The notes under the pieces were generated by a model. That model did not search any database, had not been told where the DNA came from, and saw nothing but the letters and a program-made list of their open reading frames with translations. A DNA stretch of 64,000 bases from assembly GCF_004310325.1 (NCBI RefSeq), contig NZ_SIRT01000015.1, forward strand, positions 1-64,000, in the 5' to 3' direction. Both the position numbers and the translations under genes were made by a program. Source of the DNA: Hyunsoonleella flava (lineage in GTDB: Bacteria > Bacteroidota > Bacteroidia > Flavobacteriales > Flavobacteriaceae). Position 1 is the first letter of the stretch; every line of letters begins with the position of its first letter. This document shows positions 1 to 64,000 of this stretch, in pieces.

Positions 1-84
1 TAGCTCTTTTTAGCTAGTTAGGGATATAAGTTCACTCTGTCCTTTTTAAATGTAATAACAATTAATAGTATTTGCTAATCTAAA

Positions 85-165
85 GGTTAGGGATAGAAAC
101 GGCATCCTTTTTTGAGGCACGAGAAAAAGATATAGTGAAAAGCCCGACCCCTTGCGGGTAACGCC
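85..165 (+). repeat. Dispersed structured repeat, copy 1
   Basis: This is the shortest of four related intergenic elements in the window (others at 4758, 18324 and 61867). It opens with GGTTAGGGAT where the other copies have GCGTTAGGGAT, and it ends with GCCCGACCCC, a short loop and CGGGTAACGCC. The GTTA near the 5' end can pair with the TAAC near the 3' end, and ACCC can pair with GGGT in the 3' hairpin. The 5' part also has a GGAT/ATCC hairpin that is special to this copy. It lies just beyond the terminator of the minus-strand tRNA gene. It could be a structured RNA or a small non-autonomous mobile repeat; the sequence alone does not decide. Confidence 0.7.
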
Positions 166-207
166 AAAAAAACAAAAATCCCCATTTAAAAACTAAATGA
201 GGATTTA
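166..207 (-). terminator. Terminator of tRNA-Gln
   Basis: Read on the minus strand, an inverted repeat (arms about 194-206 and 176-188, with one G-T type mismatch and a loop of about 5 nt) is followed by a T-rich tract. It lies just after the 3' end of the tRNA gene, as expected for an intrinsic terminator. Confidence 0.7.
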
Positions 208-213
208 TTACAG

Positions 214-286
214 TTGGCCTACTAGGGCTCGAACCTAGACTCTTCTGGACCAAAACCAGACGTGTTGCCAGTTACACCATAGGCCA
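214..286 (-). tRNA. tRNA-Gln (anticodon TTG)
   Basis: The reverse complement folds as a cloverleaf. The 7-bp acceptor stem pairs TGGCCTA with TAGGCCA, leaving discriminator A at 214. The anticodon arm CTGGTTTTGGTCCAG presents TTG, which reads the glutamine codon CAA. The T arm contains the invariant GGTTCGAGCC. CCA is not encoded, so it must be added after transcription. A consensus promoter (296-325) and a terminator (166-207) flank it, so it appears to be transcribed alone. Confidence 0.95.
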
Positions 287-295
287 ATGCGGGTG

Positions 296-325
296 CAAAT
301 TTAGCACAAAGTTTTATTTGCACAA
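296..325 (-). promoter_or_regulatory. Bacteroidota-type promoter of tRNA-Gln
   Basis: On the minus strand TTG (323-325) is followed after 19 nt by TAAATTTG (296-303). This matches the Bacteroidota housekeeping consensus TTG - about 19 nt - TAnnTTTG. The -7 box ends 9 nt before the tRNA 5' end at 286. Confidence 0.75.
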
Positions 326-409
326 GATTTTTTTTAGAAAAATACGCGCTATGAAACCGTTTGTGTTAAAAAAAGAGTTCGTGATCCATAATCTGCACGA
401 TGTGAAAAC

Positions 410-423
410 GTTAATGTTAACGG
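410..423. promoter_or_regulatory. 14-bp palindrome upstream of the DUF2723 gene
   Basis: CGTTAATGTTAACG is a 6-bp perfect inverted repeat with a 2-nt centre, 69 nt before the start codon at 493. It could be an operator. Short AT-rich palindromes also occur by chance, so this is tentative. Confidence 0.25.
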
Positions 424-492
424 GAATATAATATTTATTCTCGTTTGATATTTATTGTTAAATTCGCCACAGCTAACAAACACAGATTCTAG

Positions 493-3400
493 ATGATGGA
501 TTTTAATTTTAAAAAATGGAACACCATTTTGGGCTGGTTCTCTTTTTTAATTGCTTTAATTACCTACAGTTTAACGGTTGAACCCACGGTAAGCTTTTGG
601 GATGCAGGAGAGTATATTTTAACCTCATCAAAACTACAAGTAGGGCATCCGCCAGGGGCGCCTTTGTTCCAAATGCTTGGGGCTTTTTTCTCAACGTTTA
701 CTTTTGGCAATAATGAGCTTATCGGATGGATGATGAACATGATGAGCGCCGTAGCTAGTGCTTTTACCATTTTATTCATGTTTTGGACCATTACATTGCT
801 ACTTACCAAACTTGTAAGGCATCTAAATTCTGAAAACGCAGAAAACAAAGGGAACGTAGATTTAACCAAACAACAATTACAGGCCATTTTAGGAAGTGGC
901 TTAGTAGGTAGTTTAGCTTTTACCTTTAGTGATTCGTTTTGGTTTAACGCCGTAGAAACTGAGGTTTATGCAATGGCTACCTTAATTATGTCTGCGCTAT
1001 TCTGGTTAGCACTAAGATGGGAGCAGGATATGGACAAACCCCGCGGTAATCGCTGGTTGATTTTAATTGCTTTTGTAATTGGACTGTCCTTTGGGGTGCA
1101 CTTTATGGGTTTATTAACCATTCCCGTAATTGGGCTTATTTATTACTTTAAAAACTACAAAACGGTTACCGTACAAAACTTTATTATTGCAAATGTGGTG
1201 TCGGTGGCAATTCTGTTGTTTGTGTTCAAACTATTGGCACCAAATATTCTCAAGATTTTTAGTGCTTTTGAGATTTTCTTTGTGAACAGTATTGGTTTAC
1301 CTTTTAACTCTGGTTCCATCATTGCTGGTCTATTTTTAGTTGGCGTTATTTTGTATGCTTTGAGGTATACAAGGCAAAAAAATTATGTGCATTTAAACAC
1401 AGGTATTTTGTGTTTAACTTTTATCATTATTGGGTTTTCAACATGGTTAATGCTACCTATTCGTGCCAATGCAAACGTGGTGATTAATGAAAATAATCCA
1501 TCAAGTGCACGGGAGCTGTTAGCGTATTATAATTTAGAGCAATATCCTGAAACACACTTGTTTTTCGGTCCGCAGTTTACCGATATGTATGCCTATTTGG
1601 ATAAAAACAATCCGTATGTAGACGATAAACCTAAATATGAGAAAGATGAGGAAAAAGGAGAATATGTTATTGTAAACGAGTATAAAGATGCCAAACAAAA
1701 TTATAACTCAGAGCATGCTTCTATTTTACCAAGAATGTGGAGCGGTGAACATGCCGAAAACTATATGATGTTTACAGGGTTTTTAAACTTTACTGTAAGT
1801 AAAGACCTTTACAAATCATATTACAGGGCTGCCATTAATGCAGGGGCAAGTGAAGAACAGGCCAATACTTATGCGATTAATGAAGTAACCCAATACAAAA
1901 GACAAATAAACGACTTTAGAAACCAAGTTGCCCAGGGTAATGTGGATTATGAAGATTACAACAATTTCTTGAAAAAGGAACAAAGTAATTTAAATATTGA
2001 AAAACCCAGTTTAGCAAGTAATATTAGGTACTTATTTGAATATCAATTAGGCTATATGTACTGGCGCTATTTTATGTGGAATTTTACTGGAAGACAAGAT
2101 GACATACAGGGTAAATTGGATAATAATGGCAATTGGATAAGTGGCATCAAACCCATTGACGAGTGGCATCTAGGGTATTCCCAAGATAATTTACCAAGCG
2201 ATGTAAAAAACAACAAGGCGAGAAACACCTATTACTTTTTACCTCTTATTCTGGGGCTTATTGGGATGTTTTTCCTGTTGAATACAGATAGAAAACGCTT
2301 TTGGGTAATGCTAGTATTTTTCCTTTTTACAGGATTAGCCATCCAAGTGTATACCAATGTGAGACCATTTGAACCTCGTGAGCGTGATTATTCGGTTGTT
2401 GGTTCGTTTTATGTGTTTGCCTTATGGATTGGCTTTGGGGTGTATGCTATTTACCATACATTAAAAGATAAATTGCCCAAATCCCTGGCCGTACCCGTAA
2501 TTACCGTAGCATGCTTGATATTGGTGCCTGGTATCATGGTAGCCAATAACTGGGACGATCATGACCGTTCTGATAAATACACCGCACAAGCTATGGCCAG
2601 AAAATATTTAGATTCCTGTGCCGAAAATGCCATACTATTTACCATTGGTGATAATGATACTTTTGCCCTTTGGTATGCTCAGGAAATTGAAGGCTATCGT
2701 ACAGATGTTAGAGTAGTAAACACCAGCTTGTTCCAAACAGATTGGTATATAGACCAAATGAAGCGAAAGGCTTACGAAAGTGATCCTATTCCATCGCAAC
2801 TCGATCATAAAGACTATCTATATGGTACAAACGATTATGTTAGGATTGAGCCACTTACTCAAGACACCATAAGCTTAAAAAAGGCTTTAGACTTCATTCA
2901 AAGTGATAGTCCAAAATCCAAGTACAAATATTTAATGCAGCAACAGGGTTATGATATTTCTGGTATTAGAAATCAAGACCTGAATGCTAACTATTTATAC
3001 ACCCGCAACATCCGCATTGACGTTAACAAAGAAAATGCTCTAAAAAGTGGCATTGTAAAACCTGAAGATGCCGATAAAATAGTACCACATATTGATATCA
3101 CTATTAAAGGAGGCGCTATATACAAAAACCGTTTGTTAATGCTAGATGTGGTTGCCAATAACGAATGGAAACGCCCTATTTATTTCACTGGAGGAAGCTT
3201 TGGCGATGACGATTATATCTGGATGAAAGATTACCTTCAACTGGATGGCATGTGCTATAAGCTTGTGCCAATTAAAACTGAAGTTGACAGGGCAAACCCT
3301 TTTGATATGGGGCGTATAGACACAGATCTTATGTATGAAAAAGTAAAAACATGGGATTGGGGTAATAGCGGAAGTCCAGATATATATCACGACCCTGAAA

Positions 3401-3900
3401 CACGCAAAAACTCTATAACCTATAGAGGCAACTTAGCGCGTTTGGTTGAAGAATTAATTAATGAAGATAAACTTGAAAAGGCCGAGGAAATTGCAGATAT
3501 AGCAATGGAAAATATGCCGGTAGAGTATTTTGGATATTACACATTACTAGAACCATACATTGGTGCCTATTATGAAGTAGGCTCTAAGGAAAAAGCAAGG
3601 GACCTATATTTTAAAGTGAGCAAAAAGTACCAAGAAAACCTAACCTATTACAGCGGTTTATCAGAACAGAACCAAGAACGTTTGTTTGAGGATATTTATG
3701 TTGATATCCAGCGTTACAAAGGTTTAATTGACGTGCTTGCCAATTACGATATGGAACTTGCAGAGAAAGAAAGTACTACTTTTAATAATTATCTAAAGTT
3801 GTTTAAATATTTCTATGGTGAAGAAGATGCAGCTGATGTAGAAAACACCGATGTGGATATCCCTTCAGATAGCACTACGCCTATTGAAGCCGTAGATTAA
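493..3900 (+). CDS. DUF2723 family membrane protein, predicted GT-C-type glycosyltransferase
   Basis: This 1135-residue protein has a hydrophobic N-terminal half with about 10-13 predicted membrane segments (from residue 12 to about 330, then about 575-690) and a soluble C-terminal region. Near the N-terminus WDAGEY (36-41) is followed by GHPPGAP, the conserved acidic and loop motif of DUF2723 proteins. This family is distantly related to lipid-linked-sugar transferases of the GT-C fold and to human TMEM260, a protein O-mannosyltransferase. The C-terminal 200 residues look helical and TPR-like. A role in protein or lipid glycosylation at the inner membrane is inferred from the family. Two ATGs lie together at 493 and 496; the first is used here. 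The deacetylase gene follows within 16 nt, suggesting co-transcription. Confidence 0.85.
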   Translation: MMDFNFKKWNTILGWFSFLIALITYSLTVEPTVSFWDAGEYILTSSKLQVGHPPGAPLFQMLGAFFSTFTFGNNELIGWMMNMMSAVASAFTILFMFWTITLLLTKLVRHLNSENAENKGNVDLTKQQLQAILGSGLVGSLAFTFSDSFWFNAVETEVYAMATLIMSALFWLALRWEQDMDKPRGNRWLILIAFVIGLSFGVHFMGLLTIPVIGLIYYFKNYKTVTVQNFIIANVVSVAILLFVFKLLAPNILKIFSAFEIFFVNSIGLPFNSGSIIAGLFLVGVILYALRYTRQKNYVHLNTGILCLTFIIIGFSTWLMLPIRANANVVINENNPSSARELLAYYNLEQYPETHLFFGPQFTDMYAYLDKNNPYVDDKPKYEKDEEKGEYVIVNEYKDAKQNYNSEHASILPRMWSGEHAENYMMFTGFLNFTVSKDLYKSYYRAAINAGASEEQANTYAINEVTQYKRQINDFRNQVAQGNVDYEDYNNFLKKEQSNLNIEKPSLASNIRYLFEYQLGYMYWRYFMWNFTGRQDDIQGKLDNNGNWISGIKPIDEWHLGYSQDNLPSDVKNNKARNTYYFLPLILGLIGMFFLLNTDRKRFWVMLVFFLFTGLAIQVYTNVRPFEPRERDYSVVGSFYVFALWIGFGVYAIYHTLKDKLPKSLAVPVITVACLILVPGIMVANNWDDHDRSDKYTAQAMARKYLDSCAENAILFTIGDNDTFALWYAQEIEGYRTDVRVVNTSLFQTDWYIDQMKRKAYESDPIPSQLDHKDYLYGTNDYVRIEPLTQDTISLKKALDFIQSDSPKSKYKYLMQQQGYDISGIRNQDLNANYLYTRNIRIDVNKENALKSGIVKPEDADKIVPHIDITIKGGAIYKNRLLMLDVVANNEWKRPIYFTGGSFGDDDYIWMKDYLQLDGMCYKLVPIKTEVDRANPFDMGRIDTDLMYEKVKTWDWGNSGSPDIYHDPETRKNSITYRGNLARLVEELINEDKLEKAEEIADIAMENMPVEYFGYYTLLEPYIGAYYEVGSKEKARDLYFKVSKKYQENLTYYSGLSEQNQERLFEDIYVDIQRYKGLIDVLANYDMELAEKESTTFNNYLKLFKYFYGEEDAADVENTDVDIPSDSTTPIEAVD

Positions 3901-3915
3901 ATATTGGCAGAAAAT

Positions 3916-4593
3916 ATGCCGTTAACACCCGTAAAGACACCTAAAGTTGTTAAGTCGCTATTCCCGAATTATGTCTGGAATATTGACACTTTAGAAAAGG
4001 AGATTTATCTAACGTTTGATGATGGCCCTACACCAGAAATCACGGAATGGACGTTAAATATTTTGGAACAATACCAAGCCAAAGCAACCTTTTTTTGTAT
4101 TGGCGCAAATGTTGAAAAACATCCCGAGATTTTTAAAAAAATTCTAGATGCTGGTCATAGCATTGGTAACCACACACAACACCATATTAAAGGCTGGAAA
4201 GTTAAAAACAAAGCCTATCTGAAAGATGTTGAAGCTTGCGAAACCGTTTATAAATCGCAAATGCGAAGTTCCAATTCCGAAATCGTTAATCAAAAATCGT
4301 TAATCGCTAATTTCTTCCGTCCGCCTTACGGAAAAATCACGCCCAAACAAGGTAAATCGCTCATAGAAAAAGGCTACAGTATTGTTATGTGGGATGTGTT
4401 GTCTTTTGATTGGGATAAAAATGTTTCAAAGGAGGAATGCTATAACAACGTCGTTTCAAAAGCAAAAAACGGGAGTATCATTGTATTTCATGATAGTGTA
4501 AAAGCTTCAAAAAATATGCAATATGCGTTGCCAAAAGTTTTAGAGCATTATAGTAAATCGGAGTATGAATTTAGGGGGTTGAATAGTCTTTAA
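3916..4593 (+). CDS. Polysaccharide deacetylase (NodB domain) family protein
   Basis: A 225-residue protein with the carbohydrate esterase 4 motifs in order: TFDDGP (33-38, catalytic base and metal Asp), NHTQHH (metal His), RPPYG, a DW-containing segment and IIVFHDS near the end. The family removes N- or O-acetyl groups from peptidoglycan, chitin-like or exported polysaccharides. No signal peptide is evident, so a cytoplasmic or inner-membrane-associated enzyme is possible. ATG at 3916 is preferred over an upstream in-frame TTG at 3904, which lies only 4 nt after the previous stop. Just before RPPYG there is a segment rich in Ser, Asn and Ile (about residues 119-135) whose DNA contains a near-repeat of AAATCGTTAATC. 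It looks like a small in-frame repeat insertion in a surface loop. Confidence 0.9.
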   Translation: MPLTPVKTPKVVKSLFPNYVWNIDTLEKEIYLTFDDGPTPEITEWTLNILEQYQAKATFFCIGANVEKHPEIFKKILDAGHSIGNHTQHHIKGWKVKNKAYLKDVEACETVYKSQMRSSNSEIVNQKSLIANFFRPPYGKITPKQGKSLIEKGYSIVMWDVLSFDWDKNVSKEECYNNVVSKAKNGSIIVFHDSVKASKNMQYALPKVLEHYSKSEYEFRGLNSL

Positions 4594-4646
4594 TAGAAGG
4601 TAAACTATTAAAAACCCTCTTGACTTTGTCAGAAAAAAACGATAAC

Positions 4647-4704
4647 TTCGTTTAACATCCGATATAGTTCATTATAACGGAACCAAATCTAACCGTTAAA
4701 CGAA
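4647..4704. repeat. Inverted repeat (potential stem-loop) after the deacetylase gene
   Basis: TTCGTTTAAC (4647-4656) is matched exactly by GTTAAACGAA (4695-4704). Between them lies a smaller GTTC...GAAC inverted repeat. The whole could form a branched hairpin. No T tract follows, so it is not a standard terminator. It may be an unrelated intergenic repeat or RNA structure. Confidence 0.5.
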
Positions 4705-4757
4705 CTTCCCAATAACAAAACAGCTTTTGGTCAAAAACCAAACTCTAGCAAGTAAGT

Positions 4758-4857
4758 GCGTTAGGGATTGAGCGATTGTTGGAGCTCCTCACAGAGAGCG
4801 ACTCGCGAAAGCCCGACCCTTTTTACCCTGAGGTACTCGAAGGGTGGGGTAACGCCC
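4758..4857 (+). repeat. Dispersed structured repeat, copy 2
   Basis: A 100-nt copy starting GCGTTAGGGATTG and ending GGGGTAACGCCC, with the internal AAAGCCCGACCC block. The outer GCGTTA/TAACGC pairing is perfect. The 3' hairpin ACCC...GGGT encloses a longer loop that itself contains an ACCCT...AGGGT hairpin. The middle holds GGAGCTCC. It lies between the 3' ends of two convergent genes. A short reading frame through this region is not convincing. Confidence 0.8.
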
Positions 4858-4877
4858 AAAAAATAAAAATTCAGAAA

Positions 4878-5174
4878 TTAAATATACTCTTGAATGACTT
4901 CAATAAGGGTATCGGCATCTTGTTCGCCACTTTGGCGCCATTTCATTTCGCCATCTTTGTAAATAATTAATGTTGGTAAGCCTTTAACACGAAGTGCATC
5001 GGCGAGTTCTTGGTTTTTTTCAATATCAATTTTAATGACTTTAGCTTTATCGCCAAGGGCAGCAGCAACATCACGAAGCACAGGATGCATTGCTGTAGAT
5101 TGTTCGTTCCATTCTGCATAAAAATCAAACAGTACTGGGACTTCAACATCAATTAATTCCCCAAATTTTGACAT
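4878..5174 (-). CDS. Thioredoxin-fold protein without active-site cysteines
   Basis: A 98-residue single thioredoxin domain. The typical FxAxWC...C active site is FYAEWNEQS (residues 18-26), so both redox cysteines are absent and the protein has no Cys at all. The cis-proline loop GLPT (65-68) and the pattern of strands are kept. It therefore should not act as a disulfide reductase; a scaffold or partner-binding role is inferred. Similar Cys-less versions are, to my knowledge, conserved in flavobacteria, so this is probably not a decayed gene. A perfect 18-bp palindrome lies 7 nt upstream of the start. Confidence 0.85.
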   Translation of the reverse strand: MSKFGELIDVEVPVLFDFYAEWNEQSTAMHPVLRDVAAALGDKAKVIKIDIEKNQELADALRVKGLPTLIIYKDGEMKWRQSGEQDADTLIEVIQEYI

Positions 5175-5181
5175 ATTTTTA

Positions 5182-5199
5182 ATGTTTTAGTTAAAACAT
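5182..5199. promoter_or_regulatory. 18-bp palindrome upstream of the thioredoxin-like gene
   Basis: ATGTTTTAGTTAAAACAT has perfect 8-bp arms with a 2-nt centre and lies 8-25 nt before the start codon (minus strand). Its position over the leader suggests an operator or an mRNA hairpin. It shares the form ATGT-N10-ACAT with the palindrome at 16260-16277. Confidence 0.4.
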
Positions 5200-5316
5200 C
5201 TTACACAAACCCACATATTTTTTTGACGATACCTAAAATTCTTTTTTGTGCGGGTTCACTCTGACTTATTTATAAAAATAGTAAATTTTTAGAGTAAATA
5301 TAACATTTACATGCAA

Positions 5317-6549
5317 TTACGCATTATGTGAGCCTTTTTTAAGCTCTATCACAGTTATTTCTGGCCAAATACCAACGCGACCTGGGAATCCTAAATAGCC
5401 AAAACCTCTGTTTACATTTATATACTGCCCCAATTCTTTATAGATACCTGCCCAATACTTGTAGCGCCATTTTACAGGGCTCCATTTAAACAATCCTGGT
5501 ATTTCGACACCAAACTGCATCCCGTGCGTATGCCCACTGAGCGTTAAGTGATAATGATAATCATCATGGATCACTTGCTTTTCCCAATGTGAAGGGTCAT
5601 GACTTAGCAGTATCTTAAAATCGTTTTTATCGACTTTTTCAGAGGCTTTTTTCAAGTCTCCCGCTTTTTTAAAGCCTCCAGCTCCCCAGTTTTCTACACC
5701 AATTAAGGCTATCTTCTCTCCATTTTTTTCAACGTACCTGCTTTCATTCAACAGCAAATCAAAACCGATTTGCTTTTGTAAGTCCTTTAAATCCTCTAAA
5801 TTTTGGGCTTTAGCCTCCGCGGATTCCCATCTTAAATAATCACCATAATCATGGTTTCCTAAAACTGAATACATGCCATCTTTAGCCTTGAGCTTTTTAA
5901 AAATGTCTACGTACGGTAGCATTTCCTTTGTTTCATTATTCACCATGTCTCCAGTAAATAAAATGACATCGCTTTTTTGCTCATTTATTAAATTAATGGC
6001 GTATTCTACCTTCTCAATATTATCAAAACTACCGGAGTGTACATCACTAATTTGTGTTAATTTATAACCATCAAAAGCCTCGGGCAGATCTTCAAAAGTC
6101 AATGTATAATTTAGTACTTTAAAGTTGTATTTTCCTCTGTACATTCCATAAAGCACAGCACCAAAAGGAATGGCAGCAATCCCTAAAGCTATTTTAGAAA
6201 TAAAGGCTCTACGGGAGGGTAAATATTTTACATCAGCATTTGAACCCTCGGTAAAATAACGGAATGCTGCTTGAGGTACCCTAAAGATATCCTCGGCAAA
6301 CATGATTCCCAGAATGATTACTTTAGGTATTAAAATAGCCAAGAAAAATCCAAAAGCAAAGGCTTGCGGATTACCAAAATCCTTGCGAGTTAAACCATAA
6401 AATTGATAAATAAGGTTACCAACAACTAATAAGGTAATAACCCAGTACACTACATTTAGCCAAATAGTTTTTGACACTGTACGAAATGCTTGAAAAGCAT
6501 AAACATCAATTATTATAAATATGAGCAAGAAAATAACCCAGCGCAGCAT
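5317..6549 (-). CDS. Membrane-anchored metallophosphoesterase
   Basis: A 410-residue protein. The N-terminal region (about 1-90) carries three hydrophobic segments, with another near 118-135. A calcineurin-like phosphoesterase domain fills the rest. Metal-binding motifs are all present: DVH (169-171), GDMVNN (200-205), GNHDYG (231-236), SHDPSH (316-321) and GHTHG (339-343). Relatives of YkuE/YaeI type hydrolyse phosphoesters, including lipid substrates such as UDP-diacylglucosamine in the LpxG/YaeI group, but the substrate here cannot be read from sequence. It is transcribed alone, divergent from the sugar transporter. Confidence 0.88.
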   Translation of the reverse strand: MLRWVIFLLIFIIIDVYAFQAFRTVSKTIWLNVVYWVITLLVVGNLIYQFYGLTRKDFGNPQAFAFGFFLAILIPKVIILGIMFAEDIFRVPQAAFRYFTEGSNADVKYLPSRRAFISKIALGIAAIPFGAVLYGMYRGKYNFKVLNYTLTFEDLPEAFDGYKLTQISDVHSGSFDNIEKVEYAINLINEQKSDVILFTGDMVNNETKEMLPYVDIFKKLKAKDGMYSVLGNHDYGDYLRWESAEAKAQNLEDLKDLQKQIGFDLLLNESRYVEKNGEKIALIGVENWGAGGFKKAGDLKKASEKVDKNDFKILLSHDPSHWEKQVIHDDYHYHLTLSGHTHGMQFGVEIPGLFKWSPVKWRYKYWAGIYKELGQYINVNRGFGYLGFPGRVGIWPEITVIELKKGSHNA

Positions 6550-6665
6550 AGTTTTCTTTTTTTGTAAATATAATGATTATAGCACGTAGCTAATCTTATA
6601 ATATTGTTAATGATTTTCGCCATAGTACTATTATTAAAAAGACTGAATAGCAGAAAAAGAGTTAC

Positions 6666-6681
6666 TATACATTTTAGTATA
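6666..6681. promoter_or_regulatory. Inverted repeat upstream of the sugar transporter
   Basis: TATAC (6666-6670) and GTATA (6677-6681) flank a 6-nt spacer, 30 nt before the transporter start. It could bind a dimeric regulator. The arms are short, so chance is a real alternative. Confidence 0.25.
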
Positions 6682-6711
6682 TTAGGCAACCTGTAACAAC
6701 TTAACTAACTT

Positions 6712-8382
6712 ATGGAACATAAAAACAACAAATCTGCTTTAGCCACCTTGGTGACGGTTTTCTTTTTTTGGGGATTTATTGCTGCCTCAAATGGCGTGTT
6801 TATCCCATTTTGCAAAACCTATTTTAATATTGATCAATTTCAATCGCAATTAGTGGATTTTGCTTTTTATGGTGCATATTATATAGGGGCTTTATTGCTG
6901 TTTATTCTTTCCAGTGCCATAAAAAGAGATATTCTGAATAATTGGGGATATAAAAACGGCATTGTTTATGGCTTATTACTATCGGCTATTGGTGCCTTTA
7001 TAATATTTCCTGCTACGTCAGGTGCAGAACAAGGACAGACCGCAGTATTCTATTTTGTACTCATTGTTTTGTTTATTGTTGGTTTAGGGTTTTCGCTTCA
7101 GCAAACAGCGGCAAACCCATTTGCTATTGCTCTTGGCGACCCTAAAACGGGCTCGCACCGTTTGAATTTGGCAGGCGGCATCAACTCCTTTGGGACCACT
7201 ATTGGTCCAGTAGTGGTTAGTCTTGTCATATTTGGGTCTGCGTCTTGGTCTACCAATGAATTGGCAAATATGATTGCCCATAACGAAATTACATTAATAA
7301 CCGTACAGTGGCTTTATGTAGGTGTAGGTGTTTTATTTTTAGCGGCCGCTGCTCTATTCCATTTTTCAAAAAAATTACCTGCCCTAAAGTCTGAAACCGC
7401 TTTTGAACCCGCCAATAAAGCTCGAAATTTATTAATTTTGTTAACGCTTGTAATCATAAGCTGCTTTGGCTACATCTTTAGTACTTATTCTGGTTATGCA
7501 ACTGCTTCAGAAGATTTAGAACAAACACGTCTCATTATTCTTTTTGTAGCGCTATTTGCTGTAATTGCTGCCGTATTTTTTGCATATTCCAGTGCGTCAA
7601 AAAAAGACGAAGGTTGGGGCGCCATGAAGTATCCACAACTTGTTTTGGGAATGCTGGCCATTTTTACCTACGTGGGCGTTGAAGTAACCATTGGAAGTAA
7701 TTTAGGCGAACTACTTAAAAAAGGGGTTGCCAATTCTGGGCTCAACGCTCTTGGGTTGCCAGTGCTTAATGATTCTGAGTTGGGGTCTTACATATCACTG
7801 TATTGGGGCGGTTTGATGATTGGGAGATGGGTTGGTTCCATAACCGTATTTAATCCGAGTAAAGGGTTAAAAAAAGCATTGCTCATCATTGTGCCTTACA
7901 TTGCTTTTGGAGTCATTATTTTGGTAAATTCCATAAAATACAGCTTTACCACAAACGAAATTTTATTTTTTGCCATTTGTATTGCAGTACAAATTTTAGG
8001 GTTTTTCTTGGCTAAAGATAACCCTGTGGCTACCTTAAAGATCTTTAGTTTGTTAGGCGTTATCGGTATGCTAATCGGATTGTTTTCATCTGGAAATATT
8101 GCTTTGTTTGCATTTTTATCAGGAGGATTGTTCTGCTCTATTATGTGGCCATGTATTTTCACGTTAAGTATCGCCGGATTGGGAAAATACACATCACAAG
8201 GATCTGCTTTTTTAATTATGATGATTCTTGGCGGTGCCATCATACCGCCAGTACAAGGAAAACTGGCCGATGTTTTTGACATTCAATCCTCTTACTGGAT
8301 TGCTGTAGCATGTTTTGTTTACTTATTGTTTTATGCATACAGAACTAAAACAGTACTAGACAAACAAAAAGTAACGTATTAA
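6712..8382 (+). CDS. MFS sugar transporter, FucP/GluP-like
   Basis: A 556-residue polytopic protein with an extra hydrophobic region compared with the usual 12-helix members of about 430 residues. The N-terminal stretch ([17 protein letters not shown], residues 18-34) and the [13 protein letters not shown] segment (about 128-140) are hallmarks of the fucose/glucose/galactose:H+ symporter group. It should import a hexose across the inner membrane by proton symport. No sugar catabolic genes adjoin it, so the substrate is open. The enlarged C-terminal half (helices around residues 240-300 and 400-550) is typical of the longer Bacteroidota members. Confidence 0.85.
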
Positions 8383-8417
8383 ATTTTTGTTTCAATAAAA
8401 TTAAAGTCAACTTTTCG

Positions 8418-8425
8418 TAGCTTTG
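8418..8425 (+). promoter_or_regulatory. Candidate -7 box of polA
   Basis: TAGCTTTG matches the Bacteroidota -7 consensus TAnnTTTG and lies 22 nt before the polA start. No TTG was found at the expected -33 distance. Confidence 0.45.
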
Positions 8426-8447
8426 GTTTTCTATCAAAACATTCAAA

Positions 8448-11297
8448 ATGTCAGACCAAAAACGCCTTTTTTTAGTTGATGCTTATGCTTTAATTTTCCG
8501 TGGGTATTATGCTTTTATAAAAAACCCTAGAATTAATTCAAAAGGGGAAGACACCTCGGCCATTATGGGGTTTATGAATTCTCTTTTGGATGTGATTAAA
8601 CGCGAACGTCCTGATCATTTAGCCGTTTGTTTTGATAAAGGCGGCAGCGTGGATCGTGTTGAAATGTATGAAGCCTATAAAGCCAACCGAGATGAAACGC
8701 CTGAGGGGATTCGCACTGCAATTCCTCATATCTGCAATATTTTGGAAGCGATGCATATCCCAATCATGGTTAAAGAAGGGTATGAGGCAGATGATGTTAT
8801 AGGAACACTTTCGAGACAAGCAGAAAAAGAAGGTTACAAAACCTATATGGTAACTCCAGATAAGGATTTTGCGCAATTGGTTACTGAAAATATCTTTATG
8901 TACCGTCCCGTGTTTGGAGGTGGTTATGAAACTTGGGGAATTCCTGAAGTCCAGAAAAAGTTTGAAGTGGAAGACCCAATGCAAGTGATTGATTTTTTAG
9001 GGATGATGGGAGATTCTAGTGATAATATCCCTGGTTTACCAGGAGTTGGTGAAAAAACCGCTAAAAAATTTATTGCACAATTTGGCAGTATGGAAGGGCT
9101 TTTGGCAAATACCGATCAGCTAAAAGGCAAAATGAAAGAGAAGGTAGAAGCTAATGGAGAACTTGGGTTACTTTCAAAAAAACTAGCCACCATAATGCTA
9201 GATGTACCTGTTGAATTTAATGCCAAAGATTTTGAACTAGACCATCCAGACGTTGAAAAGGTAAAGCAAATTTTTCAAGACCTAGAGTTTAGACGCTTAA
9301 CTGAAAATTTCCTAAAAACGTTTGCTGACGAAAGCTCTACAGCCTCTAGTGCACCAGCTGCTACGTCGTCCAAAACAGAAAGTAAACCCACACCACAAGA
9401 AAAAAAATCTGCTGGAGCTGGTCAGTTTTCATTATTTGGAGCAGATCCTTCAAACGATACTGAGACTATTTCGGAATACACGAGAAAAACAGCAGAAACT
9501 ACGCCTCATTTTTACCAAAGTGTGGCTTCTGGAACGGCTACTAAATTGTTCATTAAAAATTTAATGCGTCAAACTTCGGTATGTTTTGATACAGAAACTA
9601 CTGGATTGAATCCACTCACCGCAGAATTAGTTGGGATTGCATTTTCTTGGGAAGCAGGCAAAGGGTTTTACGTACCATTTCCTGAAAGAAAAGATGAAGC
9701 TCAAGAATTGATTGAGCAACTACGTCCGTTTTTTGAAAGTGAAACCATTGAGAAAATTGGTCAGAACTTAAAATACGACATTAAGGTTTTAGCAAAATAT
9801 AATGTTAGCGTCAAAGGGAAGCTCTTTGACACCATGTTGGCACACTATCTGATCAATCCAGACATGCGCCATAATATGGATGTGCTAGCCGAGACCTATT
9901 TGAATTATACGCCTATTTCCATTGAAACCTTAATTGGCAAAAAAGGAAAGAACCAACTATCCATGCGCGAAGTGCCCTTGGAAAAACAAACCGAATATGC
10001 GGTTGAAGATGCCGATATCACACTGCAACTTAAAGAACATTTTCAAAATGAATTAGGCGAAGCGAATACACAAAAACTATTTGATGAGATTGAAATTCCC
10101 TTGTTACGAGTTTTGGCAGATATGGAGCTGGAGGGTATTAATTTGGATATAGCATTTTTGAATTCATTGTCTGAAGCTTTGGATAATGACATCAAATCTC
10201 TAGAGCAAAAGATATATGAGAAAGCTGGTGAGGAATTCAATATTGCATCACCAAAACAGCTGGGTGTCATTCTTTTTGAAAAAATGAAGTTGGTTGATAA
10301 GCCTAAAAAGACAAAATCAGGGCAATATTCCACTGCCGAAGATGTATTGAGTTATTTGGCTAAAGACCATGATATCATTCAAAATATATTGGACTTTAGA
10401 GGGCTTTCAAAACTAAAAAGCACCTATGTAGATGCCTTACCTACTCAGGTTGATGAAAACACCGGGCATGTGCACACCGATTATATGCAAACCGTAGCTG
10501 CTACAGGGCGTTTAAGTAGTAATAATCCAAACCTTCAAAGCATTCCTATTAGGACAGAACGTGGTCGTCAAGTACGTAAAGCATTTATTCCGCGAAGCGA
10601 AGATTACACACTTTTAGCGGCAGATTATTCTCAAATAGAACTGCGTATTATTGCGGCTTTAAGTAAAGAAGAAACCATGATTATGGCGTTTAAAAATGGG
10701 GAAGACATTCATGCCTCTACGGCTTCAAAAGTATTTAATGTCCCAATTGAAAGCGTAACTCGCGAACAACGAAGCAATGCCAAAACAGTGAACTTCGGAA
10801 TAATTTATGGCGTTTCAGCTTTTGGGTTGAGTAATCAAACAAATCTATCGAGAGCTGAATCTAAAGAATTGATTGATACCTATTATGCAACCTATCCTAA
10901 ACTTAGAAATCACATTAGCGAACAAGTAGATTTTGCGCGTGATAATGGCTATGTACAAACAGTTTTAGGGCGTCGTCGTTATTTAAAGGATATTAATTCC
11001 AGAAATGCCGTGGTGCGTGGTGCCGCAGAGCGTAACGCTGTAAATGCGCCAATACAAGGTAGTGCTGCCGACATCATTAAAATTGCCATGATTAATATAC
11101 ATCAAAGGCTTTCAGAAGATAGTTTTAAAACTAAAATGCTATTACAAGTACATGATGAATTGGTTTTTGATGTGTACAAACCAGAATTGGACGCCATCAA
11201 ATCTTTAGTAAAAACCGAAATGGAAAATGCTTATAAATTGGAGGTGCCTTTGGATGTAGACCTGGATATAGGTGATAACTGGTTGGAGGCGCATTAG
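8448..11297 (+). CDS. polA: DNA polymerase I
   Basis: A 949-residue three-domain enzyme used in Okazaki fragment maturation and repair synthesis. The N-terminal 5'-3' flap nuclease domain (about 1-300) has the helix-hairpin-helix segment PGLPGVGEKTA. A low-complexity linker (about 295-350) is followed by a 3'-5' exonuclease domain whose catalytic residues look intact: FDTET (around 380) and YAVEDAD (around 517). The polymerase domain has motif A ADYSQIELRI (about 725), motif B RSNAKTVNFGIIYG (about 775) and motif C QVHDELVFD (about 900). All catalytic acids are present, so it should be fully active with proofreading. A degenerate copy of its 3' end is found at 15521-15656. Confidence 0.98.
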   Translation: MSDQKRLFLVDAYALIFRGYYAFIKNPRINSKGEDTSAIMGFMNSLLDVIKRERPDHLAVCFDKGGSVDRVEMYEAYKANRDETPEGIRTAIPHICNILEAMHIPIMVKEGYEADDVIGTLSRQAEKEGYKTYMVTPDKDFAQLVTENIFMYRPVFGGGYETWGIPEVQKKFEVEDPMQVIDFLGMMGDSSDNIPGLPGVGEKTAKKFIAQFGSMEGLLANTDQLKGKMKEKVEANGELGLLSKKLATIMLDVPVEFNAKDFELDHPDVEKVKQIFQDLEFRRLTENFLKTFADESSTASSAPAATSSKTESKPTPQEKKSAGAGQFSLFGADPSNDTETISEYTRKTAETTPHFYQSVASGTATKLFIKNLMRQTSVCFDTETTGLNPLTAELVGIAFSWEAGKGFYVPFPERKDEAQELIEQLRPFFESETIEKIGQNLKYDIKVLAKYNVSVKGKLFDTMLAHYLINPDMRHNMDVLAETYLNYTPISIETLIGKKGKNQLSMREVPLEKQTEYAVEDADITLQLKEHFQNELGEANTQKLFDEIEIPLLRVLADMELEGINLDIAFLNSLSEALDNDIKSLEQKIYEKAGEEFNIASPKQLGVILFEKMKLVDKPKKTKSGQYSTAEDVLSYLAKDHDIIQNILDFRGLSKLKSTYVDALPTQVDENTGHVHTDYMQTVAATGRLSSNNPNLQSIPIRTERGRQVRKAFIPRSEDYTLLAADYSQIELRIIAALSKEETMIMAFKNGEDIHASTASKVFNVPIESVTREQRSNAKTVNFGIIYGVSAFGLSNQTNLSRAESKELIDTYYATYPKLRNHISEQVDFARDNGYVQTVLGRRRYLKDINSRNAVVRGAAERNAVNAPIQGSAADIIKIAMINIHQRLSEDSFKTKMLLQVHDELVFDVYKPELDAIKSLVKTEMENAYKLEVPLDVDLDIGDNWLEAH

Positions 11298-11374
11298 ATT
11301 TTAACATAAGTAAACTTGTCTCGAGCTTGCTTAGAGTTTATTATAAATTTATATACATCTTAAAATATTAGTTT

Positions 11375-14164
11375 ATGCAATTTTCACTAGCATATGTGTT
11401 CCTGTTTGTCTCACTAATTTCTACTGCGCAGAAAAAGATTTTAACCCATGACGATGTAGCAAAATGGAAATCTATAGATAATGACCATATTTCTCCTAAT
11501 GGAAACTTTATAGTTTACGATTTGGAAGTTGACAACTCCGATAGTCACCTCATTTTAAAATCAAAAAAAGGAGAAACCCTTTTGGAATATCATCGTGCTA
11601 CAAATGGAACATTTTCATACGATTCAAAATTTTTAATCTTCAAAATAAAACCTTTAAAAGAGGCTATTGATAATTTGAAGCGTAAAAAAGTAAAAAAAGA
11701 CAAGCTCCCAAAGGACACCTTAGCCATTTACAACCTCAGCACCAAAGCACTATCAAAAATTCCAAATGTAAAATCATACAGCCTTCCAGAAAAATGGGCT
11801 GGTTACTTAGCCTACTATTTAGAGGACGTGAAAAAAGAGGCAAAACAAAAAGAAACCGACAGCTCCAAAACAAAAAAAGACAAGAAAGCGAAAAAGGTTA
11901 GTAAGAAAAACGGATGTCATTTAATTGTTCGAAATTTAACTACTAAAGCCCAGGATACTTTCAAATTTGTAACCAAATATACTTTTGCGAAAAAAGGACA
12001 AAAACTAGCATTTTCAACTACTGGTGAACAAGATCACAAGAATGAAGGTGTGTATATTTATGATTTCTCAAAAAATAAACTGACACAGACCTTTACATCT
12101 ATAAAGGCAAAATATACCCAACTCAAATTAAGCGAAACCGGTAAACGTTTTGCTTTTGTAGTGGACACCGATACCACTAAAATACAAATACGTCCCAACG
12201 CATTATACACATGGGAAGAGGGGAACGATTTGGCAGTCAAACTCCATAATAATACTTCTACTCCCAAAGGCTATATTGTATCGCCTCATGGTGAATTACA
12301 TTTTTCTCAGGATGAAAGTAAACTCTTCTTTGGATTGCGAACGCCTCCAATTGTAAAGGATACAACATTACTTAAAGACGAAATTGTAAATGTTGAGATT
12401 TGGACCTATGACGAACCAACGCTTTACACAGTTCAGGAATTGCAAATGAAAAACGATACCATAAAAGCCTACGAAACTGTTTATGATTATAAAACAAAAC
12501 AAACAATTCAAATAGAGACAACTGAATTCCCTGATGGTAAATTAACTGATAAAGGGAACGCTAATATTGCTTTGGTAAGCACCAAAAAACCTTATGAACT
12601 AGAAAGTCAGTGGACAGGGATGCGCATCAGGGATTTTGCTACAGTAAACCTTAAAACAGGCGAACAACAGATTGCCGTTAAAGGCGTAAGAAATGTGAAT
12701 CTTAGCCCAAAAGGGAAATATGCTTATGGTTATAAAATGAACGATAGCACCTGGTTTACCTACAACATAGCTGCTAAAAAATTCAATGCAATCACAACAA
12801 ACAAATTATTCTATGATGAATTAAACGATTCTCCAAAACATCCCAATTCATACGGTTTAGCTGGATGGACAGCATCAGACAAGGATATCCTTTTATATGA
12901 CCGTTATGATATTTGGAAATTTAATCCAGATACTGGTGAGTCTACTAATTTAACAAATGGTCGTAACTCAAAAACGGTATATCGCTATCTCAAATTAGAT
13001 AAAGAGATTGATTTTATTAGTTCTGATTCTGACTGGCTACTATCCACATTTAATGAAACTACCAAAGAAGCTGGTTTTGCATCTTTTAATCCAAAAAACA
13101 ACAAGCTAAAACAGTTAGAAAAAGGACCTTACAGATATCGTGTTTCTGATAAAGCTGCACTTTCAAATGCGCTCATATTTACTAGAGAATCTTTTAAAGA
13201 ATTCCCTAATTTAAGATTCAGCAATTTAAATTTTAAAGGACAAGCCTTATTAAGTGATGCCAATCCACAACAAAAGGAGTTTAACTGGGGCACAATTGAA
13301 CTTGTAGAATGGACGTCTCTGGATGGGAAAAAACTTAAAGGTTTATTAGCAAAACCTGAAAATTTCGATCCGAATAAAAAATACCCGATGATCGTTAATT
13401 TCTATGAACGCAATTCAGATAGATTGCACAATCACCGTGCACCATCCTTTGGACGATCAACAATAAATTACAGTTTTTATACAAGCCGTGGTTACGTCAT
13501 TTTTAATCCTGATATAGCCTATCGTATCGGTTACCCTGGTGAAAGCGCCTATAACTGTGTGATTCCTGGGGTCACACATTTAATAAACCAAGGGTTTATT
13601 TATAAAGATAATATTGGGGTTCAAGGCCATAGCTGGGGCGGTTATCAAATAGCGTATTTGGTAACTAAAACAAATATTTTTAAAGCGGCGGAAAGCGGAG
13701 CTCCAGTACCAAATATGATTAGCGCCTATGGCGGTATTAGATGGTGGACAGGGTTAAGCAGACAGTTTCAATATGAGCACACGCAAAGTAGAATTGGTGG
13801 TACACCTTGGGAATACCCCATGCGCTACATTGAAAACTCTCCTGTTTTTAATATCGACAAAATCAATACGCCACTTCTCATTATGCATAACGATGCTGAT
13901 GGCCATGTACCGTGGTATCAAGGTATAGAGTTTTTTGTAAGCTTACGGCGTTTGGGTAAACCCTCCTGGTTTTTAAACTATAATGGCGAACCGCACTGGC
14001 CTTTACAATATCAAAATAGAAAAGATTTTAATATCAGGATGGCTCAATTTTTTGATTATTATTTGAAAGGAGCAGCAAAACCAGTATGGATGGAGCGTGG
14101 TGTTCCCGCTGTTGAAAAAGGCATTAATCAAGGATATGAGCTTTTAAAGCCAACCAAAGATTAA
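11375..14164 (+). CDS. S9 family (prolyl oligopeptidase-type) secreted peptidase
   Basis: A 929-residue protein with an N-terminal signal peptide (hydrophobic residues 4-17, then TAQ). A beta-propeller-like region (about 20-620) precedes an alpha/beta hydrolase domain. The nucleophile motif is GHSWGG (around 750), followed by HNDADGHVPW (Asp, around 838) and EPHWP (His, around 871). It is predicted to cleave small peptides in the periplasm. A Lys-rich, low-complexity stretch (about 150-175) is unusual and probably a loop. The gene lies between polA and an alcohol dehydrogenase and is bracketed by the true polA 3' end and a decayed copy of it. Confidence 0.88.
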   Translation: MQFSLAYVFLFVSLISTAQKKILTHDDVAKWKSIDNDHISPNGNFIVYDLEVDNSDSHLILKSKKGETLLEYHRATNGTFSYDSKFLIFKIKPLKEAIDNLKRKKVKKDKLPKDTLAIYNLSTKALSKIPNVKSYSLPEKWAGYLAYYLEDVKKEAKQKETDSSKTKKDKKAKKVSKKNGCHLIVRNLTTKAQDTFKFVTKYTFAKKGQKLAFSTTGEQDHKNEGVYIYDFSKNKLTQTFTSIKAKYTQLKLSETGKRFAFVVDTDTTKIQIRPNALYTWEEGNDLAVKLHNNTSTPKGYIVSPHGELHFSQDESKLFFGLRTPPIVKDTTLLKDEIVNVEIWTYDEPTLYTVQELQMKNDTIKAYETVYDYKTKQTIQIETTEFPDGKLTDKGNANIALVSTKKPYELESQWTGMRIRDFATVNLKTGEQQIAVKGVRNVNLSPKGKYAYGYKMNDSTWFTYNIAAKKFNAITTNKLFYDELNDSPKHPNSYGLAGWTASDKDILLYDRYDIWKFNPDTGESTNLTNGRNSKTVYRYLKLDKEIDFISSDSDWLLSTFNETTKEAGFASFNPKNNKLKQLEKGPYRYRVSDKAALSNALIFTRESFKEFPNLRFSNLNFKGQALLSDANPQQKEFNWGTIELVEWTSLDGKKLKGLLAKPENFDPNKKYPMIVNFYERNSDRLHNHRAPSFGRSTINYSFYTSRGYVIFNPDIAYRIGYPGESAYNCVIPGVTHLINQGFIYKDNIGVQGHSWGGYQIAYLVTKTNIFKAAESGAPVPNMISAYGGIRWWTGLSRQFQYEHTQSRIGGTPWEYPMRYIENSPVFNIDKINTPLLIMHNDADGHVPWYQGIEFFVSLRRLGKPSWFLNYNGEPHWPLQYQNRKDFNIRMAQFFDYYLKGAAKPVWMERGVPAVEKGINQGYELLKPTKD

Positions 14165-14267
14165 AAAAACAAAGATTGCTATGTTTTATGTGACAAAAGT
14201 CATTAAATAAGAAGCAACTATTTGAGAATTTTGTAGCAAATAAATTTAACTTCTAAATATTAGAAAA

Positions 14268-15422
14268 ATGTTACAAAATCGAAGAATATACCTGCCACCT
14301 TTAAGTATGATAGGTCCAGGTGCGTTAAATGACCTCGCAGAAGAACTCAAAGAGCTTCCTTATAAGAAAGCGCTTTTTGTAACCGATGATGTACTGGTGA
14401 AAATTGGCGTTGCCGAAACAGTTCTAAACATTCTAAAATCTTCAAATATAGAAACAGTTGTTTTTAATGATGTAAAGCCCAACCCTACAGTTAAAAATGT
14501 TAATAATGGACTTGAGGTATTAAAAGAAAACAATTGTGATTTTATTATCACCTTAGGCGGAGGGTCGCCTCAGGATTGCGGTAAAGCCATTGGTATTTTG
14601 GCAACTAATGGAGGCGACATAGAAGATTATGAAGGTATACACATGTCAAAAAATGTCTCTCTTCCCATAATAGCTATAAACACAACTGCTGGTACCGCTA
14701 GTGAAGTCACCATAAACTATGTAATTACGGATGAAAAGCTACATAAAAAAATGGTGATGGTAGACAAAAATTGTTTGGTATCAATTGCTGTGAACGACCC
14801 TGAACTAATGTTGGGCAAACCTGCCGATTTAACGGCAGCTACTGGAATGGACGCTTTAACCCATGCCATAGAAACTTATGTCACCAAAGGCGCTTTTGAG
14901 TGGTCTGATACGTTAGCTTTAGAAGCTATTAAGCTCATTTCTTCAAGTTTAGAAAAAGCCGTAAAAAACGGACAGGATCTAGAAGCTAGAAATCAAATGG
15001 CTTGGGGACAATTTATTGCAGGACAAGCATTTTCAAATGCCGGTTTAGGCTATGTACACTCTATGGCACATCAGTTAGGCGGTGTTTATGACATGCCTCA
15101 CGGTGTTGCAAATGCTGTTTTATTACCACATGTAGAGCAGTTCAATATTCCAGAATGTGCACCGAAATTAAAAAAAGTGGCAGAGGTCATGGGCGTAGAT
15201 GTTTCAAATATGGATGACAATGAAGGCGCCTATGCCGCAATTGAAGCTATAAAAAATTTATCCAAAGCTGTTGGCATTCCTTCTGGATTGAAAGAATTAG
15301 GTGTTAAGGAGGAAGATTTCGAACTCATGTCTAAAAACGCATTAGATGATGTTTGTACTGGTGGAAATCCTAGAGAGGTAAACTTAGAAGATACCATTAG
15401 TATTTACGAAGCCGCCATGTAA
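14268..15422 (+). CDS. Iron-containing alcohol dehydrogenase
   Basis: A 384-residue type III alcohol dehydrogenase. The NAD-binding loop GGGSPQDCGK (about 97-106) and TTAGTASE are present. Metal ligands lie in the DALTHAIE segment and in HSMAHQLGGVYDMPHG, giving the usual one Asp and three His. It interconverts an alcohol and an aldehyde with NAD(P)H in the cytoplasm; the natural substrate is not evident. A strong intrinsic terminator follows at 15444. Confidence 0.93.
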   Translation: MLQNRRIYLPPLSMIGPGALNDLAEELKELPYKKALFVTDDVLVKIGVAETVLNILKSSNIETVVFNDVKPNPTVKNVNNGLEVLKENNCDFIITLGGGSPQDCGKAIGILATNGGDIEDYEGIHMSKNVSLPIIAINTTAGTASEVTINYVITDEKLHKKMVMVDKNCLVSIAVNDPELMLGKPADLTAATGMDALTHAIETYVTKGAFEWSDTLALEAIKLISSSLEKAVKNGQDLEARNQMAWGQFIAGQAFSNAGLGYVHSMAHQLGGVYDMPHGVANAVLLPHVEQFNIPECAPKLKKVAEVMGVDVSNMDDNEGAYAAIEAIKNLSKAVGIPSGLKELGVKEEDFELMSKNALDDVCTGGNPREVNLEDTISIYEAAM

Positions 15423-15443
15423 CAATAAAAACAGATTTTATTT

Positions 15444-15480
15444 AGCCTTCGGAGTTTTATATTCTGAAGGCTATTTTTTT
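15444..15480 (+). terminator. Terminator of the alcohol dehydrogenase gene
   Basis: AGCCTTCGGA pairs with TCTGAAGGCT (one non-Watson-Crick pair) around a loop of about 8 nt, followed by A and a run of T. It starts 21 nt after the stop codon. Confidence 0.85.
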
Positions 15481-15520
15481 GATATAAACTTCTCTTTTTT
15501 TTCGCTGGTCAAACGGTGTT

Positions 15521-15656
15521 TATCATTAAAAGTACAATGATCAATATACATCTAAAGCTTTCAGAAGGTAATTTTGGAACTAAAATGCTTGTAAATTAGA
15601 AGTCCCTAAAGATGTAAGATCTGGATATAGGTGATAACCGATTGGAGGCGCATTAA
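15521..15656 (+). pseudogene. Degenerate fragment of the polA 3' end
   Basis: The stretch from ATCATTAAAAG to the final GGAGGCGCATTAA matches two parts of the polA 3' end. The first part matches about 11077-11142 (shared blocks AATATACATC, GCTTTCAGAAG and ACTAAAATGCT). The second matches about 11231-11297 (shared CTGGATATAGGTGATAAC and TTGGAGGCGCATTA). The roughly 90 nt between them is deleted. Substitutions are scattered and the frame is broken, so it is a relic. It indicates that a polA end once adjoined this position, either through tandem duplication of the polA-peptidase-dehydrogenase stretch or by recombination with a related DNA. Confidence 0.85.
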
Positions 15657-15719
15657 ATTCTATAGAATCTCCTTTTTTAATGTTTAATTAAAATGGAGAT
15701 TCTTTAATAACAAATTTAT

Positions 15720-16247
15720 TTACCCATTACCCAGCTTTTCAAAAACAAAATCTCCTTCTCCATCTACAGGTAAAATTGCTCCAAGTGGAACATCTTCTAA
15801 AATCATTAGGCTAGATTCTAATCTAATGGAAAATGCGCTAAACTCATCGTCTTCCCCAGAAATAATAAGTTGACCTTCTTTTAAATCCCATGTACCATCA
15901 AATGTGTCTATATTTTCACATCTTACAACATACTCTACTTCTTCTGTAGAAGGGTTAAAATCACTCACATCATATTGTTCTAAAGTAAATGATTGATCGG
16001 GTTTAAATTCAAAAGCCATTAATTCGCAACCCTCATTCACTATTAAGTTAACAATAGTACGTATTTCTTGAGACACTTCAACTGGAACAGCACTACCCTC
16101 TAAATTAATATTAGTAATATCCCTTAGCTGCCAAATACGTTCAATGGCTGCTTCTTTGTCTTGTATTTCTTCATCATCTGAAGATGTAGAACATGATACA
16201 ATAAATAGTAATGCTAATAATGCCGAAAAAATTCTGGTGGTTTTCAT
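15720..16247 (-). CDS. Lipoprotein, lipocalin-like domain candidate
   Basis: A 175-residue protein with a lipoprotein signal peptide ending LLFIVSC; the lipidated Cys is residue 19. The mature part is acidic and starts with a Ser/Asp-rich tether. The segment IERIWQLRDI, a predicted all-beta region and alternating hydrophobics resemble small lipocalin-like proteins common in Bacteroidota, but the match is weak. It is probably anchored in the outer membrane facing the periplasm. It is transcribed alone; a perfect palindrome lies just upstream of the start. Confidence 0.7.
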   Translation of the reverse strand: MKTTRIFSALLALLFIVSCSTSSDDEEIQDKEAAIERIWQLRDITNINLEGSAVPVEVSQEIRTIVNLIVNEGCELMAFEFKPDQSFTLEQYDVSDFNPSTEEVEYVVRCENIDTFDGTWDLKEGQLIISGEDDEFSAFSIRLESSLMILEDVPLGAILPVDGEGDFVFEKLGNG

Positions 16248-16259
16248 ATGAATTGATTA

Positions 16260-16277
16260 ATGTGTTTTATTACACAT
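16260..16277. promoter_or_regulatory. 18-bp palindrome upstream of the lipoprotein gene
   Basis: ATGTGT and ACACAT form a perfect 6-bp inverted repeat around TTTATT, 13-30 nt before the start codon. It has the same length and ATGT-N10-ACAT outline as the palindrome upstream of the thioredoxin-like gene. An operator or a leader hairpin are both possible. Confidence 0.35.
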
Positions 16278-16318
16278 CGACATATGAAACGATTGTCATC
16301 AATTAAAATTAAAAAAAC

Positions 16319-18268
16319 TTACCTCCGTTTCTTTTTGCTCCTAAACTTAGCTTTATTCTTCCGCTGATTAAAAGGTACCGCATCATCAAACGTATGCTTA
16401 GGCTTTCCTGGTTTATTTTTACGCCATTTTTCTTCTTTTTTAGGAAGCAACACATCTAATAAATCTTGACGCCCTAGTTTATTAAGCGTATTTTTTATCC
16501 AAGCCTTGTTTTCATCTTTATACCAGAAGAAAAATCGATGCTGCTCATCTTTTTCTTTTTGTGTTTTAGGCGTTTTTACTTTTTTAAGCGTATAAGGGTG
16601 GTAACCGCTATAGTAAATAACAGTAGCTACCGTCATAGGTGTTGGTGTAAAGCCTTGTACTTGCTCTAACTGAAAGCCCATATCTTTGGTTTCTGCAGCT
16701 AAATTAGCCATATCCTCGGCTTCACAAGCTGGGTGATTTGATATAAAGTAAGGAATCAACTGTAACTTCAATCCTTTCTTCATATTAATTCTATCAAACC
16801 GTTCTTTAAACTTATGAAAATAACTAAAAGATGGTTTTCGCATCAATTTTAAAACAGGATCACTAGTATGCTCTGGTGCTACCTTCAATCGCCCAGAAAC
16901 GTGCTTCGTCATCACCTCTTCTGTATAATCGTCTAACTCTTTCGGGTCGGCATTTTTATTGAATTCTGGTACTAGCATATCATGGCGAATGCCACTACCA
17001 ATAAACGATTTTTTTACTTTTGGATGGCTGTCCACAGCTTGATACAAATCAGTTAAAGGCTTATGAGACGTATCTAGATTACTACAAATTACAGGCGAAA
17101 TACACGACGGCGCTACACACTTATCACAAATCTCCTGTACTTTACCTTTCATCTTATACATATTGGCACTAGGACCTCCAATATCAGACAAATAACCCTT
17201 AAAATCAGGCATATTCGCTACCGTATCTACCTCTCGCAGTACAGATTCGTGACTTCGAGACGCAATAAACTTTCCTTGATGCGCAGAAATAGTACAAAAA
17301 CTACAGCCTCCAAAACAGCCACGATGAATGTTTATGGAAAACTTAATCATCTCATACGCAGGTATCGGTCCGCGTTTATTGTATTTAGGATGAGGCAATC
17401 TTGTATAAGGCAATTCAAAAGATGCGTCAATTTCAGCTTCAGTCATTGTTGGATATGGCGGATTAATCATCAACGTTTTATCTCCAACCTTCTGAAAAAT
17501 TCTTCGTGCCGCTAGCTTATTGCTCTCCTGCTCTATTATTTTAAAGTTAGAGGCATAGGCTTTCTTGTTTTTCAAACACACCTCATGCGACTCAATCTCA
17601 ACATCTTCCCAATTACTGTTTTTGGGGATTTTTGCGCCTTCATCCAATAACACCGCTGTCTGCTTAACAGTAGTAATACTGCTAAACGGCACCCCTTTTT
17701 GCACCAAACGCACCACCTCTCTGAGTGGCTGCTCTCCCATTCCATAGACCAACATATCTGCTTTAGAGCTCTCTAAAATCGTAGGCATCAACCTATCACT
17801 CCAATAATCGTAATGCGTTACACGACGCAAAGAAGCCTCAATACCGCCAATTAAAACGGGCACATCGGGCCATTTTTCTTTTAAAATATTTGTGTAAACC
17901 GTAGTGGCATAATCAGGGCGAAATCCAATATCGCCATTGGGCGTATACGCATCCTTTTTTCGGCGTTTTTTATTCGCATTGTAGTTGCTAATCATTGGGT
18001 CCATGCACCCACCCGTTACCCCAAAAAACAATTTTGGAGCACCCAATTTTACAAAATCTTGAAGATTATCATTCACGTTAGGTTGCGGCACAATAGCCAC
18101 ACGCAACCCAAAACTTTCCAACAAACGGCCAATAACCGCAGGTCCAAACGTTGGGTGGTCCACATAGGCATCACCGCTGAAAAGAATAACATCAAGTGCA
18201 TCCCATCCGCGAATTTTGACCTCTTTATTTGTGGTAGGCAACCAACTAGAAAGTTTTAACTCCTGCAT
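16319..18268 (-). CDS. YgiQ family radical SAM protein
   Basis: A 649-residue protein with the N-terminal YgiQ domain (starting near LKLSSWLPTT), a radical SAM core with the cluster motif CFGGCSFC (about residue 315) and a C-terminal region ending in a basic tail (KKKRR). The three Cys in CxxxCxxC bind the 4Fe-4S cluster used with S-adenosylmethionine. Its reaction is unknown. The ATG at 18268 is preferred over one at 18286: family members usually begin with MQELKLS, and a candidate -7 box (18276-18283) lies inside the longer version. A copy of the dispersed repeat lies about 55 nt upstream. Confidence 0.9.
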   Translation of the reverse strand: MQELKLSSWLPTTNKEVKIRGWDALDVILFSGDAYVDHPTFGPAVIGRLLESFGLRVAIVPQPNVNDNLQDFVKLGAPKLFFGVTGGCMDPMISNYNANKKRRKKDAYTPNGDIGFRPDYATTVYTNILKEKWPDVPVLIGGIEASLRRVTHYDYWSDRLMPTILESSKADMLVYGMGEQPLREVVRLVQKGVPFSSITTVKQTAVLLDEGAKIPKNSNWEDVEIESHEVCLKNKKAYASNFKIIEQESNKLAARRIFQKVGDKTLMINPPYPTMTEAEIDASFELPYTRLPHPKYNKRGPIPAYEMIKFSINIHRGCFGGCSFCTISAHQGKFIASRSHESVLREVDTVANMPDFKGYLSDIGGPSANMYKMKGKVQEICDKCVAPSCISPVICSNLDTSHKPLTDLYQAVDSHPKVKKSFIGSGIRHDMLVPEFNKNADPKELDDYTEEVMTKHVSGRLKVAPEHTSDPVLKLMRKPSFSYFHKFKERFDRINMKKGLKLQLIPYFISNHPACEAEDMANLAAETKDMGFQLEQVQGFTPTPMTVATVIYYSGYHPYTLKKVKTPKTQKEKDEQHRFFFWYKDENKAWIKNTLNKLGRQDLLDVLLPKKEEKWRKNKPGKPKHTFDDAVPFNQRKNKAKFRSKKKRR

Positions 18269-18275
18269 AGCCTTG

Positions 18276-18283
18276 CAAAAGTA
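18276..18283 (-). promoter_or_regulatory. Candidate -7 box of the ygiQ-like gene
   Basis: On the minus strand TACTTTTG matches TAnnTTTG, 7 nt before the ATG at 18268. It would give a very short leader and supports the shorter start. No -33 TTG was found at 18-20 nt. Confidence 0.4.
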
Positions 18284-18323
18284 CACAAAATTTAACGCTT
18301 GTATTGGAAGCGTTTTTTTATTT

Positions 18324-18414
18324 GGGCGTTACCCCGCTTAAAGCGTGGTCGGGCTTTCACTACTCAATCCCTCCTTCGTCGGGGATTTCAAACACACCGT
18401 TCAATCCCTAACGC
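18324..18414 (-). repeat. Dispersed structured repeat, copy 3
   Basis: On the minus strand the element runs from GCGTTAGGGATTG to GGGGTAACGCCC (91 nt). The outer GCGTTA/TAACGC stem is perfect. The 3' hairpin differs in sequence from the other copies: the loop holds CGCTTTAAGCG, which is itself self-complementary. The middle contains an AATCCC...GGGATT hairpin not found in the other copies. It lies between the ABC ATPase gene end and the ygiQ-like gene start, in the same orientation as both. Confidence 0.8.
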
Positions 18415-18489
18415 AACTATCTGCGAGCTTATTATCAAAAACCAAACAATATTTACTATTTGCTTAATCTTCTATCTAGCCATATTAGT

Positions 18490-19185
18490 CTAGTTTGCAA
18501 AATGCGCTTCCAATTCCTTTAACGTTGCTTCATTGGTTACCAAATCCTTTACAACTTCTCCTTTTTCAAGCACTACAATACGCTCACAAACATCTGTTAC
18601 GTGCAGTAAATCATGACTTGAAATAAGCACTGTAACGCCCTTTGTTTCAGCTAAATCCTTTACAATACCTTTTAATCTGATTTGTGTGGTAGGATCAAGG
18701 TTTGCAAAGGGCTCGTCTAAAATAACCACTTCAGGATTTCCAATAAGTGCAGCTACAATACCAGCTTTTTTCTGGTTTCCTTTACTTAAATCCCGCAAGT
18801 ATTTCTTTTTTCCTAAAATCTCTCCATGGAAAAAATCTTCAAACTGACTTACAAAGGCATCTACAGTAGCTTTATTTTGTCCGCGAAGCTCCCCTACAAA
18901 GTAGAAATACTCTTCAGGTGTTAAATAGCCTATTAAAAAACTTTCATCTATAAAAGCCGAAGTAAAAGGTTTCCACGCCTCACTTTTATTCACTTGAATA
19001 TCATGTGATATGATATGCCCTGTTGTTGGTTGAATTAAATCTAGTAATAAACTAAAATACGTAGTTTTTCCGGCTCCGTTGTTTCCAACTAAACCAAAAC
19101 TCTGTCCTTTTGGGATATCAAGATTTTCAATGTGTAACACCTGATTTCCGCTATATTTCTTTGATAAATTTGATGTTGCTATCAT
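18490..19185 (-). CDS. ABC transporter ATP-binding protein
   Basis: A 231-residue ABC ATPase with Walker A GNNGAGKTT (34-42), a Q-loop region, a signature motif LSKGNQ (134-139, a variant of LSGGQ), Walker B VVILDEP (154-160) and a switch His in SSHD. It is of the short type that powers exporters of the ABC-2/DUF5687 kind. It follows the DUF5687 permease gene after 9 nt, and both lie downstream of padR. The signature variant is common in this subgroup and does not imply loss of function. The exported substrate is unknown. Confidence 0.92.
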   Translation of the reverse strand: MIATSNLSKKYSGNQVLHIENLDIPKGQSFGLVGNNGAGKTTYFSLLLDLIQPTTGHIISHDIQVNKSEAWKPFTSAFIDESFLIGYLTPEEYFYFVGELRGQNKATVDAFVSQFEDFFHGEILGKKKYLRDLSKGNQKKAGIVAALIGNPEVVILDEPFANLDPTTQIRLKGIVKDLAETKGVTVLISSHDLLHVTDVCERIVVLEKGEVVKDLVTNEATLKELEAHFAN

Positions 19186-19194
19186 GACTTTATT

Positions 19195-20676
19195 TTAATT
19201 TTCTTGATCGAATGCATCAATCATTTTATATTTTGACTCTAAATATTTTCCTGTTATAAATCGCATTAACTTTTGATGAAATACAATGCCTAAAACCCCC
19301 ATTGCAATAAGCGTGATACATGCAATTTCAAAACTTAATAACCAATTGAGTAATGCAAAAATTATCATTGGGAATAATAATAGTGGAATACCGATAAGCC
19401 ACTGTACTGCTCCTGTACCTTGATAATTAAAGGCTGCTTTTTGGCTTAAATCTATCTTTTTCCTATTGTAGGATCCTCCCCAAAGTATCACATGTGTATT
19501 AACACCTATATTATAAATTGCTGCTGCAAAGTGGGCAAATAGAATTTTCCAACCGAAATACACATAAGGGATGCCCAAAACAAACAACACTAAAACACTT
19601 AATGCCATTAAAGTAAACTTAGACTTTAAATACTGCTCGTATTTGATATTTTGACTCATTAGCAGTTTGTAATAGCCACTATCCCATGCTGGTACAAATT
19701 GCCCAAAGTTTATTAAAAAAATACCTGTTGAAAAAATACCTATAAAGATGAAAAAGAAGGTTTTATCCTGGTAAGCAGGCTGTGGATAGAAAAATAACCC
19801 ATACAATAAGCCTAGAGCTAGCATCCACACTGAAGATTTAGTGCGTTTGTTTCGCCAAATCAGTTTTAAATCTAATTGCATAAAGGGCGCAATATCTCCA
19901 AAATTTTTGGTCCACTCCAAATTAGATGCATTAACCTCTTTTACTTCGGTTTTTAATCCACTATCTAGAAAGAGTTTTTTATGCAGCAATTTGAAATTTA
20001 AAAAATACGCTATGCCTAAAATTAAAACCAAGGCTAATACCAGAAAGGGAGATTCGTAAATAGTATTATATGCACCGCCCACTAAACCCTTAAAAGATAC
20101 AATGTTGAAATAATCTAATGCGAATAGACCTCCTGTAATTAAAATTACAGGAAGAAATGACAATTCGGTTTCTGCCGAAAAGCTTTCAATAATAAAATTT
20201 ATAAAATTAATTATTAAAGTGGTAATAATTATTGCCAGCACCCAAATTAAAACTGACCCCGAAGGATAATCTTTAAAAAAGATTAATTTAAAAGCAAACG
20301 GAACAATTGCAAACAAGGGTAAGAAATTAAAAAAAGATAATGCTGATTTACCCAAAACAAAATTAACAACCTTACTCCTACTGATAGGTAGTGTTAATAA
20401 TGGTTTTACGCTCATTACCGGTAACTTCTGAAAGAAAAACCGAAATACTAAATCACCTAAAATCCAATAGAATAGAAGTGAATTAAAGGAAACTAAAACA
20501 TCTGTATCGGGATAAACCTTTTCTAAAATTTTATCCATAAGCAATCCAATAACCAGAAAGCACACCATAAAGTATAATGCCATAAAGCCCATAAAAATCT
20601 TGATACCAAGACTTTTTCCAAAACTAGCCGACCTAAAAAACGCCTTCCATTCTAAATTCAAAAAATGCTTAATCAT
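19195..20676 (-). CDS. DUF5687 family ABC permease-like membrane protein
   Basis: A 493-residue membrane protein with about 10-12 hydrophobic segments (near 27-50, 65-80, 105-195, 200-235 and 275-480). Its length and pattern fit DUF5687, a Bacteroidota family found beside a short ABC ATPase. With the ATPase downstream (gap 9 nt) it should form an ABC exporter or lipid/peptide transporter in the inner membrane. The DUF2059 gene lies 13 nt upstream, and padR further upstream, so the four genes form a likely operon. Confidence 0.85.
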   Translation of the reverse strand: MIKHFLNLEWKAFFRSASFGKSLGIKIFMGFMALYFMVCFLVIGLLMDKILEKVYPDTDVLVSFNSLLFYWILGDLVFRFFFQKLPVMSVKPLLTLPISRSKVVNFVLGKSALSFFNFLPLFAIVPFAFKLIFFKDYPSGSVLIWVLAIIITTLIINFINFIIESFSAETELSFLPVILITGGLFALDYFNIVSFKGLVGGAYNTIYESPFLVLALVLILGIAYFLNFKLLHKKLFLDSGLKTEVKEVNASNLEWTKNFGDIAPFMQLDLKLIWRNKRTKSSVWMLALGLLYGLFFYPQPAYQDKTFFFIFIGIFSTGIFLINFGQFVPAWDSGYYKLLMSQNIKYEQYLKSKFTLMALSVLVLFVLGIPYVYFGWKILFAHFAAAIYNIGVNTHVILWGGSYNRKKIDLSQKAAFNYQGTGAVQWLIGIPLLLFPMIIFALLNWLLSFEIACITLIAMGVLGIVFHQKLMRFITGKYLESKYKMIDAFDQEN

Positions 20677-20689
20677 CGCTAAAACGTTT

Positions 20690-21091
20690 TTAGTTATACT
20701 TCTGCGAAATCCCTTGTACTTTCATGCCCCAACTTTGCCCCATCATCATGCCTTTTTGTGCTAATGACACTTGTTTTGTCGCTAGTTTTTTTCCTATTTC
20801 TGATTTGTAAAATTTTACAATTTCCTGTATTTCATCCCTTGTAAACTCAGTCATGTACAAGTCTGCCATCTCCTCATACAAAGCGCCTAAAGTACCATTG
20901 GCTTCCTTTTTATAGGCTTCTTTATTTTCTTGAGACACCATATTCCCAATTTGATCAATAACATCATCAAAGGCCTTTGTTGCACCAGTTAGTTTAAGAA
21001 ACTCAATGGTTTCTGCTTTAAAAGTGTCATCTTCTTGAGCATGAGTTGTGACCGTCGCTAACAAAGCGAATACTAGTAGAATTTTTTTCAT
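20690..21091 (-). CDS. DUF2059 domain protein, secreted
   Basis: A 133-residue protein with an N-terminal signal peptide (MKKILLVFALLATVTTHAQ). The mature part is helical and contains the DUF2059 pattern, with a TRDEIQEIVKFYKSEIGKKL segment followed by a QKGMMMGQSWG stretch. The function of this family is unknown; it is probably periplasmic. It sits between padR and the permease, 13 nt from the latter, which suggests a link to the exporter. Confidence 0.85.
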   Translation of the reverse strand: MKKILLVFALLATVTTHAQEDDTFKAETIEFLKLTGATKAFDDVIDQIGNMVSQENKEAYKKEANGTLGALYEEMADLYMTEFTRDEIQEIVKFYKSEIGKKLATKQVSLAQKGMMMGQSWGMKVQGISQKYN

Positions 21092-21207
21092 TCGTGAATT
21101 TTTTTGTGGTTAATGTGAATTTTTGATGTTAGTATAAAAATATCATGAAATGTTACAATAATTATCGTCTCATAAAAATTTTGATAAACACGTCTAATGT
21201 ATAAACT

Positions 21208-21549
21208 TTAATCCAGTGTTCGGAATTTAGGGTTTACCAAAGCACGCATATTTCTAATATAATCTTCTAATTGAGCCAGTTTGTTAACCGTTTCTTGTGT
21301 GCCCAACTCCGTAAGCATGTAATATTTGCGCATTCTGTTGTTTACTTTTCTAAACTCTACGTCAACTAAACCGTCAGCCTCTAATTTATGTAAGGACGGA
21401 TACAAGGCGCCCTCGGTAATATTGAGTTCGCCTTTTGTAATTTCTTTTACTTTTTGCGTAATTTCATAGCCATACATTTTATCGTGCTCGTTTAAAAGCT
21501 TTAAGATAATGGTTGTTAAACTTCCTTTATATAAATTATTAGTTTTCAT
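21208..21549 (-). CDS. PadR family transcriptional regulator
   Basis: A 113-residue winged-helix protein with the PadR signature: YGYEITQKV, TEGALYPSLHKLEADGLV and the wing containing RKYYMLTELG. The C-terminal helix (from LAQLEDYI) should mediate dimerisation. PadR proteins usually repress their own operon and an adjacent transporter, and are released by small ligands. A symmetric operator-like site covers the padR -7 box (21557-21597). The downstream DUF2059, DUF5687 and ABC genes are the likely regulon. Confidence 0.92.
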   Translation of the reverse strand: MKTNNLYKGSLTTIILKLLNEHDKMYGYEITQKVKEITKGELNITEGALYPSLHKLEADGLVDVEFRKVNNRMRKYYMLTELGTQETVNKLAQLEDYIRNMRALVNPKFRTLD

Positions 21550-21556
21550 AGTGTTT

Positions 21557-21564
21557 CAAATATA
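21557..21564 (-). promoter_or_regulatory. Candidate -7 box of padR
   Basis: On the minus strand TATATTTG matches TAnnTTTG, 7 nt before the padR start. It overlaps the left arm of the palindromic site at 21562-21597, so a repressor bound there would block it. Confidence 0.5.
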
Positions 21565-21597
21565 CATAATTTTCTTATGCATATAATTTCTATGTAT
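21562..21597. promoter_or_regulatory. Symmetric operator candidate for PadR
   Basis: Three elements share one axis at 21579.5: ATACAT (21562-21567), the palindrome TATGCATA (21576-21583) and ATGTAT (21592-21597). The arms contain the ACAT/ATGT half-sites typical of PadR operators. The site overlaps the padR -7 box and lies 65 nt before the divergent flavoprotein gene, so it could control both directions. Regulator identity is inferred from adjacency. Confidence 0.6.
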
Positions 21598-21640
21598 TAA
21601 ATTTTCGACTAAAAACATCGATAAAACGTTAGTGCTTCAT

Positions 21641-21648
21641 TATTTTTG
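21641..21648 (+). promoter_or_regulatory. Candidate -7 box of the flavoprotein reductase gene
   Basis: TATTTTTG matches TAnnTTTG, 14 nt before the ATG at 21663. No TTG was found at the expected upstream distance. Confidence 0.4.
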
Positions 21649-21662
21649 CTAAAAAAATTTTC

Positions 21663-22727
21663 ATGTCTGGATTTCACAAGCTTTCAATTAAAAATATAAC
21701 AAGAGTTACTGAAAAATCGGTAAGTATTAGCTTTAATGTTCCTGAAAATCTTAAAGAAGAGTTTCAGTTTAAAGCAGGCCAATATATTACCCTAAAAACG
21801 CAGATTGATAATAACGAGGTGAGGCGTGACTATTCGTTGTGTGTTTCTCCAAAAAGTGGCGATTTAAAAGTGGCGGTAAAAGAAGTTGAAGATGGTACAT
21901 TTTCTGCCTATGCCAACACCAAATTAAAAGTTGGAGACACGCTAGAGGTTGCAGCTCCAAAAGGGCGTTTTGTTTTTGAACCTAATGATAATAAAACAAA
22001 AAATATTGCATTGTTCGCAGCTGGAAGCGGTATAACGCCAATTATGAGCATTGTAAAATGTGCTCTGGAAGAAGAAGTGAACAGTAAAGTGATTTTGGTC
22101 TATGGTAATAAGTCCACAAAAGACACCATGTTTTTAAATGTGCTTTTAGATCTTCAACATGAGTACAGTGAGCGTTTTTCCATTGAATTTGTATTCAGTC
22201 AAGCCGATGAAGACGATGCCATTTTCGGACGTATTGAAAAAAGTACCGTGAACTACGTGATGAAAAACAAATACAAACATGTTGATGTTGATGCCTTATA
22301 TATTTGCGGTCCAGAGGGTATGATTCACACCGTTAAAAATGTATTAGCGGAACACGATATCGACGATGAGCGTGTGCATTTTGAACTATTTAAAGCAGCC
22401 AAGTCGGAAGAGTCTGACGATACAACACTGCCAACAACAGGATCAGGTAACACTAAAATAACGGTAATAGTAGATGATGAAGAAACTACTTTTGAAATGT
22501 CTACTAAACAAACCATTCTTGAGGCTGCACTTGATGAAGACCTGGATGCGCCATATTCTTGTCAAGGTGGTATTTGCAGTAGCTGCTTAGCAAAAATTAA
22601 AGAAGGCGCAGCTACTATGGTCCAAAATAATATATTAACTGAAAGTGAAGTGGCAGATGGTTTGGTGCTTACTTGTCAAGCACATCCAACAACGCCATCT
22701 ATTGTTATCGATTATGATGATGTTTAA
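21663..22727 (+). CDS. Ferredoxin-NADP reductase-like flavoprotein with 2Fe-2S domain (PaaE-like)
   Basis: A 354-residue electron-transfer protein. The FAD domain (about 1-105) has RRDYSLCVSP (the RxYS motif). The NAD(P) domain (about 110-240) has GSGITPIMSI and a CGPEGM motif. A plant-type ferredoxin domain (about 260-354) binds a 2Fe-2S cluster through Cys300, Cys305, Cys308 and Cys338. The layout matches phenylacetyl-CoA epoxidase reductase PaaE and related oxygenase reductases, but no paaABCD genes are nearby. The partner oxygenase or desaturase is therefore unknown. Its 3' end overlaps the convergent GT9 gene by 4 nt. Confidence 0.9.
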   Translation: MSGFHKLSIKNITRVTEKSVSISFNVPENLKEEFQFKAGQYITLKTQIDNNEVRRDYSLCVSPKSGDLKVAVKEVEDGTFSAYANTKLKVGDTLEVAAPKGRFVFEPNDNKTKNIALFAAGSGITPIMSIVKCALEEEVNSKVILVYGNKSTKDTMFLNVLLDLQHEYSERFSIEFVFSQADEDDAIFGRIEKSTVNYVMKNKYKHVDVDALYICGPEGMIHTVKNVLAEHDIDDERVHFELFKAAKSEESDDTTLPTTGSGNTKITVIVDDEETTFEMSTKQTILEAALDEDLDAPYSCQGGICSSCLAKIKEGAATMVQNNILTESEVADGLVLTCQAHPTTPSIVIDYDDV

Positions 22728-23761
22728 TCGTTCTTTTGCGAAACAACAGACTCAATTTTATTAATAATCGTTTCCGGCAGGATTGAACCACTTACTTTCT
22801 CATACCCTTTTGGTGTCTTATTGCCGTAAACTGAAGTCGGAATTAAAGGGAATTTTTCTCTATTTGAAAGTAACGTGTAATCGTTTGGTTGATTAAAAGG
22901 CGCAAAACCGGCATAAGGGTGAGTGACGCCCCAAATAGTAACTGTTTTAACGCCCAACATGGCGGCTAGGTGTGCATTTCCTGAATCCATAGATAACATC
23001 ACATCAAGGTTGGAGATAATGTCTAATTCTTCGTCCAACGACAGTTTCCCAGCAACCGAAACAGTGTTTTTATTAAACTTTGCCCATCGATTTAGGATAG
23101 CAATTTCATTTTTGCCACCGCCAAATAGCACAATTTTATATTTTGAAGATAAAGCGGCTAATACTTCTTCCATTAGGTTTAATGGGTACATTTTACCATC
23201 ATGTGCGGCGAAGGGAGCAATACCTATTACTGCCAAAAGTTTATCACCCAGAATGTCCTTCAGTTTATCATTTAGTAGAATAGAATTAGGAAATATTGGA
23301 TTTGATAGATTTACCTCATACCCTAATGTGCTAAACACATCAGCATATCTTTGATGTGTAGTTTTTAAAGGCTTAAATATTTTACCTGATGTTAATGCCT
23401 TTTTTTCAGTGCGCCCTTTATCAATGGAAACAAATCTTCTGCACCTAATAAATTTTTTTAAAATTTTGCTCCTTAAAACGCTATGCAAATCGGCTATGGC
23501 ATAAAAACTATGCGATTCATTAATGGTTCTCGCTAATTTATATAACCCGAAAGCACCTTTATGTTCACCCTTAACATCAGCGGTAATTACTTCGACGTTT
23601 TGAATATCTCTATAAAAAGGTTTATATAATGTTTTAGTTAAAACCTTTATTCTTAATTCATCATGTTGTTTGGTAAGTGCTCTTAAAACTGGAACCGTCA
23701 TCGCAACATCTCCCATAGCTGAAAGACGTATAACCAAAATATTTTTTTTTGATGTTGACAT
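22724..23761 (-). CDS. Glycosyltransferase family 9 protein (heptosyltransferase-like)
   Basis: A 345-residue GT-B protein. The N-terminus ILVIRLSAMGDVAMTVPVL is the conserved start of the ADP-heptose:LPS heptosyltransferase family, and the C-terminal domain has SMDSGNAHLAAMLGVKTVTIWG. It probably adds a sugar to the LPS core on the cytoplasmic face of the inner membrane. The DUF4254 gene is upstream on the same strand, a pairing that recurs in Bacteroidota. A 106-nt repeat separates the two genes but does not interrupt either. Confidence 0.88.
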   Translation of the reverse strand: MSTSKKNILVIRLSAMGDVAMTVPVLRALTKQHDELRIKVLTKTLYKPFYRDIQNVEVITADVKGEHKGAFGLYKLARTINESHSFYAIADLHSVLRSKILKKFIRCRRFVSIDKGRTEKKALTSGKIFKPLKTTHQRYADVFSTLGYEVNLSNPIFPNSILLNDKLKDILGDKLLAVIGIAPFAAHDGKMYPLNLMEEVLAALSSKYKIVLFGGGKNEIAILNRWAKFNKNTVSVAGKLSLDEELDIISNLDVMLSMDSGNAHLAAMLGVKTVTIWGVTHPYAGFAPFNQPNDYTLLSNREKFPLIPTSVYGNKTPKGYEKVSGSILPETIINKIESVVSQKND

Positions 23762-23774
23762 AACTAAAACCTTA

Positions 23775-23880
23775 TGTCACGTTGAGCCTAGTCGAAACGT
23801 AGTGAAAATGGTTTCTTCACTGCTTCGCAGGATGCCTTCATGAAAGTATGCTTTCATTCATGCAATGCTCAGGATGACAG
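23775..23880. repeat. Intergenic repeat with imperfect terminal inverted repeats
   Basis: The ends TGTCACGTTGAGC and GCTCAGGATGACAG are imperfect inverted repeats. Internally there are CTAGTCGAAACG, CTTCGCAGGATG and a perfect TGAAAG/CTTTCA hairpin. This wording (CATCCTGAGC, TTTCGAC, CTCAACGTGACA on the other strand) is typical of a dispersed intergenic repeat I know from many flavobacterial genomes. It resembles a REP/MITE-like element. It lies between the GT9 and DUF4254 genes. Confidence 0.75.
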
Positions 23881-23882
23881 TA

Positions 23883-24488
23883 TTATTTTTGAGAGCGCAA
23901 TACAGGGTTTAGTTCATCATCATTATACATCTTCATCTGCTTGTAAACCTTCATGTATTTATCGCCTTTCTCAATATCACTTAAAAGCGTATCAATAGCA
24001 GTGGACAAATCTATACGTTGCTCAAGTAAAACGTCTAATTTTTTTTGGCATGCGGCTCTATGAGCATCTGAAGCGTCTGTGCGTGTCGCCTCTTCATCCA
24101 TGTGATAAATTTTTAGTGCCAAAATTGAAAGTCTATCAATACCCCAAGCCGGACTCTCAGTATTAATAGTGGCGTCTTGTTTTGGGGTAACATTCTTATA
24201 CTTTTCAAGAAAATAACTATCAATATATTCTACCATATCCGTTCTATCTTGATTGGATGCATCGATTTGACGCTTTAATTTTAAAGCAGCAACTGGGTCA
24301 ATATTAGGGTCGCGAATAATATCTTCATAATGCCATTGCACGGTATCAATCCAACACTTTCTGTATAATAAATGTTCTATTAAATTGTCCTTTGTATAAG
24401 GATTTTCAAAGGGTTGGTCAACGGTATTAATCACATGGTATTTTTCAATAACGTCTTGAAATATCTTATTAGCTTTATCGGTAAACAT
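23883..24488 (-). CDS. DUF4254 domain protein
   Basis: A 201-residue mainly helical, soluble protein. The segments NLIEHLLYRKCWIDTVQWHY and LKLKRQIDASNQDRTDMVE, together with DRLSILALKIYHM, are characteristic of DUF4254. No enzymatic motif is visible and the function is unknown. It is regularly beside a family 9 glycosyltransferase gene, so a link to LPS core assembly is inferred. The reading frame begins just after a divergent promoter region shared with upp. Confidence 0.88.
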   Translation of the reverse strand: MFTDKANKIFQDVIEKYHVINTVDQPFENPYTKDNLIEHLLYRKCWIDTVQWHYEDIIRDPNIDPVAALKLKRQIDASNQDRTDMVEYIDSYFLEKYKNVTPKQDATINTESPAWGIDRLSILALKIYHMDEEATRTDASDAHRAACQKKLDVLLEQRIDLSTAIDTLLSDIEKGDKYMKVYKQMKMYNDDELNPVLRSQK

Positions 24489-24507
24489 AGTTGTAAATAT
24501 TAAAGCA

Positions 24508-24515
24508 CAAATATA
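24508..24515 (-). promoter_or_regulatory. Candidate -7 box of the DUF4254 gene
   Basis: On the minus strand TATATTTG matches TAnnTTTG, 19 nt before the start at 24488. A matching -33 TTG was not seen. Confidence 0.45.
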
Positions 24516-24558
24516 CTTATATTAGTTAACTTTAGCATTCTAAACCCACTCTTAAAAC

Positions 24559-25218
24559 ATGTATATTCATAACCTTTCAAAAGAAAATTCAATACTAAAC
24601 AGTTTCATTTCTGAAATACGTGATGTAACAAAACAAAAGGGCGGTATGCGTTTTAGACGCAATATAGAGCGTATTGGAGAGGTGTTGGGCTACGAACTAA
24701 GTAAGACTCTTAATTTTCAAACTAAAACCATTACCACACCATTGGGGCTATGTGAAATGGATGTTTATAATAATGAAGTTGTGCTTTGCTCTATTTTAAG
24801 GGCAGGTATACCATTGCACAATGGACTATTAAATTATTTTGATACTGCCGAAAATGCCTTTATTTCTGCCTACAGGCATCACAAGGAAAACCCTGAAAGT
24901 TTCGAAATTATTGTTGAATATTTAGCATGCCCTGATTTAAATAATAAAACCTTGATTTTGGCAGACCCAATGCTGGCCACAGGACAATCTATGATTGCAA
25001 CTTTTGAGGCTTTACAGTCCTTTGGCACTCCAGAATCATTGCACTTAATAAGTGTAATAGGTTCTCAAGAAGGTGTTGACTTTGTGGCTTCTAAATTTCC
25101 AGAAAGCACACATCTTTGGATTGGTGCTATTGATAAAACATTGAATGCAAAGGGGTATATCGTTCCTGGTTTGGGTGATGCTGGTGATTTATCTTTTGGA
25201 GAAAAACTACAAAAATAA
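24559..25218 (+). CDS. upp: Uracil phosphoribosyltransferase
   Basis: A 219-residue pyrimidine salvage enzyme that makes UMP from uracil and PRPP. The PRPP-binding loop ADPMLATGQSMI (about 135-146) and SILRAGIPLHNGLL are the family hallmarks. The C-terminal YIVPGLGDAGD segment binds uracil. It acts in the cytoplasm. The convergent DUF6427 gene overlaps its 3' end by 12 nt, an arrangement typical of flavobacteria. Confidence 0.95.
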   Translation: MYIHNLSKENSILNSFISEIRDVTKQKGGMRFRRNIERIGEVLGYELSKTLNFQTKTITTPLGLCEMDVYNNEVVLCSILRAGIPLHNGLLNYFDTAENAFISAYRHHKENPESFEIIVEYLACPDLNNKTLILADPMLATGQSMIATFEALQSFGTPESLHLISVIGSQEGVDFVASKFPESTHLWIGAIDKTLNAKGYIVPGLGDAGDLSFGEKLQK

Positions 25219-26130
25219 AAGAACAACAGGCACAAGCAGGAGTATAGAAAAGAAGACTTCCTTAAACCATTTTTCCCTAATAATTTCGATGTAAGTTGAA
25301 ATAATAATGGACAAAGGTGCAAACATAAATAGAAATTCTCCTCCTGTCTTTTTTGGTGCTATTATCAATAAACAAAAAGACAAAACTGTCGTCCAGATTA
25401 TGATATAGAAAGCTGGACGCAATGCTTTTTTCTGAAAATTAATGTTTTTGATATAAAACAGTAGGGACCAAAAACCAAAGGATAGCAGTACTGTTAAAAC
25501 CACCAAAAATTGAACAGTGTTATAAACACTAAAATCAAAACTCATTTGAAAACCGTTCAAAATATGAGCTATTAAATCATATTTCAAAAAAAAGCAAACG
25601 CTGAATGCAATAAGCATAACTGCGATAAGTGCTGTGATGGGAATAAGCCAATTCCTGAGTTTATTGTCAGTATATAAAAAAATAGCGATAGGTATCAACA
25701 AAAAAAATAACGCCGCCCAAGAATAGCAAAGGGTAGCAATGGCAATCCAAAAAGCAGCATCAAACAGTTTCTTTTTTACGTTTTTTTGAGACCGTAAACT
25801 GATGAGTCGTCTTAAACTGAATAGCAAAAAGATGTTTGCCAAAATTAGTTTTAAACTTTCGGTGGTTTGGGGCACCATTAGTAAAAAGCACCCGTAAAGG
25901 ATGATTTCGAAATTACTTGTTTGCGTTAGATGGTTTTTGGATGATACAAAATTTAAAACCAAAATTGAGAAATAGCTTCCCAGAAACAAAACTGTTACAA
26001 TTAAAAAAGTATTAAGACTTAAAGTGTTCCTGTCACCTTCAAAAAATGAAATAAGGCAAGCCAGACTTATAATAAAAAATACAACAACAAAATTAATTGG
26101 CTTAGATTTACTAAAAATGCTTGTAATCAT
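25207..26130 (-). CDS. DUF6427 family membrane protein
   Basis: A 307-residue polytopic protein with about 9 hydrophobic segments and few charged residues. It belongs to the family found next to upp in flavobacteria (DUF6427), whose function is unknown. There is no recognisable catalytic motif. It could be a small glycosyltransferase-like or channel-like membrane protein, but this is speculation. Its 3' end overlaps upp by 12 nt. Confidence 0.8.
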   Translation of the reverse strand: MITSIFSKSKPINFVVVFFIISLACLISFFEGDRNTLSLNTFLIVTVLFLGSYFSILVLNFVSSKNHLTQTSNFEIILYGCFLLMVPQTTESLKLILANIFLLFSLRRLISLRSQKNVKKKLFDAAFWIAIATLCYSWAALFFLLIPIAIFLYTDNKLRNWLIPITALIAVMLIAFSVCFFLKYDLIAHILNGFQMSFDFSVYNTVQFLVVLTVLLSFGFWSLLFYIKNINFQKKALRPAFYIIIWTTVLSFCLLIIAPKKTGGEFLFMFAPLSIIISTYIEIIREKWFKEVFFSILLLVPVVLLFL

Positions 26131-26150
26131 TAACTGTTTTTGTATTTTTG
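26121..26150 (+). promoter_or_regulatory. Bacteroidota-type promoter of the DUF6341 gene
   Basis: TTG (26121-26123), a 19-nt spacer and TATTTTTG (26143-26150) match the consensus. The ATG at 26172 lies 22 nt downstream. This argues against an upstream in-frame start at 26148, which would fall in the -7 box. The TTG lies inside the divergent DUF6427 gene. Confidence 0.7.
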
Positions 26151-26171
26151 CTTCGTAAATATACTAATCAT

Positions 26172-26399
26172 ATGAAAGACTTCTTTTACGCAATACAAGA
26201 TTTATTTGTTGACGTGCTTTTTGCACCTTACGATGCGTTAAGAGCATTGGAATTGGATAATTGGTGGTTAGCCAATATTGTGTCATGGATTTTCACAATT
26301 ATTTGTTTCCTAGCTATCATATACTGGATGAAGCAACTCAACATATTTGACAATAATAATGAAGAGGATAAAAGTATTTCTTCTCACTCTTTTTTATAG
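26172..26399 (+). CDS. DUF6341 family small membrane protein
   Basis: A 75-residue protein. FVDVLFAPYDALRALELDNWW is followed by one strong membrane segment (about 30-48) and a conserved acidic tail ending SISSHSFL. This matches a small, highly conserved flavobacterial family of unknown function. Promoter position and family length support ATG at 26172. It overlaps the convergent purD gene by 6 nt. Confidence 0.85.
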   Translation: MKDFFYAIQDLFVDVLFAPYDALRALELDNWWLANIVSWIFTIICFLAIIYWMKQLNIFDNNNEEDKSISSHSFL

Positions 26400-27665
26400 G
26401 TCAAATCCAATATCCTTACGATAATTCATCTTATCAAAATGTAGTTGTTCTATGCTTTGGTAAGATTTTTTTATGGCCTCTTGATACGTATCTCCGTATG
26501 ACGTAATGGCCATTACTCTACCTCCCGATGTTACTATTTTATCATCCTTTAGTTGTGCTCCCGCATGAAACGGAATAGAGTCTGTAATAGTGTCTATTCC
26601 TGTAATTTCCTTTCCTTTTTCATAGGCTTCTGGGTAACCACCTGAAACTAACACAATGGTTGTTGCTGCACGCTCATCAATTTCTATATTAATGTTATCG
26701 AGTGTGCCATTTGACATGGCTTGCAGAATCTCGACTAAATCATTATTCAATCTAGGGAAAACCACCTCAGTTTCAGGGTCGCCCATACGCACATTGTATT
26801 CAATTACTTTTGGATCGTCTCCTACTTTTATCAACCCAATAAAAATGAAGCCCACATAAGGCAAATTATCTTTCTTTAATCCGTCGACAGTTGGTTTTAC
26901 AATACGCTTTTCAATCTTATTTAAAAATGCTTCAGTTGCAAACGGCACTGGAGAAACTGCTCCCATACCGCCAGTATTTAAGCCCGTATCACCTTCTCCA
27001 ATACGCTTATAGTCCTTAGCAGTAGGTAAAATTTTATAGTTTGTTCCATCAGTTAACACAAAACAGCTCAACTCAATTCCATCTAAAAACTCTTCGATTA
27101 CCACTTTTGTACTTGCATCGCCAAATTTGGCGTCAACCAGCATACTTTTTAGTTCTGCTTTGGCTTCATTTAAATCATTTAAAATCACAACGCCTTTTCC
27201 AGCTGCTAGTCCGTCTGCTTTTAAAACATAAGGAGGTTTTAAGGTTTCTAAAAATGCATATCCTTTTTCAACTGTGTCTTTTGTAAAACTTTCGTAAGCA
27301 GCAGTGGGGATATTATGGCGATACAAAAACTCTTTAGCAAACTCTTTACTTCCTTCAAGTTCGGCTGCAACTTTTTGTGGCCCAATAACTGAAACATGTT
27401 TAATAGTATCGTCGTTCAGAAAATAATCATGAACACCATTTACCAGTGGGTCTTCAGGCCCGACAACAACCATATCTATGTTTTTATCCAATACTAGGTT
27501 TTTTATAGCTTCAAAGTCATTAACACCAATATTTACATTGATTGCTACCTCTGCTGTTCCAGAATTTCCAGGTGCTACATAAAGGTTTTCACATTTATCG
27601 CTCTGCGCAATTTTCCACGCAAAAGTGTGCTCTCTTCCACCAGAACCAAGTATTAGTATATTCAT
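26394..27665 (-). CDS. purD: Phosphoribosylamine-glycine ligase (GAR synthetase)
   Basis: A 423-residue ATP-grasp enzyme for the second step of purine biosynthesis, joining phosphoribosylamine and glycine. The start MNILILGSGGREHTFAWK is diagnostic. KADGLAAGKGV lies in the ATP-binding region, and NVRMGDPETEVV carries metal ligands. Length is normal. No other pur genes adjoin it. A -7 box lies 18 nt upstream. Confidence 0.97.
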   Translation of the reverse strand: MNILILGSGGREHTFAWKIAQSDKCENLYVAPGNSGTAEVAINVNIGVNDFEAIKNLVLDKNIDMVVVGPEDPLVNGVHDYFLNDDTIKHVSVIGPQKVAAELEGSKEFAKEFLYRHNIPTAAYESFTKDTVEKGYAFLETLKPPYVLKADGLAAGKGVVILNDLNEAKAELKSMLVDAKFGDASTKVVIEEFLDGIELSCFVLTDGTNYKILPTAKDYKRIGEGDTGLNTGGMGAVSPVPFATEAFLNKIEKRIVKPTVDGLKKDNLPYVGFIFIGLIKVGDDPKVIEYNVRMGDPETEVVFPRLNNDLVEILQAMSNGTLDNINIEIDERAATTIVLVSGGYPEAYEKGKEITGIDTITDSIPFHAGAQLKDDKIVTSGGRVMAITSYGDTYQEAIKKSYQSIEQLHFDKMNYRKDIGFDL

Positions 27666-27682
27666 AGTTTGTATTGTTTCCG

Positions 27683-27690
27683 CAAAAATA
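27683..27690 (-). promoter_or_regulatory. Candidate -7 box of purD
   Basis: On the minus strand TATTTTTG matches TAnnTTTG, 17 nt before the purD start. At the -33 distance (spacer 18) GTG is found instead of TTG. Confidence 0.5.
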
Positions 27691-27750
27691 AAATTAATGG
27701 TCGTATTACACGAATATTTTTTATTTACTTTACAACGATATCTTGTTTTT

Positions 27751-29061
27751 GTGAACCTATTTAATCTAACATTGAAATTAAAGGGCTTTCCTATTGAGAG
27801 AGCTAAACGCGACTTGGCAAAAATTCAATCCAAAACTGATGCTGAGTATGATGCTTACTTAAATTCAAGAAAAAAAGCAATTGTTGAACATCACTTGATG
27901 TATAATAACTTTTATAAAGGGCTAACTAAAGGCATTGATACAGCCGATTGGAACGCACTTCCTGTAATTAAAAAAAGTGATTTACAAATTCCGTTAAAAG
28001 ATAGATTGTCGGATGGTTTTACCACAAAAAACTGCCATATTCATAAAACTTCTGGTTCTTCAGGGACGCCTTTAATTTTCGCAAAAGATAAATACACGCA
28101 CGCCATGTCTTGGGCAAATTTTATGGACAGATATAACTGGTATGGCATTAATGCAGCAACCTCAAAACAAGCTCGTTTTTATGGTATTCCTCTTAATTGT
28201 ACAGATTATTACAAAGAGCGTTTTAAAGATGTTTTGGGGAATAGGTTTCGTTTTTCAGTGTTTGACTTAAGTGAGAAACAATTGGAGTGGAATGTGAAAA
28301 AATTTAAATCAACCGCATTCGAATATATTAACGGATATACAAGTGCTATCGTTCAACTAGCAAAGTTTTTAAAGGAAAAAGATATCGTTTTGAAAGACAT
28401 TTGTCCTACCTTAAAACTATGTATAGTAACTGCTGAAATGCTTTTTGATGATGATAAAGTTTTATTGCAAAAACAACTTGGAGTTCCTGTAGCAAATGAA
28501 TATGGTTCTGCAGAGCTAAGTCTAATTGCTTTTAATAACCTTGATGATGAGTGGCTTATAAATACTGAGGATTTGTTTATTGAGATTTTGGACGAAAATG
28601 GCAAACCGCTTCAAAACGGGAAAGAAGGACGCATTGTGGTGACCTCGCTTTATAATTTTGCCCATCCATTTATTAGATATGATTTGGGAGACATTGGAGC
28701 TCTTCAGGAAGCTAGCACTCCTAAAAAACCTCTATTAAAAAATGTTATTGGAAGAACAAGTGACATCGCTGTACTTCCTAGTGGCAGGCAAGCTGCTGGA
28801 TTAACGTTTTACTATATTACAAAAACTGTAATTGAAGATGATGGTAATGTGAAGGAGTTTATTATTGAACAGCACGCGTTGGATGTATTCAAGATAATCT
28901 ACACAAGCACCGCTCCACTATCAGAATCAAAAATTAAAGCCATAGAAAATAGTATTGAAACTTATTTAGAGCCAAGTTTAGTTGTAAACTTTGAAAGAAA
29001 AAAAGAGTTAAAACGAACCAAAGGAGGGAAAATCAGACAATTTACTTCATTTGTGAAGTAA
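27751..29061 (+). CDS. PaaK/CapK-like adenylate-forming enzyme
   Basis: A 436-residue ANL superfamily protein similar to phenylacetate-CoA ligase. The AMP-binding signature HKTSGSSGTPL is near residue 98, NEYGSAEL near 290 and FIRYDLGDIG near 350. In polysaccharide loci such CapK-like proteins are thought to activate an acid for transfer to a sugar, but the substrate is unknown. GTG at 27751 (start VNLFNLTLKLKG) is chosen: longer versions begin inside the divergent purD gene and its promoter. It is the only plus-strand gene at the border of the polysaccharide locus and is convergent with the GT2 gene, overlapping it by 20 nt. Confidence 0.82.
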   Translation: MNLFNLTLKLKGFPIERAKRDLAKIQSKTDAEYDAYLNSRKKAIVEHHLMYNNFYKGLTKGIDTADWNALPVIKKSDLQIPLKDRLSDGFTTKNCHIHKTSGSSGTPLIFAKDKYTHAMSWANFMDRYNWYGINAATSKQARFYGIPLNCTDYYKERFKDVLGNRFRFSVFDLSEKQLEWNVKKFKSTAFEYINGYTSAIVQLAKFLKEKDIVLKDICPTLKLCIVTAEMLFDDDKVLLQKQLGVPVANEYGSAELSLIAFNNLDDEWLINTEDLFIEILDENGKPLQNGKEGRIVVTSLYNFAHPFIRYDLGDIGALQEASTPKKPLLKNVIGRTSDIAVLPSGRQAAGLTFYYITKTVIEDDGNVKEFIIEQHALDVFKIIYTSTAPLSESKIKAIENSIETYLEPSLVVNFERKKELKRTKGGKIRQFTSFVK

Positions 29062-29821
29062 CGGTTTGTTTCGACTTCACAAAAAAGTATTCATATAAAA
29101 AAACCATTAAACTGGAAATCGATTTTGGAACTGAAAACCCTAAACCTTTACGATACACCAAGTAATTATATTTCAGCATATTGATTTTATTAGAGGATAT
29201 TGATTTTTTTCTAACCCTGTAAATGGCTAGTGGTTCTTCAATCCCCATAGTGGGCTTCTTACTTTTTTCCACTGCTTTTAACCAAATAAGCCAATCTTGA
29301 CGCTTGAGAAGATTAGGTGAGTATACTTTACCTAAAGTTCCTGCATTATACATTCCTGTTAGGTTACCAATGTAATTACATTTCAAAAATTTTTTATAGG
29401 TTAGTTTGGGCAATGCTTTTACAGTTTTATACAATAATTTGCCATTTTCATCCATTAAATCATAACTGGAGAAGCAAACGTCAATATTGTGCTTTATCAT
29501 AAATTCTACCTGCTTTTCAAGCTTAGATGGTTTCCAAAGATCGTCCGAATCTAAAAAAGCTATGAAGTCTCCCGAAGCCTTTTTGATGCCAAGGTTTCTA
29601 GATACTGCGGCTCCTTGATTTACCTGATTTTGCAGAACGTTAATGTTCTTCTGTTTTGAAATAAATCCATTTATAATCTCCAAGGTGCCATCAGTAGAAG
29701 CATCATCAATAATTAAAAGTTCCCAATTAGTATATGTTTGACTTAAAACACTTTGTATGGTTGCTTTTATAAAACGTTCGGAATTGTACGTTGGGGTTAT
29801 TATAGAAACCTTTTGGTTCAT
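29042..29821 (-). CDS. Glycosyltransferase family 2
   Basis: A 259-residue GT-A protein. The start KVSIITPTYNSERFI, the IIDDASTDGT segment and the metal-binding motif LDSDD are intact. It should transfer a sugar from a nucleotide donor in the cytoplasm during repeat-unit assembly. It is the last gene of the long minus-strand locus, and its start overlaps the stop of the initiating transferase by one base, which suggests coupled translation. Confidence 0.92.
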   Translation of the reverse strand: MNQKVSIITPTYNSERFIKATIQSVLSQTYTNWELLIIDDASTDGTLEIINGFISKQKNINVLQNQVNQGAAVSRNLGIKKASGDFIAFLDSDDLWKPSKLEKQVEFMIKHNIDVCFSSYDLMDENGKLLYKTVKALPKLTYKKFLKCNYIGNLTGMYNAGTLGKVYSPNLLKRQDWLIWLKAVEKSKKPTMGIEEPLAIYRVRKKSISSNKINMLKYNYLVYRKGLGFSVPKSISSLMVFLYEYFFVKSKQTVTSQMK

Positions 29822-31176
29822 TAATATGCTTTCTTTTCTCCTTTTAGTGCATTTATAAATGTTTGTAAAATGATTTTTATATCTAATAAAAGTGACCAGT
29901 TTTCAACATAAAAAATATCATACTTCACACGATTAATAATATCCTTATCTGTCTCTATCTCACCTCGAAAACCACTTATTTGCGCTAGACCCGTTATACC
30001 TGGTTTTACAAAATGCCTTACCATAAATTTATCTACTTTCCGTGCATACATATTAGTATGGCTCACCATATGAGGTCGTGGACCTACAACTGACATGTCA
30101 CCAAAAAGGACATTAAAAAACTGTGGGAGTTCGTCGATACTAGTCTTTCTTATAAACGCTCCAACCTTTGTTACTCTATCATCACCTTTTGTAGCTTGAT
30201 GCAAATGAGCATTTTTATTTGGTGTCATAGATCGAAACTTGTAACAATCAAACTCAAGGTAATTGAATCCATTTCTAGATTGTTTGAAAAATACAGGGCC
30301 TCTTGATTCTAGTTTTATTATAATTGCCAAAATAGGGGTTAACCAAGACAGAAGAAATACTATTATAAAGAGAGATAATAAAATATCGAAGAACCGTTTA
30401 ATTACTTTATTAATCGGTTCTTTTAAAGGTATACTTCTTAATGATAAAACTGGAATGTAATCGTAATATTCATATTTTAATTTTTTTGAGAAAATCTCTT
30501 TATTATCGGGAATAAATTTGAGCTCTCTTAAGTTATTATCTGCAAAGTCAATTAATTCATTTATTTGCATGTTAGATAACTCCGCTACCGAAAAGAATAT
30601 TTCATCAATATCATTATCAATAATATAATCAAAACATTTGCTAAGGGAAAAGGATTCATCCTTTGGGCTAAATTGATTCATGAATTTATACCCAAAATCA
30701 AGTCGTTTGTTGAATGTTTTTATGAGTTGACTTGTTTTTGAGTTTTTACCAATTACAACAACGAGCCTAATGTTTCCTCCTAAAGCACTTCTATATTTAT
30801 TTAATAAAAAATAGATTAAAAACTTAAAGAACGTTAATAGTATGAAAGTAAAGATTAAATAGTTCCCCATATTTAACCTGCTAACGTTAGGCTGCTTAAA
30901 GAACCCAATAAAAGCGTAAAGAACTACGGCAAATAGAACTATTTGTTTGCACAATAAAGTCGAGACTTGCACAATTCTGGTATTACGCTGTACTTCATAA
31001 AATCGATTATAAAAAGATATAATACTCCATAACACGACTATGTAAGCTAAAAACAACAACCTGTCTGTTAAATTAATTTCAAATAGAAAAACAGAGCCGA
31101 TGATAATCAACATATCAACCAAAAAAGAGATTGGCTTAATAAACCCCGAATATCTACCTTGTTTAAATTTCTTCAA
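29821..31176 (-). CDS. Polyprenyl glycosylphosphotransferase (initiating sugar transferase)
   Basis: A 451-residue protein with four N-terminal membrane segments (about 15-120), a central CoA-binding-like domain and a C-terminal bacterial sugar transferase domain. Motifs include FFKQSRNG, CYKFRSM, RKTSIDELPQ, DMSVVGPRPH and KPGITGLAQ. It is of the WcaJ/WbaP type, which loads the first sugar phosphate onto undecaprenyl phosphate. The first sugar is not evident. It is unusual that the initiating enzyme is encoded near the end of the operon rather than near the start. Confidence 0.92.
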   Translation of the reverse strand: MKKFKQGRYSGFIKPISFLVDMLIIIGSVFLFEINLTDRLLFLAYIVVLWSIISFYNRFYEVQRNTRIVQVSTLLCKQIVLFAVVLYAFIGFFKQPNVSRLNMGNYLIFTFILLTFFKFLIYFLLNKYRSALGGNIRLVVVIGKNSKTSQLIKTFNKRLDFGYKFMNQFSPKDESFSLSKCFDYIIDNDIDEIFFSVAELSNMQINELIDFADNNLRELKFIPDNKEIFSKKLKYEYYDYIPVLSLRSIPLKEPINKVIKRFFDILLSLFIIVFLLSWLTPILAIIIKLESRGPVFFKQSRNGFNYLEFDCYKFRSMTPNKNAHLHQATKGDDRVTKVGAFIRKTSIDELPQFFNVLFGDMSVVGPRPHMVSHTNMYARKVDKFMVRHFVKPGITGLAQISGFRGEIETDKDIINRVKYDIFYVENWSLLLDIKIILQTFINALKGEKKAY

Positions 31177-31177
31177 T

Positions 31178-32164
31178 TTACTTTTTTATATGTTCTTTAA
31201 AGTTTTTATGTTCGGCTTTATAGAGCTCTTCGCTTGACAAACTTTTAAAATAATCAAAAGTGATTTTCATCCCCTTTTCTCTACTTACTTTAGGCTCCCA
31301 ATTTAGTATTTTTTTGGCTAACGAAATATCTGGCTGTCTCTGAAGTGGGTCATTAACTGGCAAATCTTTATAAACTATTTTCTGTTTTGTTCCTGTTAGC
31401 TTTATAATCTCTTCTGCAAAATCCTTTATTGTAATTTCATGTGGGTTTCCTATATTGACCGGATATTCATAATCACTCAATAAAAGCCTATATATACCTT
31501 CAATTTGGTCCTCTACATAACAAAAAGATCGTGTTTGAGAGCCATCTCCAAAAACTGTTAAATCTTCTCCACGAAGTGCTTGCCCCATAAACGCAGGGAT
31601 TACTCGTCCATCATTTAAGCGCATTCTGGGTCCATAAGTATTAAAAATACGCACTATTCTGGTTTCCAATCCGTGAAACCTGTTATATGCCATTGTAATG
31701 GCTTCCTGAAAACGCTTTGCTTCATCATAAACCCCCCTAGGGCCAATAGTATTTACATTACCATAATAATCTTCGGTTTGCGGGTGTACAAGTGGATCTC
31801 CATAAATCTCGGAAGTAGACGCAATTAATATTCTAGAACCTTTAGCTTTGGCAAGGCCTAATAAATTGTGCGTACCTAAAGCTCCCACCTTTAGGGTTTG
31901 AATAGGAATTTTTAGATAATCTATAGGGCTAGCTGGTGAGGCAAAGTGAAGTATATAATCTAACCGTCCTCTAAGTTCTATAAAATTTGTTACATCGTGT
32001 GCAACAAACTCAAAATTTTCTAAGCCCAGTAAATGCTGAATGTTTTTTTTATCCCCAGTAATAAAGTTATCCATTCCAATTACATGATAGCCTTCTTTCA
32101 TAAATCTATCACATAAGTGTGAACCTAAGAATCCCGCTGCTCCTGTTATTAATATTTTTTTCAT
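31178..32164 (-). CDS. UDP-glucuronic acid decarboxylase-like SDR
   Basis: A 328-residue extended [13 protein letters not shown] binds [14 protein letters not shown] and STSEIYGDP are hallmarks of UDP-glucuronate decarboxylase (UXS), and YDEAKR gives the catalytic Tyr and Lys. The product would be UDP-xylose, so the polymer may contain xylose or a derived sugar. No UDP-glucose dehydrogenase gene is visible in the window; UDP-glucuronate must be supplied elsewhere. The initiating transferase starts 1 nt after its stop. Confidence 0.9.
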
Positions 32165-32292
32165 GATAATCTTTTTCTTAGCAGATATAACAATAGATCG
32201 AGCTAAACTTTAATTTAAATAATTTAATCTTAAATATGGTAATTAATATTTTTCAACTTCAATTTTTAACTAATTTGTTATTTTGAATAGAT

Positions 32293-33501
32293 TTATTCTT
32301 TTAAATACTCAACTATAAATATGGATAAAAACAGACAGTAAAAAACAATGCCATTTTGCCTAACAAGAAATGATTCGGTAATAGAACAAATAATAACTAA
32401 TAAACTGAATAGCCTAACATTAATATTCTTTTCTTCGCACAAAAATGGAGAAAATAACATTATTAATAAAACTACCAATCCAGTAATACCAGAATCAATT
32501 AAAGATTGAATGTATTGATTATGAACATTGAAATTTCCCAAATAAGCCCTTCTAAAATTAACTTTTTTATACTGCCCTTCTAGTTCCTTTTGTGATTTTT
32601 TTATACCATAACCATAAATAGGTGAATTTTTGAATAATTCCAATGCGTTATCCCAAATTTTCATTCTAAATGAAGCTCCTGAATAAGAAGATATATTTTG
32701 ATTAATATTAAAGGCTCTTTTACCAAGAGTTGGAATACTAACAGTTAATGTCAATCCAATTAAAAGCAGGGATGAAATACAAACGATAATAGTTTTAATC
32801 CTAAAAACCTTTAAATACCATACCTTAAGTAAAAACACTATTGCTCCCCCAAAGATTGCTGTTCTTGATGACAATAATACTACACCAAAAAAAAGCACAA
32901 AAGCGGAAATGAGATACATTTTGGGACTTACCTTATGCCTTTTCAAAATCAGCAAATCGATACAAAATAAAATAGCTAATATGTAGAATATAGACATATA
33001 AATATGATGGACTCCAAAAGGCTCTGAAAGAAATTTATATGACAAGTAAATTGGATTAAAATTTTTTTCGAAAAAAAACGTTCTCCATAGGCCATAAAAA
33101 AAACTAATAATAAAGGAGCTCAAAGCAGACAAAACATAAACTTTGCGCACATTATAATTGAATTTGGTATCCTTAACTATTTTTTGAAATGAAAAAATTA
33201 TTACCGGAAATAAAAGGAAAGGAAAATAATCTTTAATAGGTACTAGATCTTCGTAATCATCTAACACTAAAAATAGAATTGTTATTATTATAAAAAAATA
33301 AAGACCTAATAAGACTAATGTTTTTCTCGAAAAAAAGCTGTAAATATCGGACCTGTTATAAGATAAAAAAAATAAATTAACATAAAATCCTGCAGTAACT
33401 ATAGACAGGGCTGCATTACCAAGAAAAATTGACACACACAATAAGTAGACTGAGTATTTAAAATAAATACCTTTATATTCTAAAGCCATTTTGCCAAGCA
33501 T
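32293..33501 (-). CDS. O-antigen ligase family membrane protein (copy A)
   Basis: A 402-residue membrane protein with about 11 hydrophobic segments. A large extracytoplasmic loop contains SFRMKIWDNALELFKNSPIYGYG and FNVHNQYIQSLIDSGITG, the typical WaaL/O-antigen ligase signature with its conserved Arg and His. It may join polymer to lipid A-core or act as a second polymerase. Another ligase-like protein is encoded at 36281. Its start overlaps the upstream glycosyltransferase gene by 22 nt. Confidence 0.85.
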   Translation of the reverse strand: MLGKMALEYKGIYFKYSVYLLCVSIFLGNAALSIVTAGFYVNLFFLSYNRSDIYSFFSRKTLVLLGLYFFIIITILFLVLDDYEDLVPIKDYFPFLLFPVIIFSFQKIVKDTKFNYNVRKVYVLSALSSFIISFFYGLWRTFFFEKNFNPIYLSYKFLSEPFGVHHIYMSIFYILAILFCIDLLILKRHKVSPKMYLISAFVLFFGVVLLSSRTAIFGGAIVFLLKVWYLKVFRIKTIIVCISSLLLIGLTLTVSIPTLGKRAFNINQNISSYSGASFRMKIWDNALELFKNSPIYGYGIKKSQKELEGQYKKVNFRRAYLGNFNVHNQYIQSLIDSGITGLVVLLIMLFSPFLCEEKNINVRLFSLLVIICSITESFLVRQNGIVFYCLFLSIFIVEYLKE

Positions 33502-34574
33502 TGAAGAAGATATTTTTCATATTCATGATTTATTATATCCCAATCGAACTGATTAATAATCTTTAATTTGTTTTTTTGTAACATTTTGGCATAATCATCC
33601 TTTTTAATATCTAAATGCCTTTTTATATCATCAACCGTTTCAAAATAAAAAGCACTATCTTCTAAGATACTTTTATTAAAAATATTTTTGTTTGCAACTA
33701 TCAAAGCGTTCGATGCCATTGCCTCTAACAAAGAAGGGTTAGTTCCCCCGACTGAGTGCCCATGGAAATATAAATTAGAATAGTATCTTAAATTATTCAA
33801 ATGGGTTTGATTATATATACCACCTAAGAATCTAATATTTTTATATCTAGAAAACTTACTTTTTAAATACTCCCCAAACTTTGTATTATGCTTCCCAACA
33901 ACCAAAAACATAGTCTTTCCAGAATGTTTAACTACACCATCTAGAATAGCTTCTATATTGTTTTCTGGTTCTAATCTTGCTATCAGCATATTATAACTGT
34001 GTCTCTTTACTTTATAAGACTCTAAAATATTTAAATCAGGTGTATCAAAAACTTTAGCGCCATAAGCAATATACTTAGAATCTATTTTGTACTTTTCCTT
34101 TAAGTAACTCTTGATTCCTACTGAGTCAGAAATAAAATAATCGCTTGTTCTAACAGCCAATTTTTCTGCATATCTTAAGAACTTTTGAACCAATTTCGAA
34201 TATTTACTTCTCTTCCATTCTAATCCATCCATGTTTGTTATAATTACTGACTTCGAAGGAAGCATCCAGCCCCAGACCGAACTGCTTGTATATCCTAATT
34301 GTAAAATAGCATCAAAATTTCTTCTTTTAGAATCCAAAACACAATTAAAATCATAAACAAATTGACCTATTGTACCGATTTTTTCTTCAGGATCATATTT
34401 ATGAATTATTTGAACACCATTCCACAACTTATCTTGATAGGGGTGATTATGTGAATTGTAGACATAGACTTCATGTCCTCGATTCTTTAAATACATTGAA
34501 AGGTACTCTGCGAACTGTTCAAACCCACCATGGTTATTAGGCACGCCCCTTGTTCCTAATATCGCTATTTTCAT
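33480..34574 (-). CDS. GT4-type glycosyltransferase with DUF1972 N-terminus
   Basis: A 364-residue GT-B enzyme. MKIAILGTRGVPNNHGGFEQ is the signature of the DUF1972 domain found in rhamnosyltransferases and related enzymes. The C-terminal domain has a donor-site segment with HSVGGTNPSLLEAMASNALI. Family and context suggest a rhamnosyltransferase, but this is inference. The ATG at 34574 is preferred; an upstream GTG at 34589 would add five residues. A gap of about 300 nt precedes it. Confidence 0.88.
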   Translation of the reverse strand: MKIAILGTRGVPNNHGGFEQFAEYLSMYLKNRGHEVYVYNSHNHPYQDKLWNGVQIIHKYDPEEKIGTIGQFVYDFNCVLDSKRRNFDAILQLGYTSSSVWGWMLPSKSVIITNMDGLEWKRSKYSKLVQKFLRYAEKLAVRTSDYFISDSVGIKSYLKEKYKIDSKYIAYGAKVFDTPDLNILESYKVKRHSYNMLIARLEPENNIEAILDGVVKHSGKTMFLVVGKHNTKFGEYLKSKFSRYKNIRFLGGIYNQTHLNNLRYYSNLYFHGHSVGGTNPSLLEAMASNALIVANKNIFNKSILEDSAFYFETVDDIKRHLDIKKDDYAKMLQKNKLKIINQFDWDIINHEYEKYLLQCLAKWL

Positions 34575-34880
34575 AAACTTCTTTAACACTTTGGGGGTAA
34601 AGATAATTATATTTTTAGGTTAGCTAATCCGTGAAATACATATATTAACTTTTATTATCCAATTAATACGTGTTTTTAAAATGTATTTTAATCACAAATA
34701 AGAAGTGTTATTCAACAATTATGAACAAATATTACTTTTCTCCAAAGGTAATTATATGAGAAACAAGAATCTAACAGTTCTATACAAGGAATCATTATGA
34801 TACTCTGAATCAAAAGAATAGTGATTTTTAAATAATTAATTAATGAGTCTAAGGAATTAAAAATCTTTATTTGTTTAAAT
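34575..34880. other. Gene-free gap in the polysaccharide locus
   Basis: About 300 nt with no supported gene. It is very AT-rich. There is a near -7 box (TATCTTTA) before the glycosyltransferase but no clear -33 element, no terminator and no long inverted repeat. It may hold an internal promoter, or mark a past recombination joint. Confidence 0.5.
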
Positions 34881-36284
34881 TTACTCAATAATTATTATAT
34901 TTTCATTAAACACGCGATTATAAATTGAAGATGTAACTCCGCCAAAAATGAATAATTTTTTATTAAAAGAAACCGATTTGTGGTTATAAATTCCGTAATC
35001 AAAACTTTTTTCCTGTACCCAAATTCCATCAACAGAAGACCAAACATCTTTTAAAGGGGTTTGATTTTGGTATCCAAATAATACAACTAATCTATCTTGA
35101 ATAAGATTTATTTGTTGAGAAGATCTATTAAAATAACCTTGAGGTAGTTTATATGTTTTTCTTTCGTTAATAAGAGGATTTAAAACGGTCAAGGTCTTAT
35201 TTGCATCTATGTTATTCGCAATCCAAATTTTATTATCATAAACTTTTAAGTCCTCGGGATAACTATATCCGTTTACTCCGAAAGAAGTGTTTTTGGCCCA
35301 TGAAATGCCATCTGAACTTTCATATAGTATCCCTTCATAATATTCAAAGCCTTTTGCAGCGATAAGCCAAATTTTATCATTGAATGCTACTACATGCTCT
35401 CCAGCATAATTTGGTAATTTTTCACTGACATTTTCCCAACTTATTCCATCTTCACTTGACCAAATATCTTTAAGAACTCCACCTGAAGTATTAGAAAAAT
35501 CTAAACCTCCAATTACCCATAATTTATTATTATGAACAAATGATCCATGTGCGTATCTAACTCCAAATGGTGCTTGCTCTGTTATCTGTACCCATGTAAT
35601 ACCATCTTCACTAGACCAAACATCATTATAAATATTAAAACCATTTCGCCCACCAATCATCCATAACTTATTTTTAAATTCTATCACTGTATGACCGACT
35701 CTAGAAAACTCAGGAAATGGCTGTTTTATTATGGTATAATTAATTTCCAAAGGCTCAATTTGAACAATTACCTTTGTGGTGGCTTTAATAACAATTTCTT
35801 TTCTATTGCCTTCTTGGTCTGTTGCGGTAATTTTAACTTTCCAGTTTTTACCATCTTCCAAATTAAGAATTGGATAGGAAAATATAAATCTTGTAGAAGG
35901 TTTATTTATACTAAAACCTCCATAATTTCCATTCGATCCGAAGCTTGAATCTATAAGCCCACCTTTTTCTAATAGATAGGTAGTCCCTTCAATATCTTCT
36001 TTGATAAAAATATCATAAGTAACAATAGAATTTTCAGGATCTGTAGATTCTGTCCATCTAAGTAATAACTTATCTGTAAATTCGCCAACCTGAACTATTT
36101 CAAAATCTCTGGGAACTTCATTTCTATTATTTACATCGCAACTTATTATTATGGAAATGACACCAAAAAGAAAAACAAGTATTCCTAAAAATGAGATTAT
36201 AGTTTTTTTTATCAAGAAGAGTCTAAGACAGTTATAGTACTTGCAAATAAAGTTATAATTTTTACTTAGTCCTTTTTCTCTCAT
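34881..36284 (-). CDS. Lipoprotein with Fn3-like and kelch/beta-propeller repeats
   Basis: A 467-residue protein. A long N-terminus leads to a lipoprotein signal (hydrophobic 29-48) with Cys49 in IIISC. A fibronectin III-like domain (about 57-170) is followed by propeller repeats with SSEDGITWVQIT, SSEDGISWENVS and SSDGISW, interleaved with kelch-like KLWVIGG and RLVVLFG strands. It is probably a surface or periplasmic binding protein. Such a protein is unexpected between polymerase and transferase genes. The start is fixed by a 4-nt ATGA overlap with the upstream gene; the 25 residues before the signal are unusually long. Confidence 0.75.
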   Translation of the reverse strand: MREKGLSKNYNFICKYYNCLRLFLIKKTIISFLGILVFLFGVISIIISCDVNNRNEVPRDFEIVQVGEFTDKLLLRWTESTDPENSIVTYDIFIKEDIEGTTYLLEKGGLIDSSFGSNGNYGGFSINKPSTRFIFSYPILNLEDGKNWKVKITATDQEGNRKEIVIKATTKVIVQIEPLEINYTIIKQPFPEFSRVGHTVIEFKNKLWMIGGRNGFNIYNDVWSSEDGITWVQITEQAPFGVRYAHGSFVHNNKLWVIGGLDFSNTSGGVLKDIWSSEDGISWENVSEKLPNYAGEHVVAFNDKIWLIAAKGFEYYEGILYESSDGISWAKNTSFGVNGYSYPEDLKVYDNKIWIANNIDANKTLTVLNPLINERKTYKLPQGYFNRSSQQINLIQDRLVVLFGYQNQTPLKDVWSSVDGIWVQEKSFDYGIYNHKSVSFNKKLFIFGGVTSSIYNRVFNENIIIIE

Positions 36285-37750
36285 TTTTTATTAGTATTAT
36301 TTTGATAATCGCATAGGCTAAACATTAAAACGAGTGTAAGAAATCCAAAAATCTGATGCTTAAAAAGTCCAGCATTTGTTAAACCAGCAAATGCCATCAT
36401 GAAGCTCACTAAATAAAGGTAATCAATATTGTCCGCTTTAAAGTTGTTTTTCTGCTTTATGAAAACGAAATAAGGTAAAAAATAAAAACAAACACAAACG
36501 ATACAACCTACAAGAATTCCATATTGAGAAGCAAAGGCTAAAAAGTCATTATGTGAATCCATTAAGTTTCGTTCATTAGATCCATAATTTTGTTTAATCT
36601 TATTCCATCTTCCAGCCCCAATGCCCCAGTAAGGTCTGGCTTTTATCATATTTAAAGAGGTTTGATAATGTTCCAACCTTAAAAGTAAAGAAGCAGTAAA
36701 ATCATTTTGTTCTAAAACTATAATTTCATTTAAGTTTCTTTGGGTTAAATCAATTTTTTCAATCTTAAAATTTGTAATGTTTAATCTATTGGATCTAGTT
36801 ATTGAAAAAACAAACATTGAAACTACAGTCAAGCCTATACACAGAGCTATAATTTTGTTAGTGATTTTTTTAGCCCTACGAAATAGAAAAATCAAAAATT
36901 CAGAGAGAAGATACCCTGAAAAAAAAAATATGGCCGACCTAGTACCATTAAAGTATATTAATATTGAAAGCAAAATAACCACAAAAATATAAATCCCTGA
37001 TATTTTTTTTCTTAACGTGAGAAATAAGAAATAGGAAGTTAAGGCCGCTAAAATATTCCCAAAACTGTTTGCTCTCAATGATCCGCTAATAAATCTTTGA
37101 CTATTGGCTACAAAAAAAGTATAAATAAGCGATTCTACAATCAATATTATTAGTGCAAAGATTAAACCGTAATACAGCTGAGTTTTATATTTCATTATGT
37201 CTGTAGTTTTAACTAATAAGAACAACAGAATAATATACCTTAAATGGTATGACCCGGCAGAAATTAATGTTATATCTGTAAGATTATTTGAAATAATAGA
37301 GTTAAAAAAAGAACTCAAGAATAATAATAAACAAATGATGATGATTATTCTATTTGTATGGCTATATAATGGTTTATTTTGAGCAGTCTTAAACTTTATA
37401 ACTCCAAGCAATAAAAAAATATCAATGCGTGTAATCAAAGGAAAAAACACTTTTCTAAAGTCAAAGGGAGCGCTAATTAATACACTAGGTAAGTAATTAT
37501 CAATGTTAGAGGGAAAAGATAAAATCATTAACACCAACAAAAAGGCATAAAACTTTAATGACCTCAATGCAATAATAGTAATTATCACAAAAAAAAGTAG
37601 AGATAGATTATTTAAATTATTTGGTGATAAGTAATAAACAAATTCAGGGTTGTTGTAATTTGCGAAACATAAAAAAAACGTAAACAAATAAACGCAAGCT
37701 AAAATAAGGATGCATAACTTAACACTTAAAGTCCATTCTTTATATATCAT
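36281..37750 (-). CDS. O-antigen ligase family membrane protein (copy B)
   Basis: A 489-residue membrane protein with about 12 hydrophobic segments. The large C-terminal loop has HYQTSLNMIKARPYWGIGAG and DSHNDFLAFASQYGI, the Wzy_C/WaaL pattern. It could be the ligase that attaches the polymer to lipid A-core, or a second polymerase. It overlaps both neighbours by 4 nt (ATGA), so it is tightly coupled to the kelch lipoprotein and to the Wzy gene. Confidence 0.85.
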   Translation of the reverse strand: MIYKEWTLSVKLCILILACVYLFTFFLCFANYNNPEFVYYLSPNNLNNLSLLFFVIITIIALRSLKFYAFLLVLMILSFPSNIDNYLPSVLISAPFDFRKVFFPLITRIDIFLLLGVIKFKTAQNKPLYSHTNRIIIIICLLLFLSSFFNSIISNNLTDITLISAGSYHLRYIILLFLLVKTTDIMKYKTQLYYGLIFALIILIVESLIYTFFVANSQRFISGSLRANSFGNILAALTSYFLFLTLRKKISGIYIFVVILLSILIYFNGTRSAIFFFSGYLLSEFLIFLFRRAKKITNKIIALCIGLTVVSMFVFSITRSNRLNITNFKIEKIDLTQRNLNEIIVLEQNDFTASLLLRLEHYQTSLNMIKARPYWGIGAGRWNKIKQNYGSNERNLMDSHNDFLAFASQYGILVGCIVCVCFYFLPYFVFIKQKNNFKADNIDYLYLVSFMMAFAGLTNAGLFKHQIFGFLTLVLMFSLCDYQNNTNKK

Positions 37751-39003
37751 TCTAGGTTAAGTTTAAACGGTCTTTTTAACATAAGTTGTTTTAACACTAA
37801 ATGTACTACCAATACTAAAAGTAAAAACAAAATATTATTGATTAAAGTGCCGAATAAACCTGTACTAACTGAGCCAGAAACACCAATCGAAAAAAACATA
37901 AGAAATAATAAACTTATATTTTTTATTTTACCTTTTAAGACTAATATTTGGTAGACGCTATTAAAAAGAAAGCCGTAAACTAGAGGATAAACTATAAAAG
38001 CAATTTTACCAAAGTTCAAATAGCCCAATCCTATGAATGTTGTTGTTACACTTCCTCCATCAAAATCCCAGTTCATCAACTCTTTTAAATATGTTCCAAA
38101 GTTTGGATTTGATCCTGGAAAAAATAACTTAAAATCAATCCAATAACTCTCACCTAGTAAATAATTGTGCTCTGTAGGAAAAAAATCATATATCTTTTGA
38201 AGGTTTTGAAGATTAACGAATGGTCTCCAGCCAGCTCTAAATTTCATCAGTCTTAAAAATGTTACTCTGTCATCTTCGAAATTAGACCTGATAGCACCCG
38301 CAGCTACCAGGAAAAGAAAGAGTCCCATGCCTATTTTTAGATATTTCTTTAAAGATAGTTTTTTCGAATTCAAAATAGTTATCATTAAAAAACTGGCTAT
38401 TAATAATTTTAAAAGAGGAGCTCTACTACCATAAGAAACTAGGGCAAATGCAGTAAACAAAAAAAACAATATTTTAAAAAAGTAAGTTTTATCTTTTAGT
38501 AAAAGGATTATCATGTAACCATATAATAAAAAAGATAGAAATAATAAATTATACAAACCAGCTCCTACTTTTCTAGATATCCTATCGTTCTCAATATCTT
38601 CGGCAAATATTATAACCCCGCCTGTTTTATAGGTGAATATCAAAAAGAAGACTACCCCTGCGATAAATATAAGTACGCCACTTATTTGGAATGCTCTAGA
38701 GGGCTTCTTTTCTATTTCAATTTCATTTATTTTGACATATTCCACCCCGTTCCTTGCAAAAAGAACTCTTGAAATCATTGCTCCCAAAAAAGTTAATATG
38801 TAAGCTAGTATTATATAAAATCTTAATTCAGGTGAAATTGGAATCCAAGGATACCAACTTTCACAATAGGCTAAAGCAATAAAACAAAAAGCTGTTTGAT
38901 ATAGATAAAAAAACACAAAAGGATTAAGCAAGTTTCTTAGATCAAAAAACTTATTTACTAAGGCAAGCATTATTATTGCAATAAAAATAATATCCCAACT
39001 CAT
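37747..39003 (-). CDS. O-antigen polymerase (Wzy-like)
   Basis: A 418-residue polytopic protein with about 11 hydrophobic segments. The segment SYGSRAPLLKLL and a large loop containing YLLGESYWIDFKLFFPG fit the oligosaccharide repeat unit polymerase family. It should polymerise undecaprenyl-linked repeats in the periplasm. It lies between the GT-B gene (gap 2 nt) and ligase-like copy B (overlap 4 nt). Confidence 0.82.
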   Translation of the reverse strand: MSWDIIFIAIIMLALVNKFFDLRNLLNPFVFFYLYQTAFCFIALAYCESWYPWIPISPELRFYIILAYILTFLGAMISRVLFARNGVEYVKINEIEIEKKPSRAFQISGVLIFIAGVVFFLIFTYKTGGVIIFAEDIENDRISRKVGAGLYNLLFLSFLLYGYMIILLLKDKTYFFKILFFLFTAFALVSYGSRAPLLKLLIASFLMITILNSKKLSLKKYLKIGMGLFLFLVAAGAIRSNFEDDRVTFLRLMKFRAGWRPFVNLQNLQKIYDFFPTEHNYLLGESYWIDFKLFFPGSNPNFGTYLKELMNWDFDGGSVTTTFIGLGYLNFGKIAFIVYPLVYGFLFNSVYQILVLKGKIKNISLLFLMFFSIGVSGSVSTGLFGTLINNILFLLLVLVVHLVLKQLMLKRPFKLNLE

Positions 39004-39005
39004 TT

Positions 39006-40325
39006 TTACGCCGTTATTAGTTTAATAATTCTTTTAGTTGACTTTCCGTCTAACTTGTAAAAATACTTCTCAATAAAATTTTTATAGTTTTTTATTTTAC
39101 TATGAAGTTTTGAAGTGTTTTTAATTAGACTATTTAGCTCACTTGCATCATCAATATTGAAGCAGCAATCAAATTGTTCATACTCCATCTTGCTATCTGT
39201 TTTTAATATATCAATTTTTATTAGTGGCTTGTGGAATGCTATTGCTTCGTTTCCAACAGTTGAAGTGGTGGTAATTACTAAATCTCCATTAAATATTAAA
39301 TCATGAATGCTTTCATGCTTACAAACTTTAATTTCAGATTTATCAAAATACTTATAAACAAGGTTATTGTTATCCACCGACCCTGGATGCAATTTAAAAG
39401 TAATTTTATAATTTGGAATTAATTTGGCATTATAAATCAACCTTATAAATTCTTCAACTTTACTTTCACCTATTGGATTTAAAACAACCAAAATATTTGA
39501 AACTTTCTTTTCGCTAACCTTTTCAATTGGATATTTATGTATAAGATCAGTTTTTGGGGTACCCGTAACTTGTAATTTTTTTTTGTTAACACCTCTTTCT
39601 TCAAACCACTTACTAGATAAGCTCCCCCATGTTAACATTTTGTTTGCAGAAACAGGCAAGTAGCCATACTCCAAAACTGTTGATCCATGTTGTAAGACAT
39701 ATGTTTTAATATTAAATTTTTGAGCAATCAAATTAATAGTTCTTGAGACCTTATGTACATCAGAGTTTAAAATTACTTTCTTCAATTTCTGATTATCTCG
39801 AAACATCTTTTCAACGCAACTTATGATAAATGCAGATTCTAATAAGTTCAAAAATATCAAGTTAACATTAATATTAAATTCTCTAGACAATGCCCTTACA
39901 ATTTTAAAATTTCTGACTAATAACATAAAAACCCTAAAATAATTTTGACAAATAAGAAAGAAGTTCCAATAGTTGAATAGATTATTACTTTTTGCTTTTT
40001 TGATTCTTTTATCACAAATAACCTCTATATACGGTTTCGGAAAAGATGCTTCTACAGTTCTTAAAGTATTTATCATACTATAATTATAAATATCATTTAC
40101 AAAAAGATATTCAATTCTACTTGGTTTAGTTTTCTTGTTAAAGCTTATACTAAATAGTGCTTTCAAATAACTATCAAGGCTAAATATTTTTAGTAGGTCT
40201 ATAAATTTACTCCTATCAAATCTATTTAAACTTAATTCGAAAACGTAAATTTGTGATAAAGAAATTAAATTTATCCCTTTATAATCAATTTTATATGAAT
40301 TTAACTTTTGTACTTTTTTGAGCAA
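39006..40325 (-). CDS. GT-B-fold transferase, CDP-glycerol/capsule type
   Basis: A 439-residue soluble protein, very rich in Lys, Asn and Ile. The C-terminal half has LQHGSTVLEYGYLPVSANKM, then TGTPKTD, FKLHPGS and TTTSTVGNEA. These match the core of the CDP-glycerol glycerophosphotransferase and polysialyltransferase-like superfamily. Given the nonulosonic acid genes in the locus, it could use a CMP-activated sugar, but this is only inference. The N-terminal half has no recognisable domain. It lies 1 nt after the Wzx gene end. Confidence 0.7.
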   Translation of the reverse strand: MLKKVQKLNSYKIDYKGINLISLSQIYVFELSLNRFDRSKFIDLLKIFSLDSYLKALFSISFNKKTKPSRIEYLFVNDIYNYSMINTLRTVEASFPKPYIEVICDKRIKKAKSNNLFNYWNFFLICQNYFRVFMLLVRNFKIVRALSREFNINVNLIFLNLLESAFIISCVEKMFRDNQKLKKVILNSDVHKVSRTINLIAQKFNIKTYVLQHGSTVLEYGYLPVSANKMLTWGSLSSKWFEERGVNKKKLQVTGTPKTDLIHKYPIEKVSEKKVSNILVVLNPIGESKVEEFIRLIYNAKLIPNYKITFKLHPGSVDNNNLVYKYFDKSEIKVCKHESIHDLIFNGDLVITTTSTVGNEAIAFHKPLIKIDILKTDSKMEYEQFDCCFNIDDASELNSLIKNTSKLHSKIKNYKNFIEKYFYKLDGKSTKRIIKLITA

Positions 40326-40326
40326 A

Positions 40327-41589
40327 CTATCCTATTTTTATATTAAGAAGAATATCTGTTTTATACTTTGACAAGCAAATAAAATATATTATTACAAATT
40401 CAATACCATAGCTAATTGTTGTTGTAACGGCGGCAATTTTATAGCCAAAATCAGGTAATAATAAAAAATTCAAAATAATATTTATAACAGCAGCAATAAT
40501 AGCTGGAACCACCATCAGATAAGTGTTTTTATGATAAAAAGGGATATTTGATAAAACTGTGTATAGAAAATAGAAAAACATTCCTAATAGTAAAATAGGA
40601 ATCATTTCAGCTACCCCCGCATATGATTCATTAGACATAAATTTCAATAAGATACTTCTGAAAAGATATACTAGAACACCGATAGAAGCAACAAGTAATA
40701 TATACTTCTTTGAGGCTGCTGATATTTTGTTAGTATTTCCTAATTTCAAATTTTCAAGAATATACTTTTGCCACATTTTATTAGTCGCCATAAAAAAAGC
40801 AATAAAAACAGAACTAATTGTATAGGCAACTGTATAATCAGCAACCTCAACTTCGGAATAAAAATAGTTGATAATGAACCTATCAGAAAAACTTAAGGCA
40901 AGAACAGAAATCATAGCAGGTATAAATGGAAAACTAAATACCAAACCGTTTACTATATCTTCTCTAATAGTTTTAAATTTAGGGAATTTTATATTTAAAC
41001 TAAAAAACAAATAACAAGATAATCCAAAAAGCAATAAACATTGAATAGCCATAAACGCGTGAATGGAATTTGAAAAACAAAAAAACCATAAGGCCCCCAG
41101 AATATATGGAAAGGCATTTCGGAGAACAAAAACAATATTATATTTTATATAATTGCCTTTAATTTGGAAAAACGATAAATGCAATTCAATAATAGCAAAT
41201 AATGCAGCTGTGGTTACAATATAATAATCTGGCACTCTACCAATGATATAAATATTAGCCATGTCTTTTAAAGCAAAAACTATTAGGTAAGTTAAAGCTA
41301 TAAATATACTGAATACTTGGAGTGAATACAGCAACTCAGAAGTTCTCTTATCATTGTGTATGGAATAATATTTTACGTAACTTCTTTGCGAAAAATCTAC
41401 TAATACCGAAAATAAAGGAACGGCAACCCAAAATAAGGATAATGTACCAAACTCTGGCTTTGTAAGATTATTAGTATAAAATGCAAGTAGCAAAAAAACG
41501 ACTCCTTTAGAACAGCCTTCACCTAAAAGATAATATATATAGGCCTTTTTACTTGAAAAAGTGTTTTTAAATTTATGCTTTAACTTCAA
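40327..41589 (-). CDS. Oligosaccharide flippase (Wzx-like)
   Basis: A 420-residue membrane protein with 12 predicted helices and the start YYLLGEGCSKGVVFLLLAFYT, typical of polysaccharide exporters of the MOP superfamily. It should flip the undecaprenyl-linked repeat unit across the inner membrane. Its start overlaps the acetyltransferase gene by 17 nt. Confidence 0.88.
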   Translation of the reverse strand: MKLKHKFKNTFSSKKAYIYYLLGEGCSKGVVFLLLAFYTNNLTKPEFGTLSLFWVAVPLFSVLVDFSQRSYVKYYSIHNDKRTSELLYSLQVFSIFIALTYLIVFALKDMANIYIIGRVPDYYIVTTAALFAIIELHLSFFQIKGNYIKYNIVFVLRNAFPYILGALWFFCFSNSIHAFMAIQCLLLFGLSCYLFFSLNIKFPKFKTIREDIVNGLVFSFPFIPAMISVLALSFSDRFIINYFYSEVEVADYTVAYTISSVFIAFFMATNKMWQKYILENLKLGNTNKISAASKKYILLVASIGVLVYLFRSILLKFMSNESYAGVAEMIPILLLGMFFYFLYTVLSNIPFYHKNTYLMVVPAIIAAVINIILNFLLLPDFGYKIAAVTTTISYGIEFVIIYFICLSKYKTDILLNIKIG

Positions 41590-42178
41590 ATGGAATCTTA
41601 AAAATTTCTATTTTTCTTCTTAATTCACTGTCACTCCAATCCCACCACTTCATAGCTTTAATTTTACTTATTGCTTCTTCGCTAAACCTATAACCGCGAT
41701 GTTTGGCCGGGATACCATAAACAATTTCAAAATCTTGAACATCTTTTGTTACAACGGAAGCAGCTCCAATAACCGCACCGTCTCCAATTTTAACACCTGG
41801 CATTATTATGGCATTCGCTCCAATCCAAACATCGTGTCCAATTATAGTTTGTTCAACAAATCGTTTGTCCTGCTTTGTGAATCCATAATAGCTGATATAA
41901 GAAAATGCATGGGTAGACAAACGATTTAAATCATGGCTCGTCGCTCCAATAGTAACATTCCAAGAAATCGAACAAAATTTACCGATTTTAGCATTTAAAA
42001 TTGTTGTATTCCTGCCTACAGAACTATAATTGTCAATTTTAGAGTTGTTTAAAAATGAATATCTTGAAATATTAATATTATAACCCAAAATAGAGTTTTT
42101 TACCTCTGCTCCAAATCTAATAGAGTTATTTTTTTTAAATAGTTTCCTGTATTTTTTTAATAAAGCCGAAAGTATCAT
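41573..42178 (-). CDS. Hexapeptide-repeat O-acetyltransferase (CatB-related)
   Basis: A 201-residue left-handed beta-helix acyltransferase. Hexapeptide repeats run through residues 20-155. The stretch CSISWNVTIGATSHDLNRLS contains the catalytic-type His, and IGHDVWIGANAIIMPGVKIG is the classical signature. It probably acetylates a sugar of the repeat unit using acetyl-CoA. It could also act on a sugar precursor. It overlaps the Wzx gene start. Confidence 0.9.
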   Translation of the reverse strand: MILSALLKKYRKLFKKNNSIRFGAEVKNSILGYNINISRYSFLNNSKIDNYSSVGRNTTILNAKIGKFCSISWNVTIGATSHDLNRLSTHAFSYISYYGFTKQDKRFVEQTIIGHDVWIGANAIIMPGVKIGDGAVIGAASVVTKDVQDFEIVYGIPAKHRGYRFSEEAISKIKAMKWWDWSDSELRRKIEIFKIPFEVKA

Positions 42179-42188
42179 AAATAATATT

Positions 42189-43217
42189 CTAGAGATTTGT
42201 AAGAAAATTCTTCATAATAATAAATTGATTGTCAATATAGTTTCCTATCTCACTAAATGAACTAAAGTTATTTTCTTTGTATTCTGCTAAAGTATTATCT
42301 ACTCTAGAAATAATATCCATATCTTCAATGTTAAAAACAGGTAGGTTCATTGTCTCTACCATACCTTTTCCTCTTCCATCTTCATTTATTAATAAAGAAG
42401 GAAGTCTTTTACTTAAAAAGTATAAATGCGCATGCACCCTATAACCAATATGAAAATCACAATCATCATAGAAGTTTAATTTTTTCAAATCATAGGCTAC
42501 ATCTTTTATTGAAATTTTAGAGTCAACAAACTTTGCACCTAATGCCATTGCCAAATATCCCATTGTAGCCCTAATGGTTGTATGTTTATCTGGAAATATT
42601 CCCCTATGATAAGTCATAGTGATTTTAGCCTCAGGAAACTGTTTTGAAATCACTTTTATTAATGAAACCGTTTGTTTTATTAATTTAGGGTCGGCAGCAG
42701 TGGTAAAGACAACATGTTTTACTGTTTCAATTTTATTAAATTTCTTGCCAATAGATGGCAAATGATACCAAACTGGACAACCGGTCATAGTTACGTTATC
42801 GAAACCATTATTCTTTAAAACCTTTTCAGTTACATTACATCGGCAACTTGATGATTTTATTTCATTGTGAACCTTTCTTAGAAAAGAGTCTGATTCCTCA
42901 TTAAATGAAAACGACAACGGTGAACCTGCAGGTCTACCGCACCATCCTAATCCAAATGGAATTATAGGAACTTTGATGAGCGACAAATCATCAACTAAGG
43001 GATAGATTCCTTTATAGATATTTGATGCGTATGCTGGTCCTCCACAAAGCACTACAAACCTAGATTTATTTATTAAATCTAATTGATCACTTAAGTCCTT
43101 AGTCCTATCTAATATAACGACATCTTTGTCTACAAATTCTTCAAATAGACTCTTAGCCCTATCTGTAATTAAAAAATCTCCTATATTTTTAATTTGTCCT
43201 GAAAGTAGTATTATCAT
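42189..43217 (-). CDS. Polysaccharide pyruvyl transferase family protein
   Basis: A 342-residue protein of the PS_pyruv_trans family. Glycine-rich VLCGGPAYASNIY, the segment IPFGLGWCGRP, a His in DFHIGYRVHAH and a Cys pair are typical. The family transfers pyruvate from PEP to form a ketal on a sugar, although some members do other transfers. It lies between the NeuB-like synthase and the acetyltransferase, so it may act on the same sugar or on the finished repeat unit. Confidence 0.82.
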   Translation of the reverse strand: MIILLSGQIKNIGDFLITDRAKSLFEEFVDKDVVILDRTKDLSDQLDLINKSRFVVLCGGPAYASNIYKGIYPLVDDLSLIKVPIIPFGLGWCGRPAGSPLSFSFNEESDSFLRKVHNEIKSSSCRCNVTEKVLKNNGFDNVTMTGCPVWYHLPSIGKKFNKIETVKHVVFTTAADPKLIKQTVSLIKVISKQFPEAKITMTYHRGIFPDKHTTIRATMGYLAMALGAKFVDSKISIKDVAYDLKKLNFYDDCDFHIGYRVHAHLYFLSKRLPSLLINEDGRGKGMVETMNLPVFNIEDMDIISRVDNTLAEYKENNFSSFSEIGNYIDNQFIIMKNFLTNL

Positions 43218-43232
43218 CTGTTTATTTTGTCT

Positions 43233-44291
43233 TTAGTCAAACATTTTCCATTGAAGCACAGTATCTTCATGTATAACAACCGTAGCCTTTTTCCCAATTA
43301 AATCGTTAATATTCTTCGGAGAAATGCCTTTGGCAGGTCTCTTCCATGTTAAAACATCTTCAGATACAATCTGCCCCTTTTCTATTTTCTCTAAAGCCAC
43401 TAAACTTCTCCTGGCATTAAGTCTAGATTTTTCCTCAGATGGTAATGAAGTTTTATCTTTCGCTCCAATTAGTTCAGTAACCCTATTAATCTTCTGAAAA
43501 AACAGTTTTAAATCCTCTTTATCCATGGCGTGATAATGATCATTTCCTGGTAAAGTTTTATCATGTGTGAAATGCTTCTCTATAACAACAGCGCCAAGCA
43601 GACTAGCTATCTTTATAGTCTCCATATCCTCTGGCAACGTATGATCTGAATATCCAGGTATAGTATTAGGGAATTTTTCTATTAAATCAGCAATCATACC
43701 AAGATTAGCATTTTCATTCAAAGTTGGGTAGTTCAGAATACAATGCATTAAGCATACAGGCAAATTATACTTATTTATAGTTTCAAGAGCTTGTTGAACC
43801 TCCCATAAATATGAAGCTCCAGTAGATAAAATTATTGGTTTACCGAATGAACATATTAACTCTAAAAAAGGTAAATTAGTTATATCTGAAGAGGATACTT
43901 TAAATACATCCATCATTTCATTTAAGAAATGAGCAGATTCAGCATCAAAAGGAGTAGATAAAAACTCTATTTCCACTTCATCACAATAATCCTTAAGTTG
44001 TTCATACTCGGATTTCCAAAAATTATCATATTTCTGAAACAATTCAAATTGACTTGTGGTTGATTCTTTTGTAGTATCCCAATAAGATGGGCTATCCCTA
44101 GAAGCAATAGTATTAGCTTTATACGTCTGAAATTTTATTGCATGAGCACCACCCTCTTTTGCTTCATCAATTAACCTTTTAGCCAAATCCATAGATCCTT
44201 CATGGTTAACTCCAGCTTCAGCAATTATATAGGGCTCTTTATAGCCTTTTTTAATAAAATTATAATCTATTAGTAAGTCTTTTATTTTCAT
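43233..44291 (-). CDS. NeuB-like nonulosonic acid synthase
   Basis: A 352-residue protein. The TIM-barrel N-terminal domain has PYIIAEAGVNHEGS, GAHAIKFQTYK, STGAS and GYSDHT. The C-terminal antifreeze-like SAF domain begins near 287 (RRSLVALEKIEKGQIV). It condenses PEP with a hexosamine-derived sugar to make a nine-carbon sugar acid: sialic, legionaminic or pseudaminic type. The exact substrate cannot be told from motifs. Its start overlaps the stop of the cytidylyltransferase fusion by one base. Confidence 0.9.
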   Translation of the reverse strand: MKIKDLLIDYNFIKKGYKEPYIIAEAGVNHEGSMDLAKRLIDEAKEGGAHAIKFQTYKANTIASRDSPSYWDTTKESTTSQFELFQKYDNFWKSEYEQLKDYCDEVEIEFLSTPFDAESAHFLNEMMDVFKVSSSDITNLPFLELICSFGKPIILSTGASYLWEVQQALETINKYNLPVCLMHCILNYPTLNENANLGMIADLIEKFPNTIPGYSDHTLPEDMETIKIASLLGAVVIEKHFTHDKTLPGNDHYHAMDKEDLKLFFQKINRVTELIGAKDKTSLPSEEKSRLNARRSLVALEKIEKGQIVSEDVLTWKRPAKGISPKNINDLIGKKATVVIHEDTVLQWKMFD

Positions 44292-45925
44292 TATTTCTGT
44301 ATTGAATCATTTATAAGTTTTAACACCCTTGCTTTACCTTTTTTTAATTTGTTATCTAGCATTTTCTTATTCATTTGTTTCCTTAACCCTACATCTAACA
44401 CATCTCGAAATGCATCCTCTATTTCTTGATCTTCTACGCTGGAGCCAAGACCTAGGTTATAAAATCCATTTTTCTGAGAAGCAAAAAAATGTGTGGTTTC
44501 CCTATCATTTTGACATAAAACTATGGCTGGAACACCTATTGCGGCAACCTCAAAAGTTGTTCTACCTGCAGATGTAAAAACAATATCTGCATTTAATATT
44601 TCATCGGATATATTATTGATATTCCTTTTTATCTCTGCATTTTGAAAAGATTTCTTTAAATTCTCACTATTTTTATATCCCAATCCTGTTATAACTGTGA
44701 TTTTGATATCATTATTGGAACAGTAATTATGTATGATGTCCAAAACTCTAAACGTAAAGTCGTTTGGATCTACACCTCCAAAGGATATTAAAACATTTTC
44801 AACTTTATTTGATATATTGTTTTTTTCTGATGTATATAGAAACTCATCTCTCAAAATAAAATACTTCGCTCCATAATAATGATTTAAAATTATTTTCTTT
44901 TCTGGGTACATTGCATTTATTACGACGTCTGCATACTTGGTTCCCTCTCCCAAATCTTCAAAATTTATTAATTTACAATCAAGTTTTTTAAGTTCCAAGA
45001 TATACTCTGCTGAGGTATCTAGAATATCATTAATGATTACATCTGGTTTAAATCCTTTAATATCCTCAATTATATTAGTTTTTTTTTGTTTGTGCACTTC
45101 ATAATTAGATTCTGAAATTTTCTCAAAAGCTAATTCACTGGTATTATCTACCAAAAAAATTATTCTGTGATTTAAAATTTCATTTGCAATACTTAAAGTA
45201 TTGTATACATGCCCCATTCCTATAATAGGATTACCTGTAACAACAAATAGGACAACCTTTATGTTTAAGTAGTACTCGCATAGATTCCAATCATCAAAAT
45301 CATCAATATCAATAGCTTCTTTCTTAGAAAGTGGATAAACCTCAACTTTTTTACCAAATCTAGATGATTTATTTACAAAACCGCTTTGAGTGATAACAAA
45401 ACCACCCGTTTCTTTGTAAATTTCAGGTAGATATTGCCTGTTAAGCCTTTCTGCATAATTGGGTAAAAACTCACTCCCTTCTTTTTTCCATGTTAAGTGG
45501 GTATCATAAACGCCTGAAATAATAGTATCAAGACTATTCTGATACATCTTTTTAATTGCTTTTTCCAGAGATTCACTCTTAAGAAGGGGTGAAGTGGCTT
45601 GTAAAGTAACTACTAAATCATATTTTTTATTCTCAAGTTTTGATATTCTTTGGTAGGCGTCAAAAATCACCGGGTCTAGGGTTGTATTATCTTCAGATAT
45701 TGTATTGTCTCTCAAAAGTGTCTTTGCACCAAATTTAGAAGCCATCAATAAAATCTCATCATCATCACTAGAAACGTAAGTATCAACCTTGTAATTTTTT
45801 ATAGAAAGGGCATTTTGAATGGAGTAATATATTAAAGGTTTGCCCCCTAAGACTCTAAGGTTTTTCCTAGGTATGCCTTTAGACCCTCCCCTTGCCGGTA
45901 TAACTACTAAAATTTCTTTAGTCAT
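44291..45925 (-). CDS. CMP-nonulosonate cytidylyltransferase fused to a PseG-like domain
   Basis: A 544-residue fusion. Residues 1-225 are a NeuA/PseF-like cytidylyltransferase with PARGGSKGIPRKN (8-20), TLQATSPLL and DIDDFDDW. Residues about 228-544 resemble PseG, the UDP-sugar hydrolase of pseudaminic acid synthesis, with GMGHVYNTLSIA, VLISFGGVDPNDFT and TSAGRTTFEVAAIGVP. In PseG the equivalent of GMGHVYN is usually GxGHxxR, so the Arg position differs. No pseB, pseC, pseH or legionaminic precursor genes lie nearby, so the C-terminal domain may do something else, such as glycosyl transfer. It is the key enzyme for activating the acid sugar. Confidence 0.85.
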   Translation of the reverse strand: MTKEILVVIPARGGSKGIPRKNLRVLGGKPLIYYSIQNALSIKNYKVDTYVSSDDDEILLMASKFGAKTLLRDNTISEDNTTLDPVIFDAYQRISKLENKKYDLVVTLQATSPLLKSESLEKAIKKMYQNSLDTIISGVYDTHLTWKKEGSEFLPNYAERLNRQYLPEIYKETGGFVITQSGFVNKSSRFGKKVEVYPLSKKEAIDIDDFDDWNLCEYYLNIKVVLFVVTGNPIIGMGHVYNTLSIANEILNHRIIFLVDNTSELAFEKISESNYEVHKQKKTNIIEDIKGFKPDVIINDILDTSAEYILELKKLDCKLINFEDLGEGTKYADVVINAMYPEKKIILNHYYGAKYFILRDEFLYTSEKNNISNKVENVLISFGGVDPNDFTFRVLDIIHNYCSNNDIKITVITGLGYKNSENLKKSFQNAEIKRNINNISDEILNADIVFTSAGRTTFEVAAIGVPAIVLCQNDRETTHFFASQKNGFYNLGLGSSVEDQEIEDAFRDVLDVGLRKQMNKKMLDNKLKKGKARVLKLINDSIQK

Positions 45926-45927
45926 TT

Positions 45928-46476
45928 CTAATCCTCAATTAGGTAGTTTACTATATTCGAAACTTTTTTAGTATACAAATAGGGGTCATATCTTCCTTCT
46001 ATCTCTCTTGGTGATAAAAGGAATTTATTTTTATTAAAATCTAAATACTTGCTGGCCTTAAACTCATTCCTTATTTCATCTTCAGAGAAAGTATATTCTT
46101 TATTACCATAAAGTATTTTTATATGGTTTAATTTGATAGGTTTTTGAGTTTTTATTTTTCCAAAATCTAATCTTAACCTTTCTGGGTATGTTTTCTCCGG
46201 TAGTATGAAAATTATATCTTGGCTTTCTGGCTTACCAATAACTTTTGTAAAAACAAAATCCTTTGGGTGAAAAGTATCCTGTCCAAGTTCATAATAATAA
46301 ACTTCAAAGACATCGTTTTCTAAAATTATAGCGTTAATGAGCACTTGCAGTTTCGGATCTTCCTTTAATTCTGTGTTTTCATTATAACCATTCTCATTTT
46401 TGGTTTTCTCTTTTGTATTGTCTTTGCATGAAAATAATGCTATGATAATTAGGAATGTAAACAGTATATTTTTCAT
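45928..46476 (-). CDS. Small lipoprotein with a beta-sandwich-like domain
   Basis: A 182-residue protein with a lipoprotein signal (LIIIALFSC, Cys17) followed by a Lys/Glu/Asn-rich tether (18-40). The rest has the pattern DVFEVYYYELG ... FILPEKTYPERLRLDFG, which resembles the LRIDxG-type beta domains sometimes attached to glycosyltransferases and O-antigen genes. This resemblance is from memory and weak. It may bind the nascent polymer or the acid sugar at the periplasmic side. It lies 2 nt upstream of the cytidylyltransferase fusion. Confidence 0.65.
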   Translation of the reverse strand: MKNILFTFLIIIALFSCKDNTKEKTKNENGYNENTELKEDPKLQVLINAIILENDVFEVYYYELGQDTFHPKDFVFTKVIGKPESQDIIFILPEKTYPERLRLDFGKIKTQKPIKLNHIKILYGNKEYTFSEDEIRNEFKASKYLDFNKNKFLLSPREIEGRYDPYLYTKKVSNIVNYLIED

Positions 46477-46529
46477 TTTTATTTAATGTTAGGTTTTGAA
46501 TTAATATCTTTTTTAAATTAAAAATTTAA

Positions 46530-47408
46530 TTAAATCAAATTCGTTCCTCCAATTAACTTAACTAAGACCTTGCTCAAGCTATCAGTCCAATAAGGAATCT
46601 CTAATTTAAACGTTTGCTGTGTTAGTTCTTTACTCATACAGCTATTTTTAGGTCGAATTGCAGGAGTTGGGTACGCTTTTGATTTAATTGAATTTATATT
46701 GATTGAAGTATTATTAGCTTGCTTAAAAATTTCAGCAGCAAACTCACACCAACTTATTTCACCTAGGTTACTATAATGATACAATCCAAAATCTTTGCTC
46801 TTGTTAAAAACTAAACTAACTAAAAAGTTTGCTAAATCACCTGCGTATGTTGGGGATCCAACTTGATCACTTACTACATTTATTTCATCTCTTTCGTTTG
46901 ATAATCGAAGCATTGTTTTTACAAAATTTTGTCCATATTCTGAGTAAACCCATGAGGTCCTAACTATAAAATATTTATCTAACATATCTTGCACGTACTG
47001 TTCTCCTTTAAGCTTTGAAGCACCATATGTGTTGATTGGATTAGGTTTATCTTTTTCCGTATATACTCCTAATTTTAGTCCATCAAAAACAAAATCTGTA
47101 GAGACATGTATTAATATCACATCATAAGCAAGACAAGATTCTGCTAAATGCTTTACCCCTTCAGCATTTATACTAAATGCTTTATCAATTTCTTCTTCAG
47201 CTTTATCTACAGCTGTATATGCAGCGCAATTAATGCAATAATCAAATTCATTCTCTTTGAAATATACATTAGTTTTTTCATAGTTGGTTATATCTAGTTC
47301 CAAAAAATCAGTGTAAACGAAAGTTATTGACTCTTTGCATAACGGTGCAACATCTCTTATACAACATCCTAATTGACCATATGCTCCAGTAATAAGGACT
47401 TTTAACAT
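46530..47408 (-). CDS. rfbD: dTDP-4-dehydrorhamnose reductase
   Basis: A 292-residue SDR for the last step of dTDP-L-rhamnose synthesis. GAYGQLG (8-14) binds NADPH, STDFVFDG is the catalytic segment and YGASKLKGE carries Tyr and Lys. It overlaps rfbC by 7 nt and completes the rfbB-A-C-D set. Confidence 0.95.
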   Translation of the reverse strand: MLKVLITGAYGQLGCCIRDVAPLCKESITFVYTDFLELDITNYEKTNVYFKENEFDYCINCAAYTAVDKAEEEIDKAFSINAEGVKHLAESCLAYDVILIHVSTDFVFDGLKLGVYTEKDKPNPINTYGASKLKGEQYVQDMLDKYFIVRTSWVYSEYGQNFVKTMLRLSNERDEINVVSDQVGSPTYAGDLANFLVSLVFNKSKDFGLYHYSNLGEISWCEFAAEIFKQANNTSININSIKSKAYPTPAIRPKNSCMSKELTQQTFKLEIPYWTDSLSKVLVKLIGGTNLI

Positions 47409-47947
47409 AGTGATTTTTCTAAACTTTGTAGTTGCAAATCTTTTTCAGAGATTATAAAATCCTTATGATCTAACTTCCAATCAATATTTAGGTCTTTGTC
47501 ATTATAGATAATTCCACTCTCAGAGTCTTTATTGTAATAGTTGTCACATTTGTATGAGAACACCGCGTTTTCACTTAAAACGATAAAGCCATGGGCAAAA
47601 CCTCTTGGTATAAACAATTGTTTTTTATTGTCTTCTGATAGTTCTTCAGAAATATGCATTCCAAAAGTGGGGGAATTTTCTCTAATATCTACTGCTACAT
47701 CCAAGACTTTACCTTTAACTACACGAACTAATTTTGCCTGTGCAAATTCACCTTTTTGAAAATGCAAACCTCTTAGCACTCCTTTAGAAGAAAAAGACTC
47801 GTTGTCCTGTACAAAATTAATCTCCTTACCAATGGTTAGCTTAAACAGTTCTTTATTAAAACTTTCAAAGAAATAGCCTCTTTGGTCTTGGAAAATTTTA
47901 GGTTTTATAATAAAGCAATCTTTTAGTTCAGTTTTTTCTACTATCAT
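47402..47947 (-). CDS. rfbC: dTDP-4-dehydrorhamnose 3,5-epimerase
   Basis: A 181-residue cupin-fold RmlC. The segment [20 protein letters not shown] contains the catalytic His, and [13 protein letters not shown] and [10 protein letters not shown] are conserved. It epimerises the 4-keto sugar at C3 and C5. It overlaps rfbA by 4 nt and rfbD by 7 nt. Confidence 0.96.
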
Positions 47948-48813
47948 TGTTTTTTATTTATCAACCCTAGCAAATTCTTTCCATATCCACTTTTCAATAA
48001 AGGTTGAGCTAAATTTTTAAATTGTAATTCGCTTATATAACCCATTTCAAATGCGGCTCCTTCTATGGCTCCAATTTTAAGTCCTTGGCGCTCCTCTATA
48101 ACTTCAACAAATTGTGAAGCTTGCATTAATGACTGAAAAGTCCCTGTATCTAACCATGCGGTTCCACGATCTAGAATACTAACATTTAATTTATCTTTTT
48201 CAAGATAAACTTTATTTATATCTGTTATTTCAAGCTCACCACGATTACTTGGTTGAATATTTTTTGCAATTTCCACAACAGAATTATCATAAAAATAGAT
48301 ACCGGGAACCGCATAAGATGATTTAGGCTTGGTTGGTTTCTCCTCTATTGAAATAACCTTACCTTCCTTGTTAAACTCAACCACGCCATAACGCTCAGGG
48401 TCATGAACGCGATACGCATATATAATTCCTCCTTCAGGATTGTTATTAGCCTGCAAAAGTTTGGAAAGCCCTGTCCCATAAAAAATATTATCCCCTAAAA
48501 TTAGGGCAACCTTATCCTTACCTATAAATTCTTCTCCAATAATAAATGCTTCAGCGAGTCCATTGGGTTGCTCTTGAACTGAATAATCAAACTTACAGCC
48601 ATACTTCTCTCCATCTCCTAATAAGTCCTTGAACAATGGTAAATCTTTAGGTGTTGAAATTATTAATACCTCCCTTATCCCAGAATACATAAGAGTAGAT
48701 AAAGGGTAATAAATCATTGGTTTATCATATATAGGCATTAACTGTTTACTAACTGATAGTGTTAGTGGATGCAATCTTGTGCCTGAACCGCCAGCTAAAA
48801 TAATACCTTTCAT
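47944..48813 (-). CDS. rfbA: Glucose-1-phosphate thymidylyltransferase
   Basis: A 289-residue nucleotidyltransferase beginning [40 protein letters not shown] and GTAWLDTGT are the family motifs. It makes dTDP-glucose from glucose 1-phosphate. It follows rfbB after 3 nt. Confidence 0.97.
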
Positions 48814-48816
48814 ATA

Positions 48817-49863
48817 TTAAGAGCTATAATACTTATTATAAAAGTTTTTATATTCTTCATTAATTATATTTTCTAGCCATTCTGAATTGTTCAAATACCA
48901 GTCAATTGTTTTTTCTAAACCTTCCTCAAATGTAACTGAGGGCTCCCAGCCTAAGTCGTTTTTAATTTTAGTAGCATCAATAGCATATCTCAAATCGTGC
49001 CCTGGCCTATCTTTAACATATGTGATTAGCTTTGAAGATGTATTTTGCCTCCTGCCAAGTTTTTTATCCATTAAATCACACAACAATTGAACCAAATCTA
49101 TGTTTTTCCACTCATTAAAACCGCCAATATTATAGGTGTTTCCTAGCCTACCATTATGAAAAACTAAATCTATTGCTTTTGCATGATCTTTTACATATAA
49201 CCAATCTCTTGTATAATTTCCATCTCCATAAACTGGTAATGGTTTATTATGTATTATATTATTGATGAAAAGAGGTATTAATTTCTCTGGAAACTGGTTA
49301 GGTCCATAATTATTGGAGCAATTGGTAATTACGTATGGTAAATTATAGGTTTCACCATATGCTCTTACAAAATGATCACTACTAGCTTTTGATGCTGAAT
49401 ATGGAGAATTAGGACTATAAGCCGTGGATTCAGTAAATAAACCCTTATTGCCTAAAGAGCCATAAACTTCATCAGTGCTAACATGGTAAAATAACTTACC
49501 TATAAAATTCCCTTTATTTATTCGCTTAAATGCGTTTAGTAGATTAACTGTTCCTATAACGTTTGTTTTAACGAACTCTAGAGGATCCGTTATTGAGCGA
49601 TCGACGTGAGATTCAGCCGCTAAATGGATAACGGCATCAAACTTGTACTTATCAAAAAATGAATTTACAAAATTTTCATTTGAAATATCACCTTTTACAA
49701 ACGTATGGTTGCTATTTATTATATCCGCCAAGTTTTCCAAGTTCCCTGCATAGGTAAGGTTGTCTAAGTTATATATTGAATAATTCGAATATTTATTAAC
49801 AAAACGTCTTATTACATGAGAGCCAATAAATCCTGCCCCACCAGTTATCAAAATTTTTCTCAT
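48817..49863 (-). CDS. rfbB: dTDP-glucose 4,6-dehydratase
   Basis: A 348-residue SDR. GGAGFIGSHV (8-17) binds NAD, STDEVYGS is the catalytic segment and YSASKASSDH carries Tyr and Lys. It makes the 4-keto-6-deoxy sugar for rhamnose. Its start overlaps the Wzz-like gene stop in an ATGA junction, which indicates translational coupling. Confidence 0.96.
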   Translation of the reverse strand: MRKILITGGAGFIGSHVIRRFVNKYSNYSIYNLDNLTYAGNLENLADIINSNHTFVKGDISNENFVNSFFDKYKFDAVIHLAAESHVDRSITDPLEFVKTNVIGTVNLLNAFKRINKGNFIGKLFYHVSTDEVYGSLGNKGLFTESTAYSPNSPYSASKASSDHFVRAYGETYNLPYVITNCSNNYGPNQFPEKLIPLFINNIIHNKPLPVYGDGNYTRDWLYVKDHAKAIDLVFHNGRLGNTYNIGGFNEWKNIDLVQLLCDLMDKKLGRRQNTSSKLITYVKDRPGHDLRYAIDATKIKNDLGWEPSVTFEEGLEKTIDWYLNNSEWLENIINEEYKNFYNKYYSS

Positions 49864-50948
49864 TTTACCTCAAATATTCTCTTTTCCTCTTTATCCAAAT
49901 ATTTCTTTAGCCCCAATAGCAGGAAAAAACTTAGTAAAATTAATGCAAACACTATTGGAACCCTGACTTTTGCCTTTTCTGTCCAGTTACTAATATTATA
50001 ACCTGCTGCCGGGAATAAAGAGATAGCATTAACTATATATTTTCTTTCAACGACATCTAAAGACAAATCAATTATTTCTCTATCTAAAGCCAAAATTCTT
50101 TCTGAGATTTTAGTCTCGTCAACAACTAAATTTTTTTCTTGAACTTCTCCTAGAAAAAAATTTGTTCCATCGCCAGATTTTTTATATCCCTTTTCAGACT
50201 CATTTTTACGAATTGTTAAATAAAAATTATTTAAAGAATCTAGTAAAGATTTCTGTCTTTCCAATACAGCTTGTTCTTTGTTAATGTTACTAATCTCAGT
50301 ATCTCTTAGTTCATTTAGAAAAGTGTTTGTTGATAACTCATCTAATAAACTTGAATTTAATTCTGGAAATATAAACTTATCAACAGATATTACTTCTATT
50401 TGATGTGTTCTAAAGCTATATGAAGTTAATCCATCCAAATAATCATTATAAGTAAATGTACTTTTGGTTAATGAATCAAGTTCAGCTCTAAAATCAGAAA
50501 AGAGCTTCATTTTATCATTCTCATCAATATTTGGGCTTATTGAAAAGCCTCTTATCGAAGCTGCTTTTGATACATCAATCTTTAGTCTCTTAGCTAATTC
50601 GATAGAATCTTTATCAATCCCTGCTAATTGATTTAGATAATTTATGTTCTCATATACTTGTTTGGAGGATCCGTAATTAGTTTGTATTTGCATAGATGCA
50701 CTGTAAAGGTAAGGAGCCGATTTATCAATAAAATATCCTATAAACAGTCCTAAAACTATGGCCAATACATACCACTTTAACCTTTTAAAAAAGTGTATTA
50801 ATAATAATAAAAATAGATCGAAAATTTTGACAAAAACCTTACCAACAAAATTGAAAAACCGGTCAAATGCTTTTCCTATTAGGTTAAACAATTGCCCTAA
50901 ATCTACTTCCTCTGATTGTCTAGTTTTCTGAGGCAAATCCATACTCAT
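49860..50948 (-). CDS. Wzz-like chain-length determinant protein
   Basis: A 362-residue protein with membrane segments near 57-72 and 335-350 flanking a coiled-coil-rich periplasmic region (about 90-325). This is the Wzz/PCP layout, which sets polymer length with Wzy. The N-terminus has an additional hydrophobic amphipathic stretch (about 33-52). No tyrosine kinase domain is attached, unlike Wzc. The typical C-terminal Pro-rich motif is not obvious, so a divergent member is likely. Confidence 0.75.
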   Translation of the reverse strand: MSMDLPQKTRQSEEVDLGQLFNLIGKAFDRFFNFVGKVFVKIFDLFLLLLIHFFKRLKWYVLAIVLGLFIGYFIDKSAPYLYSASMQIQTNYGSSKQVYENINYLNQLAGIDKDSIELAKRLKIDVSKAASIRGFSISPNIDENDKMKLFSDFRAELDSLTKSTFTYNDYLDGLTSYSFRTHQIEVISVDKFIFPELNSSLLDELSTNTFLNELRDTEISNINKEQAVLERQKSLLDSLNNFYLTIRKNESEKGYKKSGDGTNFFLGEVQEKNLVVDETKISERILALDREIIDLSLDVVERKYIVNAISLFPAAGYNISNWTEKAKVRVPIVFALILLSFFLLLGLKKYLDKEEKRIFEVK

Positions 50949-50961
50949 GATAAACTTTAAA

Positions 50962-52650
50962 TTAATTTAATATTTGTTCTAATATCGTCCTTGTAATTAA
51001 ATATGTGGGGCGCACACCTGAAGTGCCCAACCCCCCTGACGCAAGTGTACTTCCCGTTTTTAAAGGATTGTCACTAGCATAATAGGCATACCTGACTTTC
51101 ACATCTTCTCTAATATTACCTCTTACTCTTGATGCCGCCTGAATGGCCTTTTGGTAATGGGCGCCTTCCATCTCCAACCCTATAACACTCCATGTAGATT
51201 TGAAAAAAAATTTCAAAATATCTTTATTTTGGAGTGAGGTCCCCAAAACTGTTATCATAGACCCTTCATATACATCTACCCCTCCACTTTCTAAATCTTC
51301 TTTTTTTAGCTCATTTTTAAATGGATAATTGTCTGCGGTTCCTTCAAAAATATGAGCTGAAGGAATCATAATATCACCTTTTTCTCCTTCTAAAATACCT
51401 GCTTTACCCATAATAGATATGGATTCAACATTCAAATGGGTTTTTTCATTTTTATTATTGAAAGGTTTGAGTAATTCATCTATAGTTTCATAGGCTTGCT
51501 CTCCAAAAGCATAATCCATGACCAAGATAACAGGTTTTTTCGATTTTAACGTAATTTCGTCTACCTTAATATCAAGCTTTGAAATATCTATTTTTTCTAA
51601 ATCGAATATTTGAACGTCTATATTGGCCCCTGATTTGTCATCAATATACAACATACCGTACTTAAACGCTTCACTCTGTACTTTATTTCTTAGACCAACA
51701 TTATCGTTTTTACTTAACATTCGGTAAACATCAAAAATGTCATGTTTAGATATTTGAGTTTTTAGAGCTGGTGGTGCAAATAAAACATTCATAATACCAT
51801 GCATATTTGCGCTAATAACATGCAAAGGTCTATTTATCAAATTATTCTTGTGTAAAACTGATTTGATTTCGTTTGCCCAAATTTCGCCATGAATGTGATG
51901 GCCTATTTTCTCTCTTAGGACCGGACTAAACTTAATAGCTCTTTTATTGTTTGTTATTTGCTCTTCGATAGCTAGTTTGCCTAACCAATACACTAGATGT
52001 AACAAACGCTCTGGTTGCGATGGAATGGAGAATTCTGTATATATTGTAGTAATCTCACTAAATGTTCTTCCCAATATGTTTGCTGCATGAGTAATCGCTA
52101 TTTCACGTTCTTTTTGTGATAGTTTTTTTCCTTTTTTTACTACATTTTCAAGTTTCCCCCAATCTCTTGTAGTTTTTCCTTCATCATCAATTAGAGCACT
52201 TTTACTTATTTTATGAGATTCAATAAATAGGAATGTCAAATGAGTTAATATATCATAAATCTCTGAGCGACCTCTGGTTATTTCAATATTCATTTGTTCC
52301 TCATCTATCCTGTAACAATTCCTTCTTCGCTTTTTTGGAATGATAGGTTTGAAATGAGAGTCTGAATACCCCTCGTCACTAGTTAAATTTATAACATAAC
52401 ACTCTTCAATACCTTGAGGCAATCGATCTGTAACATACAATAAACCATCCAACTCTACTTTTCCTTCGGCGATAGACCCATAAATTTCTGGTCTTAGTTG
52501 GAGTAATGATTGCCTTAGGGTTTCCCCCGAAACCCCCATTGGTTTATAAAATCCACGATTGAACAAATGACGCATGGTAATATACATGCGTTCTATAGCA
52601 CTAGAACTTTCTTGAGCTCTTGTTCTAACATGATTCTTTATAGTGGGCAT
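50962..52650 (-). CDS. DUF6909 family protein with nucleoside-phosphorylase-like C-terminus
   Basis: A 562-residue soluble protein conserved in Bacteroidota and of unknown function. The N-terminal half is mostly helical, beginning with a basic segment. The C-terminal half (about 370-562) has SIMGKAGILEGEKGDIMIP, then GLEMEGAHYQKA (EMEGA at 493-497). The latter looks like the substrate-ribose motif of MTA/SAH nucleosidases and purine nucleoside phosphorylases. A nucleosidase-like activity is an inference. Its position between fcl and the Wzz-like gene is probably a conserved neighbourhood rather than proof of a role in the polymer. Confidence 0.75.
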   Translation of the reverse strand: MPTIKNHVRTRAQESSSAIERMYITMRHLFNRGFYKPMGVSGETLRQSLLQLRPEIYGSIAEGKVELDGLLYVTDRLPQGIEECYVINLTSDEGYSDSHFKPIIPKKRRRNCYRIDEEQMNIEITRGRSEIYDILTHLTFLFIESHKISKSALIDDEGKTTRDWGKLENVVKKGKKLSQKEREIAITHAANILGRTFSEITTIYTEFSIPSQPERLLHLVYWLGKLAIEEQITNNKRAIKFSPVLREKIGHHIHGEIWANEIKSVLHKNNLINRPLHVISANMHGIMNVLFAPPALKTQISKHDIFDVYRMLSKNDNVGLRNKVQSEAFKYGMLYIDDKSGANIDVQIFDLEKIDISKLDIKVDEITLKSKKPVILVMDYAFGEQAYETIDELLKPFNNKNEKTHLNVESISIMGKAGILEGEKGDIMIPSAHIFEGTADNYPFKNELKKEDLESGGVDVYEGSMITVLGTSLQNKDILKFFFKSTWSVIGLEMEGAHYQKAIQAASRVRGNIREDVKVRYAYYASDNPLKTGSTLASGGLGTSGVRPTYLITRTILEQILN

Positions 52651-52707
52651 AGTGTAGTTAAAATCTCGCCAAAGATAATACTATTTAGTAAATCTGTGCA
52701 TTTCTTT

Positions 52708-53757
52708 TTACAAACTGTTTAAGTACCAATTATAAAGTTTAGTCACTCCTTCTTCTAAATCAACTTTATGGTACCAACCTAAGTTATTAATTTTCGAGGT
52801 ATCTGTTAACTTTTTTAAAGTTCCATCTGGCTTGGATGTATTGAAAACAAAACTACCTTGATAATCAACCACTTTTTTGATCAATTCTGCTAACTCCCGA
52901 ATTGAGATATCCTTTCCTGTACCGATATTTATATGGGTGTTTCTAATTTCCTTTTTCAGTTTTGAAGATATCTCTTTAAAATTTGTATTCTCCATAATAA
53001 AAACACAAGCATCGGCCATATCTTCACTCCATAAAAATTCACGCATTGGTTTACCCGTCCCCCAAATTTCAACGCTTTTTGCTGTTACTCCTAATTTTGA
53101 TAAATACCTTTTAGCTTCTTCAATATATTTCAAATTCAAATCTTTTAAAATAGCTTCGTGTTTAGATTCGGCTAATAATTTAGCTAAATGGATTTTTCTA
53201 ATTAATGCTGGTAATACATGTGATTTTTCTAAATCAAAATTATCATTTGGCCCATATAGATTCGTTGGCATAACGGCAATAAAGTTAGTATTATACTGCA
53301 AATTATAACTTTCACACAATTTTATTCCTGCTATTTTTGCGATGGCATAAGGCTCATTGGTGTACTCTAAAGTGTCTGTCAACAAGTACTCTTCTTTTAT
53401 GGGTTGATCTGCGTTTTGGGGATAAATACAGGTACTGCCTAAAAACAAAAGCTTTTTTACGTTATTCAAATAACTATGGTGTATGATGTTATTTTGAATC
53501 ATTAAATTTTCGTAAATAAAATCTGCTCGGTAAGTATTGTTTGCCATTATACCACCAACTTTTGCAGCGGCTAAAAACACATATTCTGGTTGTTGTTCAG
53601 CAAAAAAACTTGCAACAGAGGCTTGTTGACTTAAGTCTAACTCAATATGAGATTTGGTTAAAATATTATTGTAACCTTTTTTACGTAGGCATTTTAAAAT
53701 TGCAGATCCCACCAAACCGTTATGACCCGCTAGATATATTTTAGAATTTGTGTTCAA
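52708..53757 (-). CDS. fcl: GDP-L-fucose synthase
   Basis: A 349-residue SDR with GHNGLVGSA (11-19) and STCIYP, YAIAK motifs. It converts the gmd product to GDP-L-fucose by epimerisation and reduction. It is nearly 30 residues longer than the E. coli enzyme because of a helical insert (about 195-225) before [12 protein letters not shown]; this appears usual for Bacteroidota. It follows gmd after 3 nt. Confidence 0.95.
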
Positions 53758-53760
53758 CCG

Positions 53761-54879
53761 TTATTCAAAATAATTATTTATTGTGTAACCACCCTCTTTT
53801 AAATACTGTTCTTTCTGCATCAATTTCAAATCGCTTTGCATCATGTCGTTCACCAAATCTACCAATTGATATTTTGGTTCCCACCCTAGTTTCTCTTTGG
53901 CTTTTGTGGCGTCACCTACTAAAAGGTCTACTTCAGTTGGGCGATAGTATCTTTCATCAACTGCTACTACTTCTTTTCCTATTTTAATTTGATATTGTTG
54001 GTTATTACATTTTTTTATAATTCCTTTTTCATTGACTCCTCTTCCTTCAAACTCTAGCTGCACTCCAATATGTGCAAAACATTTTTTTACAAAATCTCTA
54101 ATGGAAGTTGTTTTTCCTGTTGCAATTACCCAATCTTCCGGAATGTCTGTTTGTAAAACCATCCACATCATTCTTACATAATCTTTAGCATGTCCCCAAT
54201 CTCTTTGTGCATCTAAATTTCCTAAGTACACTTTATCTTGAAGCCCTAAGGCAATTCGCGCCGTAGCACGTGTTATTTTTCTAGTGACAAAGGTTTCTCC
54301 CCGTACAGGTGATTCATGGTTAAACAAAATTCCGTTACAAGCAAAAATACCATAGGCCTCTCTATAATTTACTGTTGCCCAATAGGCATACAACTTAGCT
54401 ACAGCATATGGACTTCGAGGATAAAATGGAGTTTTCTCTGTTTGTGGAATTTCTTGAACCTTCCCATATAATTCTGAAGTTGATGCTTGATATACTTTAG
54501 TTTTTTTGGTTAAACCCAACAACCTAACTGCTTCTAATATCCTTAACGCACCAATACCGTCAGTGTCTGCTGTGTATTCAGCCATTTCAAACGACACATG
54601 AACATGGCTCATCGCAGCTAAATTATAAATTTCATCTGGTTGCACTTGTTGAATAATTCTTGTTAAGTTAGTGCTATCGGTTAAATCTCCATAATGCAAG
54701 ACAAAGTTTCTGTTTTCCTCATGCGGATCTTGATAAAGATGGTCTATTCTATCAGTATTAAACAATGATGCTCTTCGTTTTATACCATGAACTTCATACC
54801 CTTTTTTTAACAAAAATTCACTAAGATAAGCGCCGTCTTGCCCCGTAACTCCAGTAATTAATGCAACTTTTTTTGGCAT
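53761..54879 (-). CDS. gmd: GDP-mannose 4,6-dehydratase
   Basis: A 372-residue SDR with [10 protein letters not shown] (9-18), [10 protein letters not shown] and [10 protein letters not shown] motifs. It makes GDP-4-keto-6-deoxymannose for fucose synthesis. It is the first gene of the minus-strand polysaccharide operon, and a -7 box lies 29 nt upstream. Confidence 0.96.
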
Positions 54880-54908
54880 TTTTTTATAACTATTTGAATA
54901 ATTATCAA

Positions 54909-54916
54909 CAAATGTA
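54909..54916 (-). promoter_or_regulatory. Candidate -7 box for the polysaccharide operon (gmd)
   Basis: On the minus strand TACATTTG matches TAnnTTTG, 29 nt before the gmd start. A TTG lies 22 nt upstream (54939-54941), a wider spacing than the usual 18-19. Confidence 0.45.
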
Positions 54917-54941
54917 ATACAATTGTGCGCTTTTTAATCAA

Positions 54942-56438
54942 CTAAACCAAATGGTTTGCTAATAAATCAGCAATCTTCCTATCGTTTGAAAGCCGTGGTA
55001 TTTTATTTTGACCTCCCAATTTTCCCAAAGATTTCATGTGCTCTTGAAAACCATTTTTGGTTACTTGGGTGATTTTTAAAGGTTGTAGTACCTTGCCTTC
55101 TATCAAATCGAAATAGTATGAGTTTTGATTTTGTAAAGATTGGTCTATTTTAGAGGCTAGTGCTCCTATATTTTTAGGTTCATTTTCAAATTCAATAAAC
55201 CATTCATGATAGGGTAATCCTTTCTCTGGATTAATTTGTGGCGCCACGGTAAATTCTGAAATTTGAATATCAGTCCCTTCTGTAGCCTCCTGCATAGCCT
55301 GTTCTACTTCTTTGCCAATAACATGTTCACCAAATGCTGAAATAAAATGTTTGATTCTGCCTGAAACTATAACGCGGTAAGGTTTTGTTGAAGTAAACTG
55401 AACCGTATCTCCAATATTGTACGCCCACAAACCAGCGTTTGTTGAAATTATCATTACATAATTTACACCAATGGTAACATCCTTTATAGTGATACGCTTA
55501 GGATTTTCGTCAAAAAACTCTTCTGCTTTTACAAACTCATAAAAAATGCCTGAATTTAACTGCAGTAGCATTCCTTTATCATCCTGCTTATCCTGAAATG
55601 CAAAAAATCCTTCACTTGCAGGGTAAAGTTCAATACTATCTACCTTGCGACCAATTAAGTTTTCAAATTTTGCTCTGTAGGGCTCATAATTAACGCCACC
55701 AAAAATAAACAAGTTGAAATTCTTAAAAATATCTCCAACCTTTTTTCCTGTTTTTTGCTGAAGCCTTTCAAAATACATTTGTACCCAAGATGGTATTCCA
55801 GAAATAACCGTCATATCCTCCTTGAGAGTTTCCTCAACAATCGCATCTACTTTAGTTTCCCAATCTTCAATGCAATTGGTTTCCCATGACGGCAATCTGT
55901 TTTTTTGAAGATATTTTGGCACATAGTGTGCTACAATTCCGGAGAGCCTTCCCAATTGAATGCCATTTTGTTCATTCAAAATAGGGCTACCCTGAAGGAA
56001 AATCATCTTACCATTAACAAATTTAGAATTCCCAGTTTCATTAATGTAGAGTAAAATAGCGTTTCTTGCAGCCTCAACATGTGTTGGCATGCTATCTTTG
56101 GTTATTGGAATATATTTTGAACCCGAAGTGGTTCCAGAAGTTTTAGCAAAATAAATGGGCTTCCCCTTCCAAAGCACATTTTCTTCTCCCGACACAACTC
56201 TTTCAACATAATGTTTTAAGGCTTCGTAATCTCTTATCGGCACATGCTTTATAAAATCTGAATGTGAAGAAATTTCATCAAAATGATGGTCTTTCCCAAA
56301 CGCCGTTTTACTTGCTTTTTTAATAAGGTTTTGAAAAACTTTTTCTTGGGTTTCAATGGGGTTATTTGCCCATTTCTGTGTTTTTTTATAAACTCGTTTG
56401 GCAAACGGAATTGCCAATAGCGATTTTAATGAAATCAT
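54942..56438 (-). CDS. GH3 auxin-responsive promoter family protein
   Basis: A 498-residue ANL superfamily enzyme. FAKTSGTTSGSKYIPIT is the ATP-binding motif, ELYPASEGFFAF and YNIGDTVQF are further hallmarks. Plant GH3 proteins conjugate amino acids to hormones. Bacterial members have no established substrate; they are common in Bacteroidota beside envelope genes. It starts immediately after the M23 peptidase stop, so the two are probably co-expressed. Confidence 0.9.
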   Translation of the reverse strand: MISLKSLLAIPFAKRVYKKTQKWANNPIETQEKVFQNLIKKASKTAFGKDHHFDEISSHSDFIKHVPIRDYEALKHYVERVVSGEENVLWKGKPIYFAKTSGTTSGSKYIPITKDSMPTHVEAARNAILLYINETGNSKFVNGKMIFLQGSPILNEQNGIQLGRLSGIVAHYVPKYLQKNRLPSWETNCIEDWETKVDAIVEETLKEDMTVISGIPSWVQMYFERLQQKTGKKVGDIFKNFNLFIFGGVNYEPYRAKFENLIGRKVDSIELYPASEGFFAFQDKQDDKGMLLQLNSGIFYEFVKAEEFFDENPKRITIKDVTIGVNYVMIISTNAGLWAYNIGDTVQFTSTKPYRVIVSGRIKHFISAFGEHVIGKEVEQAMQEATEGTDIQISEFTVAPQINPEKGLPYHEWFIEFENEPKNIGALASKIDQSLQNQNSYYFDLIEGKVLQPLKITQVTKNGFQEHMKSLGKLGGQNKIPRLSNDRKIADLLANHLV

Positions 56439-57302
56439 TTATTCGAAATCTATAAAATTAGTAGGGTTGATTGGATAGCCATCACTCCAAAGTTCAAAAT
56501 GCAAATGCGGACCGGTAGATAATTCTCCCGTATTTCCAGAAGTGGCAATTACCTCTCCTGCTTTTACCAAATCACCTTGGCTTTTAGTTAATGTTGCGTT
56601 ATGCTTATATACCGAAATTAGCCCGTAACTGTGTTCTAATATAATAACATGTCCTGTACCCGCAGTCCATTCTGCAAAAATTACAATACCATCAGCGGTA
56701 GCTTTAATAGGTGTGTCTTTTGGCACAACAATGTCTACAGCGTAGTGCTTTTCTTTGACGTTGTAAGGTTCACTAATAGTGCCCGTTGCTGGTGGAAAAA
56801 GCACGAAATTAGTAACGGATGTGGCAGATTCAAATAAATTGTATTTATCCTCTTTTTCCACTTTTGCGCGTAATAAAGAATCTTCTCTAGTAGGGTTTAA
56901 ATCTACTTCACTAATCTCCAGTTTAGTTGCTTCAACTATTGAATCTCTATTTAACTCCTCTGAACTTACATCACCCTTTAACACCTTTTTTATTGATGCA
57001 AAATAGCGCTCGTTTGCTATCAAGACTTGCTGCAGAGAGTCTGTTTTAAAGCTCAAATTCGTTGCTTTTTTCTTTAGTGCCGTTGATGAATACCCTGGAA
57101 TATATTCCTTTAAAGGCGAATAGGCGATGAGCAAAATGGTAAATCCTACCAATAAAATACTAGAAAGGGTAACTATAACAAATACGTTTAATCTGGTAAG
57201 TTTTAATGATAACCTTTCCTCAAAAGTATTTTCATTAAGTATTACCAAACGGTATTTGTCCAGCAGTCTTTTTTTTATCTTTTTGGGTTTTTTATCCGCC
57301 AT
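56439..57302 (-). CDS. M23 family metallopeptidase (LytM-like), membrane-anchored
   Basis: A 287-residue protein. One membrane segment (about 33-60) follows a short Lys-rich cytoplasmic N-terminus. A coiled-coil-like linker (about 78-150) leads to a peptidase domain with HYAVDIV (His and Asp zinc ligands) and GPHLHFELW (HxH). It is predicted to cut peptidoglycan cross-links in the periplasm or to regulate amidases. All zinc ligands appear present, so it is probably active. Confidence 0.92.
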   Translation of the reverse strand: MADKKPKKIKKRLLDKYRLVILNENTFEERLSLKLTRLNVFVIVTLSSILLVGFTILLIAYSPLKEYIPGYSSTALKKKATNLSFKTDSLQQVLIANERYFASIKKVLKGDVSSEELNRDSIVEATKLEISEVDLNPTREDSLLRAKVEKEDKYNLFESATSVTNFVLFPPATGTISEPYNVKEKHYAVDIVVPKDTPIKATADGIVIFAEWTAGTGHVIILEHSYGLISVYKHNATLTKSQGDLVKAGEVIATSGNTGELSTGPHLHFELWSDGYPINPTNFIDFE

Positions 57303-57310
57303 ATTGCACG

Positions 57311-57318
57311 CAAAATTA
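57311..57318 (-). promoter_or_regulatory. Candidate -7 box of the M23 peptidase gene
   Basis: On the minus strand TAATTTTG matches TAnnTTTG, 8 nt before the start. The leader would be very short. TTG occurs 12 nt upstream, not the usual 18-19. Confidence 0.4.
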
Positions 57319-57402
57319 GTTAAATAATTTCAAGGTTTTGGTTTTCTCTTCAGGAAACACTTAGTAATAGTGTTAAAAACGGTTTTATTAAACTTTAATT
57401 AT

Positions 57403-57410
57403 TAACTTTG
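57403..57410 (+). promoter_or_regulatory. Candidate -7 box of tatA
   Basis: TAACTTTG matches TAnnTTTG and ends 10 nt before the ATG at 57421. No TTG was seen at the -33 distance. Confidence 0.45.
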
Positions 57411-57420
57411 TATCCTAAAT

Positions 57421-57612
57421 ATGTTTGTTATGAGTTTATTCACATTACCATTGGCTATAGGTGCCCCACAAATTATTTTAATTGTAGTTGTGGTATTACT
57501 GTTGTTTGGTGGACGAAAAATTCCTGAATTAATGCGTGGTTTAGGAAGCGGGATTAAAGAATTTAAAGACGCAAGTAAAGAAGACGAGCCAAAAAAGGAT
57601 AAAGCTGAATAA
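57421..57612 (+). CDS. tatA: TatA/E family twin-arginine translocase subunit
   Basis: A 63-residue protein with one N-terminal membrane helix ([14 protein letters not shown]), the [21 protein letters not shown] hinge and amphipathic helix, and a charged tail. It forms the pore component of the Tat system that moves folded proteins across the inner membrane. tatC is not in this window. An alternative ATG lies at 57430. A terminator follows. Confidence 0.95.
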
Positions 57613-57634
57613 GCTTTAGATCTTTATAAAAAAT

Positions 57635-57667
57635 TAAAAAACCAACACGATATGTGTTGGTTTTTTG
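57635..57667. terminator. Bidirectional terminator after tatA
   Basis: AACCAACAC pairs with GTGTTGGTT around a 5-nt loop. A tract lies before it and T tract after it, so it can serve both tatA and the convergent DUF4837 gene. Confidence 0.9.
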
Positions 57668-57689
57668 TTTTTAACGTTTTTCTTTACCT

Positions 57690-58667
57690 CTACTCATCTA
57701 TCTTAATACTCTTAATTATCGCCTCTAGCTCGAACATGTAATCACGTTTTTCTACAGATGGTGCAAAAGCAAATCCCTCGGCAATTATCCAGCGTTTATT
57801 TATTTTATCTTCAATGGCATAATTGATATAAGGTCCCGCCATAAAAGCATTTTTCACATCCCACATCCCTTTGGTTTCCAAAGTGGGCTTATTGTCTAAA
57901 ATGGTTTCTCCATGAAAAGGTGTGTATGCCATTTCGGTAGTCATATATGAGCCCTCAACCGGTCCTTCAATATATTGCTTCCCAATAGAATCCCTTATAG
58001 CAACAATTTGATTTACCACACTATCCTTCTTTATAGCATCTTCTGGCAGTTCAAAAAGCAGTAAATTAAGTGTCCCTGTATTAATATCCCTTCTTATCCA
58101 AAAGAAGTTGTCATCCTCTTTTGCAATTCTATATGCACTGGGGAATTCAATTTTTAAACCTAATTTATCACTAACCTCTTTAGAGTTAAAAAGCGATTTC
58201 CTTATGAGGCGTTGTCGCTCTTTCAGCTCAATATTTTTGAAGGTTTCAATTATTTTAGCAGCGTTTTCTTCTAAAACATCCTCAATCTCTTGTTTGGTTT
58301 TCCCAGTGATTAAAATTACTTTTTGGGGTTTCGCATATACATTGTCTCTAATTGCAATACCCCCCGGTTTTCCCATTTCAATTTTTAAAACCGTACGTCT
58401 TCTAGTGATAAAATCTGTAAAAACTTGCGGTGGTATTTGATTAAGATCAAACGTAGGCTCATCTTGAGGCAATCCATATACAGGAACCGTCAGCAACTCC
58501 CTAATAGCTTCGCCCAAACGTCCTTTCCAGTTTTCATTGTCAATAACAACAGATACATCATTAATTCTTCCTTCTGAATCAAAAAGTATTCTTTTGTTTT
58601 TTGATTTGTCGTCTTTACACGACACAAGTAGTAGAGCAATTATTAAAACACTTACTATTTTTCTCAT
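57690..58667 (-). CDS. DUF4837 family lipoprotein
   Basis: A 325-residue protein with lipoprotein signal IIALLLVSC (Cys17). The segments NENWKGRLGEAIRE and QDEPTFDLNQIPPQVF, then RIAKEDDNFFWIRRD, are characteristic of DUF4837, a Bacteroidota envelope family of unknown function. It lies 19 nt downstream of the lytic transglycosylase gene, a pairing that suggests a role in cell-wall maintenance. Confidence 0.88.
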   Translation of the reverse strand: MRKIVSVLIIALLLVSCKDDKSKNKRILFDSEGRINDVSVVIDNENWKGRLGEAIRELLTVPVYGLPQDEPTFDLNQIPPQVFTDFITRRRTVLKIEMGKPGGIAIRDNVYAKPQKVILITGKTKQEIEDVLEENAAKIIETFKNIELKERQRLIRKSLFNSKEVSDKLGLKIEFPSAYRIAKEDDNFFWIRRDINTGTLNLLLFELPEDAIKKDSVVNQIVAIRDSIGKQYIEGPVEGSYMTTEMAYTPFHGETILDNKPTLETKGMWDVKNAFMAGPYINYAIEDKINKRWIIAEGFAFAPSVEKRDYMFELEAIIKSIKIDE

Positions 58668-58686
58668 GGTTTTTATTTTTTCGAAG

Positions 58687-60255
58687 TTATCCTTTTGAAA
58701 TTTTCAACTTCATTCCTGGTTTTAATTTACTACCACTAATACCGTTCCAATCTTTAATATTTTGAATGGAAACTCCAGAAAACTTTTGAGATATGCTCCA
58801 AAGTGAGTCTCCGCTTTGCACCGTATATATAATAATGTCGCCAGAAATAGGCTTTGGTTTTGCCTTTTTAGTAGTAATTTTTGGCGCAGAAACCACAGGT
58901 TTTCTTGGATAAATTGAAAGCCGTTGTCCAATTTTTAAATTATTATTCCGCAAACCATTCCAACGTTTTATATCGCTAACACGAACACCATAAATTCTGG
59001 CTATTTTCCCTAAATAATCGCCTGATTTTACACGATATCTTATCCTGTCATTTGCATTAAAAAATTGAGGTAATGGTTTTTCTCGTTTTTCCAATTCTTC
59101 TTTAGCAAACGCATAGATTTTTTCTTCATTATTCACAAAGGCTCCAATAACATCAGTCGGCAATCGCAAAGTGTAGTTTTCTCCTTTAACTACTGGAATA
59201 ATATCCAGCTTATACGAAGGATTTAAAAACTGGAGTTGTTCTATCGGCGTTCCCGTGATTTCCGAAACCTGGTCCAATGTTATCATCTGCTTTACACGAA
59301 CCGTATCCGTCTCAAAGTATACCATTTCTGGTTTGTAACGCTTAAACCCATGTGCTTCGGCATATTCAAAAATATACATATTGGCTAAAAATGCCGGTAA
59401 ATAGCCAGCCGTTTCACGCGGCAAATTATGGCGAATATTCCAATAGTTTTTATAACCACCTGAACGTCGGATGGCTTTGGTAACATTTCCTGGACCCGAA
59501 TTATAAGCTGCCAAAGCCAAATCCCAATCTCCAAAAATTTGATAAAGTTTTGCTAAATATTTTGATGCCGCTGTGGTAGACTTTATAGGGTCGCTGCGTT
59601 CATCAACGTAGCTACTTACATCTAATCCATACATTTTGCCGGTGCTAAACATAAATTGCCATAAACCGGTTGCTCCTACTCTCGATTTTGCATTAGGCTT
59701 TAAGGCAGATTCCACAATAGCCAAATATTTTATTTCTAACGGAATATTTTGATTATCCAGTTCCTGCTCAAACAGTGGGAAATAATAAGCACTCAATGTC
59801 ATTAGCTTTTGCAAATGCTTTCGTCTATGTTTTAAATAGGATTTAATCACACTTTCTAATGACGGATTGTAAGATACATTAAACGGTGTTCTGGCATCCA
59901 ACTCCTTTAAGCGTTTTTTTAGCGTGTCTGTTGGCAGTTCTGGATAATCCACTTCTTCAAAAGTCATTTCTGTTACAGACTTGTATATGGTATCAAAAAG
60001 TGTATTGTTATAGAGTTCCTCTCGCCATTTTTTATCCAACTCTGCTAGATCGCTATTATCTTGAAGCGTTTTAATCGACAAACTATCATCTTCAACAATA
60101 GGTGCAATTGGTTTAACAACCGTTTGTTGTGCATCTATTAGAGTGTCCTTGGCAACCTCAACTTTTACAGCGGTTGAATCTTGCAACTGCCCAAAACAAA
60201 AGGCATTGCATAACAAAGAAAGTAATATTGAAAAACGAAAAGCCATAGTATCCAT
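58687..60255 (-). CDS. Lytic transglycosylase with two LysM domains (MltD-like)
   Basis: A 522-residue secreted protein. The signal peptide ends near CFGQ (about residue 23). An SLT domain (about 150-300) contains VESALKPNAKSRVGATGLWQ with the catalytic Glu, and YNSGPGNVTKAI. Two LysM domains follow (about 408-452 and 476-520), each starting with VxSGD. It cleaves peptidoglycan glycan strands. ATGs occur at 60255 and 60246; the first is listed. The DUF4837 gene is downstream in the same unit. Confidence 0.93.
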   Translation of the reverse strand: MDTMAFRFSILLSLLCNAFCFGQLQDSTAVKVEVAKDTLIDAQQTVVKPIAPIVEDDSLSIKTLQDNSDLAELDKKWREELYNNTLFDTIYKSVTEMTFEEVDYPELPTDTLKKRLKELDARTPFNVSYNPSLESVIKSYLKHRRKHLQKLMTLSAYYFPLFEQELDNQNIPLEIKYLAIVESALKPNAKSRVGATGLWQFMFSTGKMYGLDVSSYVDERSDPIKSTTAASKYLAKLYQIFGDWDLALAAYNSGPGNVTKAIRRSGGYKNYWNIRHNLPRETAGYLPAFLANMYIFEYAEAHGFKRYKPEMVYFETDTVRVKQMITLDQVSEITGTPIEQLQFLNPSYKLDIIPVVKGENYTLRLPTDVIGAFVNNEEKIYAFAKEELEKREKPLPQFFNANDRIRYRVKSGDYLGKIARIYGVRVSDIKRWNGLRNNNLKIGQRLSIYPRKPVVSAPKITTKKAKPKPISGDIIIYTVQSGDSLWSISQKFSGVSIQNIKDWNGISGSKLKPGMKLKISKG

Positions 60256-60310
60256 TACCGGTTAAGTGAACGATATTATGGCTAAAATCGTATTTTTTAG
60301 TTGAAATACA

Positions 60311-60352
60311 AAAAAGAAGACCACATAGCGTTTAAAATCTATGTGGTCTTTT
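60311..60352 (-). terminator. Terminator between pgk and mltD-like gene
   Basis: ACCACATAG and CTATGTGGT form a 9-bp stem around an 11-nt loop, followed on the minus strand by a T-rich tract. It would end transcription coming from pgk. Confidence 0.85.
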
Positions 60353-60375
60353 GTGTTTATATTTCTCGATAATAA

Positions 60376-60424
60376 TCGGTTCTCGATACAATTTCGACGA
60401 AAAAATCGAAATCACTCGAACCGA
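60376..60424. repeat. 49-bp imperfect palindromic repeat (REP-like)
   Basis: TCGGTTC (60376-60382) pairs with GAACCGA (60418-60424), and inside it TTTCGA pairs with TCGAAA. The sequence (GGTTCTCGATACAATTTCG and its mirrored partner) resembles a palindromic intergenic repeat known from flavobacterial genomes. It lies between the pgk stop and the pgk terminator. Confidence 0.7.
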
Positions 60425-60436
60425 CATCTTGTGCTT

Positions 60437-61624
60437 TTATGCTAAAATAGCTGCAATACCAGGAAGCGTTTTGCCTTCTAAACTTTCCAACATAGCCCCA
60501 CCACCAGTACTTACGTAGCTTACTTTATCTTGAAAACCAAATTGTTTAACAGCCGCTACAGAATCGCCACCACCAACAAGTGAAAAAGCACCTTCTTTAG
60601 TAGCTTCTGCAATTGAATCTCCTAAGGCTATGGTGCCAGCAGCAAAACTTTCCATTTCAAAAACACCTAGTGGCCCATTCCATAAAATGGTTTTACTTTC
60701 CATAACCACCTTGTGGAATTGCTCACGAGATTTTGGTCCAGCATCTACACCTTCCCAACCATCAGGAATGGCATTAATATCACAAATTTGTGTATTGGCA
60801 TCGTTACTAAAAGCATCTGCGGCAACGGTATCAACAGGAATGTGTATTTGTACATTTTTGGCTTTTGCTTGTTCCAATATTTCTAAAGCTAGTCCCATTT
60901 TATCATCTTCGCAAATGGAATTTCCAATCTTTCCGCCTTGTGCTTTTACAAACGTAAATGCCATACCACCACCTATTATCAGATGATCTACTTTATCTAG
61001 AATATTTTCAATAATGGTAATTTTTGAAGATACTTTTGCCCCACCAAGAATCGCCAATACAGGCTTTTCACCAGTTTCCATAACTTTTTTAATACTTTCA
61101 ATTTCTTGAGCCAACAAGTTTCCAAAGCATTTTTTGCCTTCGAAAAACTGAGCAACAATAGTGGTGGAAGCATGTGCTCTGTGGGCGGTACCAAAGGCGT
61201 CATTTACATAAATATCGCCAAGTTTGGACAGCTTTTCAGCAAAACCTTCATGACCTGCCTTCTCTTCGCCATGAAAACGAAGATTTTCTAATAATAAAAT
61301 TTCACCTGGTTCTAAACTTGCTGCTGCAGCCTCAACATCCGCACCAACACAGTCAGCAACAAACTTTACACCTACACCTAAAATATCTTCAACCTTAGAC
61401 ACAATATGCTTTAACGAAAACTCATCTTGAAATCCTTTTGGGCGACCTAAATGCGACATTAATATACAACTACCGCCATCTTCTAAAATTTTAATGATTG
61501 TTGGTTTTGCAGACACAATTCGTGTAGCATCCGTAACCTCAAAATTTTCATTTAGAGGCACATTAAAATCAACACGGATTAGGGCTTTTTTATTTTCAAA
61601 ATTGAAATCGTTTAGAGTCTTCAT
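60437..61624 (-). CDS. pgk: Phosphoglycerate kinase
   Basis: A 395-residue glycolytic enzyme. [10 protein letters not shown] is at 17-26, [10 protein letters not shown] at about 58-67 and GGGDSVAAV near 350. The central linker and both domains are of normal length. It transfers phosphate from 1,3-bisphosphoglycerate to ADP. No gap or tpi gene adjoins it. It is transcribed alone, with a -7 box 28 nt upstream and a terminator downstream. Confidence 0.98.
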
Positions 61625-61652
61625 TATTATTGTTTTATATCAAATTAGAACA

Positions 61653-61660
61653 CAAATGTA
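61653..61660 (-). promoter_or_regulatory. Candidate -7 box of pgk
   Basis: On the minus strand TACATTTG matches TAnnTTTG, 28 nt before the pgk start. No TTG at the -33 distance. Confidence 0.5.
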
Positions 61661-61682
61661 GTCAATTAAATAGCTTAAAAAA

Positions 61683-61910
61683 ATGACTTTTTTAACGAAA
61701 ACGTTTGAAGTGAAAAAAGAATTTGAAAAATGGAATTGCTTTGAGTGTTTGAAGTATTTAAATCTTGATTTATTAGAAAAAAATGGTAAATATCCGCTAG
61801 AGTTAAACGAGCCCCTCCAAAAAAGCATCACCAAAACGATAAAACCCTACCTTGGCAGACAGACCCGCGTTAGGGATTGCAGAGGAAAGCCCACAGCTTT
61901 TGCGCCTTAG
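61683..61910 (+). CDS. Small open reading frame ending inside repeat copy 4
   Basis: A possible 75-residue protein. The first 61 residues have natural-looking Lys/Glu/Leu-rich composition with a CFEC pair and a KTIKPYLGR segment. The last 14 residues are encoded by the repeat element and look unnatural. If the gene is real, the insertion may have replaced its original 3' end. I do not recognise a family, and the frame could also be spurious. Confidence 0.3.
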   Translation: MTFLTKTFEVKKEFEKWNCFECLKYLNLDLLEKNGKYPLELNEPLQKSITKTIKPYLGRQTRVRDCRGKPTAFAP

Positions 61911-61967
61911 CGCAGAAGCGAGGACTTGAAACGTAAAGCCCGACCCGACCTTAGGAGGGTAACGCCC
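61867..61967 (+). repeat. Dispersed structured repeat, copy 4
   Basis: A 101-nt copy from GCGTTAGGGATTG to GGGTAACGCCC. The outer GCGTTA/TAACGC pairing is perfect. The 3' hairpin is ACCC-GACCTTAGGA-GGGT, again with a loop different from the other copies. The middle carries a strong hairpin (GCTTTTGCG with CGCAGAAGC). It lies about 60 nt upstream of the cupin-like gene on the same strand, so it could be part of that leader. Confidence 0.8.
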
Positions 61968-62028
61968 AAAATACTATTTCGCAATTGCTAACGTTTTCTT
62001 AACTTTACAGCATCAAACTAAACAGACT

Positions 62029-62889
62029 TTGGCGTTAAATCTACAGGATATTCCGCGTGTAAAAACAATTTCGAAAGCGGATTTTTTAGAGCATTATTTT
62101 AAACCTCAAAAACCCGTGGTTATAGAACGTTTTATTGACGATTGGCCTGCTTATAACACATGGAATTTAGACTATTTTAAAACTATTGGCGGCGATTTAA
62201 CAGTGCCGTTATATGATGATAGGCCGGTAGATTATAAAGACGGTTTTAACGAGCCGCATGCTAAAATGAAACTTGGCAACTACATAGATTTACTAAAGCG
62301 TGAACCTACGAAATACCGTATTTTTCTTTGGAATGCCCTTAAGGAAATCCCACAATTACAAAACGATTTTACATTTCCTGATTTTGGGTTGCGCCTCATG
62401 AAAGGTATTCCCATGCTGTTTTTTGGCGGACGCGATTCGCATACCTTTATGCACTATGACATTGATTTGGCCAATATTTTTCATTTTCACTTTGAGGGGA
62501 AAAAAGAGTGTATTTTATTTGATCAAAAGCAAAACGAATATCTCTATAAAATTCCACATTCGTTGATAACAAGAGAGGACATAGATTTTAATAATCCTGA
62601 TTTTGAAAAATGGCCCATGCTTAAAAAAGCTAAAGGTTATAAAACCGAGCTTAACCATGGCGAAGTATTGTACATGCCAGAAGGGTATTGGCACTACATG
62701 CGCTATGTTACCCCTGGATTTTCCATGAGTTTGCGCGCTATTGCTAGAAACCCAAAAAACTTTGGTAAGGCTATTTACAACCTTATTATTATGCGCAGTT
62801 TTGATAATGTAATGCGTAGGATTAAAGGGCAAAAATGGATAGACTGGAAGAACGAACAAGCAATTACACGTACCCATAAACATTTATAA
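62029..62889 (+). CDS. Cupin-like (JmjC-type) domain protein
   Basis: A 286-residue protein of the cupin_8 type. HYDID (142-146) gives the first His and Asp ligand, and GYWHYMRY carries the second His, so Fe(II)/2-oxoglutarate hydroxylase activity is plausible. The opening FKPQKPVVIERFIDDWPA is typical. The substrate is unknown; relatives hydroxylate proteins. The start is TTG at 62029: the next in-frame ATG lies inside conserved sequence at about residue 75, and homologous openings (LNLQDIPRVK) begin here. Confidence 0.85.
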   Translation: MALNLQDIPRVKTISKADFLEHYFKPQKPVVIERFIDDWPAYNTWNLDYFKTIGGDLTVPLYDDRPVDYKDGFNEPHAKMKLGNYIDLLKREPTKYRIFLWNALKEIPQLQNDFTFPDFGLRLMKGIPMLFFGGRDSHTFMHYDIDLANIFHFHFEGKKECILFDQKQNEYLYKIPHSLITREDIDFNNPDFEKWPMLKKAKGYKTELNHGEVLYMPEGYWHYMRYVTPGFSMSLRAIARNPKNFGKAIYNLIIMRSFDNVMRRIKGQKWIDWKNEQAITRTHKHL

Positions 62890-62893
62890 AATC

Positions 62894-62923
62894 TTTGCAG
62901 TTTTAAAACTTGTAATATCTTTG
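62894..62923 (+). promoter_or_regulatory. Bacteroidota-type promoter of the DUF6646-like gene
   Basis: TTTG (62894-62897), an 18-nt spacer and TATCTTTG (62916-62923) match the consensus closely. The ATG at 62969 lies 45 nt downstream. This excludes an in-frame start at 62921. Confidence 0.75.
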
Positions 62924-62968
62924 CGCACTTATATTTTGAATCTCAAATCGAAAAACACTTTTTTAATT

Positions 62969-63460
62969 ATGAAAAAATTTATTTTAATACTTGCCATTTT
63001 AAGCGTTTCATTTATTGATGCACAGGCCTATATTGGTAAAAACGACAACAAATTTCAAGTGGGTTTAAACGCCCAAGATAATGGTACTGGTATCAACATT
63101 AGCTACGATTATGGTGTGGGCGATAATATTTCTTTTGGATTTTCCTCAACCTATCTTTTGGGCATAGAAGAATCTATTGATGCCGGTTTCACAGACCGTT
63201 TTGACATAAGAGCTCGTTTTAATGCCAACTTAGGAAATGTGATTAACGTTAGTGATAATTTTGACATCTATCCTGGTTTAAGTTTAGGCATGAAAAATTT
63301 TGGTGGACATTTAGGGATGCGTTATTTCTTTACGGAAGGCTTCGGTATTTACACAGAATTGAACACGCCATTGGCAAAATTTAATTCTGATACTTTAACC
63401 TCTGCTGAGATGCTTCACAACCAATTTACCGTGAATTTTGGAGCAAGTTTTAATTTATAG
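62969..63460 (+). CDS. Small outer-membrane beta-barrel-like protein (DUF6646-like)
   Basis: A 163-residue protein with a signal peptide (KKFILILAILSVSFIDAQA). The mature part alternates polar and hydrophobic residues as in a small beta-barrel: KFQVGLNAQDNGTGINISY, ISFGFSSTYLLG, FGIYTELN, and it ends in the strand FTVNFGASFNL with terminal hydrophobics. It is probably an outer-membrane protein of unknown function. The start is set by the upstream promoter and signal peptide. Confidence 0.78.
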   Translation: MKKFILILAILSVSFIDAQAYIGKNDNKFQVGLNAQDNGTGINISYDYGVGDNISFGFSSTYLLGIEESIDAGFTDRFDIRARFNANLGNVINVSDNFDIYPGLSLGMKNFGGHLGMRYFFTEGFGIYTELNTPLAKFNSDTLTSAEMLHNQFTVNFGASFNL

Positions 63461-63480
63461 GTAAAACAACATAAAACATG

Positions 63481-63519
63481 AAAAAAGCGGGTATGGTTTT
63501 ACACTTTATCCGCTTTTTT
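63481..63519. terminator. Bidirectional terminator between DUF6646-like gene and recX
   Basis: AAAAAAGCGG pairs with CCGCTTTTTT around a long loop, and the inner bases GTA/TAT extend it. It lies between two convergent genes. Confidence 0.8.
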
Positions 63520-63525
63520 ATGGAT

Positions 63526-63999
63526 TTACCCGAAAAGTTCTCTTGCCTTTTCGTACACCAAGTGCGATTCCCAGCCTCTATATAGCAGATAATCGATTAA
63601 TTTTCGCTTTTTTTTAAGCTTGCTGGTTTCTGACAAGGAATTTGCTTTTTTTTCGGCTAAACCATTGAAAACCTCGATGTAATCCGATTCTTCTATTTCT
63701 GCAAGTGCTTGATTTATATTAACTTTGCTAATGTCTTTTTTCTTTAATTCAAAAGTTAAACGGCGACGGCCCCAAGCCTTAATTCTAAACTTACCACTTA
63801 CAAATGTTTTGGCGAAACGTGTTTCGTTAAGATAGTTGTGTTTTAAAAGGTGAACTATAATAACATCGATAGCCTCGGGTATCATGTGCATAGACTTTAG
63901 CTTTTGACGCACTTCTTGATGACAGCGTTCTTGATACGCACAATAATGCTCTAGTTTTCTAGTAGCTTCTTGTACAGTATATGTTTTTTTGGTTTGCAT
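63526..63999 (-). CDS. recX: Regulatory protein RecX
   Basis: A 157-residue helical protein made of three-helix repeats, with ATRKLEHYCAYQERCHQEVR, LNETRFAKTFVSGKFRIKAWG and a final GWESHLVYEKA motif. RecX binds and inhibits RecA filaments. The start ATG lies one base from the window end, so an upstream extension cannot be excluded, but the length is normal. recA is not in the window. Confidence 0.88.
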   Translation of the reverse strand: MQTKKTYTVQEATRKLEHYCAYQERCHQEVRQKLKSMHMIPEAIDVIIVHLLKHNYLNETRFAKTFVSGKFRIKAWGRRRLTFELKKKDISKVNINQALAEIEESDYIEVFNGLAEKKANSLSETSKLKKKRKLIDYLLYRGWESHLVYEKARELFG

Positions 64000-64000
64000 A

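Follow-up and report, generated by a model that had tools for sequence, protein, structure and literature searches.

The window, the whole stretch of 64,000 nucleotides of Hyunsoonleella flava DNA that was analysed, contained four copies of an intergenic element, one of which adjoined the end of an IS110-family element. The features were as follows:

1–85, minus strand: left end of an IS110-family element, with the transposase expected beyond the contig start
17–26, minus strand: TATCCCTAAC, a candidate left target guide of the IS110 bridge RNA; it is the reverse complement of GTTAGGGATA, with which Flavo-1 starts
86–165, plus strand: copy 1, a Flavo-1 type I element; the 5' end of its helix P1 was removed by IS110
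4758–4856, plus strand: copy 2, type V, between convergent genes
4758–4763, plus strand: 5' strand of P1 in copy 2, GCGTTA, pairing with 4850–4855
4764–4769, plus strand: start of arm P2 in copy 2, GGG-A-TT, pairing with AA-G-CCC at 4809–4814 across a conserved A·G mismatch
4850–4855, plus strand: 3' strand of P1 in copy 2, TAACGC
18325–18414, minus strand: copy 3, type IV, upstream of a radical-SAM gene (16319–18286) on the same strand
61867–61966, plus strand: copy 4, type III (GAAAGCCCACAG...GAGGACTTG), upstream of an open reading frame at 62029–62889

A thioredoxin gene lay downstream of copy 2 on the opposite strand.

All four copies shared a three-way junction formed by an outer helix P1 (GCGTTA/TAACGC), an arm P2 (GGG-A-TT...AA-G-CCC, with conserved A·G and G·A mismatches) and a hairpin P3. 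The preliminary description had placed the four copies correctly apart from adjustments of 1 nt at the ends, and it had rightly recognised both the pairing of the ends (GCGTTA with TAACGC) and the constant stem and changing loop of the 3' hairpin. It had erred in reading the start of copy 1 as a variant of GCGTTAGGG, since the inserted IS110-type end replaces the first bases of this copy. The middles were self-complementary as described, but they did not differ in every copy: five recurrent types, defined by signature, covered 181 of 198 uninterrupted copies, the other 17 being classed as 'other'. The type frequencies are biased because 60 of the stretches were obtained as matches to a query carrying a type IV copy. 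The P2 arm carries one of several recurrent distal modules. Elements were approximately 75–200 bp long within the limits of the patterns used, with the consensus start GCGTTAGGG and the consensus finish GGTAACGCCCAAA. Single-sequence folding, which is weak evidence here, gave z-scores of 0.50, −2.16, −0.31 and −2.76 for copies 1 to 4.

The Rfam family RF01705 (Flavo-1 RNA) reportedly goes back to Weinberg et al. 2010. Its model recovered copy 1 (listed at 73–153) with 44.5 bits, above the gathering cut-off of 42, so the suggested Flavo-1 identity held for this copy. At the same cut-off it missed copies 2–4: copy 4 scored 29.4 bits, and copies 2 and 3 gave no match at E ≤ 5. The model had 14 matches over the cut-off in the window's own genome (44 at E ≤ 10) and none at gathering in the 20 class-wide loci tested. 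With the pattern GCCCGACC-N2..32-GGTAACGC, 63 matches were found in the own genome and none with the reversed-pattern control. A strict fuzzy pattern detected the four window elements plus 19 others, located in 16 of the 80 related loci (reversed controls 0). A looser pattern was dropped as a detector, with 53 matches against 34 in its reversed control. Copies approximately 90–97% alike were present at many places in other genomes of the genus. With a covariance model, R1, relatives were recovered from 91 of the 295 Bacteroidia genomes (55 of 156 genera) at E ≤ 0.001 and from 49 at E ≤ 1e-6; these E-values are rough, and the per-genome counts are lower bounds, as the best 15 candidates were scored. 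A2 was fitted to the model.

Further copies and covarying pairs, on whose presence the preliminary description had staked its reading, were both found: the sequence stretches fetched from the window's own genome held 93 distinct elements, and covariation was far above that of shuffles. After removal of IS-interrupted copies, 60 cells in the 198 copies had changed on both sides; the highest number reached in 500 shuffles was 11, and by sliding 9. For 37 type IV/V copies the count was 103 (36.8 ± 5.6 expected), and for 30 class-wide matches it was 111 (34.3 ± 4.8), involving 18 of 23 pairs. P1 itself covaried: changes in one strand were compensated in the other, without strand bias. The covariation supports the earlier view that the structure is maintained.

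Wobble pairs were scarce in P1 and P2 (23 GU per 2178 cells; 3 per 388 class-wide), compared with 42 GU per 638 cells in tRNAs. The tRNA pairs were fully strand-biased (GU:AC = 42:0), whereas those of P1 were unbiased (GU 7, AC 11). In P2 they were biased toward the plus strand (GU 16, AC 2; p = 0.0013, a rough value because the copies are not independent), and the distal part of P2 held a conserved U·G pair. The mismatches were conserved in 194 (A·G) and 188 (G·A) of the 198 copies, a strong conservation of the kind seen in protein- or ligand-binding RNAs. The P2 bias, the U·G pair and the mismatch conservation all count against reading the element as a DNA repeat; the bias and the U·G pair fit RNA and single-stranded DNA equally well. 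An argument for the absence of RNA constraint from equal overall GU and AC was withdrawn, as the P2 bias appears once interrupted copies are left out.

The elements were intergenic and often lay directly at a stop codon. Their orientation to genes, as judged with our own ORF caller, was random: the 73 elements with two clear neighbours were distributed as >E> 21, <E< 20, >E< 16 and <E> 16, the remaining 20 of 93 being unclear. A cis-regulatory RNA would lie upstream of genes at a constant position and in a constant direction, and this was not observed, with one exception. Upstream of the radical-SAM gene, an element was present in 11 of 37 relatives (one as a remnant) as well as in the window, and it always ran in the same direction as the gene; it could act in cis there. 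The looser pattern was kept solely for a flank comparison at this site, as a lead. The copies read were followed by A/T-rich sequence and not by a T-run, and they were not taken for intrinsic terminators. Integron attC sites are folded sites that start with YAAC and end with GTTR. The polarity of the present element is the opposite, with GTTA at the 5' end and TAAC at the 3' end, and this identity was rejected as well. In 29 loci, one per distant genome, no neighbour family seen across at least three genomes reached a distant genome as a candidate helper gene.

Sites common to several species were compared as 24 pairs at 16 sites. Orientation was the same in 24/24 pairs and the type differed in five; type or sequence was often altered although orientation was kept. 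Median identities (22 of the 24 pairs) were 0.94 for the element, 33/33 for the frame, 0.80/0.82 for the flanks and 0.73 for a shuffled flank, a contrast between element and flank that is overstated because decayed copies escape detection and flank alignments are local. For the former reason, conservation of the sites themselves is also partly ascertained. Some sites carried another type or a variant typical of their own genome. In genome G002, four of seven type-IV copies had the variant CC at a position picked after looking, where C occurred in 1/88 copies elsewhere; two of these four occupied sites common to species lacking the variant. In two aligned 400-kb regions of two species that were mostly ~90% identical, no clean pair of empty and filled sites was found. 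Partners were intact, decayed or rearranged, and one was unclear.

In the window's own assembly, the IS110 end adjoined Flavo-1 at the same base, between GC and GTTAGGG, in all eight occurrences; the IS110 element at this point accounts for the missing first bases of copy 1. The left guide TATCCCTAAC matched the Flavo-1 start over 9–10 bases at 8/8 left junctions, as expected for a bridge-RNA target, and a putative right guide lay outside the window, in other contig ends. Following the bridge-RNA scheme as outlined in PMC11208160, we infer from the sequence that the guides may direct the IS110 element to the Flavo-1 end. No IS110 transposase was found in the own assembly. Related elements had ends 78% identical beside a transposase-like ORF (L191) and 85% identical beside a PF01548 transposase (L369, genome G005). 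The L369 guide spelled a variant of Flavo-1 (TATCCCTAGC on the left, CTTGCG on the right; GCGCTAGGGATA). Against the guide reading, L369 itself interrupted another transposase-like gene, and at that site the right target matched but the left did not; the guides of L193 and L199 matched their own sites partially.

It is probable, in our judgement, that Flavo-1 is a subtype of Bacteroidia-wide interspersed intergenic repeats, REP/BIME-like DNA maintained by copy replacement. A different account sees the many copies as functional sRNA genes or UTR modules, whose transcripts or transcribed UTR segments would act by binding a protein or ligand. The strong covariation, the conserved mismatches, the wobble bias of P2 and its U·G pair speak for such an RNA, as does the Rfam classification as an sRNA. 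Several 5' transcribed regions of F. psychrophilum overlap Flavo-1 matches, but the same source, in its account of these matches, also places them in sense or antisense indistinctly and many of them outside transcribed regions (PMC9723704). Together with the random gene orientation, the unbiased wobbles of P1 as opposed to tRNAs, and two of the four window copies folding no better than shuffles, this makes a structured RNA rather improbable. The preliminary description had alternatively proposed a transposable element mobilised through its ends, and P1 does behave like a terminal inverted repeat, given its compensated and strand-neutral changes, in an element dispersed in copies approximately 90–97% alike through genomes of the genus. 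Cut-and-paste of a classical MITE or transposon derivative by a transposase recognising P1 in trans nevertheless appears quite unlikely. None of the solo ends inspected by eye over ~200 nt of fetched DNA (33 of them 5' and 20 of them 3') resembled the end of a longer element; the aligned species gave no clean empty site, and orientation was fixed at cross-species sites. Copy 3 had no blastn match in plasmid and phage collections, and four exact patterns occurred in 0, 1, 0 and 2 viral contigs.

Least credible, and very improbable in our view, is that these are REP elements of a RAYT (Y1 HUH transposase), in spite of the similar habits, both being palindromic repeats of intergenic DNA that lie at stop codons and serve as IS110 targets. 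Bacteroidetes RAYT subclass 2.6 is described with atypical flanking structures, copies of which occur elsewhere in the genome (PMC6006769). However, no R1 element was detected within 1.5 kb of Y1 in 57 loci (all 27 of the genus and 30 of 49 in 14 other element-rich genomes), although inspection by eye showed a diverged copy of type III at L440. A different REP core, CTAGCGGTAG or its neighbours, accompanied 8/27 Y1 loci of the genus and 0/60 background loci. Genome G142 had six R1 matches, and G006 and G008 had elements, with no Y1 match in any of the three. Motif-based sorting into published subclasses left 38 of the 57 loci unclassified and was not used.

We return to the REP/BIME-like repeat and read it as inherited in place and homogenised between copies, not as a discrete sRNA gene or cis-regulator. 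The folded strand would be recognised as single-stranded DNA in replication or repair, copies would overwrite one another there in a gene-conversion-like manner, and new insertions, none of which was caught, would be rare. The copying enzyme is probably not a Y1/RAYT transposase. No candidate for it emerged from the element neighbours either, and the failure to find a copying enzyme counts against the REP-like reading. Individually, the copies probably do little that is specific to a given gene. Since the elements lie in spacers, often right at stop codons, they would be safe landing pads. A bolder possibility, which we hold only tentatively, is that these modular interspersed elements form a class of their own across Bacteroidia, not recognised before and with no relation to RAYT REPs, with oriented sites fixed for very long, active copy replacement on the folded single strand and a role as an RNA-guided landing pad for parasites such as IS110. 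In such a class, replacement might swap the internal arm in the manner of a cassette. With its shared sites, interchangeable modules and host-limited variants, the family would allow the long-standing question of REP-like copying and homogenisation to be tested even where no transposase is known. PMC9029176 counts Flavo-1 among the abundant sRNA families and gives no function for it. Should it prove to be one arm of a DNA repeat spanning the class, the Rfam entry would be truncated and probably mis-typed, and the 'sRNA' calls of Bacteroidia annotations would have to be re-examined.

Among known systems, RF01705 corresponds to the P2 arm of type I copies; its 76-position model stops short of P3 and does not include P1, whereas the element has both. 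MITEs are likewise short, non-coding and multicopy with inverted-repeat ends, a role that P1 fills here, but neither a partner transposon nor a target duplication was seen, and oriented sites were common across species. REP/BIME sequences are interspersed, intergenic, palindromic, stop-codon-adjacent and targeted by IS110-family elements, habits that Flavo-1 elements share as far as these are set out in PMC3733652 and PMC11208160. Flavo-1 elements differ in being longer, with a three-way junction, a modular arm and no Y1 link. REPs are defined in PMC3733652 as palindromes of 20–40 bp that bear a GTAG or CGTC tag at one end; the Flavo-1 ends GCGTTAGGG and GGTAACGCCCAAA carry neither. The IS621/IS110 bridge-RNA systems, as portrayed for REP in PMC11208160, are alike in having an IS110 end with a guide-like match to the landing repeat; they target REP, whereas the present IS110 would target Flavo-1. 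Its junctions are a naturally occurring case in which a guide-like sequence fits a repeat family.

The four Flavo-1-type elements of the preliminary description were found again by pattern and by reading of the window:

86-165, forward strand, copy 1, long arm of type I
4758-4856, forward strand, copy 2, long arm of type V
4825-4845, palindromic repeat of another kind nested in the 3' hairpin loop (P3) of copy 2; also nested at loci L034, L038, L071, L281 and L231
18325-18414, reverse strand, copy 3, long arm of type IV
61867-61966, forward strand, copy 4, long arm of type III

The copies share 5'-GCGTTA GGG A TT G ... AA(A/T) G CCC GACC [hairpin] GG TAACGCC-3', and the core 3' pattern matched 63 times in the H. 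flava assembly (3.81 Mb, 63 contigs) versus 0 times with a reversed-pattern control. For this genome, comparison of DNA polymerase I placed Hyunsoonleella species nearest among named relatives, at up to 93% protein identity. Folding energies of single copies were not decisive (z = 0.50, −2.16, −0.31 and −2.76 for copies 1 to 4). The suggested identity with Flavo-1 (Rfam RF01705) held for copy 1 (44.5 bits, gathering cut-off 42); copy 4 scored sub-threshold (29.4), and copies 2 and 3 gave no match to E = 5. The same model gave 44 matches in the assembly at E ≤ 10, 14 of them above the cut-off. It describes one arm (P2) only, whilst the complete element is a three-way junction of an outer helix joining both ends (P1, GCGTTA/TAACGC), the long arm P2 with A.G and G.A mismatches, and P3, separated from P2 by GA only. 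Sorted by arm signature, 198 uninterrupted copies, a sample skewed towards type IV, comprised types IV (91), V (30), I (28), III (20), II (12) and others (17). The known Rfam family, a truncated one, is one part of a more extensive repeat family, whose existence, structure and range are firm.

Maintenance of structure, in line with the selection that had been proposed, is supported: paired positions covary far beyond shuffled expectation. The search found 206 copies, from which eight IS-interrupted ones were removed to leave the 198; reversed controls gave 6 matches. Across the 11 frame pairs (P1 and P2), 60 cells were double-changed; 500 shuffles never exceeded 11, and sliding gave at most 9. 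Double changes affected 13 of 23 pairs in the 37 type IV/V copies (103 cells versus 36.8 ± 5.6 in shuffles) and 18 of 23 pairs among 30 matches from across the class (111 cells versus 34.3 ± 4.8), the latter leaning to the model because the alignment was fitted to R1, our covariance model of the element. Class-wide, entire helices were swapped for other Watson–Crick helices (e.g. L405). The A.G mismatch was present in 194 and the adjoining G.A in 188 of the 198 copies.

Three open-access papers mention Flavo-1: it has a table row in Weinberg 2010, is listed with abundant sRNAs in a review (PMC9029176), and has sense and antisense matches in a F. psychrophilum transcriptome, with no clue to function (PMC9723704). 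No title or abstract opening in the open-access literature on Bacteroidetes repeats named the element (subscription journals lay outside this scope). G.U pairs were rare, at 23 of 2178 P1 and P2 cells and 3 of 388 class-wide, versus 42 of 638 in 30 tRNAs, in which A.C did not occur. Wobble was unbiased in P1 (G.U 7, A.C 11, p = 0.48), which thereby resembles a double-stranded inverted repeat, and biased in P2 (G.U 16, A.C 2, p = 0.0013), both p-values being rough because copies are not independent. Distal P2 also contains a conserved U.G that changes to G-C or A-U. Given this pair and the P2 bias, P2 therefore probably folds as a single forward strand, either RNA or DNA. Overall, we lean somewhat towards a DNA repeat instead of an RNA gene.

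At E ≤ 0.001, R1 had matches in 91 of the 295 Bacteroidia genomes, spread over 55 of 156 genera; a count of the rows gave 34 family codes, and 49 genomes at E ≤ 1e-6. These E-values are rough. As a negative control, 180 kb of loci with Y1 transposase genes gave 0 matches at E ≤ 0.01; one diverged copy there was missed (L440). Types I, III, IV and V reappeared class-wide by eye, and none of 20 class-wide loci matched an Rfam family at gathering. Four exact patterns matched 0, 1, 0 and 2 viral contigs, and blastn with copy 3 alone found no match in plasmids or phages.

The stretches of the assembly that were analysed contained 93 distinct elements, 73 with two clear neighbours and 20 unclear by our own ORF predictions. 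Gene directions around the 73 (E, element) were >E> 21, <E< 20, >E< 16 and <E> 16. Where the downstream gene faced the element, 22 of 36 elements ended 0–21 nt from that gene's stop codon; where it faced away, its start lay a median of 74 nt from the element (n = 37). A degenerate motif like GGCAGATA..CCC lay upstream of P1 in 38 of 85 copies in this genome (47 by a second pattern) and was not seen by eye in class-wide loci. At L186 and L301, inspection by eye places copies directly next to apparent genes for tmRNA and RNase P RNA.

In 24 copy pairs with both flanking genes homologous across species of the genus (16 sites in our own grouping), orientation always agreed; arm type differed in 5 and P3 in others. 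Upstream of a radical-SAM gene, the window and 11 of 37 relatives (one with a remnant) have an element; its type varies, and it invariably points the same way as the gene. A 400-kb alignment of H. ulvae with H. pacifica, with 4 and 7 strict elements, showed partners that were intact, decayed to a 5' remnant, swapped in the middle beside a rearrangement or, once, unclear, and it showed no clean empty site. In many relatives the genes at a thioredoxin site nearly touch, with no element between them and with flanks too diverged to place a boundary. Genome G002 had CC in 4 of 7 type IV copies, at a place where other genomes mostly have CA or TA. Elsewhere, 1 of 88 has C as the second base (p = 5e-5), a position picked after inspection. 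Two of the four CC copies (L343, L353) sit at sites common to copies without CC. We infer that copies are replaced at already occupied sites; new insertion must happen, though none was caught. L188, L258 and L242 (G011/G004) have a type IV-like arm with an extra AT-rich insert of ~50–60 nt ending GAGTAAAGC, common to a few copies. The palindromic repeats nested in loops or junctions read CCCTGAGG..CTCGAAGGG or CCTGTCTGCCGGCAGGCAGG.

A link to Y1/RAYT transposases, associated with REP elements, found no support: R1 detected no element in 57 Y1 loci, of which 27 are every match in the genus and 30 were taken from the 49 in 14 other genomes, the diverged L440 copy being the exception. Another REP core occurred in 8 of the genus's 27 Y1 loci versus 0 of 60 background loci. 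The single-contig genome G142 combined 6 R1 matches with none for Y1; elements without any Y1 match were likewise found in G006 and G008. At L062/L061 (G000:C34 202.6–205.8 kb), a RAYT-like Y1 gene is accompanied by palindromic repeats of its own (core GCGGTAGCGGG) that differ from Flavo-1; the IS110 relatives L191/L192 are located at a similar palindrome.

An identical 24-base IS end was found at eight contig ends (window 1-85, L063 and L065–L070), adjoining Flavo-1 between GC and GTTAGGG in all eight, in copies of several types. A related element, L191 (G090), has a transposase-like ORF beside its IS end, and L369, from the same genus, an 85% identical end next to an IS110 transposase (PF01548). 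No such transposase was found in the H. flava assembly, as expected if the repeat collapsed or a short contig was dropped. The junctions seen are left-side only; the IS110 left end at Flavo-1 probably accounts for these contig breaks. At L180 (G011:C17 start), another apparent IS110 right end adjoins a Flavo-1 copy at GGCAGG (by eye).

The Flavo-1-type element differs from the CGTC-tagged Bacteroidetes repeats reported in PMC3733652. By analogy with the IS621 bridge-RNA target guides described in PMC11208160, the IS end holds a putative left guide, TATCCCTAAC, and a putative right guide, GTGCGT. Together they would specify TATCCCTAACGCAC, the reverse complement of a Flavo-1 start, GTGCGTTAGGGATA. 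Guides fit their own sites at L194/L200 (GCAAAGTCT), with one mismatch at L191 and only partly at L193/L199; the L369 guide fits a Flavo-1 variant, its own site lacking a match on the left. IS621 has REP elements as its target in E. coli, and the parallel between Flavo-1 and REP elements is therefore one of role.
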